Below are positions 1 to 64,000 of a stretch of 64,000 nucleotides of DNA, in pieces (position 1 is the first letter of the stretch; every line of letters starts with the position of its first letter). The translations under genes and the position numbers were made by a program. Source of the DNA: Hericium rajendrae (taxonomy: Eukaryota > Basidiomycota > Agaricomycetes > Russulales > Hericiaceae). The stretch covers positions 310,001-374,000 of the forward strand of contig JAVRDV010000017.1 of NCBI GenBank assembly GCA_033439255.1. Direction: 5' to 3'. The notes beneath the pieces are model-generated. The model saw only the letters and a program-made list of their open reading frames with translations. It did no database searches and was not told the origin of the DNA.

Positions 1-2600
1 CATGCTCGGTGTTGCTAGGAGCATGTGGCATGGGGATCTTGCGTGGCTGCTGTTGTAGAATGCACGTGGTGAGTGGTGGGATGGCAGAAGTGTGCGGGAC
101 ATGCACAGACACGTGCAGAGGGAAGTGGAGAGGAGCGAAGCCAGAAGGATGTGCGCGGAGGGTGAAAGGCACACGCGAAGGGTGGAAGACATGGGAAATT
201 GAAGGTGCGCATGGAGGCGAGGGCAGGCGGGGGACATAGACTATAGAGGGGGTGAAGGGAGAGGTATGACAAAGAGCCATGTTCGCATCTGTGATGCAGC
301 TCGGATACTGCCGATGGCCGGTGGCTTCCTCGAGCTGCCCAAAACTCAACAAGAGGGTATCGTGCAAGCTTCAACATAGCTTGTTCTACATATTGATTCT
401 AAGCAAAACAAATGTTGTTGATGATGAGAATGTATGGTGGAAGTATTGATTTTTTTGAAAGTGGGTTTGGGTGTGGAATGTCACAATACATAGGTTTTCA
501 GGGTATGGATCACGAAAAACAGCAATTCTGAATAAGATCCTAAGGATCTAACCAGTCAGAAATTACTGAAAATTGCAGACATGGCTTATAATTATGCTCC
601 AACCCATTTGTCTATGCCGATAGACCGAACATGGTTTGTTTATTCCGAGCTCAGGGTTCAAAGACTATCGTACTGTATCAGCGCTTATCCAGCGCTAGCA
701 CGACGTGTCCGCCGTCGACGTACATACTTGTTACTCTGACAGTCCGCATGCAGCATACCTATACATATTGACTGCAACGCATCAATGAGGCTCAATAACC
801 TCTATTTGTAAGTCATTCCTTTCCCTTTCGTATATCCACTCTTTTTAATGACACGCTGCTCACTTAGAACTCAATTCACAATGTTGTAAGCCCAGGCACA
901 ATGCTGCCGCCTCCTGAGCTGCGGTGCTCGGCCCTCCTCATCCCCACTCCACATTGCCACCAGCATCCACAATTGGTGAGTTCTCTTCTGCATTCCCATA
1001 ACTAGTTTTACTAAAATATTGGTGCTTGCTTTAGGCTTAGAACACGAGGGCATCGCGGCATGCTCTGCTATATAACACCGCTGCCTGGCCTTCCAGAACA
1101 CGTCCTCCCCCCCCTTGTGCTTGCAAACAGCACTCAATCTCTCCGACCCTCACATGCGATGTTCGCATCGGAAGAAAGGCATCGCGCTTGCAAACGCACA
1201 CCATCAGAGTGTGGGGGAAGCACTCATCCACATCTGCATCCTACCCCATGCCGTAACCAGCACGCACCATGCACGGACGAGCAGCAGCATCGCACCGCAC
1301 TGTACGTGCCGAAGCAGCACTGGTGCTGCACACTCGCTTGTGCATAGCAGGAGTCTCGTGCACATCCGAGCAGAATGGATGTGTGCAGTGAGTAGCCTGT
1401 GCATTCAATAAGGTATCGTGCATGCATGCTACAAGCGCTTTAGGATCTCGTGCCATGTATCACATACCACTGGAAGCTCACTCACCCAACAGGTGAGCCC
1501 ACATGCTTCAACCCTCAACCCTCCGTGCACGCATCGGTAGCTACGGGAATGCCAGCAGCTGGGCCGTTCCGCTACATATGTACACAAGTGCGCTGTGCCA
1601 CATGGCCCAGATTTCCATCCTACGTGTCCACCACAGCACGCTGTGGCCATGTGCCAGCACGTGTGGCAGGTGTGTACCGGGAGTGGGAGCTAGCACGCAG
1701 TGAGCGCGAGCAGATACTGGGAACGGGATGCAGCCACCCATGGTGAACGCTCTGTAGCAAGCGTATGACGAGTTGTCGCACGGCATGCATGCAGTGCGTG
1801 CCTGGCTAAGGTGTGAGCATGGCGGGATCAGGTACAGTGGGGGCGGGCATGGCAGGAATTGGGGGCGGGCATGGCAGGAATGGACCCATCAGGATCGGAT
1901 GCATAACGGTGGCCAGAGCAGGCACGCCATGGGTGCGAGGGCAGCACAGATGGGCTGTGGTCGAAAGTAGCGTGTGGAGCGAGTGCAGGGCAAAGGGAGG
2001 CAGCAGCGACAGGGGTGTGGCGGGGACGGGGTGGGGACGGGGCAGGATGAGGAAGACTAGATTAGATTAGATTAGATACTTTAAGCACCAGCCGTGCCCT
2101 GTGCATGCCGGAACATTAGATTGATGGAACCTGATCGGGATCATGATCTGATAGAGAAGACAGGTACAATATATTAAGTAATCAATATCATTTGGTTAAA
2201 GCTAAAGGGCAAGACTCTAAGAGTGCCGTTAGCAATGATTAACTGTTATTGTAACATGCTCTGGACTAATATAATAGTACTTTCGTTATAAACTTAGTAG
2301 CTATGGCTCGACACTCATCATCATCGTTGCCCTGGAAGAATAAGTTGAAAGGTGCTACATTGTTCACGGCCATGACTGGTGGCGGCAGCACCAGACCCTG
2401 TACATCAGTTGCAACCTATACCAGTAGTAATAGGAGAGAGGGTTCCAATTGTACCAGTCACAGTATAAGCAGTATTTTCAGGTGAAATGGAATGTTTGAA
2501 ATCACCAATGTTTTGCATAAAATATGTTTTACATAAAAAAACATATGCAGAATACAGCCACAAAAACACATTATATTCCAAAAAAACATATCGGCTGAGA
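1..2600. other. GC-rich then AT-rich spacer, no supported gene
   Basis: I see no credible gene here. The first 2 kb is rich in TGCA, GCATG and CACG words and gives only short overlapping open frames on both strands with cysteine, histidine and arginine-biased translations, as expected from skewed composition. About 1,840-1,885 has a short direct duplication of a GGCATGGCAGGAAT-type unit. About 2,055-2,085 has a small ATTAG pentanucleotide run. From 2,090 to 2,600 the DNA is AT-richer and includes one half of an inverted repeat described separately. Confidence 0.5.
2400..2462 (+). repeat. Inverted repeat, left copy (TACCAGT motif)
   Basis: About 50 bp containing two copies of the word TACCAGT around a purine stretch (AATAGGAGAGAGGGTT). 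A diverged reverse-complement copy lies at about 5,803-5,860. The pair may mark the termini, or two copies of the terminus, of an unrecognised DNA transposon. No transposase is visible between them, so the assignment is tentative. Confidence 0.4.
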
Positions 2601-2639
2601 TCTTAAGGATCTTGGCCTGTTCCACTACCTACGCGCTCA

Positions 2640-2880
2640 CCGGTGCTTCCCTGTGTGCCATTCGCCAGTGCTTCCTCTCACGCTCGCTGGTGCTTCCTCT
2701 CGCGCTCGCTGGCACTTCCTCTTGTGCTTGCCGGCACTTTCTCTCGTGCTCGCCAGTGCCTCCCCTTGCGCTCGCCGGTGCCTCCCCTTGCATCGCCAGT
2801 GTCTCCCCTCGCGTCACTGGCATCTCCGCTCGTGCTCGCCGGCACCTTCCCTTGTGTTCACCTGCACCTTCTCTCATGCC
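2640..2880 (+). repeat. Minisatellite, ~24-bp GCTCGC-TGG units
   Basis: About ten imperfect tandem units built on GCTCGCCGGTGCCTCCCCTT-like sequence. The unit is near a multiple of three, so it produces open frames in several phases on both strands. Those frames are by-products of the repeat and not evidence for genes. Confidence 0.75.
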
Positions 2881-3109
2881 AAATTCCCGCCTGCCGTTCC
2901 TGCTCCTGCCCCGCGATCATGCACACGCTGCATGCACGTTGCGCGTGCTGTGCACTGCACGCTCGCTGCAGAGCATGCGTGCTGCGGTCCGGTCGGCACA
3001 GGCAGTACGCACCCTCACTGTCCACTGTGCTCACTGTGCATCCACCGCACTCTACTGATGGCTCCCCGTGCATGGTGTAGGTGGGCAAAATTCACGCGGA
3101 GGGGGCCAG

Positions 3110-3640
3110 GGCGCGGCGCTAGGGAGTGGGCATGGCGCTGGAATGCTCGGGGCTGAAGCACACATGCTCGGGCTGAAGCGCGCTGACTCGGGGCAGAGAG
3201 GTGCTGGCGTGGGGTTGGGACGTGCGGGCATGGGGCTGGGATGTGCGGGTGCAGGGCCGAAGTGCGCGGGTGTGGGCACGAGCTTGGGGCTGAGACGCTG
3301 CTTGGGGCTGGGAACGCGCATGCTCGGGACTGAAGCATGCAGGGCTGGGGCGCGGAGGTGCAGTCGTGGGATTGGGGCTGAAATGCAAGGACTGGAGCTG
3401 AAGTGTGGGACTGGGGCTGAAAAATGCAGGACTGGGGCTGGGACATGCGGGCTGGGGACTGAAGCGCATGGGAGCGGACGCGGGTTCAGGGCTGAGATGC
3501 ACGAGATTGGGATTGGGACACGCAGGACCAGGATTGGGACACGCAGGGTGGGGATTGGGATGCAGGTGCTGGGTGGGACACGAGCGTGGGGCTGGGAGGG
3601 ACAGTGGGCTGGAGGCGGGGGCTCTGGCATGAGCGTGCAG
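3110..3640 (+). repeat. Minisatellite, GGGGCTGGGA-type units
   Basis: Tandem degenerate units of about 20-24 bp with a GGGGCTGRGA core and intervening TGCGGGC or ACGCAGG words. Long open frames on both strands (up to 330 codons on the minus strand) translate to proline/serine or glycine/alanine repeats and reflect composition only. Confidence 0.75.
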
Positions 3641-3779
3641 TTGCGAGGGCACGTGCGGGGTTGTCGGGCGGGCGGTGTGTCACACTGCGTGAGTGCGCAA
3701 GTGTGCGAATTTGCAGGCGATGCCTGATGTGCCTTTGCAAGCACGAGGGGAGGGGAATGTGCAGACGGGTGCGGGTGTT

Positions 3780-4660
3780 GTTCTAGCTGCATGCGGTGCC
3801 ACGTCAGCACATTGGTGGGCTGATATAAGAATATTTTGTTAGTATACCATGTAGATACGAGGAAAGAACAAAAAAACTTACAAATTTGTGGGCTATTGAG
3901 CCCTACAGCGTCCTCGCTTGATGGAAGGAGGAACAGGACAGGACAGGCTACGAGCCTTGTGGCACGGTTCGACAATTGCCGAATTAGGCTACATGGCTCG
4001 TCCCCAAGTCGTCGAAGGGGACTTTTACGAGTGAATAAATTCAATTAAATGATAATGATAATACAGCAGATGTATATAGTTTTAATACAATAGAATACGA
4101 ACTTTGGAAGGAATGCAATTTAATGCAAGAGAGAAACTGCTAGAATACTGATAAGAAAGTCTAAAACACGGAGAAGACTAAACGCGTCGAGCTCAAATCC
4201 TAGCCTCAGGCATGCCAGGCACCAGATTCAAGTTACAATTCCATAGCACTCTCCCTTCTCTTCCTCTATCGGTTAATACACTTACATTGGACAGTACTCT
4301 AGCAGTATATGACGATTTTACTGTATTTGTTTAGGCTTCCAATAATCAGGATCTGACGAGATACTGTTGGTTTCGGTGAATAAAGAGTATTTCTCGTTGT
4401 ATTTCTTGTCTCACTGTCCCGAATCACATTAAAAAAAATTATAACGTCTCCTATAGACCTATAGTATCATGATACATGGTTAAGCTTAATTAGTTTTGTG
4501 AATCTTGACGTACTAAAGCCTATACTACGTAGATTGTACTCTAGGATTACCCTAAGGTTACAATGATTTCATTATTTTAGCTCTTATAGAGCTCTAAATC
4601 TTTCGCTGCTTGGGATATGACTTAGATACTATTCTATGTACATATTTACATTCTAAGGAA
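3780..4660. other. AT-rich intergenic DNA, nothing recognised
   Basis: About 0.9 kb of AT-rich sequence with no open frame showing conserved features. An AATAAA word occurs near 4,378 followed by a T-rich stretch, which could be a transcript end or part of an old repeat. I could not find a partner repeat in the window, so no element is called. Confidence 0.4.
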
Positions 4661-4669
4661 TAGTCAATA

Positions 4670-5700
4670 TATTAGTGACCACATCCCAGAGCCATCCTGT
4701 CCTCGAATGTCGGCCACCTCGGCCTTCAGCCACCGACACTCGGCAGTTGCTGAGCCGCTCCACAATTGATCACGGCTCGTCCCCCTATGTACGCCCCACA
4801 GCCTCGCCTGCCCACCCTCGTTCCTCTGCGCGCCCACACTCTTGCCGCACCTCATCACCCTCCCCACTCACCCTCTTCTGCTCGCACCCCACCTGCACAT
4901 CGTCTGCCTTCAACGCTACATGACCACATCCTCCATGGCTCCCAGCAGCCATCCGCCCCCTTCTACGCAGCCTGGACATGCACAGAAGCATGCGCAAGAT
5001 GCTTCGGATGTGCAGGAACCCGCCTGCGACAGTGTAGATGCGCCCAACACCCGCGCTTGTGTGCGTGCAGTGCCAGCATCCACACGCACGACAACACCCG
5101 GTACGTGTGCCTGCAACCCCTACGTGTTGCACCCCTACATGTCGCACGTCATGTGCTCGCAGTCCTTAACACCCTCGCAACACTCGCGCCGGCTCGCCAA
5201 TGCCTGCACACGATGTGCAGTACCCCGGCATTGGTATGCAGAATGCAGCCATGGTGTACACCCCCCAGCATGCACGCTCGAGCCCCATCGCCTGTGCGCT
5301 ATGTCTAGTGCCCACGTGGAATACCCCGACAACAGCGTGCAGCAACAACGCAGAGTCCGGGCAGTGGCACGTGGTGCGTAGCACCGCGTTAGTGGTCACC
5401 AGCGACAACGACAGCAGCAGCAACAACAACGGCAGTGACAATGACAGCAGCGACAATGATGGCAGTGGTGCCATTGACGTGCCTCACGGCAACGGTGCTG
5501 GGGAGCGAGTGGCGGTGGGGATAGGCAGGCACAGGCACGGCCAAGAGCGGGATGTGCGAGCGAGCCAGCGTGTAGCCAAGTGCTCGCATAGCCGAGGCAG
5601 GAGGCAGGAGGCAGCACGTGCATAGCTGAGGCGAGAAGCATGCAAGGCAGGCATGGTGCCGAGGGGAGCTGTTCGAGTAGGCGCACTAAGCGCGTAGCAG
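4670..5700. other. Low-complexity CA/GC-rich DNA
   Basis: Open frames occur on both strands but translate to histidine, cysteine, alanine and proline-rich strings. At 5,400-5,480 a GACAAYRRCAGC microsatellite gives a Ser-Asp-Asn run on the plus strand. No domain is recognisable and I do not support a gene here. Confidence 0.5.
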
Positions 5701-5801
5701 CGAGTAGTGTATGGCCCAGATTTTATTATATTTATAATGATTTTTTCGGATTTATAATGAGTGATTTGAATGGCCCAGATTGGGTCCTGAACCCTCCCTA
5801 A

Positions 5802-6668
5802 TTACTGGTACAGATCGCAACCCTCCCTCCTATTGTTACTGGTACAGGTTGTAAATGGGTTACAAGGATGCCTCGGCAGCAGTGCGGGTGCTGCTGGAGG
5901 TGCACGCGGGAGAACAGATGGCTGCTGGGTCATTGTTTTGGCAGCGAAGACAGGGAAAGGGAGCTTGCAGGCAGAAGGGGCATCGTCGGGGTCAGGTTTG
6001 GGACCGATCTGCGAGGCTGTGTCTGGGGTGGCTGATGCCTCGGTTTTCATGGCAGCGAGATGTACGCCTTGTTGCTCTGATATCGGCTCTGTCTTGGGCA
6101 CGATGGAGCCTTGGTCGTCAAATGTGGGTATAATGAACTCGATGCCGGTGAGGCCATCTGCGGATTCCGTGGCTTGGGCTTCAAGGGAGTTAGTGGTCTG
6201 TGCTTCCGATAAACGATCGGTCGAATCGTTGAGGTTGATGAAGCCATATGGGTGGTGGCCGAGAAGGAGCTGCTCCCTTGCACGGGTCAGAGGGCGACTG
6301 GTGGCTGCACTGGAGAACCCGGATGCAGTCCACGACTCGAGACTGGACTCGGATCCTAGTGAGGCTGGCATTTCTGCTGCGGGGGAGTCGATGGATCCTT
6401 TGGAGTAGAGATGCGGTGAAGAGCTGGGTGACGACAGCTTAGCATTTTTGTTGGTGATGAAACAGCCTTGGATGTTGTGGGCCTGTTTCTTTCCTCTAGG
6501 AGGCAGTTTTGTGAGTGTGCGGTGTGGTGAGAGGGCAAAGGGTAAGAAAGGCCTCTTATCACTGATTGCATGCAATCTCTGGCACAAGAGCACTAGAACT
6601 GTGAGGCGTTGAGGGCACGAGGATGTGGAAGCATGAGGGCATGAGGACAATTGAGAGTGGTAGGACAC
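5802..6668 (-). CDS. Hypothetical protein, doubtful
   Basis: An open frame of 288 codons. The middle (from about residue 90) has ordinary amino-acid use with acidic and Ser/Thr-rich stretches and no recognisable domain. The N-terminal quarter is histidine/serine-rich and may lie outside the true coding part. The C-terminal residues are encoded by a conserved inverted-repeat motif (the SNNRREG segment) that also appears near 2,430. That suggests the frame runs into a transposon terminus and may be an element-borne gene remnant. I do not recognise it. No neighbouring gene shares its promoter. Confidence 0.3.
   Translation of the reverse strand: MSYHSQLSSCPHASTSSCPQRLTVLVLLCQRLHAISDKRPFLPFALSPHRTLTKLPPRGKKQAHNIQGCFITNKNAKLSSPSSSPHLYSKGSIDSPAAEMPASLGSESSLESWTASGFSSAATSRPLTRAREQLLLGHHPYGFINLNDSTDRLSEAQTTNSLEAQATESADGLTGIEFIIPTFDDQGSIVPKTEPISEQQGVHLAAMKTEASATPDTASQIGPKPDPDDAPSACKLPFPVFAAKTMTQQPSVLPRAPPAAPALLPRHPCNPFTTCTSNNRREGCDLYQ
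5803..5860 (-). repeat. Inverted repeat, right copy (TACCAGT motif)
   Basis: Reverse-complement partner of the motif near 2,400-2,462, again with two ACTGGTAC words flanking a pyrimidine stretch (AACCCTCCCTCCTATT). The two copies lie about 3.4 kb apart facing each other. Confidence 0.4.
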
Positions 6669-6669
6669 A

Positions 6670-7225
6670 AGGACGTGAAAAAAAATGAGAGCATATATGG
6701 AAAGAACACTGAGAGCATGAAGAACAGAGCTGTGTCTGTCGAACTCACACTCTCATCACCAGGTGGAGAGGGGCAGACTGACTCTATGATGATGGCCTAT
6801 GCTACGACAGGCTCTTTACCTATGCCTGTGCTCACTGACTAAGCCTCAACTCCGGCTGACTCAGCTCCTAACCCAACCTAACCCTGCTCCTAACCCGACC
6901 TGACCCTGCTCTGCCTCTGCCCAACCCTGCTCTGTGTCCTGCAGTCCCCACTCCAACGAGGAAATCGAGAGTGACTTCGAGTTTGTTGACTCTGAGTAGA
7001 CATAGATTACCATGTATATGAACTGCACATGATCTCATGAGCCTAATACCATATCATGAAGTAAATTGCATAGGTAATAATAGTAAGAACCGCAAGAAAG
7101 TCGCGAGTTTCACCTTTGAATTTTGTCTAAGTCGAAGATCACGTGGCAGCACACCAAGTTGATTTCTTCTAAGTCGAATTGCTCCACGAAAATCAATTAC
7201 TGAGCAGCACATTTGGGCGCACAAA
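6670..7225. other. Intergenic spacer
   Basis: No supported gene. At 6,855-6,935 there is a short run of CTCCTAACCC and GACCTGACCC words that looks superficially telomere-like but is irregular. The rest is unremarkable AT-balanced DNA. Confidence 0.4.
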
Positions 7226-7800
7226 CTGTAATCTACACAATGGATGTTGCACGCATGTACTAGAGGCTATATACAATACGTATCCGCTCCCTCCAATGTA
7301 AAAATGGGTGCAGTGAACCCATGCCAGGGCAAGCCTGAATAATGGAGTGGGTGCCTAGTGGGGCACGCTAAATGAAAGCCGGGCTTGGACAGTGATGCTG
7401 AGAATCTGGGTGCATGGATCTGAATCTACAGAACGAATGTCGCGCATGGATACTCGAAGCTATGTACAGTATGTACCCACCTTTTCAGATGCAAAAACAG
7501 ACACAGGATGACAGCAAACCCATGCGGGGGCAGGCCTGAATATCGGGGGAACAGGCGCCTAGCAGGGCACACTAAATGAAAGCTGGGCTCAGACAGTGAT
7601 GCCGAGAATCTGGATGCATGGACCTTAGTCTACAGAATGAATGTCGTGCATGGATATCGAAGCTATGTACAGTACATACCCACCTTTTTGGATATGCAAA
7701 TGGGTGCAGGATGGTAGCAAACCTGTGTGGGGGCAGGCCTGAATATCAGGGGAACAGGTGCCTAGCAGGGCACACTAAATGAAAGCCAGCTCAGCCAATG
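7226..7800 (+). repeat. Three tandem ~204-bp units
   Basis: The word CTAAATGAAAGC recurs at 7,368, 7,572 and 7,775, giving periods of 204 and 203 bp. The words GGCAGGCCTGAATA, GTGCCTAG and GAAGCTATGTACAGTA repeat with the same spacing. Units 2 and 3 are closer to each other than to unit 1. No frame stays open through the array, so this is a satellite-like or subterminal transposon repeat and not coding DNA. Confidence 0.8.
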
Positions 7801-7949
7801 ATGCTGAGTAGTGCTGAGGATCTCGAGGGGCAGCAGAAATGCAGGATAAGGTGCGCTAGGTGCACTAGGCACAGGAGCAGTAGATCTAAGATTGGAATGT
7901 TCCGAAATAATGGCCAGGCACCTGGTTCTGCAGGCTGCCGGCTGCTTCA

Positions 7950-8235
7950 GCCACCTACTAATGCTTCTGCTCGATAGTGATGCCTGCTGTTTTATTGTTA
8001 GTCACTAATGTCCTACAAAGTAGTATGGACTAAACATTACTACACTCCTACAAGTGCTGACACTACATCACTACACTGCAGGAATGTAGTAGTCAATAGC
8101 CTTTAGCAATACATCACTACCTTCCTGCATAGTTATCCCTGCTATATGTGACACTACTAACCAACAAGAAGATTCACTATGTCATCCCTACTCTTGTAGG
8201 ATGTTAGTGAGTTACACAACCTGTAACGGATGGTT
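7950..8235. repeat. Cluster of ATCACTAC / TGTAGT words
   Basis: Dense irregular repeats of TCACTAC, TAGTGA and GTAGTAG words resemble the subterminal repeats of KDZ-B (ATCACTATA and TAGTGATC), though without long alignable identity. This may be the eroded end of a related DNA transposon. No partner terminus is visible nearby. Confidence 0.35.
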
Positions 8236-8339
8236 TATCAGTTACTACTATAGTCTTCTACTTTCTTACTCTTTTCTACCTGGCTTACTTTTCGAGTTTT
8301 GCAGAGTTTCCTTATTAGGATAGCTGAGTTTGAATCATG

Positions 8340-8760
8340 TACTTAGAGCGGATTTCCTTATTGGGAATAAGCATCTATCTTGCCAACTCACCACCATCTG
8401 TCTGCTTTTGTCTTAGTCTCTGCTTGTTTCCCTCATATCTGAAAGGTTCTCTTGGGATCCAACCCTCAAAGGAAGGTGTGTGGCCCCCAAAACCCTCATC
8501 AGGAGGTCTATATCTGCTGCTGGCCCTCAGAGGAGGTGCCAGCTCATCACTCATCTGCTTGGCTGCAGGACTGAGGCATCCTCGGTTCTGTTAGCTCTAG
8601 CTCGTGGACTCTCTCTAGGAGGTCTACGACACCTTTATACCCTCCTCACTCGCTCGCCTACCTTGGACTTCCTGGGCAGTAGCGGCTCGACCTCTATCGT
8701 CCGTTACACAACCACCCCAGCTCCATATCTTCTACAAGTCAAAGACTTACAACTGAATCT
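8340..8760 (-). pseudogene. Decayed coding remnant, unknown
   Basis: On the minus strand one stretch (about 8,350-8,590) reads as normal-looking protein (for example PPDEGFGG and GWIPREPF) but has no clear start and the frame is interrupted upstream toward 8,750. It may be the 3-prime part of the gene at 8,739-9,190 or a separate dead gene. I do not recognise it. Confidence 0.3.
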
Positions 8761-9190
8761 GCAGGTGATGCAGGATGGGGCATCGCAACTACAATGACAC
8801 GATCCTTGCAGCACTCCGTGAGCTCCTTTGTCATAGCCCTGAAGCCCTGCTTGTTGCTGAGAGTCTTGGGCTTCACAGATGCTGGCTTGTCAAACTTCCA
8901 TGTCAGCTTCACGAGGTTGATACCTGCTTCGTGACACGGCGTAGCTGTAGCCAGTAGAGAAAGAAACTTGTCCCATGAGCAGCTGAGCTTGAAAAAGAAT
9001 GGACCATAATGGATGTCCTCAGGCCCTACAGCCTGCTTCTTCTGCTTTGATCCCCGAGTGCTGCCAGCTGACTGGGAGAGAACAACATTGATGTGCATTG
9101 TGACTTCGCATTCAGGGTCATTGTCACTATCATCGCTGGCAGCATTGTCGATTTCATCATTGCTACCATCAGCGGTCTTCTTGGTGAGCC
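8739..9190 (-). CDS. Hypothetical basidiomycete protein, partial
   Basis: The minus-strand frame begins with an acidic Ser/Asp stretch (9,190-9,100) and continues into a compact region with the pattern YGPFFFKL..W..FL followed by LTWKFDKPAS and a predicted beta-strand end (DRVIVVAMPHP). From memory this resembles a family of short hypothetical proteins repeated in Agaricomycete genomes near transposons. I know no function. The stop lies at about 8,739. The N-terminus is uncertain because the DNA upstream (9,200-10,150) looks like an insertion. It may form one locus with the gene at 10,160-11,115. Confidence 0.45.
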
Positions 9191-9199
9191 ATAGCTATT

Positions 9200-10150
9200 A
9201 ACTTTATTACGATACTACCTTTATAACAGGCCAGACCATGTTACAGTAACCAGCTATAAATGCTAACAGGGTCTATTACACTTTAACCCCTTTATCATAG
9301 GGACCACTAAGCTCAGGCTAGATATACCATATATATCCATGGCTCGGACATCTCCGAGTGCTTCTGATAGGGTTCTTGAGTGCTTCTTCGGCCCATCGAT
9401 GATCTAATCTCCATTCTTAGATGGTGCAGGGATCTCGCAGATTGTGCTATTTATATCTCACCTGTTGTCCCTAGATGGTCCTATTTATAGCATTTCAAGC
9501 GTTGCACTATTCACCGGTGACTTCTGGCCTGGTGCTCAGGCACTATGATGCACTGTTGAATATCCTCGTTTCGGGCTCATTTGGGTGCTCCAAACATCTG
9601 GACTGCTTTGGCAGGTGCTTCTTTTAGGCACGCGCCTAACGTCACTTTGTTTTTGGCCTGGAATGATTGGGGTATGCTCGGCCTGGCTCTCATACTCACT
9701 GACTCCGATACCACCTGAGCAATGTTGTCGTTGTCTGGGACATTCTGCAACATGGTATTCAGAATGTCGGCACTCAGAATGTCGGCACTCAGCACTCAGA
9801 ATGTTGGAACTCGTAATGTCGCGAACTCTAAGTAATGTTAATACCAAGTAGAAATGTACATAATTATCGAGTATAGTTGGGATTATACTTGAGACCAAAG
9901 AAAGCACATGAAGTCGCGAAGTCAGATGATTCAGACGAAATATCATAAGTAAAGTCTCTGACAAGAAAGACAAGCAATAAGTCTACATTGTGTTTCTACG
10001 TCTGTACATATCCCTTCAATGTGATTGGCACATGCTCTGTTTTATGACTCTGCCTGAGCGGGTTTCCAAAAATGGCAGTCCGCCTTGTCTCAGGCCCTTG
10101 CTGGGTTCTTCCTGACTCTGCGCATTGTCAGCACTCGAGCTCCACTATAA
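9200..10150. other. Probable insertion between two coding blocks
   Basis: About 0.95 kb without conserved coding sequence separates two minus-strand coding blocks. It contains a short tandem CACTCAGAATGTCGG repeat (three to four copies, 9,755-9,805) and mixed-frame fragments. I infer an insertion or a decayed intron or spacer. Clear termini were not found. Confidence 0.35.
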
Positions 10151-10159
10151 CGTTCAGAC

Positions 10160-11115
10160 TTACCGTTTGGATTGCTTGGCCATCATTTCTTCTGCCTCTG
10201 TCGCTTTCCTCTTCTTTGACTGCATGCCACTGGCATCTGATTTTGTACTGGTGGTGACGAGGCAGCATGCTACCCACAACATGTCCTCCAGGGCGTCGTT
10301 CACCTCATCTTGCTCATCCTCGTCCTCATTCCCATCTGTCACCTTAAACCACCAGTCGAGTGTCCACATGATCAATGTGAACCCATTCTTACCACTCTTC
10401 TTGAGCTCAGCTCAGTCTTCACCCGGTTTCACTTTCCTCCTTAACGGCCATTCACTGCCACGTGACTTGGGTTGCAGGCTGCACCACCATGTCGTCCAGT
10501 CCTCGCTGAACTTGGGCAGGTTATGGATGCATGGAAATTTGGTCAAGCTGTGACTGTTCTTGTGCCAACTTGACACATGTAGAGGTTGTCGCTTGCCGCC
10601 AAGCTTGCAATTACTTGTCTGGTACCAGAGGTAAGCCCTTCTATCAGTTGGTTCCGAATTATACTCATACCTTGTCATCGCGGAAGTCACTATCCTTCTC
10701 CATCTGTACCCATAGGTCGACGAGCTCTGCCCAATCTTTATCATCAGATGACTTTCTCAAATATTTGACTTCTGATGCCAACCACCTCGGCATTCCTATG
10801 ACAACAGAATTGCCGTCATCTTCATCTGCCCGTTCCTCATCCTCTGCCGCCTCTTCATTGTCGTCTTCCGGTATATCCTCCCCTTCATGCGACCCATCCT
10901 CGCCACCCTTGCTTCCTTTGCCACTGAACCGAAAAATAAGTATGTTACATCTTGATTCAAATGTGAGGAAATTGTGACTTACTTATTATTCTTTCCCTTC
11001 TTAGGTTTCTTCTTGTGCTCCTTGGGTCCGAATAGCTCACTGGCCTTGGGGATGTTCCAGGCCTTCATCTGCACTTGGACCTCGGCGACCCACACGTCAT
11101 GCTCCAACATCTGAG
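10160..11115 (-). pseudogene. Hypothetical gene with WW..LQP/NG..WW domain
   Basis: Minus strand. Exon 1 starts at an ATG directly after a TTTCTCAG acceptor (about 11,115) and ends in a lysine-rich stretch. A 59-bp GT-AG intron follows. Exon 2 has a long acidic tract and then the block MPRWLASEV..L......DW.ELVDLWVQME. Further blocks read W.TWWCSLQP...WPL and KNGFTLIMWTLDWWFKV. The same order of blocks forms the C-terminal half of the KDZ-B accessory protein at 33,560-34,220. An in-frame stop separates the WPL block from the NGF block (about 10,412), so the gene looks broken here unless a short intron removes it. Its function is unknown. Confidence 0.5.
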
Positions 11116-11924
11116 AAATATGTCACTGATATATAAGGCTATGTTGACTATATAGCTTTCCTAGGTCCATAGCTGTCCTCTTTTATATATAGCAGTCTCA
11201 TAGCAGTCAAGCAATCTATGCTAGGCTATTATAGCTTATCATAGCTATCATAGCATAAGGTATAAGCTATCATAGCTACTATAGCTACCATAGCATTGAG
11301 CATAAGCTATCATAGCTAACATAGTCATTGTAGTATAGGATAGCTATAGAAGCTATGCTAATAATATGTTATCTCAGCACATAGCAAAAACAATACTATA
11401 AGTCTCATAGCTATATTTTAAAATTACAACATCAAAATTTGAAAGACATTATAAATTTCATATAATTTTATTACATAATGCTATTATACTACAAAGATTA
11501 CTAGTTAACTACAAGAAGAACAAATCTATAATAACTTCAAAAAGCAAAGATATAAATAAAACAAAATAAAAACAAGGTATTAGCATTAAAACATAACAAA
11601 GATAATAAAAAGAAGCTTATCAAACTAACAGAAAAGTGAAAATCTAGAAGATAATTTGAAGACATCAGTGTGAAGACATAACACTACTTATCTAGTAAGC
11701 ATACAAAGGTACTAACAAGTAACAAAGATATAAGTATAAGACAAAAAAAAACGGAGAGTAAAAGCTTACTTTAAAAGAGATACCAGCGACGAGCAAGCAA
11801 GCATCGATGATGAGCGAGCAAGCATCGATGACGAGCGAGCATGCATCGATGATGAGTGAGCATGCATCGATGACAAGCGAGCAAGGAACGTCGATGAAGC
11901 GTCGACGTGGCAAGACAGGGACGT
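11115..11924 (-). mobile_element. TATAGC-repeat element, copy 3 (partial)
   Basis: From 11,125 to 11,400 the DNA is packed with TATAGCTATCATAGC-type words. AT-rich DNA follows (11,400-11,760), then a 5-prime leader-like segment (11,760-11,924) containing CTTGCCACGTCGACG on the minus strand. The same succession occurs in the other copies at 52.0-52.8 kb and 63.5-64.0 kb, where a TATATAAGG box precedes the leader. Here the box is missing because KDZ-A inserted at 11,925 or because the distal part was lost. A GTAAGC donor at about 11,768 reads leftwards toward the TTTCTCAG acceptor of the gene at 11,115, so this copy also lies at an intron position. Confidence 0.5.
11785..11885 (-). repeat. 24-bp tandem repeat in leader
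   Basis: Four to five imperfect copies of a GAGCGAGCATGCATCGATGA-type unit of about 24 bp within the leader-like part of the TATAGC element. The other two copies of the element have only one or two such units at this place, so the array expanded in this copy. Confidence 0.65.
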
Positions 11925-11932
11925 CAGCTGGT
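11925..11932 (+). repeat. Target-site duplication of KDZ-A, left
   Basis: CAGCTGGT here is repeated exactly at 37,304-37,311, immediately outside the inverted termini. An 8-bp duplication is the length also seen for KDZ-B. Confidence 0.75.
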
Positions 11933-12395
11933 TTTCTTGATCCATCCCACAAGTTGTAAGGGATCATGGATCGATCTGACCCATGAGTTGTAGGGGGGTT
12001 ATAGAGGGCATAGAAATGGAATCCGATACCTTATACATGTAGATACTACTACCATCTGATAGGAATCCAATCCAATCCAATCCGAGTTTGTGCAGAAAAA
12101 TATCAGGCATATGAGGTTAGGACAACCATCAGATTAATCCATTCAAATCCGATGTAATTTGAGTCAATCCTAACTACATACTTAGCATATCGGTTTCAAT
12201 CCAATCCAATCCCATCCTTCCCTCAAATCTCAATCCCATGCTCAAATCTCAATCCCATGCTCAAATACATAAACCATAAACAATCCATCCGATCCCATCC
12301 ATGTAGCAATCCGATGGCATGTAATCTTATCCATCACTCTCATCTATCTACTGGTGTCGAAATCCTATCCGATCTCATCCATCTAGATCTAGGGA
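11933..12395 (+). repeat. KDZ-A left terminal inverted repeat
   Basis: Matches the reverse complement of about 36,845-37,303. Alignment is near perfect from CCATCCCACAAGTTG (11,942) through the CCAATCCAATCC short repeats to about 12,320 and weaker to about 12,395. The outermost 9-17 bases differ in length between the ends. The inner, weaker part corresponds to the C-terminal coding region of the transposase on the other side. Confidence 0.75.
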
Positions 12396-12679
12396 TAATC
12401 AGTAATCGAATCTGTCATAATCCTAGCAGATATATAGGCAATTTAAGTAATACAAACCGATGAATAATCCCACTATCCAATCGGATAACGACTCCTGGCA
12501 TTTGCATCGACATACACATATGCACATATGGAACATACTACATGGCAGGAAGGCACAGTGATATACTCCTTGAGCCGTCATCGCTCTGTATCACGAACTT
12601 TACAAGCTATCAAGCCCTTTTTGCATTCCTAGGAAGAGCATTTGTCAGACACAACTCAATGTCATTGGCTAAAGTACCA

Positions 12680-14971
12680 CTTACCGTGTTGACCGGCGAG
12701 GAGTAGAGACCTTTCCACTTTTCGTGCCCTTCTTCTCTGCAGCACCCGTTCGAGGTTGTTTCGAGGTTGTCATTCTGCTAATGAAGCATGTCAATCATCA
12801 TAGGTCCGAAAATCTGCGAAAGAGGATACATACGTGTTTGAAGTCTTCGTCGATAATCGTGTCCTCTTTGCAGGTGGTGCGGGTTCAATATCCTGGACAT
12901 CTTTCCCCTTACGCTTTGCAGCCCTTGTACTTGTCGAAGGCCCACTGGGTGATGCGGCAGCTGCTTTAGCTTGACGCCTGGTAGAGGTGCTGACATCCTT
13001 GCTGGGGCGAGTGGCAGTCTTCACGGTCTTCGGGCGTTGAACGCTAGGTTGATGGATGTGGTCGCTCCCTTCATCGTCTTCCTCTTCCTCTTCGTCACCG
13101 TCGGCAGCGTCATCTTCCTCCCCACTGCCCTGGTCACCCTGTACTTCATCGTCACCCCCTTCGCTGTCCTTGTTCTCTGCCCCCTCATCCTCGCCTTCCC
13201 CCCGCTCATCCGTGATCAGGTCCTCGGTCTGATTGCACGAGGAGTCTAGCAAACCATCCACTTCTTCCAACTCTTCCGACTGGTTGTTGGTCGTAGTCCC
13301 TGCGATCTCTTCACTTGCAGACCGTCCACGTCGGGCACGAGGTCCACGTCGCACCGTAGGTGGCGAGGAAGCTGCCAGTTTCGTCCCAGTCTTGCCAAGA
13401 GGCAGAGGCTCCTGCGTTGTAGGTTGAACACGTGACTGAGCAGTCACTGGTGGCAGGGAGCATGCTGATGCATTGACAGGGCGAGGGCGTGGTGGTGAGA
13501 CGTTGCGTGGTGGTGAGCTTCCCATATCATGCCTATCACCCCCACCCAGGCCGAGCAGCTGACGACCCTCGTTCTCAATAAGGAACGTGATAGGAAATGG
13601 CTCGTCGGTGGGGGCACCTTGGACAAGGTCAGCCAACTCAAATACGTCGCGCGGAATCATTTCAGAGGGCTGGATATTCTTGAAATGACGAAAGATCGCC
13701 GTATTTGCTAGAAAGGCCGCCCGGTGGTCGTTGATGAGTGTCCAAGGCACGTTCTTGGACACGGATGGGATTCCGCAACGTGCTGTGAGAAGTATCAGAA
13801 TCTATAGACAACCCTCATGATGAAAAAACATACCCCATAACCCTATAAGCACCTCCTCCATGACCTTAGCTAGATCCTTAGAAGTGATTGTGTCCATGTC
13901 TAACACAGGAAGGATAGGACGGCCACTCTCATCGAATTGAACCGTGTGCGACGACACAGCTTCTTGATCTTCAACATGGTGGACTAGCGACACTGTGAAC
14001 ATAATGCCTGGAACATGACCGATGTACGTACCTGGAAGGACCTCCTCCGCCCATTCTTTGAACACTTTTCGAAATCCATTCTTGTAATTGTCGATCTTGT
14101 CCACCCCGAAAGCGGTCGGGCCGTCGTGGACCGAGGTACTGCCGAACGTATTCATCAGAGTTGCACACTTGAAACGAACTGAGCACACGTACTGGAAAGT
14201 TTTCACCCTTCCGTCGGCATTCCTATACGCGCCCTGAACGAAGAAAGCTACATCGCCGTGTTGGTTCCAATCGTAACCGCCCAACGAGGCGAGCGTGGTT
14301 GCGACAGCTGTAAGGATGTCATCTTGGTTGCTATCACACGAAGAAAACTGTTAATCAGTGTAATAACAAAGAATGAATATGCTACTTACTCATAGATATG
14401 TTTGACCGGCGGAGGGTTGTTGTGCTCCTCGTTCTTTACTGCGGCCTTTGCATGCCATTCTTCTTTTTCCGCAGCTGTAAGTGCATCCCATTGCTCCTTG
14501 CTCACTTGCCTCCATAACTTCAGGTTGTCATGTTCTCCGGTCGCAAGGCGCACGTTCTGCATTTCCTCGCGGATGTGGACGGCTTCTGCAATGCGAAAAA
14601 GGAACTCGCCATTCGTGGCTTTCGGTTTCTTCGGGGCCTTCATTGCGATCGGCTTGGTTTTGCCAGCTTTTGAGGCTTGATTGTAGAACCAGCATTTGAG
14701 TTTCTGTGCGATATAGTGTCATGTCATATCAACATAGATACAACTGAAACGCGTACCTCCAGGACTTCTGTACGGCTTGAGTTCGCCATGAACTTCGTCT
14801 GAAACTGGTCCAGGACGTTAGCTTGCACCCATTGAGACTTGGCGCCCTTCGCAAGTTCGCCATCTTGCAACGCAAGAAAATCGGGGAGGTACTTCTGTAG
14901 CCAGGCCTTATGCTCCGTGGTAAGGGTCTCAGCCTTGACTACACTGCTTTTGTCGACGCTGGTTGAAACCA
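12680..14971 (-). CDS. KDZ-A accessory protein with WFxN motif
   Basis: Reading leftwards: exon 1 (MVSTSVDK..., ATG at 14,971) has a helical segment WLQKYLPDFLALQDGEL...W. A GT-AG intron follows. Exon 2 has KLKCWFYNQASK and then KLWRQVSKEQWDALTAAEKEEW, reminiscent of an HMG-box or of a homeodomain-like recognition helix followed by a helix pair. Exon 3 contains GGYDWNQHGDVAFF and VDKIDNYKNGF. Exon 4 (12,791-13,765) is long with an extended acidic tract and basic clusters. A last small basic exon probably follows after an intron at about 12,730-12,790. The architecture parallels the KDZ-B gene at 31,281-34,220, which starts YLEGFLPEF...W and RIKVWFNNHTRG. I infer a nuclear DNA-binding partner of the transposase. 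I recognise no named family. Confidence 0.65.
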
Positions 14972-15129
14972 TGGCGAGATAGGATTGGCTGAGGGACTTA
15001 TGGGGGTGTGGGAGGGCGAAAGAGAAGCGGACACAGTACCGCCGTCCGATCTTTATATCTAAAACCATCGGGTTATTGTTCGCAGTCAATGCCCAAATCG
15101 ATTGGAAATACCATCGCTTTCTATTCAAT

Positions 15130-15480
15130 AAGTTTGCGTCAGTGGCACTGTCAATGCGTCCATGAGGCGGGTGGTGCTGTGGACTACTATCTCGCAGATA
15201 ATTCAGTCTACACGAGGCAAGACAACAGTCACGCACCTTTGTCTGTTCATCGTGAATGCTGATCCGTTCAATAAGGTATCTGTCAGTGACGCTAACGGTT
15301 ATCGGTTCACACACGAGGCGGCGTAGCGCTGTGGACAGTCCGATAGATAAGTATCAGTCCACACGAGGCAGAACAATGACCGCGCACCTTTGTCCGAAGA
15401 TCCGTTCGTCGTGAACGTCAATCCGTCCATGGTGCGCTTCAGTGGATCCGAGATAACAATGGCTAGGAACGCTGATGGGT
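15130..15480 (-). promoter_or_regulatory. Duplicated promoter-like segment
   Basis: Upstream of the accessory gene start at 14,971, two direct copies of a roughly 165-bp unit contain CACGAGGCA...ACAA...CGCACCTTTGTC and ATCCGTTC words. Copy one is about 15,150-15,300 and copy two about 15,315-15,450. Their position suggests a duplicated promoter or activator region. No TATA box is obvious. Confidence 0.4.
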
Positions 15481-15698
15481 GAAACCCGTTCCAATCTCCG
15501 AGACCCAATCCTCAATCCCAATCAATCCATGGATGTCTTGAGGTTGCACGGGACAAAGGGTATGATACATCTGCAAATCTGCCAGACATAACACATTCAG
15601 TTTGAGTAAGCCACTCTGGGGGGAGATGCACCGATCATCATGTAATGTAAAGACTTTTCAAACATGCACAGATGTAAACGAAACAATACAGGATTTTA

Positions 15699-16990
15699 CT
15701 AATGACGCAATACTCTATCCAACGGAGACGATAGTAAAGGTGGGGACGACGATCTGAAATCGGGCAGGGTGCGCGAACCGCGTGCACCCAGATCCCGGGG
15801 CAATCCTTCATCCAGTACATGCTGTGTGTGCTCTGCCCAATCAATCATGGTCTTGACACCGCGGGCACGCAAGAGCACTAAAGCGCCATCGCGCACCGAC
15901 AGAGGTGTATCCCAGCGCAGGGAAAGCCACTGATGCTTGGTTTCCGCATAGCGTTCCACCGGTCCGTCTAGGCCAATCTGCCCCACAGCCATCTTGTGAT
16001 CATCCAAAACAAGACGTTTCCCCCGTCGGGCAGAGACGGCGACATATGAGGGGGGATGGAGATCCTAAGGATGGGTCAGTGACATAGACAGAATGAGATA
16101 ATGCGGTAAACGAACGGAATACCATGCCATGATGGTCACAATGACGTTGTTGTCGAGATCGTTCGGGGCGTCGACAACACGACTGGACCCACTCTCCATG
16201 TCGCGAGGGGCCGTAACTCTTGACTTGTTTGACCGGGTTCCCTCAGCACGAGAAACCTCGTCTTCGTTATCAGAACCAGGAATCGAGTTGTCCTCCAGCG
16301 TAGCATGACCAGAATGGCATCTTTGTGCTAGCTTTGCACGCGTAGCAGACAGCGTATCGCAGAATTCAATGTCAGAGTCACTTTCAATGTCCTGCGTGGA
16401 TGAGGAAGGCCCAGTAGCCGTTGAGCGTGCGTTTCCGGGAGTAGCAGCTCTCTCCAGGGAGGGTTGAATCTGATTCCGCGCCTTGGGCTCTAGCTCGGCT
16501 CTGATGAGCCACCATGACGTGAGTGGTTCACTCCGGAGAATGAGATCTGGTGATAGACGAGGCGACAGCCATTGAAAGCATCGTCGTTCGCCGCTACCTT
16601 CGACGGGTATGCACTGCGAAAAAGTAAGCAAAGGCGAGAAAAGAGCTGGGCTGGACTTACAATTTGGTACCAACGTCCCGCATCCATAATATCTCCTCCT
16701 CCCACCGACATGTAAGGGCCAGTGATTCTGTAGCCCGCATGGGTGTGTCTAGTTCTATCTACTGGAGGCTGCTTGGGAGCCAATTGCTCGAGGCCAGCGC
16801 GAATTCGAAGCGCATTCTGTTTCCGCTTCTCGGTCTTGGTGCCTATCAAGGTCGAATCCGCGTCGGTTTTGGGAGTCCTTGGGCCCTTGAGACGCGCCGC
16901 TTTGCGTGCACTTGCCAAGGGCGTACGCGCATAAGGGGTCGATGGAGGAGCAAGAGAAGACTTAGTATGCGTAGAGGGAGTCCTGGGCAT
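15699..16990 (-). CDS. KDZ-A accessory protein 2, unknown
   Basis: The ATG at 16,990 opens a basic, Pro/Thr-rich N-terminus (MPRTPSTHTK...) with SARKAARLKGPRTPK, followed by EKRKQNALRIRAGLEQL and GYRITGPYMSVGGGD...RWYQI. After a short intron (about 16,611-16,660) a second exon carries SWWLIRAELEP and a long acidic Ser-rich region. After another intron the last exon holds a compact domain (VGQIGLDGPVE, WLSLRWDTPLSVRDGALVLLRARG). The stop is near 15,699. The basic start suggests nuclear location. It lies in the same orientation as the flanking genes within KDZ-A and is therefore probably mobilised with it. I do not recognise the family. Confidence 0.6.
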
Positions 16991-17252
16991 ATCGGTGCAA
17001 CAGATTTCATTCCAAGCTCATTCAGCGTTTATATAACTGTGATTCTCGTGTAGATCATCTGAGGTGGCGTGCAGTCAGTGAAACTTATTGTCCTGTGGGG
17101 CTGAAATGACTTAGCTTTGACTTGGCTTGTGCCCACCGGATAGAAAGAACATGCCACACGAACAAAGGATTATCATGACAAATACAGATTAAGACGGCAA
17201 TGACGACAGGGTCCAAGCAAATGCGACGAAAAGTAACAAGGATAATAATGGG

Positions 17253-19313
17253 TTACTTGGAACCAGAGCGATGACGGAGACAGCGAATCCCTTGCGTAGG
17301 AGGTGCAGGAAGTAAAGGTGGAGGGAGATAACCTAGATTCTTAATGAAACTTTGGATGTAGAACGTCAGTAACTGTCGCTCCACGCTCAAGAACGTCTTC
17401 TCGTCCAGATTTTCCAAGCGCACAATCCGCATATAAATCACCCTCTGCCATTTCTCCAGATCAAATCCAGGCCAATACTGCAAGAAACCCCGCATTGCCC
17501 CAACCCACTTTCTGCGCCTGTCCCAATCGAGTTCATACAGAGCCTTGCTACAGTCATCTGTCCATGCAAGGAAAATCTTGACAGAGGATGTCACGGCACT
17601 ATGGTCCGCAGATGACAGATTGACATATTTGGTGTGGATTAACTCGAGATCTGCTTTGATGGTCTGGTGGACAAGATGATACAACAATGCGTAGCGGATG
17701 TCAGGGTCATTTGCGGCCTCATTGTCCATGGCGCAGCCACAATCCAAGGTCGAGATCACTAGATCGGGATCTGCAAGGACAGCCTGGTTATCGGGTCCGA
17801 AGATGGTGCTGCCGCCGTATACCCAAAAACGTTCATCGTCATACTGAGGGTCTACAGCCGGATCGAACTTGTCACCAAGAACAGGCCATTGTAACTTCCA
17901 GTACGCGTGGCCGAGAACACGTTTCCAGTCGCGCGTGTCGAGCCCAGGAGTGCCGCGAACAGAGAATTTGTCAAGGGCATGCCGTAGAAGGAGAGCGTGA
18001 CGAAAAACGTGGTTTGATTGTCGGGGGAGACACCCCAAAAGAGATGGAAGGGAGGGACCTTGAAGAGACGTGAGGTGCCCGCATCTGCGATAGTGGTAGG
18101 ATCCACCATATACATCGCATTGCGATAGATCTCGACCGGACGACACATCCATGAGAGCGGGTCAGATGTGTTGTACCAGCGCCGCCATTCGTTATGTTTG
18201 ATGTCCGGCTTAGGATGTCGTGACTGCGCTGAAGACATCAATAAGCAACAGAAAGCGTCAAGACTTGTAAAAACATACCGATGGACGTTCGCTCTCGCTT
18301 GTTGAGAACTCCCTTATATTCATCCGTTGGGTTGAATTGGTCATCACGAGGAGCGCATCCCCTCGCTGCAGACTCAAAATTCCGTGCGTCCTTCACGAGG
18401 GGAGGGTACCACCAATGAGGTCCATTATGCTTGAACGTTGCTTCAGGCCATGGAGCCAACTTGCATCGAACGTCGCGTGGAGCCATTTGGACTATTCTCG
18501 CCGAGTCTAGTATCCATTCATTGGCCTTGAGAATGATATAAGCGGATACACCCAGCTTGGCCAAACCAAGGTACACTACAAGGTCTGGTGCATAAACACC
18601 TCTGGTTTTACCGCGGCGCTCCCGAACAGTGAGACTCTCCATCCGTATAGATTCCAGCACTTGGCAGTCGGACCACCACTCCTCGAAGGCAACAAGCTCC
18701 AGAAGAGCGTGCTGCAGGTGACGGAAAACCACAACAAATTCGCGCCAGGCTTGGACACCGTTCTTGAGCATCTCATAGCAATCTAGAGCTCGCGAGCATG
18801 CATTGTGGGGCAGCGCGATGTGTTCCATCCCTGCTGTAGCCTGGACGATGAGAAAGATCCGCCTCGTCATTTCGCTGGCCCATTCCCATTCTTGACAAAA
18901 GATAGCGAGGACGGAGGATTCGGCAACGTGTTTTTGATGATCTTCAGGGTGTGAGATCCACAGCTCTTTAGAAACGGCCCGACCCAAAACTGCATGATGT
19001 TCGGCTGAATTAAGAAATACGACAGGGATATAGGCTAGGTAGGGGGCCGACACATCGAACACTTGAGGTAGGCGCGTCCACTCATATCCTCCCCATAACC
19101 CATCTAGCTGAAGTTGAGGTGTGGCGGACGTGTCCAAGGGCACGGGGATCATACGTGTATTTGCGGCGGCAATAACTTCATTGGATGATTGCAGGGGTGT
19201 CCAGGACGAGTACGGAAAGGAAAAGACCTACGAAAACAAAGTTGTATTATATGTTATATCCATGCTACCAAATGGAATAGGGAACGCACCTTAGCAGGAC
19301 GAGAAGAGGCCAT
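17253..19313 (-). CDS. KDZ-A accessory protein 3, unknown
   Basis: The ATG at 19,313 (MASSRPAK) is followed by an intron (about 19,225-19,290) and then a long open region with a tryptophan-rich helical composition (GGYEWTRLPQVFD, LWISHPEDHQKH, EWEWASEMTRR). A later exon has RHPKPDIKHNEWRRWYNTSDP, then FWGVSPDNQTTFFV, RDWKRVLGHAYWKLQWPVLG, STLDCGCAMDNEAAND and a C-terminal helical domain ending at 17,253. The estimated length exceeds 600 residues. No catalytic motif stands out. It is transcribed divergently from the transposase across the duplicated promoter region at 19.3-20.4 kb, which would allow co-expression. I have seen similar long hypothetical proteins in Agaricomycetes but know no function. 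Confidence 0.65.
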
Positions 19314-19320
19314 TGTCCAG

Positions 19321-20420
19321 GTGGAAATGACAGGGGTACGGAAACCAAAGGGGTAACGAAACGAGTATGTAAAAAAGGTGCATCCACCCCTACACAGCGT
19401 ACAGCAAGTTGTGCTCACGAATACCGCAGAGGGTTGGAGCGACAGGTCTGCTATACGCCAGGGCTTCAACACGAAAGAAAAAAAAGCCGAGGCCAAGATA
19501 TTAGGCCGGGAGAGTGGGGTTGTGCCAATCAGCAGATCCTTGCGGCGGACAAATGTTGCCTGACCGCAAGGGAGTCCACTGAAATGGCAAAGAGTCAGGT
19601 CCGGGGAAGGAATGGGAACAAAACACGACGTGAGTCTGAAAAAGAAGTCAAACGGAAATGGAGAGAGTGAGATAAATATGCTTACCGGTACTGTACCTTG
19701 AGAGAGACTCGCAGCTCTCGCTCGAGTATGCTGGTTGCCATGAAGGCAGAGTTGGTGTGGTTTGGTTGGGAGGCGAAGGCGTGAGAATGGTGACATAAGC
19801 AACTAGCAAGCCACTGTCCGGGCAGTTGCGGGTTGGTTGTGGGACTGTCAGTTCCGTCAGTGCGTGTACGTGTCAACGACTTCATCAATTGCCAGGAGCT
19901 CGTGCGCAGACGATCGTTGTGCTCGATACAGGTGAGTATTGATTTTTTTTTTGCTTCTGACTGGCATATTAGGTACACTGTTTGCTCCCCACCCGCTCCC
20001 CGGACCCGACTCTTCGCCATTTCAGTGGACTCCCTTGCGGTCAGGCAACGTTTGTCCGCTGCAAGGATCTGCTAATTGGCACAACCCCACTCTCCCGGCC
20101 TAATATCTTGGCTTCGGCTTTTTTTTTCTTTTCATGTTGAAGCCCTGGCGTATAGCAGACCTGTCGCTCCAACCCTCCGCGGTATTCGTGAGCACGACTT
20201 GCTGTACGCCGTGTAGGGGTGGATGCACTTTTTTACATACTCGTTTCGTTACCCCTTTGGTTTCATATTCCTTTTGCTTGACTACACTCCACCCGGATTC
20301 GACTCTACGTCATTTCAGTGGACTCCCTTGTGGTCAGGCAATGTCTGTCCGCCGCGAGGATTTGCTGATTGGCACAACCCCGTACTCCCGGCCTAATATC
20401 TTGGTCTCGGCTTTTTTGCT
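19321..20420. promoter_or_regulatory. Inverted duplicated divergent promoter region
   Basis: The segment 19,321-19,580 recurs inverted at about 20,015-20,270 with high identity, including GGAGTCCACTGAAATG and TACTCGTTTCG words and the poly-A/T bridge. A shorter third copy, in the orientation of the second, lies at 20,305-20,415. One copy abuts the start of accessory gene 3 and the others precede the transposase. The simplest reading is that one promoter was copied so that both divergent genes share the same control sequence. Confidence 0.55.
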
Positions 20421-23042
20421 TCGTTGAAGATCCTGCCGCCACTAGAGCACTCGCCCGAAAAGCCCAAGTGACTGGCGGTCGTATGAAGGTATGTCTCATC
20501 TCGATTTCGATTGTGCTGTACTAAATCATTGTTACTAAGTCCACAAGTCACCGAAAATGACCGAGATCTGCGGGTCCACATGCCATAGCCACAACCGTTG
20601 TCGCGTCGCGTCGCGTCAAGTCAAGTCGCGTCAAATCAAGTTGCGTCACCTCGTTGTGGCCACTCTCGCTGTGGCCACATAATAATGGTGCAATAGCTAG
20701 GTGGCGGACGCATTGACATACGGGTATTGTTGCGTTTTCCTCGCTTTTCCATCCCGCCAGGATCTCTATCTATTCCCATATTATAAAATGCCTGTACTGT
20801 GCTGTGTTGCAGCCCCTTCCCATCCTATTGCAATATCTCACTTTCGAGCTGCTTTCCGCATTCTATCCCGATGTCTAAATGACCCCGTGTGACTGGTTGC
20901 ATTGATAGCGACTCGGATGAAGACAACGAAATCGAGATTGGGCTGAACTTCAGTCGCAATCACGGCGCCCGAACGACCTACCATCAGGTCGTATCCCCCA
21001 GAAAGCAGAGAGTTACGAAGACAATGCCTGCGCCAGCGATTCCGGCACCTGACTTCTTGGAGAGCTCGTCGAAAAAGGAGTCAAAGCGGCCGCAGGTACG
21101 TCCATCGCCATTCGTTCCGTCATAAAAGCCTGACTCCATGGATCAGGGCGCGAGCGTGTTGATGAAGGCGTTCATTGACAGCATGCCCCGCATTCAGGAC
21201 ACGATCATTGGTCTCGAATTTGACCCGGCTGTGGAAGAGGACTGCCTCTGTCACCGGGACGCAGCTGCAGCAGTCTATCGATGCCTTGACTGTTGGCAGT
21301 GCCGGCCATCTTGCGGACAATGCATCAAAGCAAGTCACCGACATCATCCGTTCCACAGAATTCAGAAGTGGAATGGTCATTTTTTCGATCGGTCTTCGCT
21401 GAACGACGTAGGGTTTATCATTAGCCTGGGGCATCATGGCCAGCGCTGTCCGAACCGTGCCTTGAACTCTGTAGGCCGTTCTATGGTGGTCGTAGATGTG
21501 GGGGGTATTCATCAGTCCACAATTGAGTTTTGTTGCTGCCGTGATGCGCCTTCAGAACCTTTTCAACTATTGCGGCACCGTCTGTTTCCTGCTACCATGG
21601 ATCTACCTCAGACGGCCTTCACCTTCCATGTCCTGGACGATTTCCACCTCCACACGCTTGCTTCAAAGAAGTCGGTGTACGATCATTATGCTGCGTTGCA
21701 ACGGCACACTGACAATGTATTCCCACAGAACGTTCCGGTAAGATACAACAATTAGAGATTGGCCTTTCTAGTTCCTGACCCGTTGTTAGGATCGTCGTCG
21801 GGAGTTTCAGCGGGTGGGGCGCGTTTGGCGCGCTCTTGCCATGATTCGCCGGGCAGGGCAAGCCCACGGGATGGATGATGTTTTGACATTTCGACGGCGC
21901 AGCTCGTACGCAGTTAGATGTCCTGCATGCATTGAGCCTGGTGTCAACGTGTCCTTGGATGAGTTAGAGAAGATCTCACCCGAAGATATGTTCGTATCTC
22001 ATATTTGCATGTATGGACTGTGCTAATTTGTCTCTTGCGCAGGCATAGGTATACCCTATTTCTGTCTGCCGATGGTAACTTCAGGCTACAACGCAAGATC
22101 AAGGTCGATGATCCCGATGACGTGGAGTTGCTCAAAGGCAACGCATACTTCGTGGAGCGGAGCGGATATAAAGATTACCTGAAAAAAATGGGAATAGCAA
22201 CCGAGGATGAAGTCAGTCTAATGACCATGTTCCAAACTCGTAACACTGACATATGTACAGAGATCTACTTGTGCCCGGCTCAATGTTGTGCGATTACAAA
22301 ACCTTCTCAAGTTCAAACATACAACCGTGAGTGGGGTGGATGCCATCCAGTGCGCGCGGCATGGTTTGTTCTGCCCTCAGGGCATGGTTGACTTGCAGAA
22401 AGGTGAAAGGTACGAGGTCCGCGTCACTGAGATCAGATTCTGGATGCTAATATTCTCGCGCCGCAGATTCTGCAATACTGACTATGCACTTATGTCTGCG
22501 TTGACTGAGTCCACACACGTTCCCTATATCAAATTCAGCTACGACATATTTTGCCAGTACGAAGTAAAGTTCCAGAGTCGAGTGGAAACACATTTCCCCG
22601 AAATGAAGGACATCGCCGCTCGAATCAAAGGGCTGGTGCCCAAGCTGCATATCATGGGACACATCGAAGACTGTCAGCTGCAATACTCATTCAATACCAC
22701 ACCCCATGTCAGCAGGACATTTGGCGAGACGATTGAAACAGCGTGGGCAGAAGGAAACCAGACTGCGGGAAGCACAAAAGAGATGAACGCAGGTCATCGT
22801 CATGATATTTTAGATGATTTTCATGGCTATTGGAATTGGCAGAAGGTCATCTCGATGAGTGAGTCTTGACACCATAATAATGGATACATATTAAATAGAA
22901 TTTATATGACAGCTCGCTTGCTTTTTAAACATCATACAAATGCGGTTGCCATGTATCGTCGGGCAAGTAGTGCGTTTGACGCACTGTGTGCACGACATGG
23001 ACCAGATTTAATTGCTGATTGGTCCGCCATGGACTGCAAGCC

Positions 23043-23050
23043 GGTCGTCG
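23043..23050 (+). repeat. Target-site duplication of KDZ-B, left
   Basis: GGTCGTCG is repeated exactly at 35,521-35,528. Removing the element and one copy restores an uninterrupted KDZ-A reading frame (CKPVVVNGKVTSIY), which strongly supports both the boundaries and the 8-bp length. Confidence 0.9.
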
Positions 23051-23849
23051 AGCTGGGGTGGTCCTAGTAATCACTATATTGCTGGAATAGCAAGGCACAT
23101 GTAGTGATCGTATCAATTGAATGGTGATGTTACTATATTCATTACATTGCAGAAAATATAGTGATCATCTTATGCTCATGGTTTCTTAAAATGTAGTGAT
23201 GCTCCGAGTTACTGTATCACTGGCTTCCAAGGAATATAGTAATCATTTCATAGGGAGGGTCAGTGTATCACTATATTATGCAGGAAATCACTATATACTA
23301 TGTATCTTGCAATACCACTAAGATAGTGATCAACATAGTCATACAAGGCTTAGACATTATAGTAGTAGTTACACTTTGAAGAATATAGTGATCATTTTAT
23401 ACTCATGGTTTTTTGGAATGTAGTGATGCTCCGAGTTACTGTATTACTAGCTTCCAAGGAATATAGTAATCATTCTATAGAGAGGGTCAGTGTATCACTA
23501 TATCATGCAGAGAATCACTATATACTATATATCTTGCAATGCCACTTAGATAGTGATCAATGCAGTCATAAGACTTAGGCATTGTAGTAGTATATCATTG
23601 CTCCAGGAAATATAGTAATGCTGCATTAGGGAGGCTATCAATGATTATATTTGCTGGAAACATCACTATGCAGCTAATTTGTCTGGGTAACGGCCAAATT
23701 CGGGTATTTCCGAAGCCGCCTTTGGCATTGCGACAGGCACACCCCCGATTAGCCTGATCTCTGATGAGATCTGATCCTCCGATCGGGCAATAATACCAGT
23801 ATTTGCTTCCCCACTGCTGCTCCTCCGTTCACCGATCAATACTAGCTGG
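23051..23849 (+). repeat. KDZ-B left terminal inverted repeat
   Basis: Begins with the AGCTGGGGTGGTCCTAG sequence and is filled with ATAGTGATC, ATCACTATA and GTAGTGATG words, apparently in two tandem blocks of about 290 bp (GCTCCGAGTTACTGTAT recurs in both). These words are good candidates for transposase binding sites. The inner GC-richer part ends at CTAGCTGG. Confidence 0.9.
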
Positions 23850-24420
23850 CCTCAGAATGTTGCACAATGTTACTTGCATAGAACATGCATGCACTCTGTA
23901 CTATGTCACACTCAGTTAAGATCTAATCCACTGATCTAACATAACATTCACCAGCATTTGTTTTTTCTGCTGCTCATATATTCACTGAGCATTTATGTCC
24001 TGTCTGAATATGAATACTCTAGTCATTTCTAGCTTATTCATGCTCTTGTCTAATCTTATTCTATAACCTCAGCTAATGCAGTGATATACACATGCAACAA
24101 TGAGCAACTTGAAGACCTTTGCACTTATGATTACATAATATACACCTGTGTCGAGACTATAATGAAGTTGAAAACATTACTACTATGTTTCAGGATAGCA
24201 TCACTACAATCTTGACTTTACATTCTAAGTCACATGAAGGTTCACTACGATTGTACGAAGGCATCACTATGTTTGACAGTAAGACACTTTGATTAGACAA
24301 TCACTATAATGCCTTGACAACATCACTATACTTGACAGCAAATACACTAAGTCAATCGGATGATCACTACAATGCCTGCAAGGATCACTAACATTGGAAG
24401 CTATGCACAAAGTCAAACTA
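23850..24420. other. KDZ-B subterminal spacer
   Basis: No gene. The interval from about 24,130 to 24,410 holds further TCACTAC and ATCACTATA words beyond the inverted terminus, so the binding-site-like repeats extend inward on this side. Confidence 0.5.
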
Positions 24421-24422
24421 CT

Positions 24423-27400
24423 CTAATTGCTGCCCTCATTCTCTGATCCACTGCCATTCAGATCTTCGGCCTCATGCTCATTGTCATCGGAATCTTCAGA
24501 GCTAAACTCCTCTTCTATACGAGTTGATAAACCTGCCGCAACGCGGAACTGTTTAAAGCGGTGAAGGTCAAGGCTTTGAGGAGCCACTTCAGCAGGTGCT
24601 GTCGCAGAAGACTCGCCATAGATGGACAAGTTGAGAGAGGACAAGTCGAGAGAGGGCAAGTCGAGGGAAGATGAGTGTAGCGAGGGGGCATGCAGCACTG
24701 TCGGGGATGCTGGCCAGTTAATTGTCATATCATACTTGACCAGCAATGGAAGCCAGAGTGATTTGAAGGATGCCGCTAGTCCCTCATGCAGCAGGTGCTG
24801 TCGCATTGCATAACCTTGTAGTCCGCTCAGAATATCTGGTGATGCGGACTCACGCCCATCTACGAGTCGCCTCATCCACTTGGCAGCCCTCTTCTGGAGT
24901 GTGTCGACAGTACGCCGCATCTCTTCTTGCACGAACTCGATTTCCTCCCTCCACCGCCGTACACGAGCACGGCTCCTAGCATACGTGACTCGCATACCTG
25001 TACCGTAGTCAGCACAATTAATAAAGACAAGTCATGGACTGGCCTACCATCATGGATCTCTTCTGTGCTCAGTTCTCTGTCTTCGCCATCGGGATGATCC
25101 CGTGCGTCATGACTGAGAACACGCCAGATCCATGGCACTTCCTTCCTGCCTTCACCCACAGTCTGCTTTGATGTCTTCTTCTTCTTCTTCTTCTTCTTGC
25201 TATTGTCGTCGTCGTCGTCATCGCCCATAGGATCGACAAGATCCAACTTCTTCAAGACCCGCAGTCGAGAGCGCCATGGAGCATCCGAGTTCGAATCCAA
25301 TAGATCGAGAGCATGTCGTGCATCATTGTATCGTTCGTATTGTCGATCACGTCTCTCGGTAAACTTCTTGATAATAGTACGGGCACGCGAGTGACGCTTT
25401 TGACTGGGACCATCGACATTGACGCTCTTGTAGTGCCGTAGGCCTAGACGAATCCGAATCATGCGGCGCACTTGGTGAAGCGCATCCTCTGCCTCCGCCT
25501 CTCGAAGGCGCGCTTCCTTCGCAGCCAACCCGACAGCCAGGCCTGATTCTCGAAGTGCTGCTGGAACCTCAAATGGCATCCACAGCTTTTCGAACTCAGG
25601 CTTTGGGGTGTCATAGGAGGACTGATCAGAGGGCGTCGAGTCGGCAGATATGAGCGTGGAGACAATGGGCATGTATACGGCTTGGACCTTGCGCCAAGCC
25701 TTGATTCGATGCTGCAGGCTGTTGCGCTTGTCCTGGAGCGTTGCTTTTTTCGTTGAGATATCGTTCTCGTTGTGACCATCCTTCTTGCGAAGGGCGCGCC
25801 TGGAAGGTAAATTATTTAGTCTCGCCATATTATATATAGGCTGATAACTCACTGTTGTTCTTGTAGTTCGAGACCAACACTGAGGAAAGTGCTCGCGGTC
25901 ATTTCGTGCAGGGTGACTTGCCCTTGGGATGCTAACTTCGCCTCTTCCCTCGCGAGGTCAAGGCGGACATCTGCCAGCGTGGTCTCTGCCCTTGTTTCAA
26001 CAAATGAAACACTCATGAACACAGGATAACGCACCATTGACAGGCTCCTCATAAGGATTCAGCTTCGTCTTGGTTTCATCTGCATCCCACTCGGCTATTG
26101 CTACATCCCACTGTGCAATGACGTCCTCCGGAAATGTGTGCTTCACCTCGTCGAAGATAGCTTGTTGCTTCGCTATCTCGCATACGGCATCTTTGAGCAT
26201 GTGTGCAAGTTGAGTGCCTGTCTTGACTGTTAACATCTTGAGAACGCACTTTTAAAAGTGTGCGTGCTTACCCATAGTCGTTGTCTTGCGCCAGTTCATG
26301 GCTCCGAAAAAGTCGTCGAGTGCTTCGTGCCTCGCGCCGGACGACATTTCACGTGTGCTCAACGCGGCGCCGTTCGTCTCGGACCAGTTAGCCTCAATAC
26401 CTTCACCGTATGTGCGGCCGACACCTTCCGTGAAATTGAATGAATACTTGACTTGACAACTTGGACCATGGGCTGGAAGATGGAACTTGGGGACGAGAAA
26501 GGTAATCTTGGTCTTTGTGGTATCAAGTTGGAAAGCTGGAGGAAAATGGCCCATGCGCGCTCGAAAATTCTTCGAGTACTGACACGCTATATCATAGGAA
26601 ATGACAATGAGCATGAATATTTCCATGGCAAGCATCATCGTCATGAGGAGGATAAAATCCATGTTCGCATATCTAGAGTCCATGAGTTCAGTCAGAATTT
26701 CCAAAGGATTGAGAAGGGACATACCGTTCTCCGCGCTCCAGATCACCGACGCCATTTGTCCGAAAGAAGGAATGACGGCCACAAATTACCGCGCCAACAC
26801 CGTTGATCGCGAATCGCCTCTGGCCTGCAGAGTTTGCGTGATCAATGGCGGTGAACGACGAGTTACATGTTTGAATCTACAGGATACTCAAGACACGCTC
26901 ACGGCAGATCGAATCGCACGAACGTACCTCAGACTCGGTCGCATGTATGGCGAGATGACTTTTATATAATGAGTTTGAGACAAAATAGGCCCATCCGGGA
27001 GCCAGTTCAATATCCTTGTACCCGTGGTTTTTGAGCTTCAACTTGAAATTGGCATCTACGGCCAGAAACAACGTGTATATGAATCTATCGACAACAAGCT
27101 AGTAAGTACATAAATCGCCGCGGCGAGCGATCGCATACCGAAGATGGGGAGGAGTATTCTCCCAGCCGTCTGGTAAGTTGACACCCGGATGTGGGCAGGC
27201 AGGACAATCGAGGCCCAGCGCACCCAGAGGTGTACCGGCGATTCCACCAGGGTCATGACCTCGCCCAGATCGTTTGGTCATGCGCACATGGCGGAAACAC
27301 CTCGCCGCACGCGAGAACTCCTGATATCGACTCTAAAGATGGATGAGACAGTAGCATATGAAAGGTGAGTCAATGAACGCACCTTGGGCATCTTCAAACT

Positions 27401-28431
27401 GCTTCCCTCCGTTATCCGTACTAACCCATGATAAAAATCGTACGCATTCATCTTGCCTTGCAATGTAAGCGCGTGAAAAAGCTTGAGAGCGCGAATGGTG
27501 ATCGCGGTTTGAGGACGATCGAGCGTTGCCGGCCACCAGCTTGCACGCAAGAACTGAACATATAGCATATGGGATCCGATCCTGCCGCATTCGCAGAAGC
27601 GGACACAGACAGTATGGAGACCCGTGATATCGAGGATGACCAGATTGTTTGAAGTGTCATGGGGATGGGGGCATGGCAGGCCATCGTGACCAAGCTGTAT
27701 CTCTAAGCCCGCCTCGAGAAGGGTGTATGCTTCGAAGCATATACCATTCCAACGCTACAAGGACGTCAGGAACGTGTCACAAATCGTTGCGGCCATGCGT
27801 ACCTGTGTCCGATGCAGAGGATCCCTAGCGTGTCGCTCGCACATACAGGTTGCGCATGAGAGCTGCGATGATGTGCAGTCTATACACTTCATATCCGCCG
27901 GCCTCTCATCACATATTGCACATTGGGCCGGATAGACTTGATCCCCAAGGCCTTCATGCCGAAGGAGCTCATCGAGGATAGTATCCCTAGCCTTGGCAAA
28001 CTCTTGCAGATGGTGGATCTACGGTCATCCATGAGCTATATGCCGAAACCGTTTCGCCTCTCAGTTGAGCTTACCCGTCTCTTTCGCTTCTTTCTGGACC
28101 GCCGCCCTCCCTGCGTATCCGTCAGGTCAGGCACAAGAATCACCTCCGCCTCGGGTTGAAAATCTTGCGAGCCCTGGAAATCCTCCTGAGTCGGTGCGTC
28201 TTCTGGAATAGCTGACGACATTGCATCGTCAGAGGAGGGCGGGGGTAGCGTATGAGCGAAGAGAGCTTGATCGACTTCGGAGAGGGCAATCTTCGAGACC
28301 CGCATCTTCGGCTTCGTACGACATCGAGGTACTGCTATGCTGACATGCCGACTGTGAGTTGCTGAGGCACCATTACCGTCATCGTCGCTGAACTCAAGCG
28401 CTTGGACCTTGCGTTTGCGCTTCCCTCCCAT
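24423..28431 (-). CDS. KDZ-B transposase
   Basis: Minus strand, about ten exons with short GT-AG introns. The start MGGKRKRKVQ at 28,431 gives a basic then acidic N-terminus. The next exon has the cysteine cluster CAICDERPADMKCIDC...CATCMCERH (about 27,800-27,910). After it come CECGRIG, the PATLDRPQTAITIRAL block typical of KDZ proteins, and CPACPHPGVNLP. The presumed catalytic residues are in AVDANFKLK (about 27,050), VISYDIACQY (about 26,600) and YGEGIEANW (about 26,400). A C-terminal coiled region with a Lys-rich run and EVPWIWRVL follows, and the last exon ends in an acidic tail at 24,423. All recognisable motifs are present and no interruption is seen outside introns. The role is cut-and-paste (or related) transposition of KDZ-B. 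Confidence 0.88.
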
Positions 28432-28559
28432 GAAAAACTAGCAAGTGCAGATGAAGAGCGGAGAACTCAAAATGAATGGATTACGAATTGATTACAAGGC
28501 ATACAATCACGTGACAGGATGCCCAACAAATACGATACATCAATTCCATGACGATATGC

Positions 28560-29245
28560 TGCGTGCTCGTGGTTCAAAACCCATAGATTCCTTGGAAGAC
28601 CTTCTTTCGTATACTAAGGTGACCATAATGAGTGTGAGCACAGGTGTGCGTAAGTGAAATTATCGTACCCACAACCCAGGAAGACCAACGCACGGTCGCC
28701 AATAGCTTGGAAACGCGTCTCGGGCCCTTGAGAGATAAGTTCGATTTCTTGATGAAGGCCAGCCACGAGTCGGCGCAGCGCGTGGACCGATCGAACCATC
28801 TCGGATGCACAGGAGGTAGTCCCAGACTTAGTGATGTCACGGGCAACCGAAAGGTGTGCCTCGAGAAGGCGCTGCAGCGCTTGCTGATATCGTTGAACAC
28901 CGATAAATGGTGCTGTTGCCTCCAGAACTAGCTCTCGGTACAGGTCATTACACTGTTGGAGCAGGTCAGACTCGTCCTTGGCCATCTGAGTGGTGCGATC
29001 GGGGTCGATACGGCGGTGCGAATGGATCATCTGATTATTGTACTCACTATCGCAGAGTGAGAGCACCTACAAAGACAGCACAGACGGACTTACAGGCTCG
29101 AACCAGATATACGCGATCTTCGTATTCGCATCTCCATCTCCCGCTCATGTTTGCTGACTTTCCGACGCCCTGTTCGCTTGACATAGGCATAATCGCGCTG
29201 ATACTCCTGCCGTGTCGCTTGATGCCTATACAAAACTAGTTATTT
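28560..29245 (-). CDS. Small basic/coiled protein in KDZ-B
   Basis: The minus-strand coding part begins in a basic segment (YVKRTGRRKVSKHEREMEMRIRRS, about 29,100-29,200) and continues after a possible intron with a helical region (QMAKDESDLLQQCNDLYRELVLEATAP...QALQRLLEAHLSVARDI, 28,620-29,060). A short C-terminal exon follows an intron whose donor is at about 28,675. The exact start and the first intron are uncertain because the obvious donor-acceptor pair would give an intron under 40 bp. It lies immediately upstream of the transposase in the same direction, about 130 bp away. It has no recognised family and could be a chaperone or DNA-binding partner. Confidence 0.5.
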
Positions 29246-30100
29246 CGTTGTATTATGCTGAGCATAACGTTACATACCGTTTATAATATGTTGAGTGGGA
29301 GGGAGACATATGTTGTCTGGAAGTGAATGAAGGGCGGGAACAGGCCAGTGTACTGGACAATTCAAGTCGCGTCGCGTCAAACTCTCAGCCACTACACTCT
29401 GCGCACCACTGAGAAACAATATGCATCTGTTATATTTATTCAAGCCTCTATCCCTATTCAATTTGAACGAGAGCATTGGGGCATAGTTCAACCATCTTCA
29501 CTTTTTTTTCTGTGTTTTTTGGACATTGATATGATGTTAAACGCCATTGCTCTCGTGTTTTTCGAGATGACATCAGCAACATTAGTCAGTCTGCAATGCT
29601 ACTGCTAAACTCGAAGCTGTTTCACGGCGAGACTAGAAGGACAACTAGTCCGAATACTGATAGGTAACGTTGCGAGATCGCTTCTCTTATACCTGAGAAA
29701 GGGTCTGAAGAACTCTCTAACGGTGATCTGACAAGGCCGCCCTCGCAGCGGAGCGGAGGAGATCAGGCGGGCCGCCACGGGGCGGGACGCAGAGGGATCG
29801 GGCGCAGCGGGACGGGGCACAACAGGACGGGGCACGGGGCACGGTGGGGCGGGGCACAGCGGGGCACAACGAGTGTCATAATGTGTACTACCAACCGGGC
29901 TTAACATCGCCGAATGTGCGAAAGTGTAAAGTACTCAGACAATAGCTCCAAACAATGCATAGATTGGGGTGCATATTTGAAACTGAAGGGGCGTGAACGG
30001 GGCATGTACTCATACTCAAAAGTCTATCGTAATCAATAACACTGTCAAAATTTAAGAAAGGGTGGGTAACTGCCGCAGCAATGCCGAAAAGATCAGTTGT
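29246..30100. other. KDZ-B intergenic region with GC minisatellite
   Basis: No gene. A short run AAGTCGCGTCGCGTC near 29,365 also occurs upstream of the KDZ-A transposase (about 20,600-20,640), so it may be a shared promoter element. From 29,755 to 29,872 there is a GC-rich tandem repeat of GGGACGGGGCAC-type units. Confidence 0.45.
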
Positions 30101-31062
30101 ATTGCATTTGATACTTGAACCATGCAGCCGCGTCGTCGATCGAGTTGGAAAATTTGTAAACTCCGATCTTGTTGCGAATGATTTCTTCCACAAGCTCTGG
30201 CCTTGGGTAAATAAAAAACGTGAGAGTAGCAAATGAGACGGTAGAAAGGGACTCACGATGGTCGGTAATAGATACCCGCTTGGTCCGCATATCCACTGTA
30301 TACGGCCAGGAACTCTTCGGGGCGAGAAGGTCCCGCGTTAGCACCAGCATCTGGCTGGACTCCTTGGCGACGGGAGGGAATCGGATGGGTATCGAGTTGC
30401 GGGGGGGGCAGCCGTTGTTTTCGATCGCCGCGCTGGTTGTCATTATGCTTGACCGCGGTGTGAGAGCGTGCCTTTGGGCGGCGAACTGACTTGGCGAAAG
30501 CGCTCCGCAAGCCCTGTCAAATGTGGTCTATGTGCACGGTCTGAATCTAGGCGTGAGGCCACATACCTCAAATGTAATCTTTACTTTCAGATCACCGTTC
30601 GACAGAGCACGGCCCGGTACCACAACCGTCAAGGCTGGGTCTTCCTTGGAGACCGTAATGCGCTGCTCGTCGCCGTCGCCGTCGCCGGAGCTAATCGAGA
30701 TTACCTCGATATCCTTGGCCTTGCCCTTGTTGTTGACGACGTGGCCGATGGCACCCGCGTGGCCATTTCCTTGGTCGTTGGCGTCGTTGTCGTTACTGAC
30801 TTGGCCAGGTGTGTCGTCTGGCATGGACTCGTCCTCAGACGTGTCACTTGCGATTTCGATGACAATGTCGTTCGAAGTGGGAGCTGAGGTTGCATTGTGA
30901 ATAGTAAGAAGCAACGGATGAAACAAAATACATACGAGGTGCCGTCAGACGGTCCAAGGACTCTAAGAGGTTCATGTATATTTGAGGGACGAGAGGTGGT
31001 CTGTAATGCGCAGCGCAGCGAGAGGGAGGGGAGCGATGAGGAAGTCGAGCGATAATTTTCAT
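30101..31062 (-). CDS. KDZ-B protein with RNase-H-N/viroplasmin-like end
   Basis: The ATG at about 31,062 (MKIIARLPH) starts exon 1. Three GT-AG introns follow (about 30,895-30,945, 30,515-30,568 and 30,200-30,255). The middle is acidic and disordered (SDTSEDESMPDD, ISISSGDGDGDEQR). The C-terminal 60 residues read FLAVYSGYADQAGIYYRPS...PELVEEIIRNKIGVYKFSNSIDDAAAWFKYQMQY. That pattern (Y-x-V-x-x-G-x-x-x-G-I-Y ... Y-K-F-x-S-x-x-x-A-x-x-F) resembles the small nucleic-acid-binding domain at the N-terminus of eukaryotic RNase H1 and in viroplasmin. The resemblance is by eye only. The gene is divergent from the accessory gene at 31,281 across a roughly 220-bp shared promoter. Confidence 0.6.
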
Positions 31063-31280
31063 AGTCGGATTAGGCAGCGTGAGCACGTGCGGTATCGTGC
31101 GGTGTCGTGCGGCCGATTCCCCGAACTGTTCTGCAGTACTATGTAGTGAAGCATCCAGAGATTGTAGTGATCCTCTTGTTTTTGAAATTGGCACCTTTCT
31201 AAATTGAGAATACGACGCGACTTTTCACCAGCGCCGTTTCCCGCTTCTCTGTCTGCGCACAACCTATCCACCTATCCCAC

Positions 31281-34220
31281 CATGAGGGCATGGGCAGACG
31301 AAATACAGATCAAATACCTGGAGGGTTTCCTTCCCGAATTCAAGAAACGGCAGGACAAGGGATCCACTAGGAAGATATGGCCAGTGATTTATGCAGGCTG
31401 GTTCAGACAGTGGCCTGACGATGGGAAGGTGGACATTCGGAAGGTACGTCATTAGAATTATTGACAGACAAACGATACTAGTAGAATGACACATACACAG
31501 CGTATAAAAGTCTGGTTTAACAACCATACGCGCGGGTCCGGCGACGGTATCAAACGGGGTGCACCGGGTCGCCTCCTCAACCTGACTGGCAACGGGAGAC
31601 GAAAACTCGCAGCCTTCCAAGTCTACCAGACTTTGTACTGGAAGGAAAAACTGTCAGAGAAGGTCAACACAGCATGGGAAGAGTATCTGAAAAACAAACC
31701 TCAAGATGAGAAAACACAGGCGCGCGTTGCTTTCCAGAATCGGCTATGTATAGATTGGTATGAAAACGAGACGGAAGAGGTGAAAGCAGCCGTCGAGAAG
31801 GCGCAGACGGATCCTTTGGCCGACGAAATGATGGCTGTTGACGAAGTCGTTGAAGGCGCCGAAGTCGTCGAAGTCGACAAGGAGCAGCAGGCGGAGAGCG
31901 AGCGGAAACGGAAGTTACAAGAGTATGAAAAGTCCGTCGCAAGTGTCCTTCACGATTCTGCGCAACTAACACCACTTCTTCTAGGAACATCGAGGCCTTA
32001 CAGCTTACCCTAGTAACGGTCGTGCGTGAGATTTATGCCCTAACCGGTTGGGTGTGCGTGATATCAGCCGGCGGGCCTCGACCTAGTCAGAAGGGTCAGC
32101 TTCAAACTATTGGGTGCGTAAATGTTGGTATAACGATGACGTCACGCTCGCTCACCTTCACAACATTCGACAGACTCGGTACGGATGCAGAGATCGGCAC
32201 ATTCAAGGATAACTGTAAAGAGTACCGTGAGGTCGAGAAGTTATTCCTGGCATATCTGCAGCGACTCTTTCGTGAGTGATTCGGCCAGTTCCATTGACAT
32301 ATGGCTTACCTCCGATGGACAGCCCCAGAGGTACAACAAAAGTGGTCCCTCGGCGATGTAATGAAGCTTCTGGAGAAGGAGACCGGCACCTCTTCATCAT
32401 CCTTATCCATGGACAAGGGAGACAGTAATACACAGCCCACGTCTGATCAGCAAACGACTACTACTTCGCCCGAGCGAGATGTAGAAGAGACGCGCACCAA
32501 GGCCAAAACGGACAGAACAAAGACAAAAGGAAAGAAAAAGTCTCGCGCTAGACATGGAGAGTCAGAGGATGATGCCACGGGTAGCGAGGAGGAAACTGAC
32601 TGGCAAACCGAAACCTCGGGCTCCGATTCCTCCGATTCAAATTCGGGACCCTACAGCCCGAAAACCAAGAACCTAACGCCATACGAACAAGAGCGCGCCG
32701 ACAACATAGCGAAGCATGACGAATGGCTGAAGGATCTTGAGCTTCAGTTTGCCAGTCGCCAGCTGGTCACGGGTCTGTCGGAGGCGGGTCTATCGAAGGT
32801 GTCGGATAAGGGGAAGAAAGAGAAGAAGCGGGGCAAGGAGAAGCGGAAGCGGCGTAAGAAGAAGGACACCGGCGAGGACACGCCGCCTGCTCAACCAACC
32901 AGAGTTCAGCCTGCGAGAACGACGCGAAGCAAAGAACCATCAGTCGTAGTTGAAGAACAGTAAGTTCAATCACTTACATTTTCTGGATGTCGCTGATCAG
33001 AATGTATTCTTTAGCGAGCCAAGCCAATCTAGCCGCATGAGAACTGTTCAGGATGCGACACTACACGAAAACGGGACTCAACAAGGGAGCCCGAAGACAA
33101 CCATACCAGCGCAAAGCGAGGACTCGGGTCGGCAAGATGGGCTCCAAGGATTTCATGCATCCGAAGGGATTCAGTCGGTGGCGCGGGACTCCTCGGATGA
33201 GCAGCATGTCTCGGACAAACGCGTCACATCCACAAACAAGGGACATACAACTTTGACTGAGACTCCAGCTAGACCGATAGAAAGGGAGACTCACCAAGGC
33301 CAGACCGAACCTGGATCTGACAAAGATACTGCCCCCAGCGAGAAGCCGGCAGCTGCAACAAGTCCACCTGTGGCCAGCGAAGAGACGACAACTCCGCAGG
33401 TGGAAGAAGCTCGCCAGACGAAGCCCGCTGAAGCACCCGTTCAACAGGATGCTTCGAGGCAGACCCTCGCCCGTCCCAGTGGAAGCGAGATGGGAGGCGG
33501 AGAAGCCAGTAGCATGAATGCGTCTCCCGGCCCGCCCATTCCTGACCCCGTTGAAGTTCGTCTTCCGAGCGACCCAGAGTGGTTTGGGGAAACGATCGAG
33601 TTCTTGAAGACGGGTCCATCGTCTGCCGAATGGAGACGCATCCTCAGCTTCTGGGTGACCGTAGAGCGTGCTTTGAAGCACCCGGCTGCAACAGTGAGTA
33701 TTGTGAATTGCTGAGCAAATTGACACTTACCCATTTTCAGGATCGGTCGAACTGGCTCGATTCGACCGACAGACCTGCGCAGATCTTCGACTGGATGAGG
33801 GCACGTCGTGACTACGAAAACATACCCAAGTTAGGTGCGGTATCGCAGTTCGGACAGAAGTGGCGAAAGTGGTGGACAAACAACCAATCAAGCTGGCGCG
33901 TAAGCAGCGAGATGGCGTGGCCCTTGAATCGTGATGTGGACGACAGTGAGAGATGGGAAAGTTTGAAAAAGGGTGGTAAGAACGGCCTTCTGATGTTCCT
34001 GATTTCCCTGGTATGGTGGCATCGGAGGGCTACGAGCGATGGGGATAAGGCGGCGCTGAGCTCGGTGGTGGAAGACGTCGAGTTTGTGTTTGAGAAGGTC
34101 GTGGGTTCATTGGAGGCTACAGGGAAAGATGGTGAGACAGACATAAAACGCACGAAGAAACCGAAAAGGAAAGCGAACGCCTCTGCCAGTCGAGAGCCTC
34201 CGTCGAAAAGATTACGGTAA
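31281..34220 (+). CDS. KDZ-B accessory protein with WFxN motif
   Basis: The ATG at 31,281 (MRAWADEIQIKYLEGFLPEF...). Exon 2 has RIKVWFNNHTRG, like a homeodomain recognition helix, followed by AFQVYQTLYWKEKLSEKVNTAWEEYL. Exons 3-4 (about 31,985-32,270) carry NIEALQLTLVTVVREIYALTGW. A long charged region with Lys-rich clusters and acidic tracts spans 32,340-33,540. The C-terminal domain (33,560-34,200) has the blocks WFGETIEFLK...W..IL.FWV.VERAL, FGQKWRKWWTNNQSSW, WPLNRD and KNGLLMFLISLVWWH, then ends in a basic tail. The same C-terminal blocks occur in the gene at 10.2-11.1 kb. Frames are open in all exons. I infer a nuclear DNA-binding partner of the transposase. Confidence 0.7.
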
Positions 34221-34720
34221 GCAATCAACAATCAACCCTTCACCATGATCAACTGGTGCTGATTGATTACAGTACAAGATCACGAACCTGAGGATGCACT
34301 CTGCCAGCATTATTTACTATGTACTGTCACCCACTGTCACCCACATGTAGAATACCCCGCGTGAATGTCGAGATATTCGAGTTGGCGATGCTGCATCAAC
34401 GGAAGCAGATTCTGAATGCGAATAATTACGAAGTCATGGTCCGCTGGCGAATCGAACTGAAAGATGATGCTGCGTAATGCCGCTGCTGCCTCTGAAGATG
34501 AATTCCATGTAGTGCATAGAGATCGTGAACACAGAACTGTGTAAGTGGGGAACGGAGGCAAATTGCACGATCTCGATGCCGAGACCGGCATCAGCGGATC
34601 AGATCATATCGGGTATCAAACCCACGAGTGCGCATCTGTGTACATTGCTGGCTATAAGCCCTACGCTGGCTAAAGCAAATATCATACAACACTTTTGAGC
34701 AATTCAATCCACTTCCGTAA
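34221..34720. other. KDZ-B right subterminal spacer
   Basis: No gene. About 0.5 kb between the stop of the accessory gene and the inner edge of the right inverted terminus. Two copies of TGTCACCCAC near 34,325-34,345 are the only repeat I notice. Confidence 0.45.
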
Positions 34721-35520
34721 CCAGCTAGCATTGACCGGTGAACGGAGGAGCAGCGGCGGGGGAGCGAATACTGGTATTATTGCCCGATCGGAGGATCAGA
34801 TCTCATCAGAGATCGGGCTAATCGGGGGTGTGCCTGCCGCAATGCCAAAGGCGGCTTCGGAAATACCCGAATTTGGCCGTTACCCGGACAAATTAGCTGC
34901 ATAGTGATGTTTCCAGCAAATATAATCATTGATAGCCTCCCTAATGCAGCATTACTATATTTCCTGGAGCAATGATATACTACTACAATGCCTAAGTCTT
35001 ATGACTGCATTGATCACTATCTAAGTGGCATTGCAAGATATATAGTATATAGTGATTCTCTGCATGATATAGTGATACACTGACCCTCTCTATAGAATGA
35101 TTACTATATTCCTTGGAAGCTAGTAATACAGTAACTCGGAGCATCACTACATTCCAAAAAACCATGAGCATAAAATAATCACTATATTCTTCAAAGTGTA
35201 ACTACTACTATAATGTCTAAGCCTTGTATGACTATGTTGATCACTATCTTAGTGGTATTGCAAGATACATAGTATATAGTGATTTCCTGCATAATATAGT
35301 GATACACTGACCCTCCCTATGAAATGATTACTATATTCCTTGGAAGCCAGTGATACAGTAACTCGGAGCATCACTACATTTTAAGAAACCATGAGCATAA
35401 GATGATCACTATATTTTCTGCAATGTAATGAATATAGTAACATCACCATTCAATTGATACGATCACTACATGTGCCTTGCTATTCCAGCAATATAGTGAT
35501 TACTAGGACCACCTCAGTTG
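34721..35520 (-). repeat. KDZ-B right terminal inverted repeat
   Basis: Reverse complement of 23,051-23,849 with only scattered substitutions, ending CTAGGACCACCTCAGTTG directly before the GGTCGTCG duplication. By eye the two arms are well over 95 percent identical. Confidence 0.9.
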
Positions 35521-35528
35521 GGTCGTCG
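35521..35528 (+). repeat. Target-site duplication of KDZ-B, right
   Basis: Exact copy of GGTCGTCG at 23,043-23,050. Confidence 0.9.
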
Positions 35529-36844
35529 TGAATGGAAAAGTAACAAGCATTTATGTGTCCAAGGTGAAACACGGTGGGTCCATGTTACCCGTCAATGCGC
35601 AATGAAGTGACCCTTATACCTGTTCAGGACCACCAACACAGTTCTCCAAACTTCAGGAACTACTTCAAGATGAGACTGTGCAGATGTTGAGCAAGCAGGG
35701 CACTGCGGGATGGGTTTCTGTTATCAATGACGGGTTGCGTATGGAGGCAGAACAGTGAGTGTATCGGTCATGCGGGTATTTTCCTGTTTCTAATGCTTTG
35801 CAGATCTCGTCTTCAGACATTGGCATCTATCAAAGGACGTACGCCTGGGGAACAGGAACGTTTGGAAGTTGGTCGTCTCAAATTTCGGAATGAGCTTGAT
35901 ACATGGCGGTCACGTCAATTAATGTTATTTCCTGCTCTCCACCGCATGCTCGTTGTTGACGAAGACGACGAGCCCGAAAACATCAAGCTACTGCTGCCAT
36001 CATCATTCAACGAACCTATGAGGAAGGCCCAGGGCTTGGATGATGTGGTTGTGATAGAGCGCGGGCTGCGGATTGGTCAAGCCCATGACGTCCTTCGAGA
36101 TGTCCGGCATGCCATCAAGATGTTCAACTATAACCTGAAGTTCAAGAAAAGCAACATCTTCAATCAGGGGCCGACAACACGAGCTCAGGCTTTTCTTCGT
36201 GACCTGAAACGTGACCAAGTAAGCGTGGCAGATAAGTATCGTCGTGCTCGTGCGGCTTTGGTACGTTTGGGTATGGCCGAAGATGATCACGTACTGCAGC
36301 CTTTAAAGAACGAGGACCTTTGGATGAAGGACATTACTCAACCTCGACGGACAGGTAAGTGCAATGTCCATTATAAGTCACTTGTCCTGATCATATACCC
36401 AGGGGATGCGGGAAAGCAAGATCCTTGGTTTTGGACAGTGGTTGGTCCATCCGCACTGACTGAGGAGGAGCAAGCAGAGTGGAGTATGGAAAGTACGTAT
36501 AATTTTCTTTTGTTTCACTCTATATATTGACTTGAACAGGTGAACGTGTGAAGTGGTTCCGCGACCGGGCAGATTGCCACCGCTGGCGAGAAGAGATCGA
36601 CATAACCGATCAGGAGTTTACCAACACTAAACGCTCCCATACGGCAATGAGCGTGGCCTGGAGTGCTTTGGCATCGAAGGCGAAGGAGCATGGTGCAGCA
36701 GCATACGCGCACAAGCACAGCTCAATGTATGGGGAATTGGCTAAAGATGCAGCTTCGTTCCATACGAGTGCTCTTGATAAGGCAAAAGAACTGAAGGTAC
36801 GTGTACTGCTAGGATTACAATGGATTCGATGACCGATTCCTTAT

Positions 36845-37303
36845 GCATAGGTGAATGAGACCGAAGAGGATTTCAATACTGGTGGATAGATAAGACTTAA
36901 GGTGGATTGTGTATGGATAAGATTACATGCCATCGGATTGCTACATGGATCGGGTCGGATGGATTGTTTATGGTTTATGTATCTGAGCATGGGATTGAGA
37001 TTTGAGGGAAGGATGGGATTGGATTGGATTGAAACCGATATGCTAAGTATGTAGTTAGGATTGACTCAAATTACATCGGATTTGAATGGATTAATCTGAT
37101 GGTTGTCCTAACCTCATATGCCTGATATTTTTCTGCACAAACTCGGATTGGATTGGATTGGATTCCTATCAGATGGTAGTAGTATCTACATGTATAAGGT
37201 ATCAGATTCCATTTCTATGCCCTCTATAACCCCCCTACAACTCATGGGTCAGATCGATCCATAGCCCCTTACAACTTATGGGATGGCTTAATCCTATGAT
37301 ATG
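36845..37303 (-). repeat. KDZ-A right terminal inverted repeat
   Basis: Partner of 11,933-12,395. It begins inside the last exon of the KDZ-A transposase, so the terminus and the C-terminal codons overlap. It runs through GGATTGGATTGGATT words to GGGATGG at 37,286 and a 17-bp outer tail. Confidence 0.75.
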
Positions 37304-37311
37304 CAGCTGGT
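37304..37311 (+). repeat. Target-site duplication of KDZ-A, right
   Basis: Exact copy of CAGCTGGT at 11,925-11,932. Confidence 0.75.
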
Positions 37312-37559
37312 GATACAACAGAATGAATGGCGACCAGAAGTATGCAGAGAATCTCCAGACATGGCTGCTTGAAGATGTTACAGGCATGGGGTACGGTCTT
37401 TTGGATAAGGTTGTAGCATTGCTCGTATTCTGATACAGAACGAGGAGCCTCTCATCACCAGCATCACCTCTCTATTGATGTAGAGCATCCATACAAGCAG
37501 TGGTGAGTTCATGGCTGACCAACCAATGTAGGTATCACAGTGTGGCATGAATTAGCAGT

Positions 37560-38830
37560 TAATAGACATTGTATGTAGTATGCTAAGGGATGAGCATGTG
37601 CAATCTATAATGTGCATTGGCCAACCATACCAGCATACTATGGTATACTATTTCATATGTTGGCCAACCATAGGGGCATGTCATGGTAAAGTGAGTCAGA
37701 CATTGGCCAACCATGCTGGTATGGTACGGGAGAATGAACATGTGCATTGACTAATCAATGTCGCACGGTATAGTATGGTCCTTCAGATGTTGACCAACCA
37801 TAGCAGCATGCCAGGGTAAAGTGAGTCAAGCATTGGCCAACTATGCAGCCATAGTATAGGAGAACGAACATGTGCATTGGCCAACCAATATCGCATGATA
37901 TAAAGATGTTGGCCAACCATAGCAGCATGCCAAGATAAAGTGAGTCAAGCATTGGTCAACTATGCAGCCATGATACAAGAGAATGAATATGTACATTGGC
38001 CAACCAATGTTGCATAGTATAATAGTATCTTTGGCTGTTGGCCAACCATGTGGGCATGATATTGAAGAGAGAATATGTGAGTTGGCCAACCATACATGAC
38101 ACAGAAGAATGAATATTTGTGTTGGCCAATCAATGTCACATGGTATAGTATAGTACTTCGGACGTTGACCAACCATAGTGGGATGATGATGTAGGCAGGA
38201 TGTACATGTGTGGCCAACCATGGTGGCATGCCACAGTAAAATATGTTAGAGGCTGGCCAACCAAGGCACAATAGTGGAGTATATAATATCAGACACTGGC
38301 CAGCCAAGCTAGAATAGTTGAGTCAAATATAGTAGAACATTGACCAACCATGGCAGCATGATTGAGTTATTTCAGCACAATGTTGGTCAACCAAGCAGAA
38401 TGCTACTGTATAAATATACGGAACATTGATCAACCACAGTGGCATGCCATAGTTAAAGATATGTGAGGTTGGCCAATCAAGCTAGAATGGTAGTGTATAA
38501 TTATATGGGATGTTGATCAACCATAGCAGCATGTCGGTGCAGAAAGAATATGCACATTGGCCAATCATAAGGTCATGCAGCCTTACAGCATATTGAATAT
38601 TGGCCAAACATACTGATATGCTGCAATATGCCGTGGTAGGCTGAGGCATATTTTGCACTTGATCAGGCATATTTGATTGCAGAAATGGCATACTTGGCCA
38701 GACAATACTATATGATAACTAACTGTCAGGTATAGGGGCATAAGTGAACATTCTCGGACAATGTAGTATGACAATTAAGATTGTCATTCTGGTCATACTA
38801 CTATGACTACACTAAGACATTGGCCAATGT
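37560..38830 (+). repeat. Array of TTGGCCAACCAT-centred repeats
   Basis: More than twenty copies of TTGGCCAACCAT or one-base variants (TTGACCAACC, TTGGTCAACC) spaced irregularly about every 40-45 bp, with intervening GCATGCCA and AAAGTGAGTCA words. The core TTGGCCAA is a perfect palindrome. The array stands beside a DDE_1 transposase gene, so I infer transposase-binding subterminal repeats. Confidence 0.75.
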
Positions 38831-39399
38831 GAGCTCACCAATCTAGAATGTGATGGTGTCAGTTTGGCTCACCATTCTCATACAAGAATTAGTACTGAAT
38901 GGGCTCTGCTAACACACCATGATGGTCACTCAATCTGCTCAAGAATGGATGTCTTTGACTTGGACCATTGTCATAAGCCAGTGCTGCCCAGTGGTGAGTC
39001 CATGCACTAGAGAGTATCTTTGAGCCACAATGACTCTCAGAAAGCCATCTGGATGAGACAACACAGACAAAAAGGCCATCAACCAGCATAAGACTCACAT
39101 GGAACAGCACTAGTGTCATGCAAGGTGAGATACAAATTATGAAGGTTTCAGCAAGGGTCTCAGTGCACCGTTCGAGATATGAACAAGAAAAGAGAAGTAC
39201 AGAGAAATGCAGATGAATGCAATGGATATAAAGTAGATTTTAGGGCCGATGAAGATGCATCTTTAAAAAAATAGTGTTGCATTGCTAGGGGATGACAGAA
39301 ACACCAAGTGCAGTACAGTAGACAGGTGACTGCTGCAAAGGTAGTAGAAGGCTGTTACCTAAATTGAAAGCTATTAGCTACCAGACCACAGATTTTAAT

Positions 39400-39550
39400 A
39401 ACTATGCTTGGTCAATGTGCATATCCTTTCTGCACCGACATATCACTATGGTTGACCAACATCTCATAAAAGTATATGCTACCATTCTAACTTGATTGAC
39501 CAATGTTACATATCTTTAACTGCAGCATGCCACTGTGATTTGCCAACATT
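39400..39550 (-). repeat. Inverted copy of part of the TTGGCCAA array
   Basis: The reverse complement of this 150-bp segment aligns with 38,425-38,577, sharing ATGTCGGTGCAGAAAG, CTAGAATGGTAG-like and AGTTAAAGATATGT words. Between the arms lies about 0.8 kb of noncoding DNA. The arrangement forms a large fold-back structure upstream of the transposase gene. Confidence 0.65.
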
Positions 39551-39599
39551 GCATCCTATTGGATCCTCACTAGGTTCTGAGGCTCTTTCACTCCCGCCA

Positions 39600-42364
39600 G
39601 AGTCTGCATGGACATCCGAGATGGATGAATCATTGTCTGGTACATGCAATGCATCAATAGTGGCAAGTGATGCTGGGTATGCGAGCTCATCAGTGAAGAT
39701 GTTTGGATGCAATAATGTCAGCTTACCTTCTGAAGATGAATCAAGTTATCTTGATGACGAAGAAGAGATTGATGAACTGGAGTCATCAGAAAGCAAGGGG
39801 GAGAAAGTTGCTCAGAGTGGACAATCAGACTCGTCTGGGAAGGCAAAAATGAAGATCAGTGATTGGTTCAAACAGATCAGCAAAGATGAGTTCTGCTTAC
39901 AGACAAAGAGAGAAGTGGATCGAGCGCACGAAGAGTCTGCAGAGCTACAAGAACAAGAGAAATCTAGGCAAGCATAGAAGCTTTTCAAGAAATGCAAACG
40001 AGCATGCCAGCGGCAACAAAAGCATCGTGCACTCGTGAAAATGTCCAAACAATCAGATACACATGCACCCACAATGCTAAGAAAGGTAAGCTCGACTTCA
40101 TCACTTTCCCAAAAATTCTAGCTCTCATCTTGAATGCCCAGAGATCCTGCTTGGATGCCTTTGACATCATGACTGATGCTGCACGATCATCTACTGCTAG
40201 TTCATCTCACCAAGATCAAATTGCTGAGCTGTCTCATCCTTACCGTCAATTCAAAGAAGACAACCGCCTTCAGAAAGCTTCAGACAAGTTAGGGAGCACA
40301 GGTCGTCCAAGAGTTCAACTTCAGAAATGTGCATCGTACGTCAACTGGTTGTCTCCATTTCTTTGGACAACCATCCTTCGTGCAGCTTCAATGGTACCGA
40401 GCTGGAGCCACATGGAGATCACGAAAAAGTGCTGCCTGCTTGATCCAGTGAATTTCTCGTGGCTCTCGTCAAACACAGTCAAGAGCTGGATTTGCATCCC
40501 ATCTTCTGAGGCACAGGAATGCAGCGAGAAACCTGGCTTCAAGGCATCTGTTCTCATACGAGCTGAGCATGGTAACCAACCAGGTGGTGTGACCACATGG
40601 GTTGGAATTTTGGTACGCATGCATTGTCCATGATTTTGCTACCTTCTGATCAATCTTGATACCAGGTCCAATATCCTGGTGCTACTCAGCAAATCCTGAC
40701 ATGGCTACAAGAGCTTCGTCAAATTGGTGCTCCTCTCCATCTCGAATCCATACGAGGCCTTGTTAACGGTATCCTTAACTTTGTTGCCCCTCAGATCTTC
40801 GAGCATCGCTTCAAAGATGGCAGCAAGTTTTGTGTTTCGGATTCTTTCCTAAGAGGATTGCTTAAATGGGCTTTCAACTGGAGCTATTGCTGCACCACTC
40901 GGGCAGCTCAAAAGTTGCCTCCGAATTATGAGGAGCTCACCAAGAAGGCATTCTTATGCATCGCTTACATTGTCAAGGAGGATGACATTCCGAGCAGCTG
41001 TATTGTCAATACCGATCAAACTCAGTCCCCTTATGCTCACGGAACTGACACAACATGGACGGAGCAAGGCACAAAACAAGTTGACGTTGTGGGCTCCGAA
41101 GAGAAGCATGCATTCACGCTCGTAGTAAGCGTCACAAACAATGAGGTCTTGCTTCCATTTCAGGTCATCTATAAAGGCATGACCATGGTATCCTGCCCAT
41201 CGCTGAAGTCTCCGCATTACCAGGATACACAGGCAGCGGGCTTTCGGTTTGAGCCATTGAAGACGTCTACATACTGGTTGACTCAAGAGACTATGCGGTC
41301 CTTTGTCGAGGACATCCTCGTGCCATACTTCAACACCCGAAAGCAGGTGGAGGGTCTTCCCGCTGATCAGCACTGCATCTGGCTGATCGACTGCTGGTCT
41401 GTCCATCGCTCGGATAAATTTCTTTACTGGATGCAGCATAACTTTCCCTGGATCACTGTTCTCTTCGTTCCTGCAGGTTGCACAGTGATCTTCCAGCCAT
41501 GTGATGTTGGCATGCAGCGACTTCTCAAGCTCTCGATAAAGCAAAGCTCACACGAGGACATTGTTACAGAAGTTGCCACAAAACTCAACACTGGTACCCC
41601 GATCTCAAAACTGCTGCTTGCAAAGGATATTGCGACCTTGCGAAATCATACTGTCAAGTGGCTATGGAATGCATACACGTTCATGAGCTGTGAGGACTTG
41701 ATAAAAAAGGTGAGTGTCCCTTCTACTGCAACTGCACGTCACACTGATGATTCAGCAGGCTTTTTCCATGTGTACCACTGCTAACGGCACCCTAAATCTC
41801 TCTTTTGAAAGTCTTACATCGCACCAGGCTTGTGACATTCTTCGCAGGCTGCCCGAGACTGACCCAGATTTTTACGAGGAGCTCACTCACAGTCGACTTC
41901 AACGGTCGACGGCTCCGACCGTGGTTCCTCCACCTAATGGGCCCTTACAGGAGGATCAGGAGAACAACGGAGATTACGACGATGACAGTGCACTCTCACT
42001 TCAAGACATACTCGAATGTGTCATGAGTGGACCCACAGTTATCCCACAGTCAGAGGACAATGTCCTGCAAGATTCACATTGGGGGAAGAATTCGAAATCG
42101 AAGTCGAAGTCGAAATCAAAATCGCAGCACGCCCAGTGCGTCCCTGATGACACCACGAGTCTCGTCCTTACAGGCAAAGTGGAGGTCCTTTACGACTCTC
42201 CTGACCAGGTCCTGACGTTGGGCGACACCGCTGATGAGGGTGGAAATAAAGAGAGGCCGCAGAAGCACATCAGAAAGGGCGAGAGTGAGCAGTTTTGGGT
42301 GCATAGCTCAGAGGACCACCATAACCGGGGTGATTCTGGGTTGATGATTGAAAAAAGTGACTAG
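39600..42364 (+). CDS. DDE_1 (pogo/Fot-like) transposase
   Basis: The core runs from about 40,041 (MSKQSDTH) through a 56-bp intron to exon 40,142-40,611, an intron and then a long exon to 41,709. A DNA-binding helical region (FLRGLLKWAFNWSYCCTTRAAQKLP) precedes the catalytic domain. The three acidic residues appear in VNTDQTQ (about 41,010), WLIDCWSVHRSD (about 41,390) and FQPCDVGMQR (about 41,500), a DDD set typical of DDE_1 proteins. After an intron the last exon encodes an acidic, Lys-Ser repeated tail ending at 42,364. An upstream open segment (39,492-39,975, acidic) ends in TAG in frame with the core, so either the protein starts at 40,041 or the N-terminus is broken there. Confidence 0.8.
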
Positions 42365-42794
42365 AAACATGCTATCTACATCCTCCGTAAGGTAGAAGGT
42401 CTTTTGAGAGCTTAGAAAGGCTTCAAAACTGTAAACTAGAAACCTAGAAAATTTCGCGCTGGCTTATTGTGACTGGTGACAATTCCATGGATTTTGCACT
42501 GGCTATGGGCCTGTGACCTGTGATGCGAGAAATGGTCGAAAGGGTACAGTATTGGATATTGGCCAAGCATACTGGTATGCTGTGAGATGCCATAGTGTAC
42601 TGGATTATGCCTTGGCCAACTGTCACAAATTGCTTCATTTCTCTTTATCTTCTTCTCTACCATCAAGGCATCATGTCAGTCTGAACAATGACAGTAAATG
42701 ATATCTATGGATAAGTGAGAAGGGAATATTATCATAGGAGAAAAGAAAAGAGTTAGTCTAAAATAAGCATATAGCAAAATGTAACTGAGAATGG
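42365..42794. other. Spacer with two TTGGCCAA words
   Basis: No gene. GATATTGGCCAAGCATACTGG near 42,553 and CTTGGCCAACTGTC near 42,610 are in the same orientation as the left array and resemble 38,590-38,650. This may be the far end of the DDE_1 element. Confidence 0.45.
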
Positions 42795-45365
42795 TCATAA
42801 CATATCAGTATCTTCATTATCATGTACACCTGTACCAGTTCCACTTTCAATATGAATTCCCTGCTGAGCCTTCTCCCATGCTGCTTTGATATGACCTGAG
42901 AAAGTTATGGCACATCCACGTGTCAAACGAGATAGAACTTTGGTTGTACCATGAGGATGCTCAGGTTGAAATATCATCATTGTACCCTGGTCTTGAGGTA
43001 CCACCACTTTGAGGCTGAGATCTACAAAATTTCCTCCAAAGCGTTGAGGATGATCAACTGGAACTGATGCATAAAATGCATCTTTTCTAGTTTTGTATCT
43101 TGTCTTCATTGCAAAAGAAGCTTCTGAAATAGTTTCAGCTCCAATAACCCAGGAGTATGCCATATTGGCACATATGGTATCAGTATGAACTGGACTAAAA
43201 TTATAATTAGCTCTAGTGCTGTTATAAAAACTTAAAACATACGCTTCATATGCTTGTGACATATAACCTTCAGGTGGTGCACGAGATGCAAGAGGAAATT
43301 GAAACTTTTTTCCTTTCAATTCAAATTCATATCCAGTTCCTGATTCAAGTATTAGAATAATATTATTAAAAAAGAAACATAAAAATATACCTTCAGCAAC
43401 ATTTCTAGTTGCAAGATGTGGCATACCTGCCTCTTCCATAATACGCTCTGTCTCTTCTACGACCTCTTTGGGCATATAGGCATGAATGAGAGCCCACATC
43501 AGAGACAATACTGCCACAGCATCTTTGTCATTTTTCACTTGAGCATCAGATGTAGGTTTGACAAAGCTACGTGCACAGCCCCATACACGTGCATGGACAG
43601 GGCCTGCATTCCAGCCAATTTGCACCATTGTGCCCTGATGTGTTGGCTAAAATTAATAATATATCAACAACCATAGATTACTATATAAATTTAGAAACAT
43701 ACTCGCACATCATGTCTTACTTTGCATGCCTCAATTATTGAGCTATTGAGAAATTCATAAAGATAATTGATCTTGTCAGAACAGTTGATAGGCATTGCTA
43801 TTTTGCATAAAACTCTCAAATGTATCAAATACACTGGATCTTTTGAATCTGATTCTAAGATTAAAGACTTAGCAAGTATCAAGTTATAATATGATAAATG
43901 GACACATTACCTTTTTGGGTATAAAAAAAAGTATGTTTGTCAGGATCAACAACATAGAAGTCGTCATTTTCATTGACAACATAGTATGGTCTCATAGGAT
44001 CATGCAGAGGCTGAAAATCATATAGGAGTGTGCCTCTTGTGATGTCAACATGTTGTGGGCTGCGTTCAATCATAACAATGTTCTCATCATTGAAAAAGTC
44101 AAGAATGGAACGTGATTCTCCTAGAAGAATGCCAAGATCACGCATCTATTATATATTATTATTAAAGAAATAACAAGTACACAATTACAATACAGAACTC
44201 ACCATATTGCGCTTGGTACCACGTCCAGCTACATTACTTGATCGACTCTTTCTATCTTTGATTATGCTGCAGTTGGTTTTGAAAATTTGCAGGGCCACCT
44301 GAAGAGGTTCACAATTATGTGCTGCACGTGGACCTTCACGTTTTACAAGCTCATGAATCATGGTAGGCTATTATATAGATTGAGAAAATTTTGCACAAAA
44401 ATCAGAGATGTATCATACCTGTAGACCCTTCAGTCCAATATTGGCAGCACATTGGATGAAAAGTGTGATAAATTTGAGATCCTGCTCTGCAAAATCCATG
44501 TTAACAAGAAGTCCAAGCCCCTCATTAGATGTTAACACTGTTTTCCCTGTTATTCAATAACATTGAGCATCACAGACATCAGTACTGAAAATCCACATTA
44601 CACTGCTCAGCTGTCTGTGACTTATTCTTTGACTTGGCTTTGGACTTAGCTTGGACAGTATGCCTGCCAGCTGGCACTGCTGTACTGGATTGCATGCTGG
44701 ATAAAGCACAGTAAGAAAGCTAACATTATATCCAATGTATCAGTGCTTACTTTTTCATCTGAATAATTAGAGATGCAGTAGGAAGCAGGAGACAGCAGCA
44801 GGAATTGAGATATATGGTCAGGCAAGGCCAAGTCAGCGAAGGTGGTGTCTGTCACCAGACGCGACATGTCACGTGTGACTGGTGCATCACACGCGAATTG
44901 CATGCCATTCGTACTCCTCCCTGCATGTCCTCCCTTTCCATTCTTAGCTGGGCTGACCTCGTGCTGTGCGTTTCGAGCAGCGTACAACAGAGGCCTGGCA
45001 TCAGAGATGGGCCTGATTGCAGCAACGAATTCCCTCACATCCACTTTCCCATTCTTCAACTGCAACGATCCATCGCCTGCCCAGTAAACTCCTTACAAGC
45101 TCTCGTCGAGCATCGATGGCGACCCGTGTCTGCGCATGCAGAACTCTGCAGACAAGCTGCCCGCCATACCATGCAGGTCCAAGGTCGACGCCCTCGCGAG
45201 GCAGATTTCGTGTGCCGTTGCTGGTACCTGGATGCGTTCTAGTAGCTGTATGATGGATGGATTTTGGTGAGTGTTCGAGCAGGATCTTGCCAGGCAGAAT
45301 CGAGACTCACTAGACCTTTCGCAGCACCTATTTGTGTCACCATCTTTCAGGATTTTGAGGCCCAT
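42795..45365 (-). CDS. TET/JBP-like 2OG-Fe(II) dioxygenase candidate
   Basis: About ten exons separated by AT-rich 45-60-bp introns, all with GT-AG ends and compatible phases. The N-terminal exons are helical (RIQVPATAHEICLARAS; start near 45,365 uncertain). A Lys-rich KAKSKNKSQ segment may act in nuclear import. The C-terminal exon carries FSPVHTDTICANMAYSW (HxD, about 43,190), GGNFVDLSLKVVVPQDQGTMMIF, EHPHGTTK (distal His, about 42,950) and RLTRGCAITFSGH (2-oxoglutarate-binding Arg). That order (HxD, GG-F, G-x-x-x-x-F, H, R, F) matches the TET/JBP oxygenase core, which oxidises 5-methylcytosine or thymine in DNA. No break is seen. It could be another 2OG oxygenase family. In fungi such genes are reported near KDZ transposons, and two KDZ elements lie 5.5 kb away. 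Confidence 0.68.
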
Positions 45366-46039
45366 CGGGGAGCGCGATCCTCGCCGATCAGCGTCGCATC
45401 GCCCGAGAATGGTGCATCCCCCTGCCACTTTTCACACCAATGCCGGAGCTCATCGCATCCCTGCAGATGTGCTGATCTGCACGCTTAGGAAGTTCGTGTC
45501 CGTCCCGAGCATCAGTGGCCCTGTGCACCGCGAGGACTGCTGGCAGGCTGCGATATGAAGTGCCTGCATCAGCTCGGCGCGCAGGCACAGACGGTACGCT
45601 ACATCCTGTTCACCTGCGCACACGTACCAACATCACAAATAGCTATCCATTGGCGATGACATGAATCCCATTGCCTTCGCAACTTTCCACGATTCGCCAC
45701 CCACTCCCGGGCAGTGAAGCTGTGCATCCTCTTTTACAGGTAAGTTCGTGTCGCCTTCCCAATGCTGCTTCACGTAAACATTGATGCTAATCCCTGTTCA
45801 GACATTACGACGTGATCGCCACGCCTGCAACCGACTGGAAAATGCCGCCGTTCACGATGAACACGCTGGACGGCTCCCTCTATGGCCGCGGCATCACCGA
45901 CGATAAGGGCCTCATGCTCACCGTCACGTGCGCAGCGGCCGAGCTACTCTCGCAGCACCGGCTCGGTATGTCTCATCGAGGGCGAGGAGGAGGCTGGCAG
46001 CGCTGGATTTGCTGAGGCCGTGAGACGGCATCAGGTGTG

Positions 46040-47160
46040 TATATGTGTGCTCAGTCTCGTTAGCCTCAAGCTCACCGCCCATGCATGCAGGCGACGTCCG
46101 CTCGCTGCCATTTCTGTCTCGAGGTCAAGGCAACATTCATGATCGCAGCATCGCGGACTCGCTATTGAGATCGGTCGATGACCTCGTCTCGAGACGGTCA
46201 CCCCGAGCTCGGGAGAAGGGCGCCCTGCTTCCGCTTTTCACACTATCGCAGGCAGCACGTCCGTCCCGACGAGCACGCGGTGGCCATGCGGAAATCGACA
46301 GTGCCGGCACAGCGATGATCGTCGTGCGAAAATTGCGACGGCGCCGCTCCAGACGTCGGCGCATGTTGTCCTTGGCGATCAACACGCAATAGGAGACATT
46401 GAGTCCGATCCGACCCCAATATCTCTGCTCTCAACGACACGCCGACGTCGCTTGGACGCCGCTACCCCGATTCTGGAACGTGCAGGGCGACGCGTTGCCC
46501 ATGCGACTGTGGCATCGCCCACCGGTCGCGTTACACGACGCCAGCCCCGCGATCTCTGCGCCATGCTGTATTGTTGATCGGGCAAAGGCCTTGCCATTGT
46601 GGCAAGTCACTCATTCTCAGGCAGCATTGTGCCTGCCACGCGTATCGCATCCGATGGAGTCACGACGAGCGTGCTCCGGAAACCTCGCCAAATTGTCCAG
46701 CTCCAGCAGAGCGTGGCCACATGCTGCCATCTTCCACGCACAGCATGGCATCATCGATGATGCCAGGAACTCCAGGATGAGTGCTCCTGCCCGTCACAAT
46801 ACCCATCGACGAGCCCGCTGTCTCCACACCATCTATCCTGCATGCAAGGTCTCACGTTCATGCACAGCATGCGGTTCCCCGCCCCGTATGCTTCGGCCAA
46901 AATCGAACCACGACATGGCTGAGCGAGGTTCTCAGTCCCTCAGCCACAACCGCGGGATCGGCACCGCAGATTCCTTAGGTCCAATCGACGCCGCTTCTGC
47001 GGACCATAAAGAGACCGATGCGTCGGTGATCGCACACCACGCCCTCGCTGACGTCGGTCAAAGCCCAGCATGCCGCCTTCAAAGCCCTGCTATCCACGAT
47101 CCTGGACCTCTGCTCGGCGCTCTGCAGCATCCGCAGACCCCATGTACCTCATCGAGGCTA
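46040..47160. other. Unidentified insert inside the DUG2 remnant
   Basis: About 1.1 kb of GC-rich DNA with one open frame of 277 codons on the plus strand (46,399-47,232) but no recognisable protein. It separates two adjacent parts of DUG2 and so is an insertion or a heavily mutated part of the gene. Confidence 0.4.
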
Positions 47161-47215
47161 ACGAGTGACCTGTCATGCATCACCTATGGTCTGCGTGGCA
47201 CCGTGCACTGCATGA

Positions 47216-47890
<675 letters not shown>

Positions 47891-48074
47891 CCCAATGCCC
47901 GTAGAACATCTACTCATTCCAAGCTTCTCTATCTCTATGACCATCTCATCGGTGGCTTGTCAACATCATATACTACTCATGAATCACACCATTCATCCTC
48001 CCCATATTGTGTACCCCTCCTCGACCCGACATCAATCATCTCAAGTTATCCGTCTCACGTTTCAATTTTTTCGC

Positions 48075-48685
48075 GCATCTGCCATGTTGATGCATGAGTA
48101 TGGAATGGTGTCTAACATTAAATCCCGTGTCAATCAGCTGTCAGTGCTTGCTGCTATCACCAGTACCCAGCAACGATTGAAGCTTTATAATCGTGTGCCC
48201 CCAAATGGCCTCATGCTTTTCGTCGGCACTATCCTGACAGACGAAGGGAAGGAAAAGAAGATGTCATTCGATTTTGAACTGCACAGGTCCATTATCATGT
48301 ATGTTTTCCTGACTTACTTATTTTTTAATGTGCTGAACATGCTCCATCTCACAGCTCGCTGTACCTTTGCGACAACAAATTCCACACTGTAGCTCTCTTG
48401 GAGCTCTTGGAGTTGGATTCGCGCTGCACTTTCATCGTGATGGATGGTGATGGTACCCTGTCTGGTACTCTTGCTGGCAACATGCATGAAGTCATTCACA
48501 AATTCACCATCGATTTGCCAAAGAAGCATGGACATGGTGGTCAATCTGCCCTGCGTTTCTCTCGTCTGCATGACGAGAAGCGCACAGCTATGTTCGCAAG
48601 GTCGCCGGGCTGGCTGTCCAGCACTTCATCATAAACGACAGAGTCAACATCACCGATCGCTTCCTGGCACTAATCTCAGCTTCGT
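48075..48685 (+). pseudogene. SUP45: eRF1 (SUP45) release-factor fragment
   Basis: [22 protein letters not shown] contains the NIKS stop-codon-recognition motif. It continues as [19 protein letters not shown] and [18 protein letters not shown], then a retained GT-AG intron (about 48,299-48,356), [11 protein letters not shown], and [20 protein letters not shown] with the GGQ motif. A one-base frame change follows after EKRTA, and the remainder reads [21 protein letters not shown] in the next frame. The intron shows that the copy was made from DNA. The N-terminal 50 or so residues and the C-terminal domain are missing. Confidence 0.85.
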
Positions 48686-48879
48686 AGACACAACGGTCGT
48701 CCCTGCATCTGTGAGTGCACAGATCTCTGTGCGTATCGTGCCAGAGCAGGACGTTGGGACGAGTGGCCGAAACCTCCGCGCGTCGTTCGCAGCCCTCAAG
48801 TCACGGAACGAGTTGCACCTCGCATTCGGGCACAGCATGGACTGTTGGCTCGGCGACCTCGCGCACCCATCGTTCCGAG

Positions 48880-49500
48880 TACAGGGGAACTGCAAGGGGG
48901 CGACGGGCCTGTTCACGGCGACGCAGGCCAGGAGATCGAGCACGCGATGGATGTACACTCAAGTACAGGAGCTGTGGCCGCACAATGTGCTAGATCTCCT
49001 GCGAGACCATGGTGTGCATGACACGTTGGCATTCCCGGCGTGATGGCAGTATCCTCCCATCGAGCTGCACCTGGCTGTCCCCCCTGCATCAGCGAGTACT
49101 GCAATAAGCAGATCGCTCCCACGGTCCACGAGCGCGTACTGTCCAGCCATATCACGACATCCTCGACGCCTCTGATACCGACATCGCACTCCCCCTAGCC
49201 CCTCTCCGCGCTGTCCACACCCCGAATAGAATGTGTCAGCATCATCGTGCACAAGTGTGGATCTGTGACATGGAAATGATGTGGCTGGTGTAAGCACTCT
49301 CAAACGACCTCAGCCTGGGCAAAATTCAGGCTCGAGGGTATAAGCGTACACAGTGCGGGCTCGCCTGTGGTCGTAAATGGCAGGAATGCAGAGGAATGTG
49401 GGTGCAAGCAGTGGATATCAGGGAAAACTCCCACCATGGGGCAGAGTTGGTATGTAGCGTTCTCATCTGACTTATGGAATGCAGCTAACGAGGCGTGTTG
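48880..49500. other. Unassigned spacer between gene remnants
   Basis: About 0.6 kb with no recognisable coding segment on either strand. It may hold the scrambled C-terminus of DUG2 or the missing JmjC part of KDM5, but I could not match either. Confidence 0.4.
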
Positions 49501-49504
49501 CAGT

Positions 49505-51090
49505 AGAACTTTAACGCAGCTGTGAACTTCGCGCTGCCAGATTGGCTGCCGTATAGACGTCAGTGCGTGCAGCGCTGCCGTGACTACCACAAGCACCCTG
49601 TCTTCTCGCACAATGAGCTCCTCGCTACTCATTACTATCGCCCAGCAATCACAGTCTTTCGCCGTTGCAATTTGGCAGTCTTCCTAGAACATTGCTGTCC
49701 TGCTCACAAGCTCCGATGTGATCAGGCTGGCTGATAGCCTCCAGAAAATGACAGAGACCATGAGCTCGACCAGCACAAGACCCATGCACTCGAGATAGAT
49801 AAGGTTCTCGATGGCGAAGACAGGACAGAAGACCAATAGCAGTGCCACACATGCAAGGCCTCCTGCTCGTCACAGGCCGTGTGACGCTGCACCACGAAGG
49901 TCGCCTGCATCGACTATGCATTGGAACCCTGCATCCTGCCCAAGCACTTTTCCGACAAGGAGCTCATCGAGATGCAGGGCAGGGTCTCGGAATGCACTGC
50001 AATCCCTACGGCATAACAGGTGTAGCTCACGAAGGTGGTGGCCGAGAGTGTGCAGCCCCAGCTCCGCACACTGCGCGTACTACTCGCCGAGGGTGACTGC
50101 ATCAACCACCCGCTGTCGGAGCTGTGCTCAATCCACATGTGTGTCACAGGCGCCAATGACTGGATCCACACCATGCAGGACTTCATCGTGCGCAGGCCGA
50201 GCTGTAAGCGCTCCAAGCACCCGCGCATGCGAGCGCCATCAAGAACCCCAGCGAGCACCCAGACAAGGACTTGGAGAAGCTGTATATGTTGCCCAGGGAG
50301 GTCGAAGGGCTTGGGTTCGACTGTATGGAGATCACGATGCTCAAGGACGCTGCGGCAATGGCGGAGGAGCTCAAGGCAGGTGCGCACATGCTGCTGTCAT
50401 CCGATCGTGGCTGCAAGGCATACATGCATGACAGCAAGCTGCTCCCGCTCGAGGGCTCATCTGTAAATGTGTATATCGAGGAACTTGCTGAGGTCAAGAT
50501 GCCCATCGCATGCAAGCAGCTCATCCACGAGCTGGAGAACGACGTCGACGACAGCACAATGACACTTGACGATGTGAACAACTACTTCCTCTGTGGGTGC
50601 AGATGCAACCTTGGCGTGGAGAACACTCACGTCAAGCTGCTCGAGATGTGCCAGCATGCCGGCCAGATGTTGCTCGCTCAGGCATACAAGAGGCTCGACA
50701 AGCTTGATGAGTTTGGCGACATCTACAGCAGTGTACCGATCGACCCCATCATCCTCGACAAGATGCCGCCGTGCATGCAGAGGTGCAGGAGTTCGAGAAG
50801 CAGGCCAAGGCGTGGCTCGTCCCCAAGTCCGTCACCATGCGCCCGCACGTGCAGGACGTGATGTGCTTCGTCAGATGCGCAGAGAAGGAGTTCAGCATCC
50901 CCACCAAATGCGAGCTCAAGTGCATGGCGGATTTTGCACTCGACCTCAAGAGCCGCTGCGACCAGGTGCTGGAGAATCGCTTCGAGCACCAGGACGATGA
51001 GGATGTATTCGCAGTCATGCTCAAGTGGGTCAACTATGCGGAACAACACCCCAGTGTCTTCTCAGAAGCACACAGCAATATGCAGCAGGT
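49505..51090 (+). pseudogene. KDM5/JARID1 histone demethylase fragment
   Basis: The left end encodes the JmjC tail (NFALPDWLPYRRQCVQRCRDYHK, PVFSHNELL). Next come a degraded C5HC2 zinc finger (QCHTCKASC, ACIDYALEPC) and the PLU-1 region (LPKHFSDKELIEMQGRVSECTA, VAESVQPQLRTLRVLLAEGD, LPREVEGLGFDCMEITMLKDAA, VNVYIEELAEV, LENDVDDSTMTLDDVNNYF, PIDPIILDKM, FEKQAKAWLVP). At least three stops and two frame changes are present, and the catalytic JmjN/JmjC core and PHD fingers are absent. It ends about 150 bp before the convergent HECT-like gene. Confidence 0.8.
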
Positions 51091-51248
51091 AGATATATTC
51101 TGTAATGTAGACGAACGATATACAATTCCAGTTACTACCCAAGGAAGCTGCAGAGTAACAGTATAAGAGTGGGGTGGTTGGATATGGGTATCAATACCAG
51201 GCAGGGCAGGTAGAGTCATAAGCAGTCGTAACTTGGATCAGAGGCAAA

Positions 51249-54200
51249 TCAAAATATGCCATGGTTACCGATTGCAGTAAGGATCTCGAGGAGTAGCCAG
51301 CTCTCGATCGCCTGGCGGAGAGAATGTGGACCAGTTGTAGATTCGGGGCTGTACTCCTGGCTAGCTAGGTGAGTGATGTAGCTCGCAGGGATAGCTGCCT
51401 GTCGGAAACAGGTTCGCCATATGATCTTGCCCTCTTCGAGACAGCGCGCACACGATTCTTGAGTACATGCATAGGCTGGATCATTGTTGCCCACAAACAT
51501 GACCTAGCATCCAGTACCTGTAAGAAATTGCCAACATGAAGCACCACTGAAACAACATACCTTGACCTGCTCAGTCGCATCCTGCTGGACTGTAAGTGAT
51601 CCGGTGGCAGCTAGATGGAACATCCTAGGACGGAATGACTCCTTGCTGACTGCCCGAAGATTGATGCTAGGATGAAACAGCCCAAGCGACTGGGCTGCAT
51701 CGAAGTCAGGAGTGTATGGAACCCCAGTGCCCTGAAGAAATTCAACGAAGACTCGGACAAGTCCCCACACAGCACCACCGATCTCGACAGATCGTTCGAC
51801 TGTAGGAACTGATGAGAAGATACAGGTGTCGAGTACAGCCTGAATCGATGCAAACGATGTGATGTCGTTCGCATACAGCAGGCTCAACAGAGCATTTGAT
51901 CCACCATGAAATGCCCGAGTGATCTGTATAGGCATTGCCCAGAACCATGAGTGCTGTGGTAGCACACAGACATCAGGAAAATGTAGAGGTACTATATAGT
52001 CCTATCAGAGTTATATAGAGTTCCTAGGGCCATAGCATTGCCCTTTACTCCATAGCCTATATAGCTAAGGAGAGATGCTATATAGTGCTATAGAGCTCAA
52101 GAGGGATACTATGAAGTGCTATCATAGCTATCATAGCTAACTATGAAGCTATTATAGGATGCCTAGCTATTGAATCTATCAGAGCTATATTATCTATTTA
52201 TACTATACTCAATATGTAAACTTAACACATCTATCAAAGCAATAAAATCTATCAGAACTATCAGAATCATGATTTAGCTATAAAGCAAATTTTATATTTA
52301 CTATTTACTTCAAACAGATTGAAAAGATCACATCAAGAGATGATAGCACAGAATTTGATCAAATTAGATTATATTAAATCAATCTAAATTTACTACAACA
52401 TTTGATAAGTAACTACAAATTATACATTACAGACACTAGAACATTATCAAGTCAATTAAAGAGATATATTTGATGAAAGAGTAACAACACTTACATAGAT
52501 TATAACAAAAAAAACAAAAAAAAAGCGAAAACATAATCTATAAGATCAAGGAAGTCAACAAGACATTCTAAAGCTTACCAAGACTATACAAAAAGTGTTA
52601 GTCTAAAGATATAAGATAAGTATAAACTAGCAAACATGAAAGACAAAGGCTTACCGAACACCGAGCAAAGAAAGACAGAGTTGAGAGAAAATCCGGAGGG
52701 AGGGAGAAAGTGGTGGTTGAAGAGAGAAAGAGAACGCGCATCGCGCGAGCCTTATATACCTGAGCGCGGACGTGCCCGGTCGGAGCCACAAAGTGGCTGC
52801 CGCGCGCGGCCGTGTGTCGCGAGAAAGGCTAGGTATTATTAGACTTTACCAGCTGAACTTGACTGTCCGTAGATGTACTGTACATTATATACCTGTGTAG
52901 CTCATTCATTGTACTGCTATAGACCGTCTTTGCCTGTTTGGCTTTTTCCTGAATTTAATGGGTTTTTTGTTGATTTGTTGAGTCTCGAAAATCATACGCT
53001 CGCACGTTCGGTGGCTGAAGTAGTCAGGGCATCGAGACTTGTTCGTTTGCTCATCCGTCTCACTCTCCATCTCCCTGCTTCATCTCTGCTTCCCTCTTGC
53101 TTCCTCTTTCTTATCTCTCTCGTCAGACTGGAAGGAAGGGTGAGTTTCTCGGGATTCGGAGACTTTCAGGTGAGTAGACATCTGTTTCTTTCTTACTCAT
53201 TTGTTCTAATAATGAGAGTATCGCTCGGTATCGAGCGATACTCTCGATTTTCATCGTCCCTCGACACTGCACGACACCCGCGCACCTTCAACACGTCACA
53301 CCCCTCGCGCACCGTCCGCGCCCTCGACAACGCCGCCCTAGCCCGTCGACAACCCCGGTTATACGACACATCGCCCCCGAGCTCCGTCGCGACTCACGCG
53401 CAGCCTCAATAACTCGCGCATGCCCCATACCATTCCCACACCCTTCGATCACCCACCCGCCCTCGACGTCGTGCGACGTTATGCGTACGGCCCGTCGCGT
53501 CCATTGCCATGGCAACGGGCACGAACGACTCCGTCCCGCGCGCGGCCAGACACCTCGCGCGCGGCCCTGGCACGACTGCAACACCCCGCACCCATGTGCG
53601 CAAAGCTTGCTTTGCGTACGCATGCCGTACCATTGTACCCGTTCTCGCGTGCATGCCGGTGCCCGCCAACACGCGGCCAAAGCCCCACCAAAACTCGCCC
53701 GCCCGCCCGCACACACGATACCCACGCACACGACGCTGGCTGCCCGCCCATAGCCACGTCACTGTGCGGCCATCTGCGACACGAGGCGTAAGGCTCGAGA
53801 AGTCGTGCATGACGTCGGCTGCCTGCGCAGGCCGAGCTATTGTGCGTGCGGCCTCTCATGTGTGCGGCTCGACACTGCGCGCACTCCCCGCCGCGTCTGC
53901 ACCCTCCTCGCCATATCCTCGCCCTCTGCACCACGTCAGCGCCCTTCGAACCACGCCTGCACACTCCTCGCCGCCTTCAATGCTGTCTACGCCGTGCCAG
54001 TGCCCTCTGCACTGCGCCCGCGCACTCCCCGCCACATCTGCTCAGTCCCCGCCGTCTCCACACTTTCGCGCGGTCATTCCGCCATTCGCGCGGTCATCCC
54101 GCCAATCGCGCGGTCATCCCGCCATCCGCGCCGTGTCACTGCTGTTCGCACGGTGTCAATGCCGTCCGCGCCATGTCAATGCCGTCCGCGCCGTCTCTGC

Positions 54201-57200
54201 GCATTCCGCGCCGCCTACCCGCCTTCCGCTGCACTCGCACGTCATCACCATCTGCGCGCGAACATAACGCGCGGACGGGTTCTGGCAGCCCCCCTCAAGG
54301 CAGCAGCCCGTGCGTGACCCCGCCATCACAGGTGCTGATGCCATGCACACAATGTCAGCACCGCGCGTGCGACGTCAGTAACCCATGCATATGATGCGCA
54401 CGGCCGCGATCTACATGCACACTACCTAGATTATATATTTAATTATGACTAGTTTTAGTAGTTGGACCCTTTGTATCAATGGTACGACTTTGATCCAATA
54501 AAATTAAAAATTTTGGCTTGTGATTATGGAGTCTACCATGCCTGACATAGGGCTCATAGCATCCATAGCAAGCCTATAATGGTACATAGCTCTGATAGTG
54601 ATGGCTCACAGGTACATAGGTCTATATACCTTCTGCCTGCTGCTATGAAGGCTATGATAATGTGCATAGCTCTACATAGGTACAAGGATGGCTATATAGA
54701 CCTCATAGCACTATGTTAGAACACATACTTTAGTACTGAGCTATATAAATTTCTAATTTTTCAGATGAGAGAGAAAACGACACACATGGGTTATATTGAA
54801 GCCATTCCGACATGACAGCGAGAAGCCTTTCCAAAAGGCCTGGACATCGGGGTGACTTGGGGGCTCTGTACCGAACAGTGCTCTGTAGACCATGATCGGA
54901 GCAACTGCAGCATGTACATCTGGATTTCTAACATGAAGTGATGTAACCTGAATGGAGAATTAGTGATGCAGAACTGGAGCAGGAAGGCAGACTTACATCA
55001 AGAGGTTCGCAGAACAGGGCCAGATATGCCGAGAACTCACTGATGTCCCCAGCATGACCGACGAGATGCCACTTCTGGATAATGTGATTAAAAGTGGGGT
55101 GCCATTCTCCAAGGATCTGGGATGTGATACAGCCAAATTCTCGGCCATTAAGCAGCCAGTGGATGAAGACAGGGCTAAGAGGTGGGGTAGGACAGCCTGA
55201 TAGAAGGGTCAGTGCAGCAACAGCTCCAAAGACTGATAAGTCTCTCTGACGATCAGGACCACCCAGGTGAGCAAGAGGACTGGTTGTTGGGGAGTAGGTG
55301 CGATCCAACCTCGGTGTCATGAACTCATCGGGATTCTGCCGGTATTGCTCAAAAAGCAGAGAGATAACTTCACGACCAACACCATCACCCGAAGATCGTG
55401 GGTCCCGCTCGCCTGTAGGATGTTCGGTGAAACTGGGATATGGGCTGTTGAGCGACTATATAGCATGTAAGAGAGATGAAATCTTACATTTGATATGTCA
55501 GATCAGGGGTGAGCACATCGGTAAAGTCACCGAGTCTGACAGCTTCACGAATGACATCCTTCAGATGTGCAATAACCCCATTGGTGTCTGCACCATTCAG
55601 TACCAGAGGATGTGGTGTCAGCCCGACTGAGGCTCCACTGCAGGCAAGACTGTACATCTCGTCGATCGAGTCAAAAGGACCAACCAGACTATAATCGGGA
55701 GCTGGTGGAACCCAGGCACAAGTCCAGATCAAGGTGGGGATGAACCCAGCTGAAAGCGACTCAACAGTTGGCATACGCTGAAGTGAGTGTGAACCAGATG
55801 CCTGGCGGCCTGTCGCTGAAGGAGCTTGGGGGAAATCCTAGAACAGATGCATAGTCAGAAAATAGTTGAATATGAGACTATGCTACAGATACCATCATAC
55901 CTGTTCCGAGTGAGTACTACTGCGAGTAGCAGGCCTAATACTAGCAGACTGGGGGTGGGGTGAGTCATGGTCTTGAGGATCGCACGATGGGCAGATCTGT
56001 TCAATTTCATCATCGGAAGGACCCTCGTCAACATCCAGGAGTCCTTCAACATCACTTGCAAAACGATGATAGAACTCGGTTGTAATGCATGGATGAGGAA
56101 GAGGATCGGTAAGGACTGGGGGACTAGCTGAAGGTCTGTTCACAATTGCGATGAAAGGATAGCAGGAAGGGACTACAAAGAATGCCAGTCAAGTCAGCAG
56201 GTTTGGATGTACAACGAGAGATTGTACTTACTGAAGTGAATGATGAACCAATTCTCTGTGATGCAGAGGGTGGGTGATGCATATGAAAGTCGCTGACTAG
56301 CAAGGGAAGCGATGGTAGTCCCAGGAACGATAGGAGCCCTCTTAAGCAGAATCTGTCCATTGCGACGGACCTGTCCCCGGTTTCGTAGAGCGAGAAGCTC
56401 AAGCCCCAGGCCCTCATGCTGATGGACAGTACGACGAGCTGGTCGTGTCAAACTGTAAGAGGCAGGTGAAGCTGCAAGAGCATCGACAACAAGCTCAGCA
56501 AATGCAGGGACTGGGGTGTCAATTGGAAGTGTGAAATCATGGACGAGGAAGTGCTCGTTCATCCAGTCGTTGAAGGAAGCCTCTTGATACCGGTACAGAA
56601 TGGGGGACTTGGTGCGATTGACCTGAGATGTATAGAAGTGAACATGGGTAGGCAATCGCTGAAGGTAAGTCATGACTCACAGTCGGGACATATACTATTC
56701 CATGAATGTTGATCAATTGATCAGGAGACGATGGCACCATGCAACTCTGAATTGTCACAGGGGCTGCTGTCAGCGATGGAGGCCTTGCAGCACGACCACT
56801 GCGACGACCACGACGAGTCAGAAGCGATGGAGCAGAAGGAAGCGTACGAGCAGCTGAAGCCATGCGAGCCTGATTCACATGGGTGGAGCTGGTCGCCGAG
56901 CGAAGTGCATCAAACCCGACGAATGGCTGCAGCTGGCTGAGAGGTGGTGGAGCTGAATGATCTGGTGAAGGATGCCCTGCTGCAGAAGCTCGATTGCAAG
57001 CACTTTGGTAAGGAGTGATCTGTCCTGGTGCCGCAGGGTGTCCGAGTGCACCTAGACCTGTGATCGATGGAATAGGTGGAGCTTGAGTTGAGAGTCGATT
57101 CGCAGCCTCTTCAACACGACTTATCGCAGGAAAAGACTGAGTTGCTGGAGGTGGAGCCTGAGTCGCCTGAGCTGCCTGGTTACCTACAGCAGATGTAATC

Positions 57201-58684
57201 ATCGTCTGCATCTGAGCAAACAATGCAGCAATGTCGATATTCTGTGACATCTGAGGAGAAAATCAGCATATAAATCGTGAGCCTGAGGGAAGATACCCAC
57301 ATCAACAAATTGACTGGAAATGAATAAAACTGCTGATAATGTGCTGTGCGATCATCAGCACATATTGATGGTACGGTGATAAGACAGATAACTTATCTAG
57401 TGATCGGCGAAGTAATTAAATGGAGTGGGGTATGACACGAATCAAACAGTAGAGACTGATCTTGAGCTAGCAGTGGATCGAGGATCAAGTAGCGAGCAGG
57501 CAAAATATTAGAGAACTCACCAGCTGCCCGATGCGAAAAATGCCGAAAAACAGAAGGTATATAAGCGTATAGCGAATCAAGGCCAATTCTGAGCAGCAAG
57601 ATAAAATGATTGTTAAAAGTTGTGGAAAAGAAATAATGGAGCCTACAAATGCAGCGAGCGATGGACTCGAATGCCGGAGGATAACTATACTGAGTCCAGC
57701 GATAACAGAGAGAAACGGATGAGTGGTGGATGCTGAAAGGATATCTACCTGGTACGAGGAGGATGTGGAGGAGGAGGCGAACACAGGCAGGCAGGCAGGA
57801 TTAACGAGTCGCAATAAATAATGTGCAGGGCTAGTCATCAGTGAGGTTTGGACACTGACCTCGGTGTCGCCTAGACAGACTGGAAGTAAGCCCCGACATC
57901 CTGTGACTTCGGCAGCTGATTGTCAGTGATTCTGATTCGCTCGGAAAGCCTGCGTGTTCGACACGAGAAACTAAGGTCTCACCGAGGGCAAACTGAGGTC
58001 TCGCCAGCATAATTTGAAAGCCGATGATCGAGATCGCCCACCGGCATCGGAGTGCCATCTAGTACTCTGGGTGTAAGTAGGCCATCCAGACTGTTTCACA
58101 CCTGCTGATAGATGGTAAATATAATATCATTATGAGTGTAGTACAGGACAGAGCAGAAAAGTACGGCTTGGTACGGGAAGAGTACGAAGTAATGCACAGG
58201 ACTATGTGATTATGTAAGGACTACATCACACGCGTAGCGCGCACGACTTGCTCTGCTCGGCACTCGATTTTTCAACGATAAATAATGTCATACTTACGGA
58301 TGTCCATCTCGAGATGTTCTCCTGTGATGGGAGATACATGACAGTGTCGCTCATGATGACAAGCACATTTGAGGTGCTCCTTCAACTGACGGAACTCTGC
58401 GACAAAGCTAAGTGATGTACTCAGCTCATCACTGTTACCGTCACCTGAAGTACCAACATCAGAGACACTGTCATCAGCTGCTCGTCGCTTGCACGATAGA
58501 GCTGGTACTGAGACGGGAGGGGCAGGAGGAGGCCGCTATTGAATTCAGGATAAGCAATAATATATGAATGATACACTTTACACACCAGATTATGTATCTC
58601 CATGGCTACTGTACACGTACGTGTCCTACTCGATAGCCCAACACCGGTAGCCGTGGCCTCTTGTAACTCAAATGCATTTGACAA
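51249..58684 (-). CDS. HECT-like E3 ligase family gene with intron insertion
   Basis: Minus strand. The start MSNAFELQEA lies at 58,684. Exon 2 has CACHHERHCHVSPITGEH, a Cys/His cluster. A 1-kb noncoding gap precedes MSQNIDIAALFAQM (57,250), then a Gln/Pro-rich region, QEASFNDWMNEHFLVHDFTLP, SYSLTRPARRTVHQHEG, a Glu/Asp segment and GPFDSIDEMYSLACSGASVGLTPHPLVLNG. Next are PPLSPVFIHWLLNG and HPDVQAFWKGFSLSCRNGFN (54,790). The 3-prime part resumes at 51,950 with QITRAFHGGSNALLSLLYANDIT, HLAATGSLTV, FVGNNDPAY and WRTCFRQAAIPASYI. TCF..x.xP..Y matches the catalytic-Cys block of HECT domains, so a ubiquitin-ligase role is plausible. A 2.8-kb element occupies one intron. Confidence 0.6.
52640..52810 (-). 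promoter_or_regulatory. Promoter and leader of copy 1, reading left
   Basis: TATATAAG at 52,751-52,758 (minus strand) followed by GCTCGCGCGATGCGCGTT, a CT-rich start region and a leader that ends in a GTAAGC donor near 52,655. The same box and following 18 bp, with one difference, occur at 63,522-63,547 in the opposite orientation. Splicing from this donor to the acceptor near 51,965 would attach the leader to the last exons of the HECT-like gene. Confidence 0.55.
52860..54430 (+). other. Right arm of copy 1: leader, hairpin, GC minisatellites
   Basis: No supported protein. A leader-like segment with a GTGAGT-type donor lies at 52,990-53,175. The hairpin is at 53,214. From 53,400 to 54,330 the DNA is CpG-rich with tandem units such as CGCGCGGTCATCCCGC (54,060-54,140) and GCCGTCCGCGCC. 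Open frames on both strands are compositional. Confidence 0.5.
53214..53245. repeat. Perfect hairpin GAGAGTATCGCTCG
   Basis: Inverted arms GAGAGTATCGCTCG and CGAGCGATACTCTC (14 bp, no mismatch) around GTAT. An equivalent hairpin with the same arm sequence is at 63,063-63,095, so it is conserved between copies of the element. Confidence 0.85.
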
Positions 58685-59059
58685 GTGATGGGGTCATCAG
58701 AAAAATCAGTTTTCTACATAGCTTCCAGCCAATGATATGGCTCCTATGATAGTTCTATGCACTCTATGTATTTTGGCAGCACAGCTTTATAGCTCTATAA
58801 GACCTATCATAGGTTCTATAGCTGTTGGTGGTGGGTATATAGAGCTATGTAGTTTTGAGTGACAGCTATGCTAGCTATATAACATTATAGGGTTGCTATC
58901 AATGCTATGATTCCTATCATACCATACCTAGAACCCCAAAATATACTAAGGCAAGAGCACCTTAAGCCAATTGTCTAGGTTGAAAATATATTTAAATTAT
59001 GGGCTCAGGAGTAATAAACAACAGCTAATTCTACTATATTAAAAGTAAATAAGTAATTA

Positions 59060-59475
59060 GGGCCAATGTGGGCATGCATCCACGGCGCGGGAGGCCGTCG
59101 TGGGCCCGGGGCCCATACACGAGAGTGCGCGCACTGGCCGACGCACGTGACACGAGGCGCACACGCATGAGGCATGGCAGGCCTGCGTGCGCGAGACGGG
59201 AGGGCCATGTGCGAGGCACAATGGGGTGTGCACGAGGTGCTGGGTGGCAGCGGGCCCGTGCGCGATGCGGCAGACATGCACGCAGGAGGTGCGGGGCCCG
59301 TACGCCAGGCGGCGGGCCTGTATGCGAGGCGCGGGGTCCGTGCGTGAGATCTTGGGCCACCGCGGGCTCGTGTGCGATGCGTCATGCCTGCGTGCAGGAG
59401 ACGCAAGGCACGCAGGGCATGTGGGCGAAGCATCGAGGGCGGCGGGCCCGTGCACGAAGCACTGGGTTGCCACGG
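59060..59475 (+). repeat. GC-rich degenerate minisatellite, left part
   Basis: Irregular units with GCGGGCCCGTGCGCGA and GAGGCGCGGG words, continuing at 62,490-62,830 on the other side of the inserted LTR-type element. Open frames here are compositional. Confidence 0.6.
59472..59475 (+). repeat. 4-bp target duplication, left (ACGG)
   Basis: ACGG also follows the right LTR at 62,486-62,489. Confidence 0.6.
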
Positions 59476-59627
59476 TGGACTAGGGAGCCGGAGGCTCCCT
59501 GCGTCCATAGGTTCGGAGGTTGCCGAGGCTTAGTCAGCATCTCCTTAGATAGAGTCTGCCTCCTGTATGTAGTCGGCATCCTGCTATCATCATCCCTGGG
59601 CTTAGCTCCTGCCCTTGGGCCACTCCA
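59476..59627 (+). repeat. Left LTR, 152 bp
   Basis: Starts TGGACTAGGGAGCCGGAGGC and ends GGGCCACTCCA. It is nearly identical to 62,334-62,485. Confidence 0.8.
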
Positions 59628-59924
59628 TCTTGGTGATGAGAGTGTGATTCGACCCACTTCAGCTTTGGGTTGAGTCAACTCTGTCTTTTCTGCCTTTTTT
59701 CTGGCTTTTCGCATCATTTTCGTGGTCTCGCACGCGCCTCGTGTCCCGTTCTCGTGCCCCGTATTGCGCTTGTCTCTCGTGCCAACCTCGTGTTTCTCAT
59801 GTCCACCCCGTGTTTCTCGTGTCCACCCCGTGTCTCTCGTGTCCCAGGCCATCGTCAAGTGTCCCTCGTGCTCGTAGTTTAACACTCGCACCCGCATTCA
59901 ACACCGTTCACGCAATTACCCGAT

Positions 59925-61860
59925 ATGGGCAAGAAGCGTTCAGCCGCACGCCGAGCTGCAGCAACAACAGCACCAGCAGCATCAGCTCCTACCGCGATCC
60001 CCGCGATCCCATCCGACACGCACGCCGCCCTTGTCGACACGCCATCCGCACCAGCCGTGAGGGAACCCCCCACGAACACGCAGCAACCGCGCATTAGCCA
60101 CGAGGTAGACGCGATTCGCGCGCCTCGTGCAGCGTCCCCCGCGCATTTCCCCGTCGAGACCACGCTCGCTCACGAGCCAGCAAGTGCCGATGCGCCAGCA
60201 GCTATAACCGTCGCCATAGCAACGCCCCAACTGCGCGCAGCCCGCGCGCTCGACTCGTGCCCCGAGCAGTCAGACTCCCCGCCCGCGTTGACCACGCATA
60301 CCAGCACGTCGAGCGGCGTTTCCGCCAACGCCCCACAGCAATCGCGTGTCAGCAACCACACTGACACGCATATCGCACCGCAGGACTCCATCCCCGCGCT
60401 ATTCGCCCCCGCAGCAGCAGCAGCTGCGGATCTCGTGAGTGCTATCAATACTGCGGGCCCGCCGACCGTCTTCCTCACGTGTCCCATGCGCACCGAGGTT
60501 TTCAGCCACGAACTCGACCCGATCGCACCGTGCATCTGCCCTGCCACATCGATCGAGGAGATCGACGAGGAGCTCCTCGACAATATCATCGAGGACACGC
60601 AGAACACGATGCGAATAGAAGCGCGCCGCGAGGTTCGACTGAAGGCTCTCGAGGAGGGCCGGAAGTGAGGCTGGAAGGAGGGATTTGAGGAAGGCGAGAA
60701 GCTCGCGAGGAGAGAAGCGAGCCATGAGGTGCAGCAGCGGGAGCAGGGATGGCAAGACGGGTATGAGGTAGGGAGATGGGACGGGTACCGCGAAGGGCTC
60801 GAGGCAGCGCGTACCGAGATGAGCATGCACTCTCGCATCGACGCTACCATCCAGACGGACGTCGCTGCATCTCCATATCCCCCTCCCATCGACACGATCT
60901 CCGTGACCCCCCGCGCCGACGCCGCTGTCCAGGTGGACAGCCCCATCCCACCCCTTGACACATTCACCGCTCCCTCGCACATCGACTCCGGCGTGCAATT
61001 CGACGCCCCGCCACTCCCGTTTCCTTCGCATGCTGACTCGCCACCGCCCATCCCCATCGACACAGTCCCCACAACGCCGCACGTCCATGTCGCCGTCCAA
61101 AGCGACGATCCCGCGCCGTGTACACCCTCTACGTCCATCTCCACATGCACAACGACCCGGCGCATCAACCCCGCGACCTCGCACGTCAACGCCACCGCCC
61201 AGACTGACGACCTCATCCCCACGCCCGCGACCTCGCACATCGACACCGGCGTTCAAGCCGAAGACCCACCCCCACCATTTCCGTCCGACGACTCGCACTC
61301 CCCGCATCCGCGCGTCCAAGCCAGCACGCAGACCGACATGCTGTGCTCCTCTGCGCCTGCCTGCGCCAGAACGGTGCAGGAGATCGAACGCGACCTCCTC
61401 ACCAACATTCTCGCGAAAGCAATTGCCAAGGGCAAGGCTGCCGGGTTGAAGAAGGGGAAACAGGTCGGTTTCCTGGATGGTATGGAGGCAGGATGGAAGT
61501 CGGGGACAAAGGAGGGTCATGAGGACGGTTATCGAGAGGGGAAGCAGAGTGGAATTAACGAAGGACGCGAGCAATATCGACTCGAGGTGAGCCGAATTCC
61601 GCACGCCATCGCCGTCGTTCAGACGGACTATGGCCCACTGCCTACCCGTGTCGACTCTGCCTCCCAAACGGCAATGATTGCTGTCATGCGCCGCCGCCCA
61701 TCGACCCATAATCAATTCCCGACCACTCCCCATTCCGATACGAATTGTGGACCGCCATCATCACATCCACACCGAGTCCCACGGATCCTCATCAATGTAC
61801 ATTCATTCCAAATGCCAATGGCAATGTTCATATGCCGCACGATTCATTTACGACAATGAC
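59925..61860 (+). pseudogene. Gag-position coding region of the LTR-type element
   Basis: Alanine/proline/serine-rich start with a basic N-terminus. An acidic helical stretch (SIEEIDEELLDNII) follows, then a glycine-spaced charged region (GYREGLEAA type) and a tail with nine spaced short motifs of the form Val/Ile/Ala/Thr-Gln-Thr-Asp (60,840-61,680), then a second glycine-spaced helix. There is no zinc knuckle. Function is unknown; its place in the element suggests a structural (gag-like) protein. It is fossil and appears interrupted about once. Confidence 0.45.
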
Positions 61861-62333
61861 TAATACTTCCTTCATGTGCCATAATGATCCCTCTTCATTT
61901 TCATGGGCTGACGACACCTCATTACCCCCCGTTACTACAAAGTTGGTGCCAATTCCGCATGTACCAAGGGACTTTTCTGTGCTTCGCTCATCCTCTCACC
62001 ACCCTTTCGACTCCCTCAAGCGACGTGCACGGCGATCTCAAGCACGGCCCGCTCATCTGTCATGGCCACCTCGGTCATTCATTCCATCTTCGGCACCCAT
62101 CGTCACACGTCGACATCCCGCTGGTCTTCGCGTGGATCGTCCCTCCGTCATCGTCTCATCCTCACCATTGGTTCCGAGTTTGGTCAAGCTCGACACCCCG
62201 CCTTTGGACTGGCAGGGTGATCCTCATCTACAGGAGCTTGGTCGAGTGCTTCGAGGGTTAGGTTGGGTTCATGGTTCAGGTTCTTAGGTTGTTCATCAGC
62301 GACGCGGACGTCGCTTTTTTCGAGGGGGGCACC

Positions 62334-62485
62334 TGGACTAGGGAGCCGGAGGCTCCCTGCGTCCATAGGTTCGGAGGTTGCCGAGGCTTAGTCAGCATCT
62401 CCTTAGATAGAGTCTGCCTCCTGTATGTAGTTGGCATCCTGCTATCATCATCCCTGGGCTTAGCTCCTGCCCTTGGGCCACTCCA
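62334..62485 (+). repeat. Right LTR, 152 bp
   Basis: Direct copy of 59,476-59,627 with about one difference, followed by ACGG. Confidence 0.8.
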
Positions 62486-63060
62486 ACGGGCTTGTGCGTG
62501 AGGCGGCAGCCTGCACGCGAGGCGCAGGGTCTGTGCGCAAGACGCCGAGGGCGTGCGTGAGGTGTCGAGGGTGGCAGGTCCGTGTGCGAAGCGTCGGGCG
62601 GCCACGGGCCCGTGCGCGAGGCACTAGACTGCCGTGGGTTCGTGCGTGATGCGGTAACCTGCACGCAGAAAGCGCGAGGCGCGTGGAGGGGCGTGGGCGA
62701 GGGTCGAGGGCGGCGGGGCCGTGCACGAGGCGCAGGGCCGGGCACGAAACGTCGGGCTACCGCGAGCCCGTGCGCAACGCGGCAGGCGTGCACGCGAGGC
62801 GCGATGGCGTAGACATCGCGAGGACGGACAGGGCCCCGTGTGACGTGCGTGCGCTGGCGTGCCCGTCCCGGGTCGCGGACGACCGTGCGCACTCCGCTGA
62901 TCGTGGTCATTGGAGGCGACGCGCTGGGCGCTAGCGACGTGGCAGCGACGCGACGTGGCGGCGAGGCGGCATGGCGGCGAGGTCGGCGGAGGGCAGAGTG
63001 TTGCGGGATAGGCGGCAGTCGGAGGCGAGAGGGGATGAGGGCACGGGAGGACGAAAGAAG
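62486..63060 (+). repeat. GC-rich degenerate minisatellite, right part
   Basis: Continuation of the composition seen at 59,060-59,475 (GTGCGCGAGGCG, GGGCCCGTGCG words), followed from 62,900 by GGCGGCGAGG and GACGTGGC repeats. No gene. Confidence 0.55.
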
Positions 63061-63062
63061 TC

Positions 63063-63095
63063 GAGAGTATCGCTCGTCGAACGAGCGATACTCTC
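63063..63095. repeat. Perfect hairpin, second copy
   Basis: Arms GAGAGTATCGCTCGT and ACGAGCGATACTCTC (15 bp, no mismatch) around CGA. It has the same arm sequence as 53,214-53,245 but a different loop. Confidence 0.85.
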
Positions 63096-63499
63096 TAGAT
63101 TAGTACGAATAGATGAATTGAGACTTTTTTTACTTACCTTTGAGGCCCTCGGCATCTGACTATCCTCCTCCGGTGTTCGATCCGATGGGAGCGAGAAGAG
63201 GGATGGCGAACGGGCGAGACAGGGGAGTGAGGGTGGTAGGGACAAGACTGACTTCGACACGCGTTCAGTGCTTACAGCCACCGAACGAGTGAAGCTACGT
63301 TGTTCGAGCTTTAACAAACCAAGTAAAATCGTAACAATTCAGAGAAAAAGAATACTATGATAGATCATACAGTAAACCAGAATTAATGAGGATTCTATGT
63401 ATCTACTGCACCATGAATTGCTGAGCAGCAGCATCAACATAATAAAGTCTAGCGCCCAGTCTCTGACGCGACGCTCGGCAAGCGCCCAGCAACCACAAA

Positions 63500-63660
63500 T
63501 CTCGGCTCCGCCCGGGATTCGTATATAAGGCTCGTGCGATGCGCGTTGCCTCTTGCTCTTTAACTCCCACTGTCTCTTGCCACGTCGACGCCTTCATCGA
63601 CGTGCTTTGCTTGCTCGTCATCATTCTTTACTTTGCTCGTTGTCTTTAAGGTAACCTTTC
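63500..63660 (+). promoter_or_regulatory. Promoter and leader of copy 2, reading right
   Basis: TATATAAG at 63,522-63,529, then GCTCGTGCGATGCGCGTT, a CT-rich probable start region near 63,550-63,590, the CTTGCCACGTCGACG leader segment also seen at 11.9 kb, and a GTAACC donor near 63,651. The downstream gene, if any, lies outside the window. Confidence 0.55.
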
Positions 63661-63789
63661 ATTGTTTTTTCTTATTGCTCATACTAATACTAATATCTTT
63701 TAAGTTGTCTTTCAGATTTCGCTTTTTGTTACTTTGGTAAGTTTTCATGTGTTATCTTTATCTTTCAAGACTAATGTTTTTTTTTACCT

Positions 63790-63895
63790 TTGATTACTTA
63801 TCTTATCTTATCTTATCTTGTACTACTTATCTTATCTTGTACTACTTATCTTATCTTATCTTATTTCTTACTTTCTTACTTTCTTACTTATGTTT
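63790..63895 (+). repeat. CTTAT microsatellite
   Basis: Tandem CTTAT/CTTAC units with two TTGTACTA interruptions, inside the AT-rich arm of the element. Confidence 0.8.
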
Positions 63896-64000
63896 TTGCT
63901 TTTTAATTAGTAGTAGTTTTCATGATATCAATATACTCTTAATGCATTGAAATAGTTTATACTTGTGTGATCATATGTTACTAATTCTGATATGACTGTA

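Follow-up and report, generated by a model that had tools for sequence, protein, structure and literature searches.

Among the closest described systems, the Kyakuja elements of Agaricomycetes are reported to combine a KDZ transposase with 7-bp target duplications and 5'-CA..TG-3' ends, with two families from Laccaria being described as carriers of TET/JBP that are without terminal inverted repeats (Kojima 2025, PMC12730594). In Cryptococcus neoformans, the elements KDZ1-KDZ3 are given as 9-11 kb long, with terminal inverted repeats of 139-241 bp, a KDZ transposase with the CxC1 domain, and duplications of 8 bp (KDZ1) or 4-8 bp (KDZ2 and KDZ3) (PMC12810828). The literature examined offers few records of where large KDZ elements end or how long a duplication they make. 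As for rearrangements between transposon copies, opposite orientation and exchanged duplications were among the criteria for the Galileo inversion in Drosophila (PMC2775673).

Here, we analyzed a window of 64,000 nucleotides from a contig of Hericium rajendrae (JAVRDV010000017.1; hereafter C17), which contains two large elements, KDZ-A and KDZ-B (Table 1). Both carry the marks of the KDZ superfamily, the KDZ domain (PF18758) and a CxC cysteine cluster (here CxC2), with E-values of 4.7e-42 (KDZ) and 3.5e-35 (CxC2) for KDZ-A and of 2.7e-39 and 2.7e-36 for KDZ-B, and judging from this domain, each would presumably be moved by its own KDZ transposase. No Pfam match was obtained for the second gene of either element. 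All 37 places of the KDZ-A second gene were compared with 36 KDZ places, though the six negatives in this comparison are weak, as the KDZ places were picked by hand.

Table 1. Features of the nested KDZ elements and their flanks, with positions in the window.
Feature	Position	Strand	Basis or remark
Heptamer GGCAAGA, left flank of KDZ-A	11909..11915		partner right of A2 (C17:381804 end)
KDZ-A with KDZ-B inside	11916..37312	+	ends common to copies A2 and A3
CAGCTGGT in left end of KDZ-A	11925..11932		present in left ends of A, A2, and A3
KDZ-A left inverted arm	11942..12337	+	pairs with right arm at 93%
Further KDZ-A frame	13802..14350	-	Pfam: none; 19 matching places
KDZ-A second gene	18238..19227	-	Pfam: none; 37 matching places in genome
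KDZ-A transposase	21126..22869	+	Pfam: CxC2 (21126-21755 frame), KDZ domain (22225-22869 frame)
Putative target duplication GGTCGTC, left copy	23043..23049		empty-site and heptamer comparison
KDZ-B	23050..35520	- (strand of transposase)	12,471 bp on 7-bp reading; empty sites in A2/A3, ends of relatives
KDZ-B left inverted arm	23053..23849	+	pairs with right arm at 98.5%
KDZ-B transposase	26252..27754	-	Pfam: KDZ (26252-26785 frame), CxC2 (27278-27754 frame)
KDZ-B second gene	33555..34220	+	Pfam: none; 33 matching places
KDZ-B right inverted arm	34721..35517	-	pairs with left arm at 98.5%
Putative target duplication GGTCGTC, right copy	35521..35527		empty-site and heptamer comparison
KDZ-A right inverted arm	36909..37286	-	pairs with left arm at 93%
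CAGCTGGT in right end of KDZ-A	37304..37311		present in right ends of A, A2, and A3
Heptamer ATACAAC, right flank of KDZ-A	37313..37319		partner at A2 left (C17:394717 end)
Probably inverted segment, part in window	37313..64000		runs on to C17:381803; 34.5 kb in all

Like Kyakuja as described (PMC12730594), the KDZ-A and KDZ-B families show a KDZ transposase along with 7-bp duplications. The 5'-CA..TG-3' termini are found in KDZ-A, in the family ends examined, and in the relatives of KDZ-B on C2, and GA..TG in KDZ-B and its C17 relative. Unlike the Laccaria Kyakuja families in that account, KDZ-A possesses inverted arms of about 0.4 kb and KDZ-B of about 0.8 kb, and neither has a TET/JBP match, in that none of the 46 matches in the genome falls within C17:321.9-347.3 kb (six frames, introns ignored). 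The KDZ domains of both elements share 27-34% identity with five sampled TET-neighbouring KDZ domains of the same genome. In being large and having terminal inverted repeats and a KDZ transposase, both resemble KDZ1-KDZ3 as portrayed in PMC12810828, though with CxC2 rather than CxC1. KDZ-B belongs to a different KDZ family than KDZ-A, and its ends occur only here in the assembly; the KDZ tree covers 19 segments out of 172 matches, all from this genome. The element class and the mechanism are already known, and the present case adds a new member.

KDZ-B is located in the transposase gene of KDZ-A, which it breaks downstream of the KDZ domain. There are three full KDZ-A copies (A, which is KDZ-A itself, A2, and A3), and both of the others have the uninterrupted site with a single GGTCGTCG, which bears out the preliminary description of two nested KDZ transposons with KDZ-B as the later arrival at this place. 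Without KDZ-B, KDZ-A measures about 12.9 kb. The continuous KDZ-A frame that had been proposed for the sequence lacking KDZ-B does occur in A2 and A3, reading CKPVVVNGKVTS[I/V]Y, but in both copies this is closed by a TGA that comes 31 residues into the translated stretch, and since a GT directly follows VNGK, the residues VTSIY are probably intronic. Searches with the left end of KDZ-B (131 and 1370 bases) returned its own two arms and no other copy in the assembly, so the structure of its ends was taken from relatives. KDZ-B (12.5 kb) entered the KDZ-A gene after the arrival of KDZ-A, most likely duplicating GGTCGTC.

A 7-bp target duplication fits both families, with 8 bp being unsupported. 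Among KDZ-A-type elements, the heptamers on the two sides of the same element agree at 7/7 in four of seven pairs (A3, C3, C4, and C14), and fail to do so in A (1/7), A2 (1/7), and C7 (0/7). The other 75 comparisons in this set gave one at 7/7 and the rest at 5/7 or less. The KDZ-B family yielded four of five pairs at 7/7 and one at 6/7, with none of its 20 off-partner comparisons above 5/7. The heptamers are not fully independent, however, as the unrelated end C10:48k equals that of A3 at 7/7. Leaving out the same-element pairs of A, A2, and C7, there are 11 accepted pairs, of which 10 (two being the crosswise A/A2 pairs treated below) match at 7/7 and one at 6/7. In contrast to the 8-bp duplications of Zisupton and Dileera, the eighth base agrees in just 6/11 pairs on the outer side and 2/11 on the inner side, although KDZ-B taken alone fits 8 bp as well. 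The preliminary description had credited both elements with exact 8-bp duplications, which is wrong for KDZ-A. For KDZ-B, the GGTCGTCG 8-mer does stand on both sides and the empty site holds one, but as a duplication length it probably overshoots by a single base.

For KDZ-B itself, whose own sequence fits either length, 7 bp is the most likely value. That KDZ-B instead duplicates 8 bp (GGTCGTCG, placing the element at 23051-35520), with only the KDZ-A family making 7-bp duplications, is equally compatible with its flanks and empty sites, yet we regard this as unlikely. Here, three C2 relatives of KDZ-B match at 7/7 while the outer eighth base agrees in only two of these three, and the C17 relative starts with the same GAGCTG though the base after its right heptamer differs. 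Moreover, both KDZ-B ends align symmetrically only when the G is counted into the element.

The mismatched heptamers of KDZ-A (GGCAAGA and ATACAAC) and A2 find their partners crosswise, as the left flank of A matches the right flank of A2 at 7/7, and the left flank of A2 matches the right flank of A at 7/7. Both copies (A at C17:321916-347312 and A2 at C17:381804-394717) lie 34.5 kb apart on one contig and in opposite orientation. This exchange escaped the flank reading of KDZ-A in the preliminary description, being visible only with the rest of the contig. Joining the flanks crosswise at the ATACAAC site makes a 214-bp tandem repeat (75.7%) whole, in that it passes through the junction, whereas the present A2 arrangement has only 98 bp of it, cut off at the junction, and the KDZ-A arrangement has none. 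At the second crosswise site, there is no tandem repeat over the junction. Open frames across the joined flanks were set aside, as one crosswise join gives 171 aa, but a present arrangement also gives 93-98 aa. Unmatched flanks also occur without such an exchange, in that the C7 element (0/7) has no partner.

We consider it probable that these observations reflect an inversion by recombination between A and A2. In such a course, KDZ-A and its sister A2 would have entered the same chromosome facing opposite ways, each producing a 7-bp duplication (GGCAAGA at one site and ATACAAC at the other), after which ectopic recombination between the inverted copies would have flipped the intervening segment and left each copy with one heptamer from each site. 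The crossover, and its occurrence in the chromosome rather than in the assembly, are what we infer from the exchanged flanks. Host genes lie in the segment between the two copies, including a PLU-1-like frame. A similar case is the Galileo inversion 2z3 of Drosophila buzzatii, for which inverted copies, exchanged 7-bp duplications, and nested elements inside are described (PMC2775673). Galileo, however, is of the P superfamily and from another host, and that work included sequencing of the chromosome without the inversion and showed that the copies are chimeric (PMC2775673).

Alternatively, the assembly could have been flipped between near-identical inverted 12.9-kb copies, with the chromosome itself having no inversion and each copy its own matching heptamers. 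Exactly two inverted long repeats border the segment, and the arrangement is known from one assembled contig, but this explanation seems improbable to us, given the 111 aligned sites that distinguish A from A2, enough for accurate long reads to separate them, and given that KDZ-B would anchor one copy and leave only 1.8 kb of repeat to its right flank. Less probable still is that aberrant (hybrid-end) transposition of both copies, rather than homologous recombination, made the crosswise heptamers. While PMC2775673 does consider hybrid-end events in other DNA transposons, each heptamer is present twice and once per copy, as expected of a simple exchange, and going by that same discussion, a hybrid event would in most cases have brought in a third target sequence or caused a deletion.

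The ends of full-length KDZ-A are 11916 (starting CAGGGACGTCAGCTGG) and 37312 (ending ..GCAGCTGGTG), not 11933 and 37303 as originally proposed from an CAGCTGGT on both sides. The refuting condition named in the preliminary description, other copies with different ends, holds for KDZ-A. This 8-mer is indeed found there, but it is internal to the element, as A, A2, and A3 each have it within their left and right ends, and an alignment of seven KDZ-A-type ends likewise places it within the element. It occurs five times in the window against 2.9 expected, and because its palindrome CAGCTG equals its own reverse complement, it resembles a direct repeat. An insertion with CAGCTGGT as the 8-bp target duplication was rejected as having next to no chance, as A2 and A3, which occupy other sites on C17 and C6, have the 8-mer at the same end position, the common end sequence extends beyond it by 9 bases on the left and 1 base on the right, and beyond those ends A3 is flanked by a matching heptamer of its own.

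The main differences between the left and right arms of KDZ-A (several indels and substitutions) are shared by all three full copies, with a few sites deviating where the A3 right arm reads like the left arm. As these differences are older than the copies, dating the KDZ-A insertion by its 93% arms was rejected. Nearly all of the private changes in A and A2 are C-to-T, mostly at CpG, which warns against dating by arm divergence or a plain clock.

Several copies and natural empty sites serve to fix the ends and the duplication length for two KDZ families, and a palindromic end motif, as here, can mimic a target duplication. The crosswise flanks, for their part, probably record a rearrangement between two copies. 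More tentatively, and with somewhat more doubt than confidence, we suggest that a KDZ lineage that has CxC2, makes 7-bp duplications, bears long inverted arms, and lacks TET/JBP may have restructured a fungal chromosome, where recombination between sister copies would have flipped a segment of 34.5 kb that contains host genes, an event recorded by the exchanged duplications and perhaps recent enough to be polymorphic.

The window covers positions 310001-374000 of contig C17. In the genome searched (46.8 Mb, 19 contigs), we found 46 TET/JBP matches and at least 172 KDZ domain matches, counts that would suggest a basidiomycete of the mushroom type. Over the KDZ segment compared, KDZ-A, the outer transposon, and KDZ-B, the transposon nested in its transposase gene, are 45% identical, and their identity to five TET-neighbouring KDZ segments is 27–34%. 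Within the window, the inverted arms are 93% identical in KDZ-A and 98.5% in KDZ-B. A search with the KDZ-A right end returned 20 places, which included seven KDZ-A-type ends (both ends of KDZ-A and of two other full copies, A2 and A3, plus a lone end on contig C9) and 13 weaker ends with about 69–75% identity. A2 and A3 are 98–99% identical to KDZ-A, and both hold a single GGTCGTCG at the place of KDZ-B. Because of this empty site, KDZ-B is seen to be inserted and to have arrived there later than KDZ-A, as the preliminary description had claimed. The KDZ-A frame that it restored by removing KDZ-B does read as stated across the empty site, but then meets a TGA in both A2 and A3. Since a GT directly follows VNGK, an intron probably begins with VTSIY.

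Read from the outside inward, the left ends of KDZ-A, A2, and A3 share CAGGGACGTCAGCTGG, and their right ends share CACCAGCTGCATATC. We rejected CAGCTGGT, previously taken as the target duplication of KDZ-A, as it is located within both of these common sequences and is thus internal to the matching ends of three full copies; the inverted end repeat looks direct because CAGCTG is its own reverse complement. Two corresponding types, CAGGGACGTCAGTTGG and CACCTTATGCATATC, make up the 13 weaker ends; these do not carry CAGCTGGT itself and share the end points of the KDZ-A type. From the end sequences of the copies together with these weaker ends, KDZ-A therefore spans 11916 to 37312.

Features of the window, KDZ-A copies, and family elements with matching flanks (window coordinates unless a contig is given)
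Feature	Coordinates	Strand or orientation	Remarks
Second gene of KDZ-A	18238-19227	minus	37 matching places; no Pfam match
KDZ-A CxC2 and KDZ domains	21126-22869	plus	Pfam
KDZ-B CxC2 and KDZ domains	26252-27754	minus	Pfam
Second gene of KDZ-B	33555-34220	plus	33 matching places; no Pfam match
DDE_1 (PF03184) frame	40660-41784		transposon-type gene; inside segment inferred inverted
PLU-1-like frame	50208-50861		inside 34.5-kb segment
Yae1_N match	60669-61859		just below Pfam cut-off; inside 34.5-kb segment
A2	C17:381804-394717	opposite to KDZ-A	12,914 bp
A3	C6, ~1227.8-1240.7 kb		12,904 bp; heptamer TGTTGCC, 7/7
C3 element			heptamer CGAAGCG, 7/7
C4 element			heptamer GTTGACC, 7/7
C14 element	C14, ~1133020-1198610		heptamer CGTACAT, 7/7; ends ~65 kb apart

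In the KDZ-A family, the heptamers flanking the same element agree at all positions in four of seven elements, and are mismatched in KDZ-A (1/7), A2 (1/7), and a C7 element (0/7). This last one, with KDZ-A-family ends at C7:591161-608341 (L026, L022), may be another rearranged or composite copy. Between the ends of the C14 element (L027, L017), further KDZ and TET matches are found, and this is a much larger nest. Contig C2 carries three near-identical copies of the KDZ-B family (ends CAACTGTAGTGG and CAGCCGTGGTGG), each with 7/7 heptamers (GGTTGTT, CTCCCAT, and GTTCTAT); a relative on C17 has 6/7 (GCGAGAC/GCGAGGC), and KDZ-B has GGTCGTC on either side. The C2 copies are clustered in 57 kb (C2:2249951-2306706; L050-L055), each with its own 7-bp duplication. 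Among the 11 accepted pairs (five from the KDZ-B family and six from the KDZ-A family, including two crosswise pairs that match a flank of KDZ-A with the opposite-side flank of A2), the eighth base is equal in six on the outer side and in two on the inner side, so the duplication is not generally 8 bp long. Judged by these flanks, the target duplication of both families is 7 bp; the flanks of KDZ-B, considered by themselves, would also allow the 8 bp of the preliminary description. On the 7-bp reading, the eighth base of KDZ-B is the first base of the element, G: the C17 relative, with the same GAGCTG start, has a different base after the right heptamer. Two Kyakuja families, as described by Kojima 2025 (PMC12730594), have 7-bp duplications and CA..TG ends and lack inverted repeats; KDZ-A and KDZ-B have inverted arms. 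The heptamer TGTTGCC flanks two different copies (A3 left and C10:48k right, L025), which is perhaps a hint of target preference.

The main differences between the left and right arms of KDZ-A recur in A2 and A3, and therefore predate the copies. Counted pairwise, KDZ-A and A2 differ at 111 positions, and from A3 at 179 and 183, respectively. C-to-T or G-to-A transitions make up 52 of the 53 private changes of KDZ-A and 54 of the 57 of A2, with zero transversions in either; the 126 of A3 comprise 89 such changes, 30 in reverse, and 7 transversions, a mixed spectrum that arises partly because changes common to KDZ-A and A2 count there. About four-fifths of those in KDZ-A and A2 (40/52 and 47/54, respectively) are at CpG, compared with 23% of C sites, and the KDZ-A and A2 changes fit a decay of putatively methylated CpG. 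All 12 mismatches between the KDZ-B arms are transitions.

Two Pfam-less gene families, represented by the second genes of KDZ-A and KDZ-B, travel with different KDZ families. When the 37 places of the KDZ-A second gene were compared with 36 hand-picked KDZ places, 31 were within 25 kb of one, with the KDZ on the opposite strand in 14 and on the same strand in 17. Sixteen of the latter are 3.4–4.0 kb away, a spacing kept even in distant families, and one is at 6.2 kb. KDZ-A has inverted and direct repeats of about 120–270 bp (87–95%) in the interval that separates its two divergent genes (19341-20417); A2 and A3 have them too.

The mismatched flanks of KDZ-A and A2 agree crosswise: GGCAAGA at the KDZ-A left matches the A2 right flank at 7/7, as does ATACAAC at the A2 left with the KDZ-A right flank. 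The remaining 75 comparisons between ends of different elements gave one 7/7 (A3 left with C10:48k right) and otherwise at most 5/7; because of this match, the chance per comparison would be about 1 in 75 rather than 4^-7, and even so both crosswise pairs fit. Moreover, joining the A2 left flank to the KDZ-A right flank yields a 214-bp tandem repeat (75.7%) through the junction; this repeat is cut off there at a length of 98 bp in the present arrangement of A2 and is absent from that of KDZ-A. This would be a sign of inversion independent of the heptamers; the second crosswise join has no tandem repeat across its junction. Immediately to the right of KDZ-A is a tandem array of about 119-bp units (37643-38021). 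For the Galileo inversion, opposite orientation, exchanged duplications, and chimeric copies were the criteria (PMC2775673), and the first two are also found in KDZ-A and A2. A flip of the assembly between the copies, with the chromosome itself not inverted, is possible, but the 111 differences and KDZ-B as an anchor would make it less likely. No report of exchanged duplications of KDZ elements was recognisable in the limited library of literature searched. An inversion between KDZ-A and A2 would have involved the 34.5-kb segment that separates them.

KDZ-A and KDZ-B thus belong to an element class already known, for which a boundary and the duplication length are corrected here and an inversion signature is added: the arrangement of KDZ-A and A2, which lay beyond the view of the preliminary description, probably marks an inversion between inverted copies.
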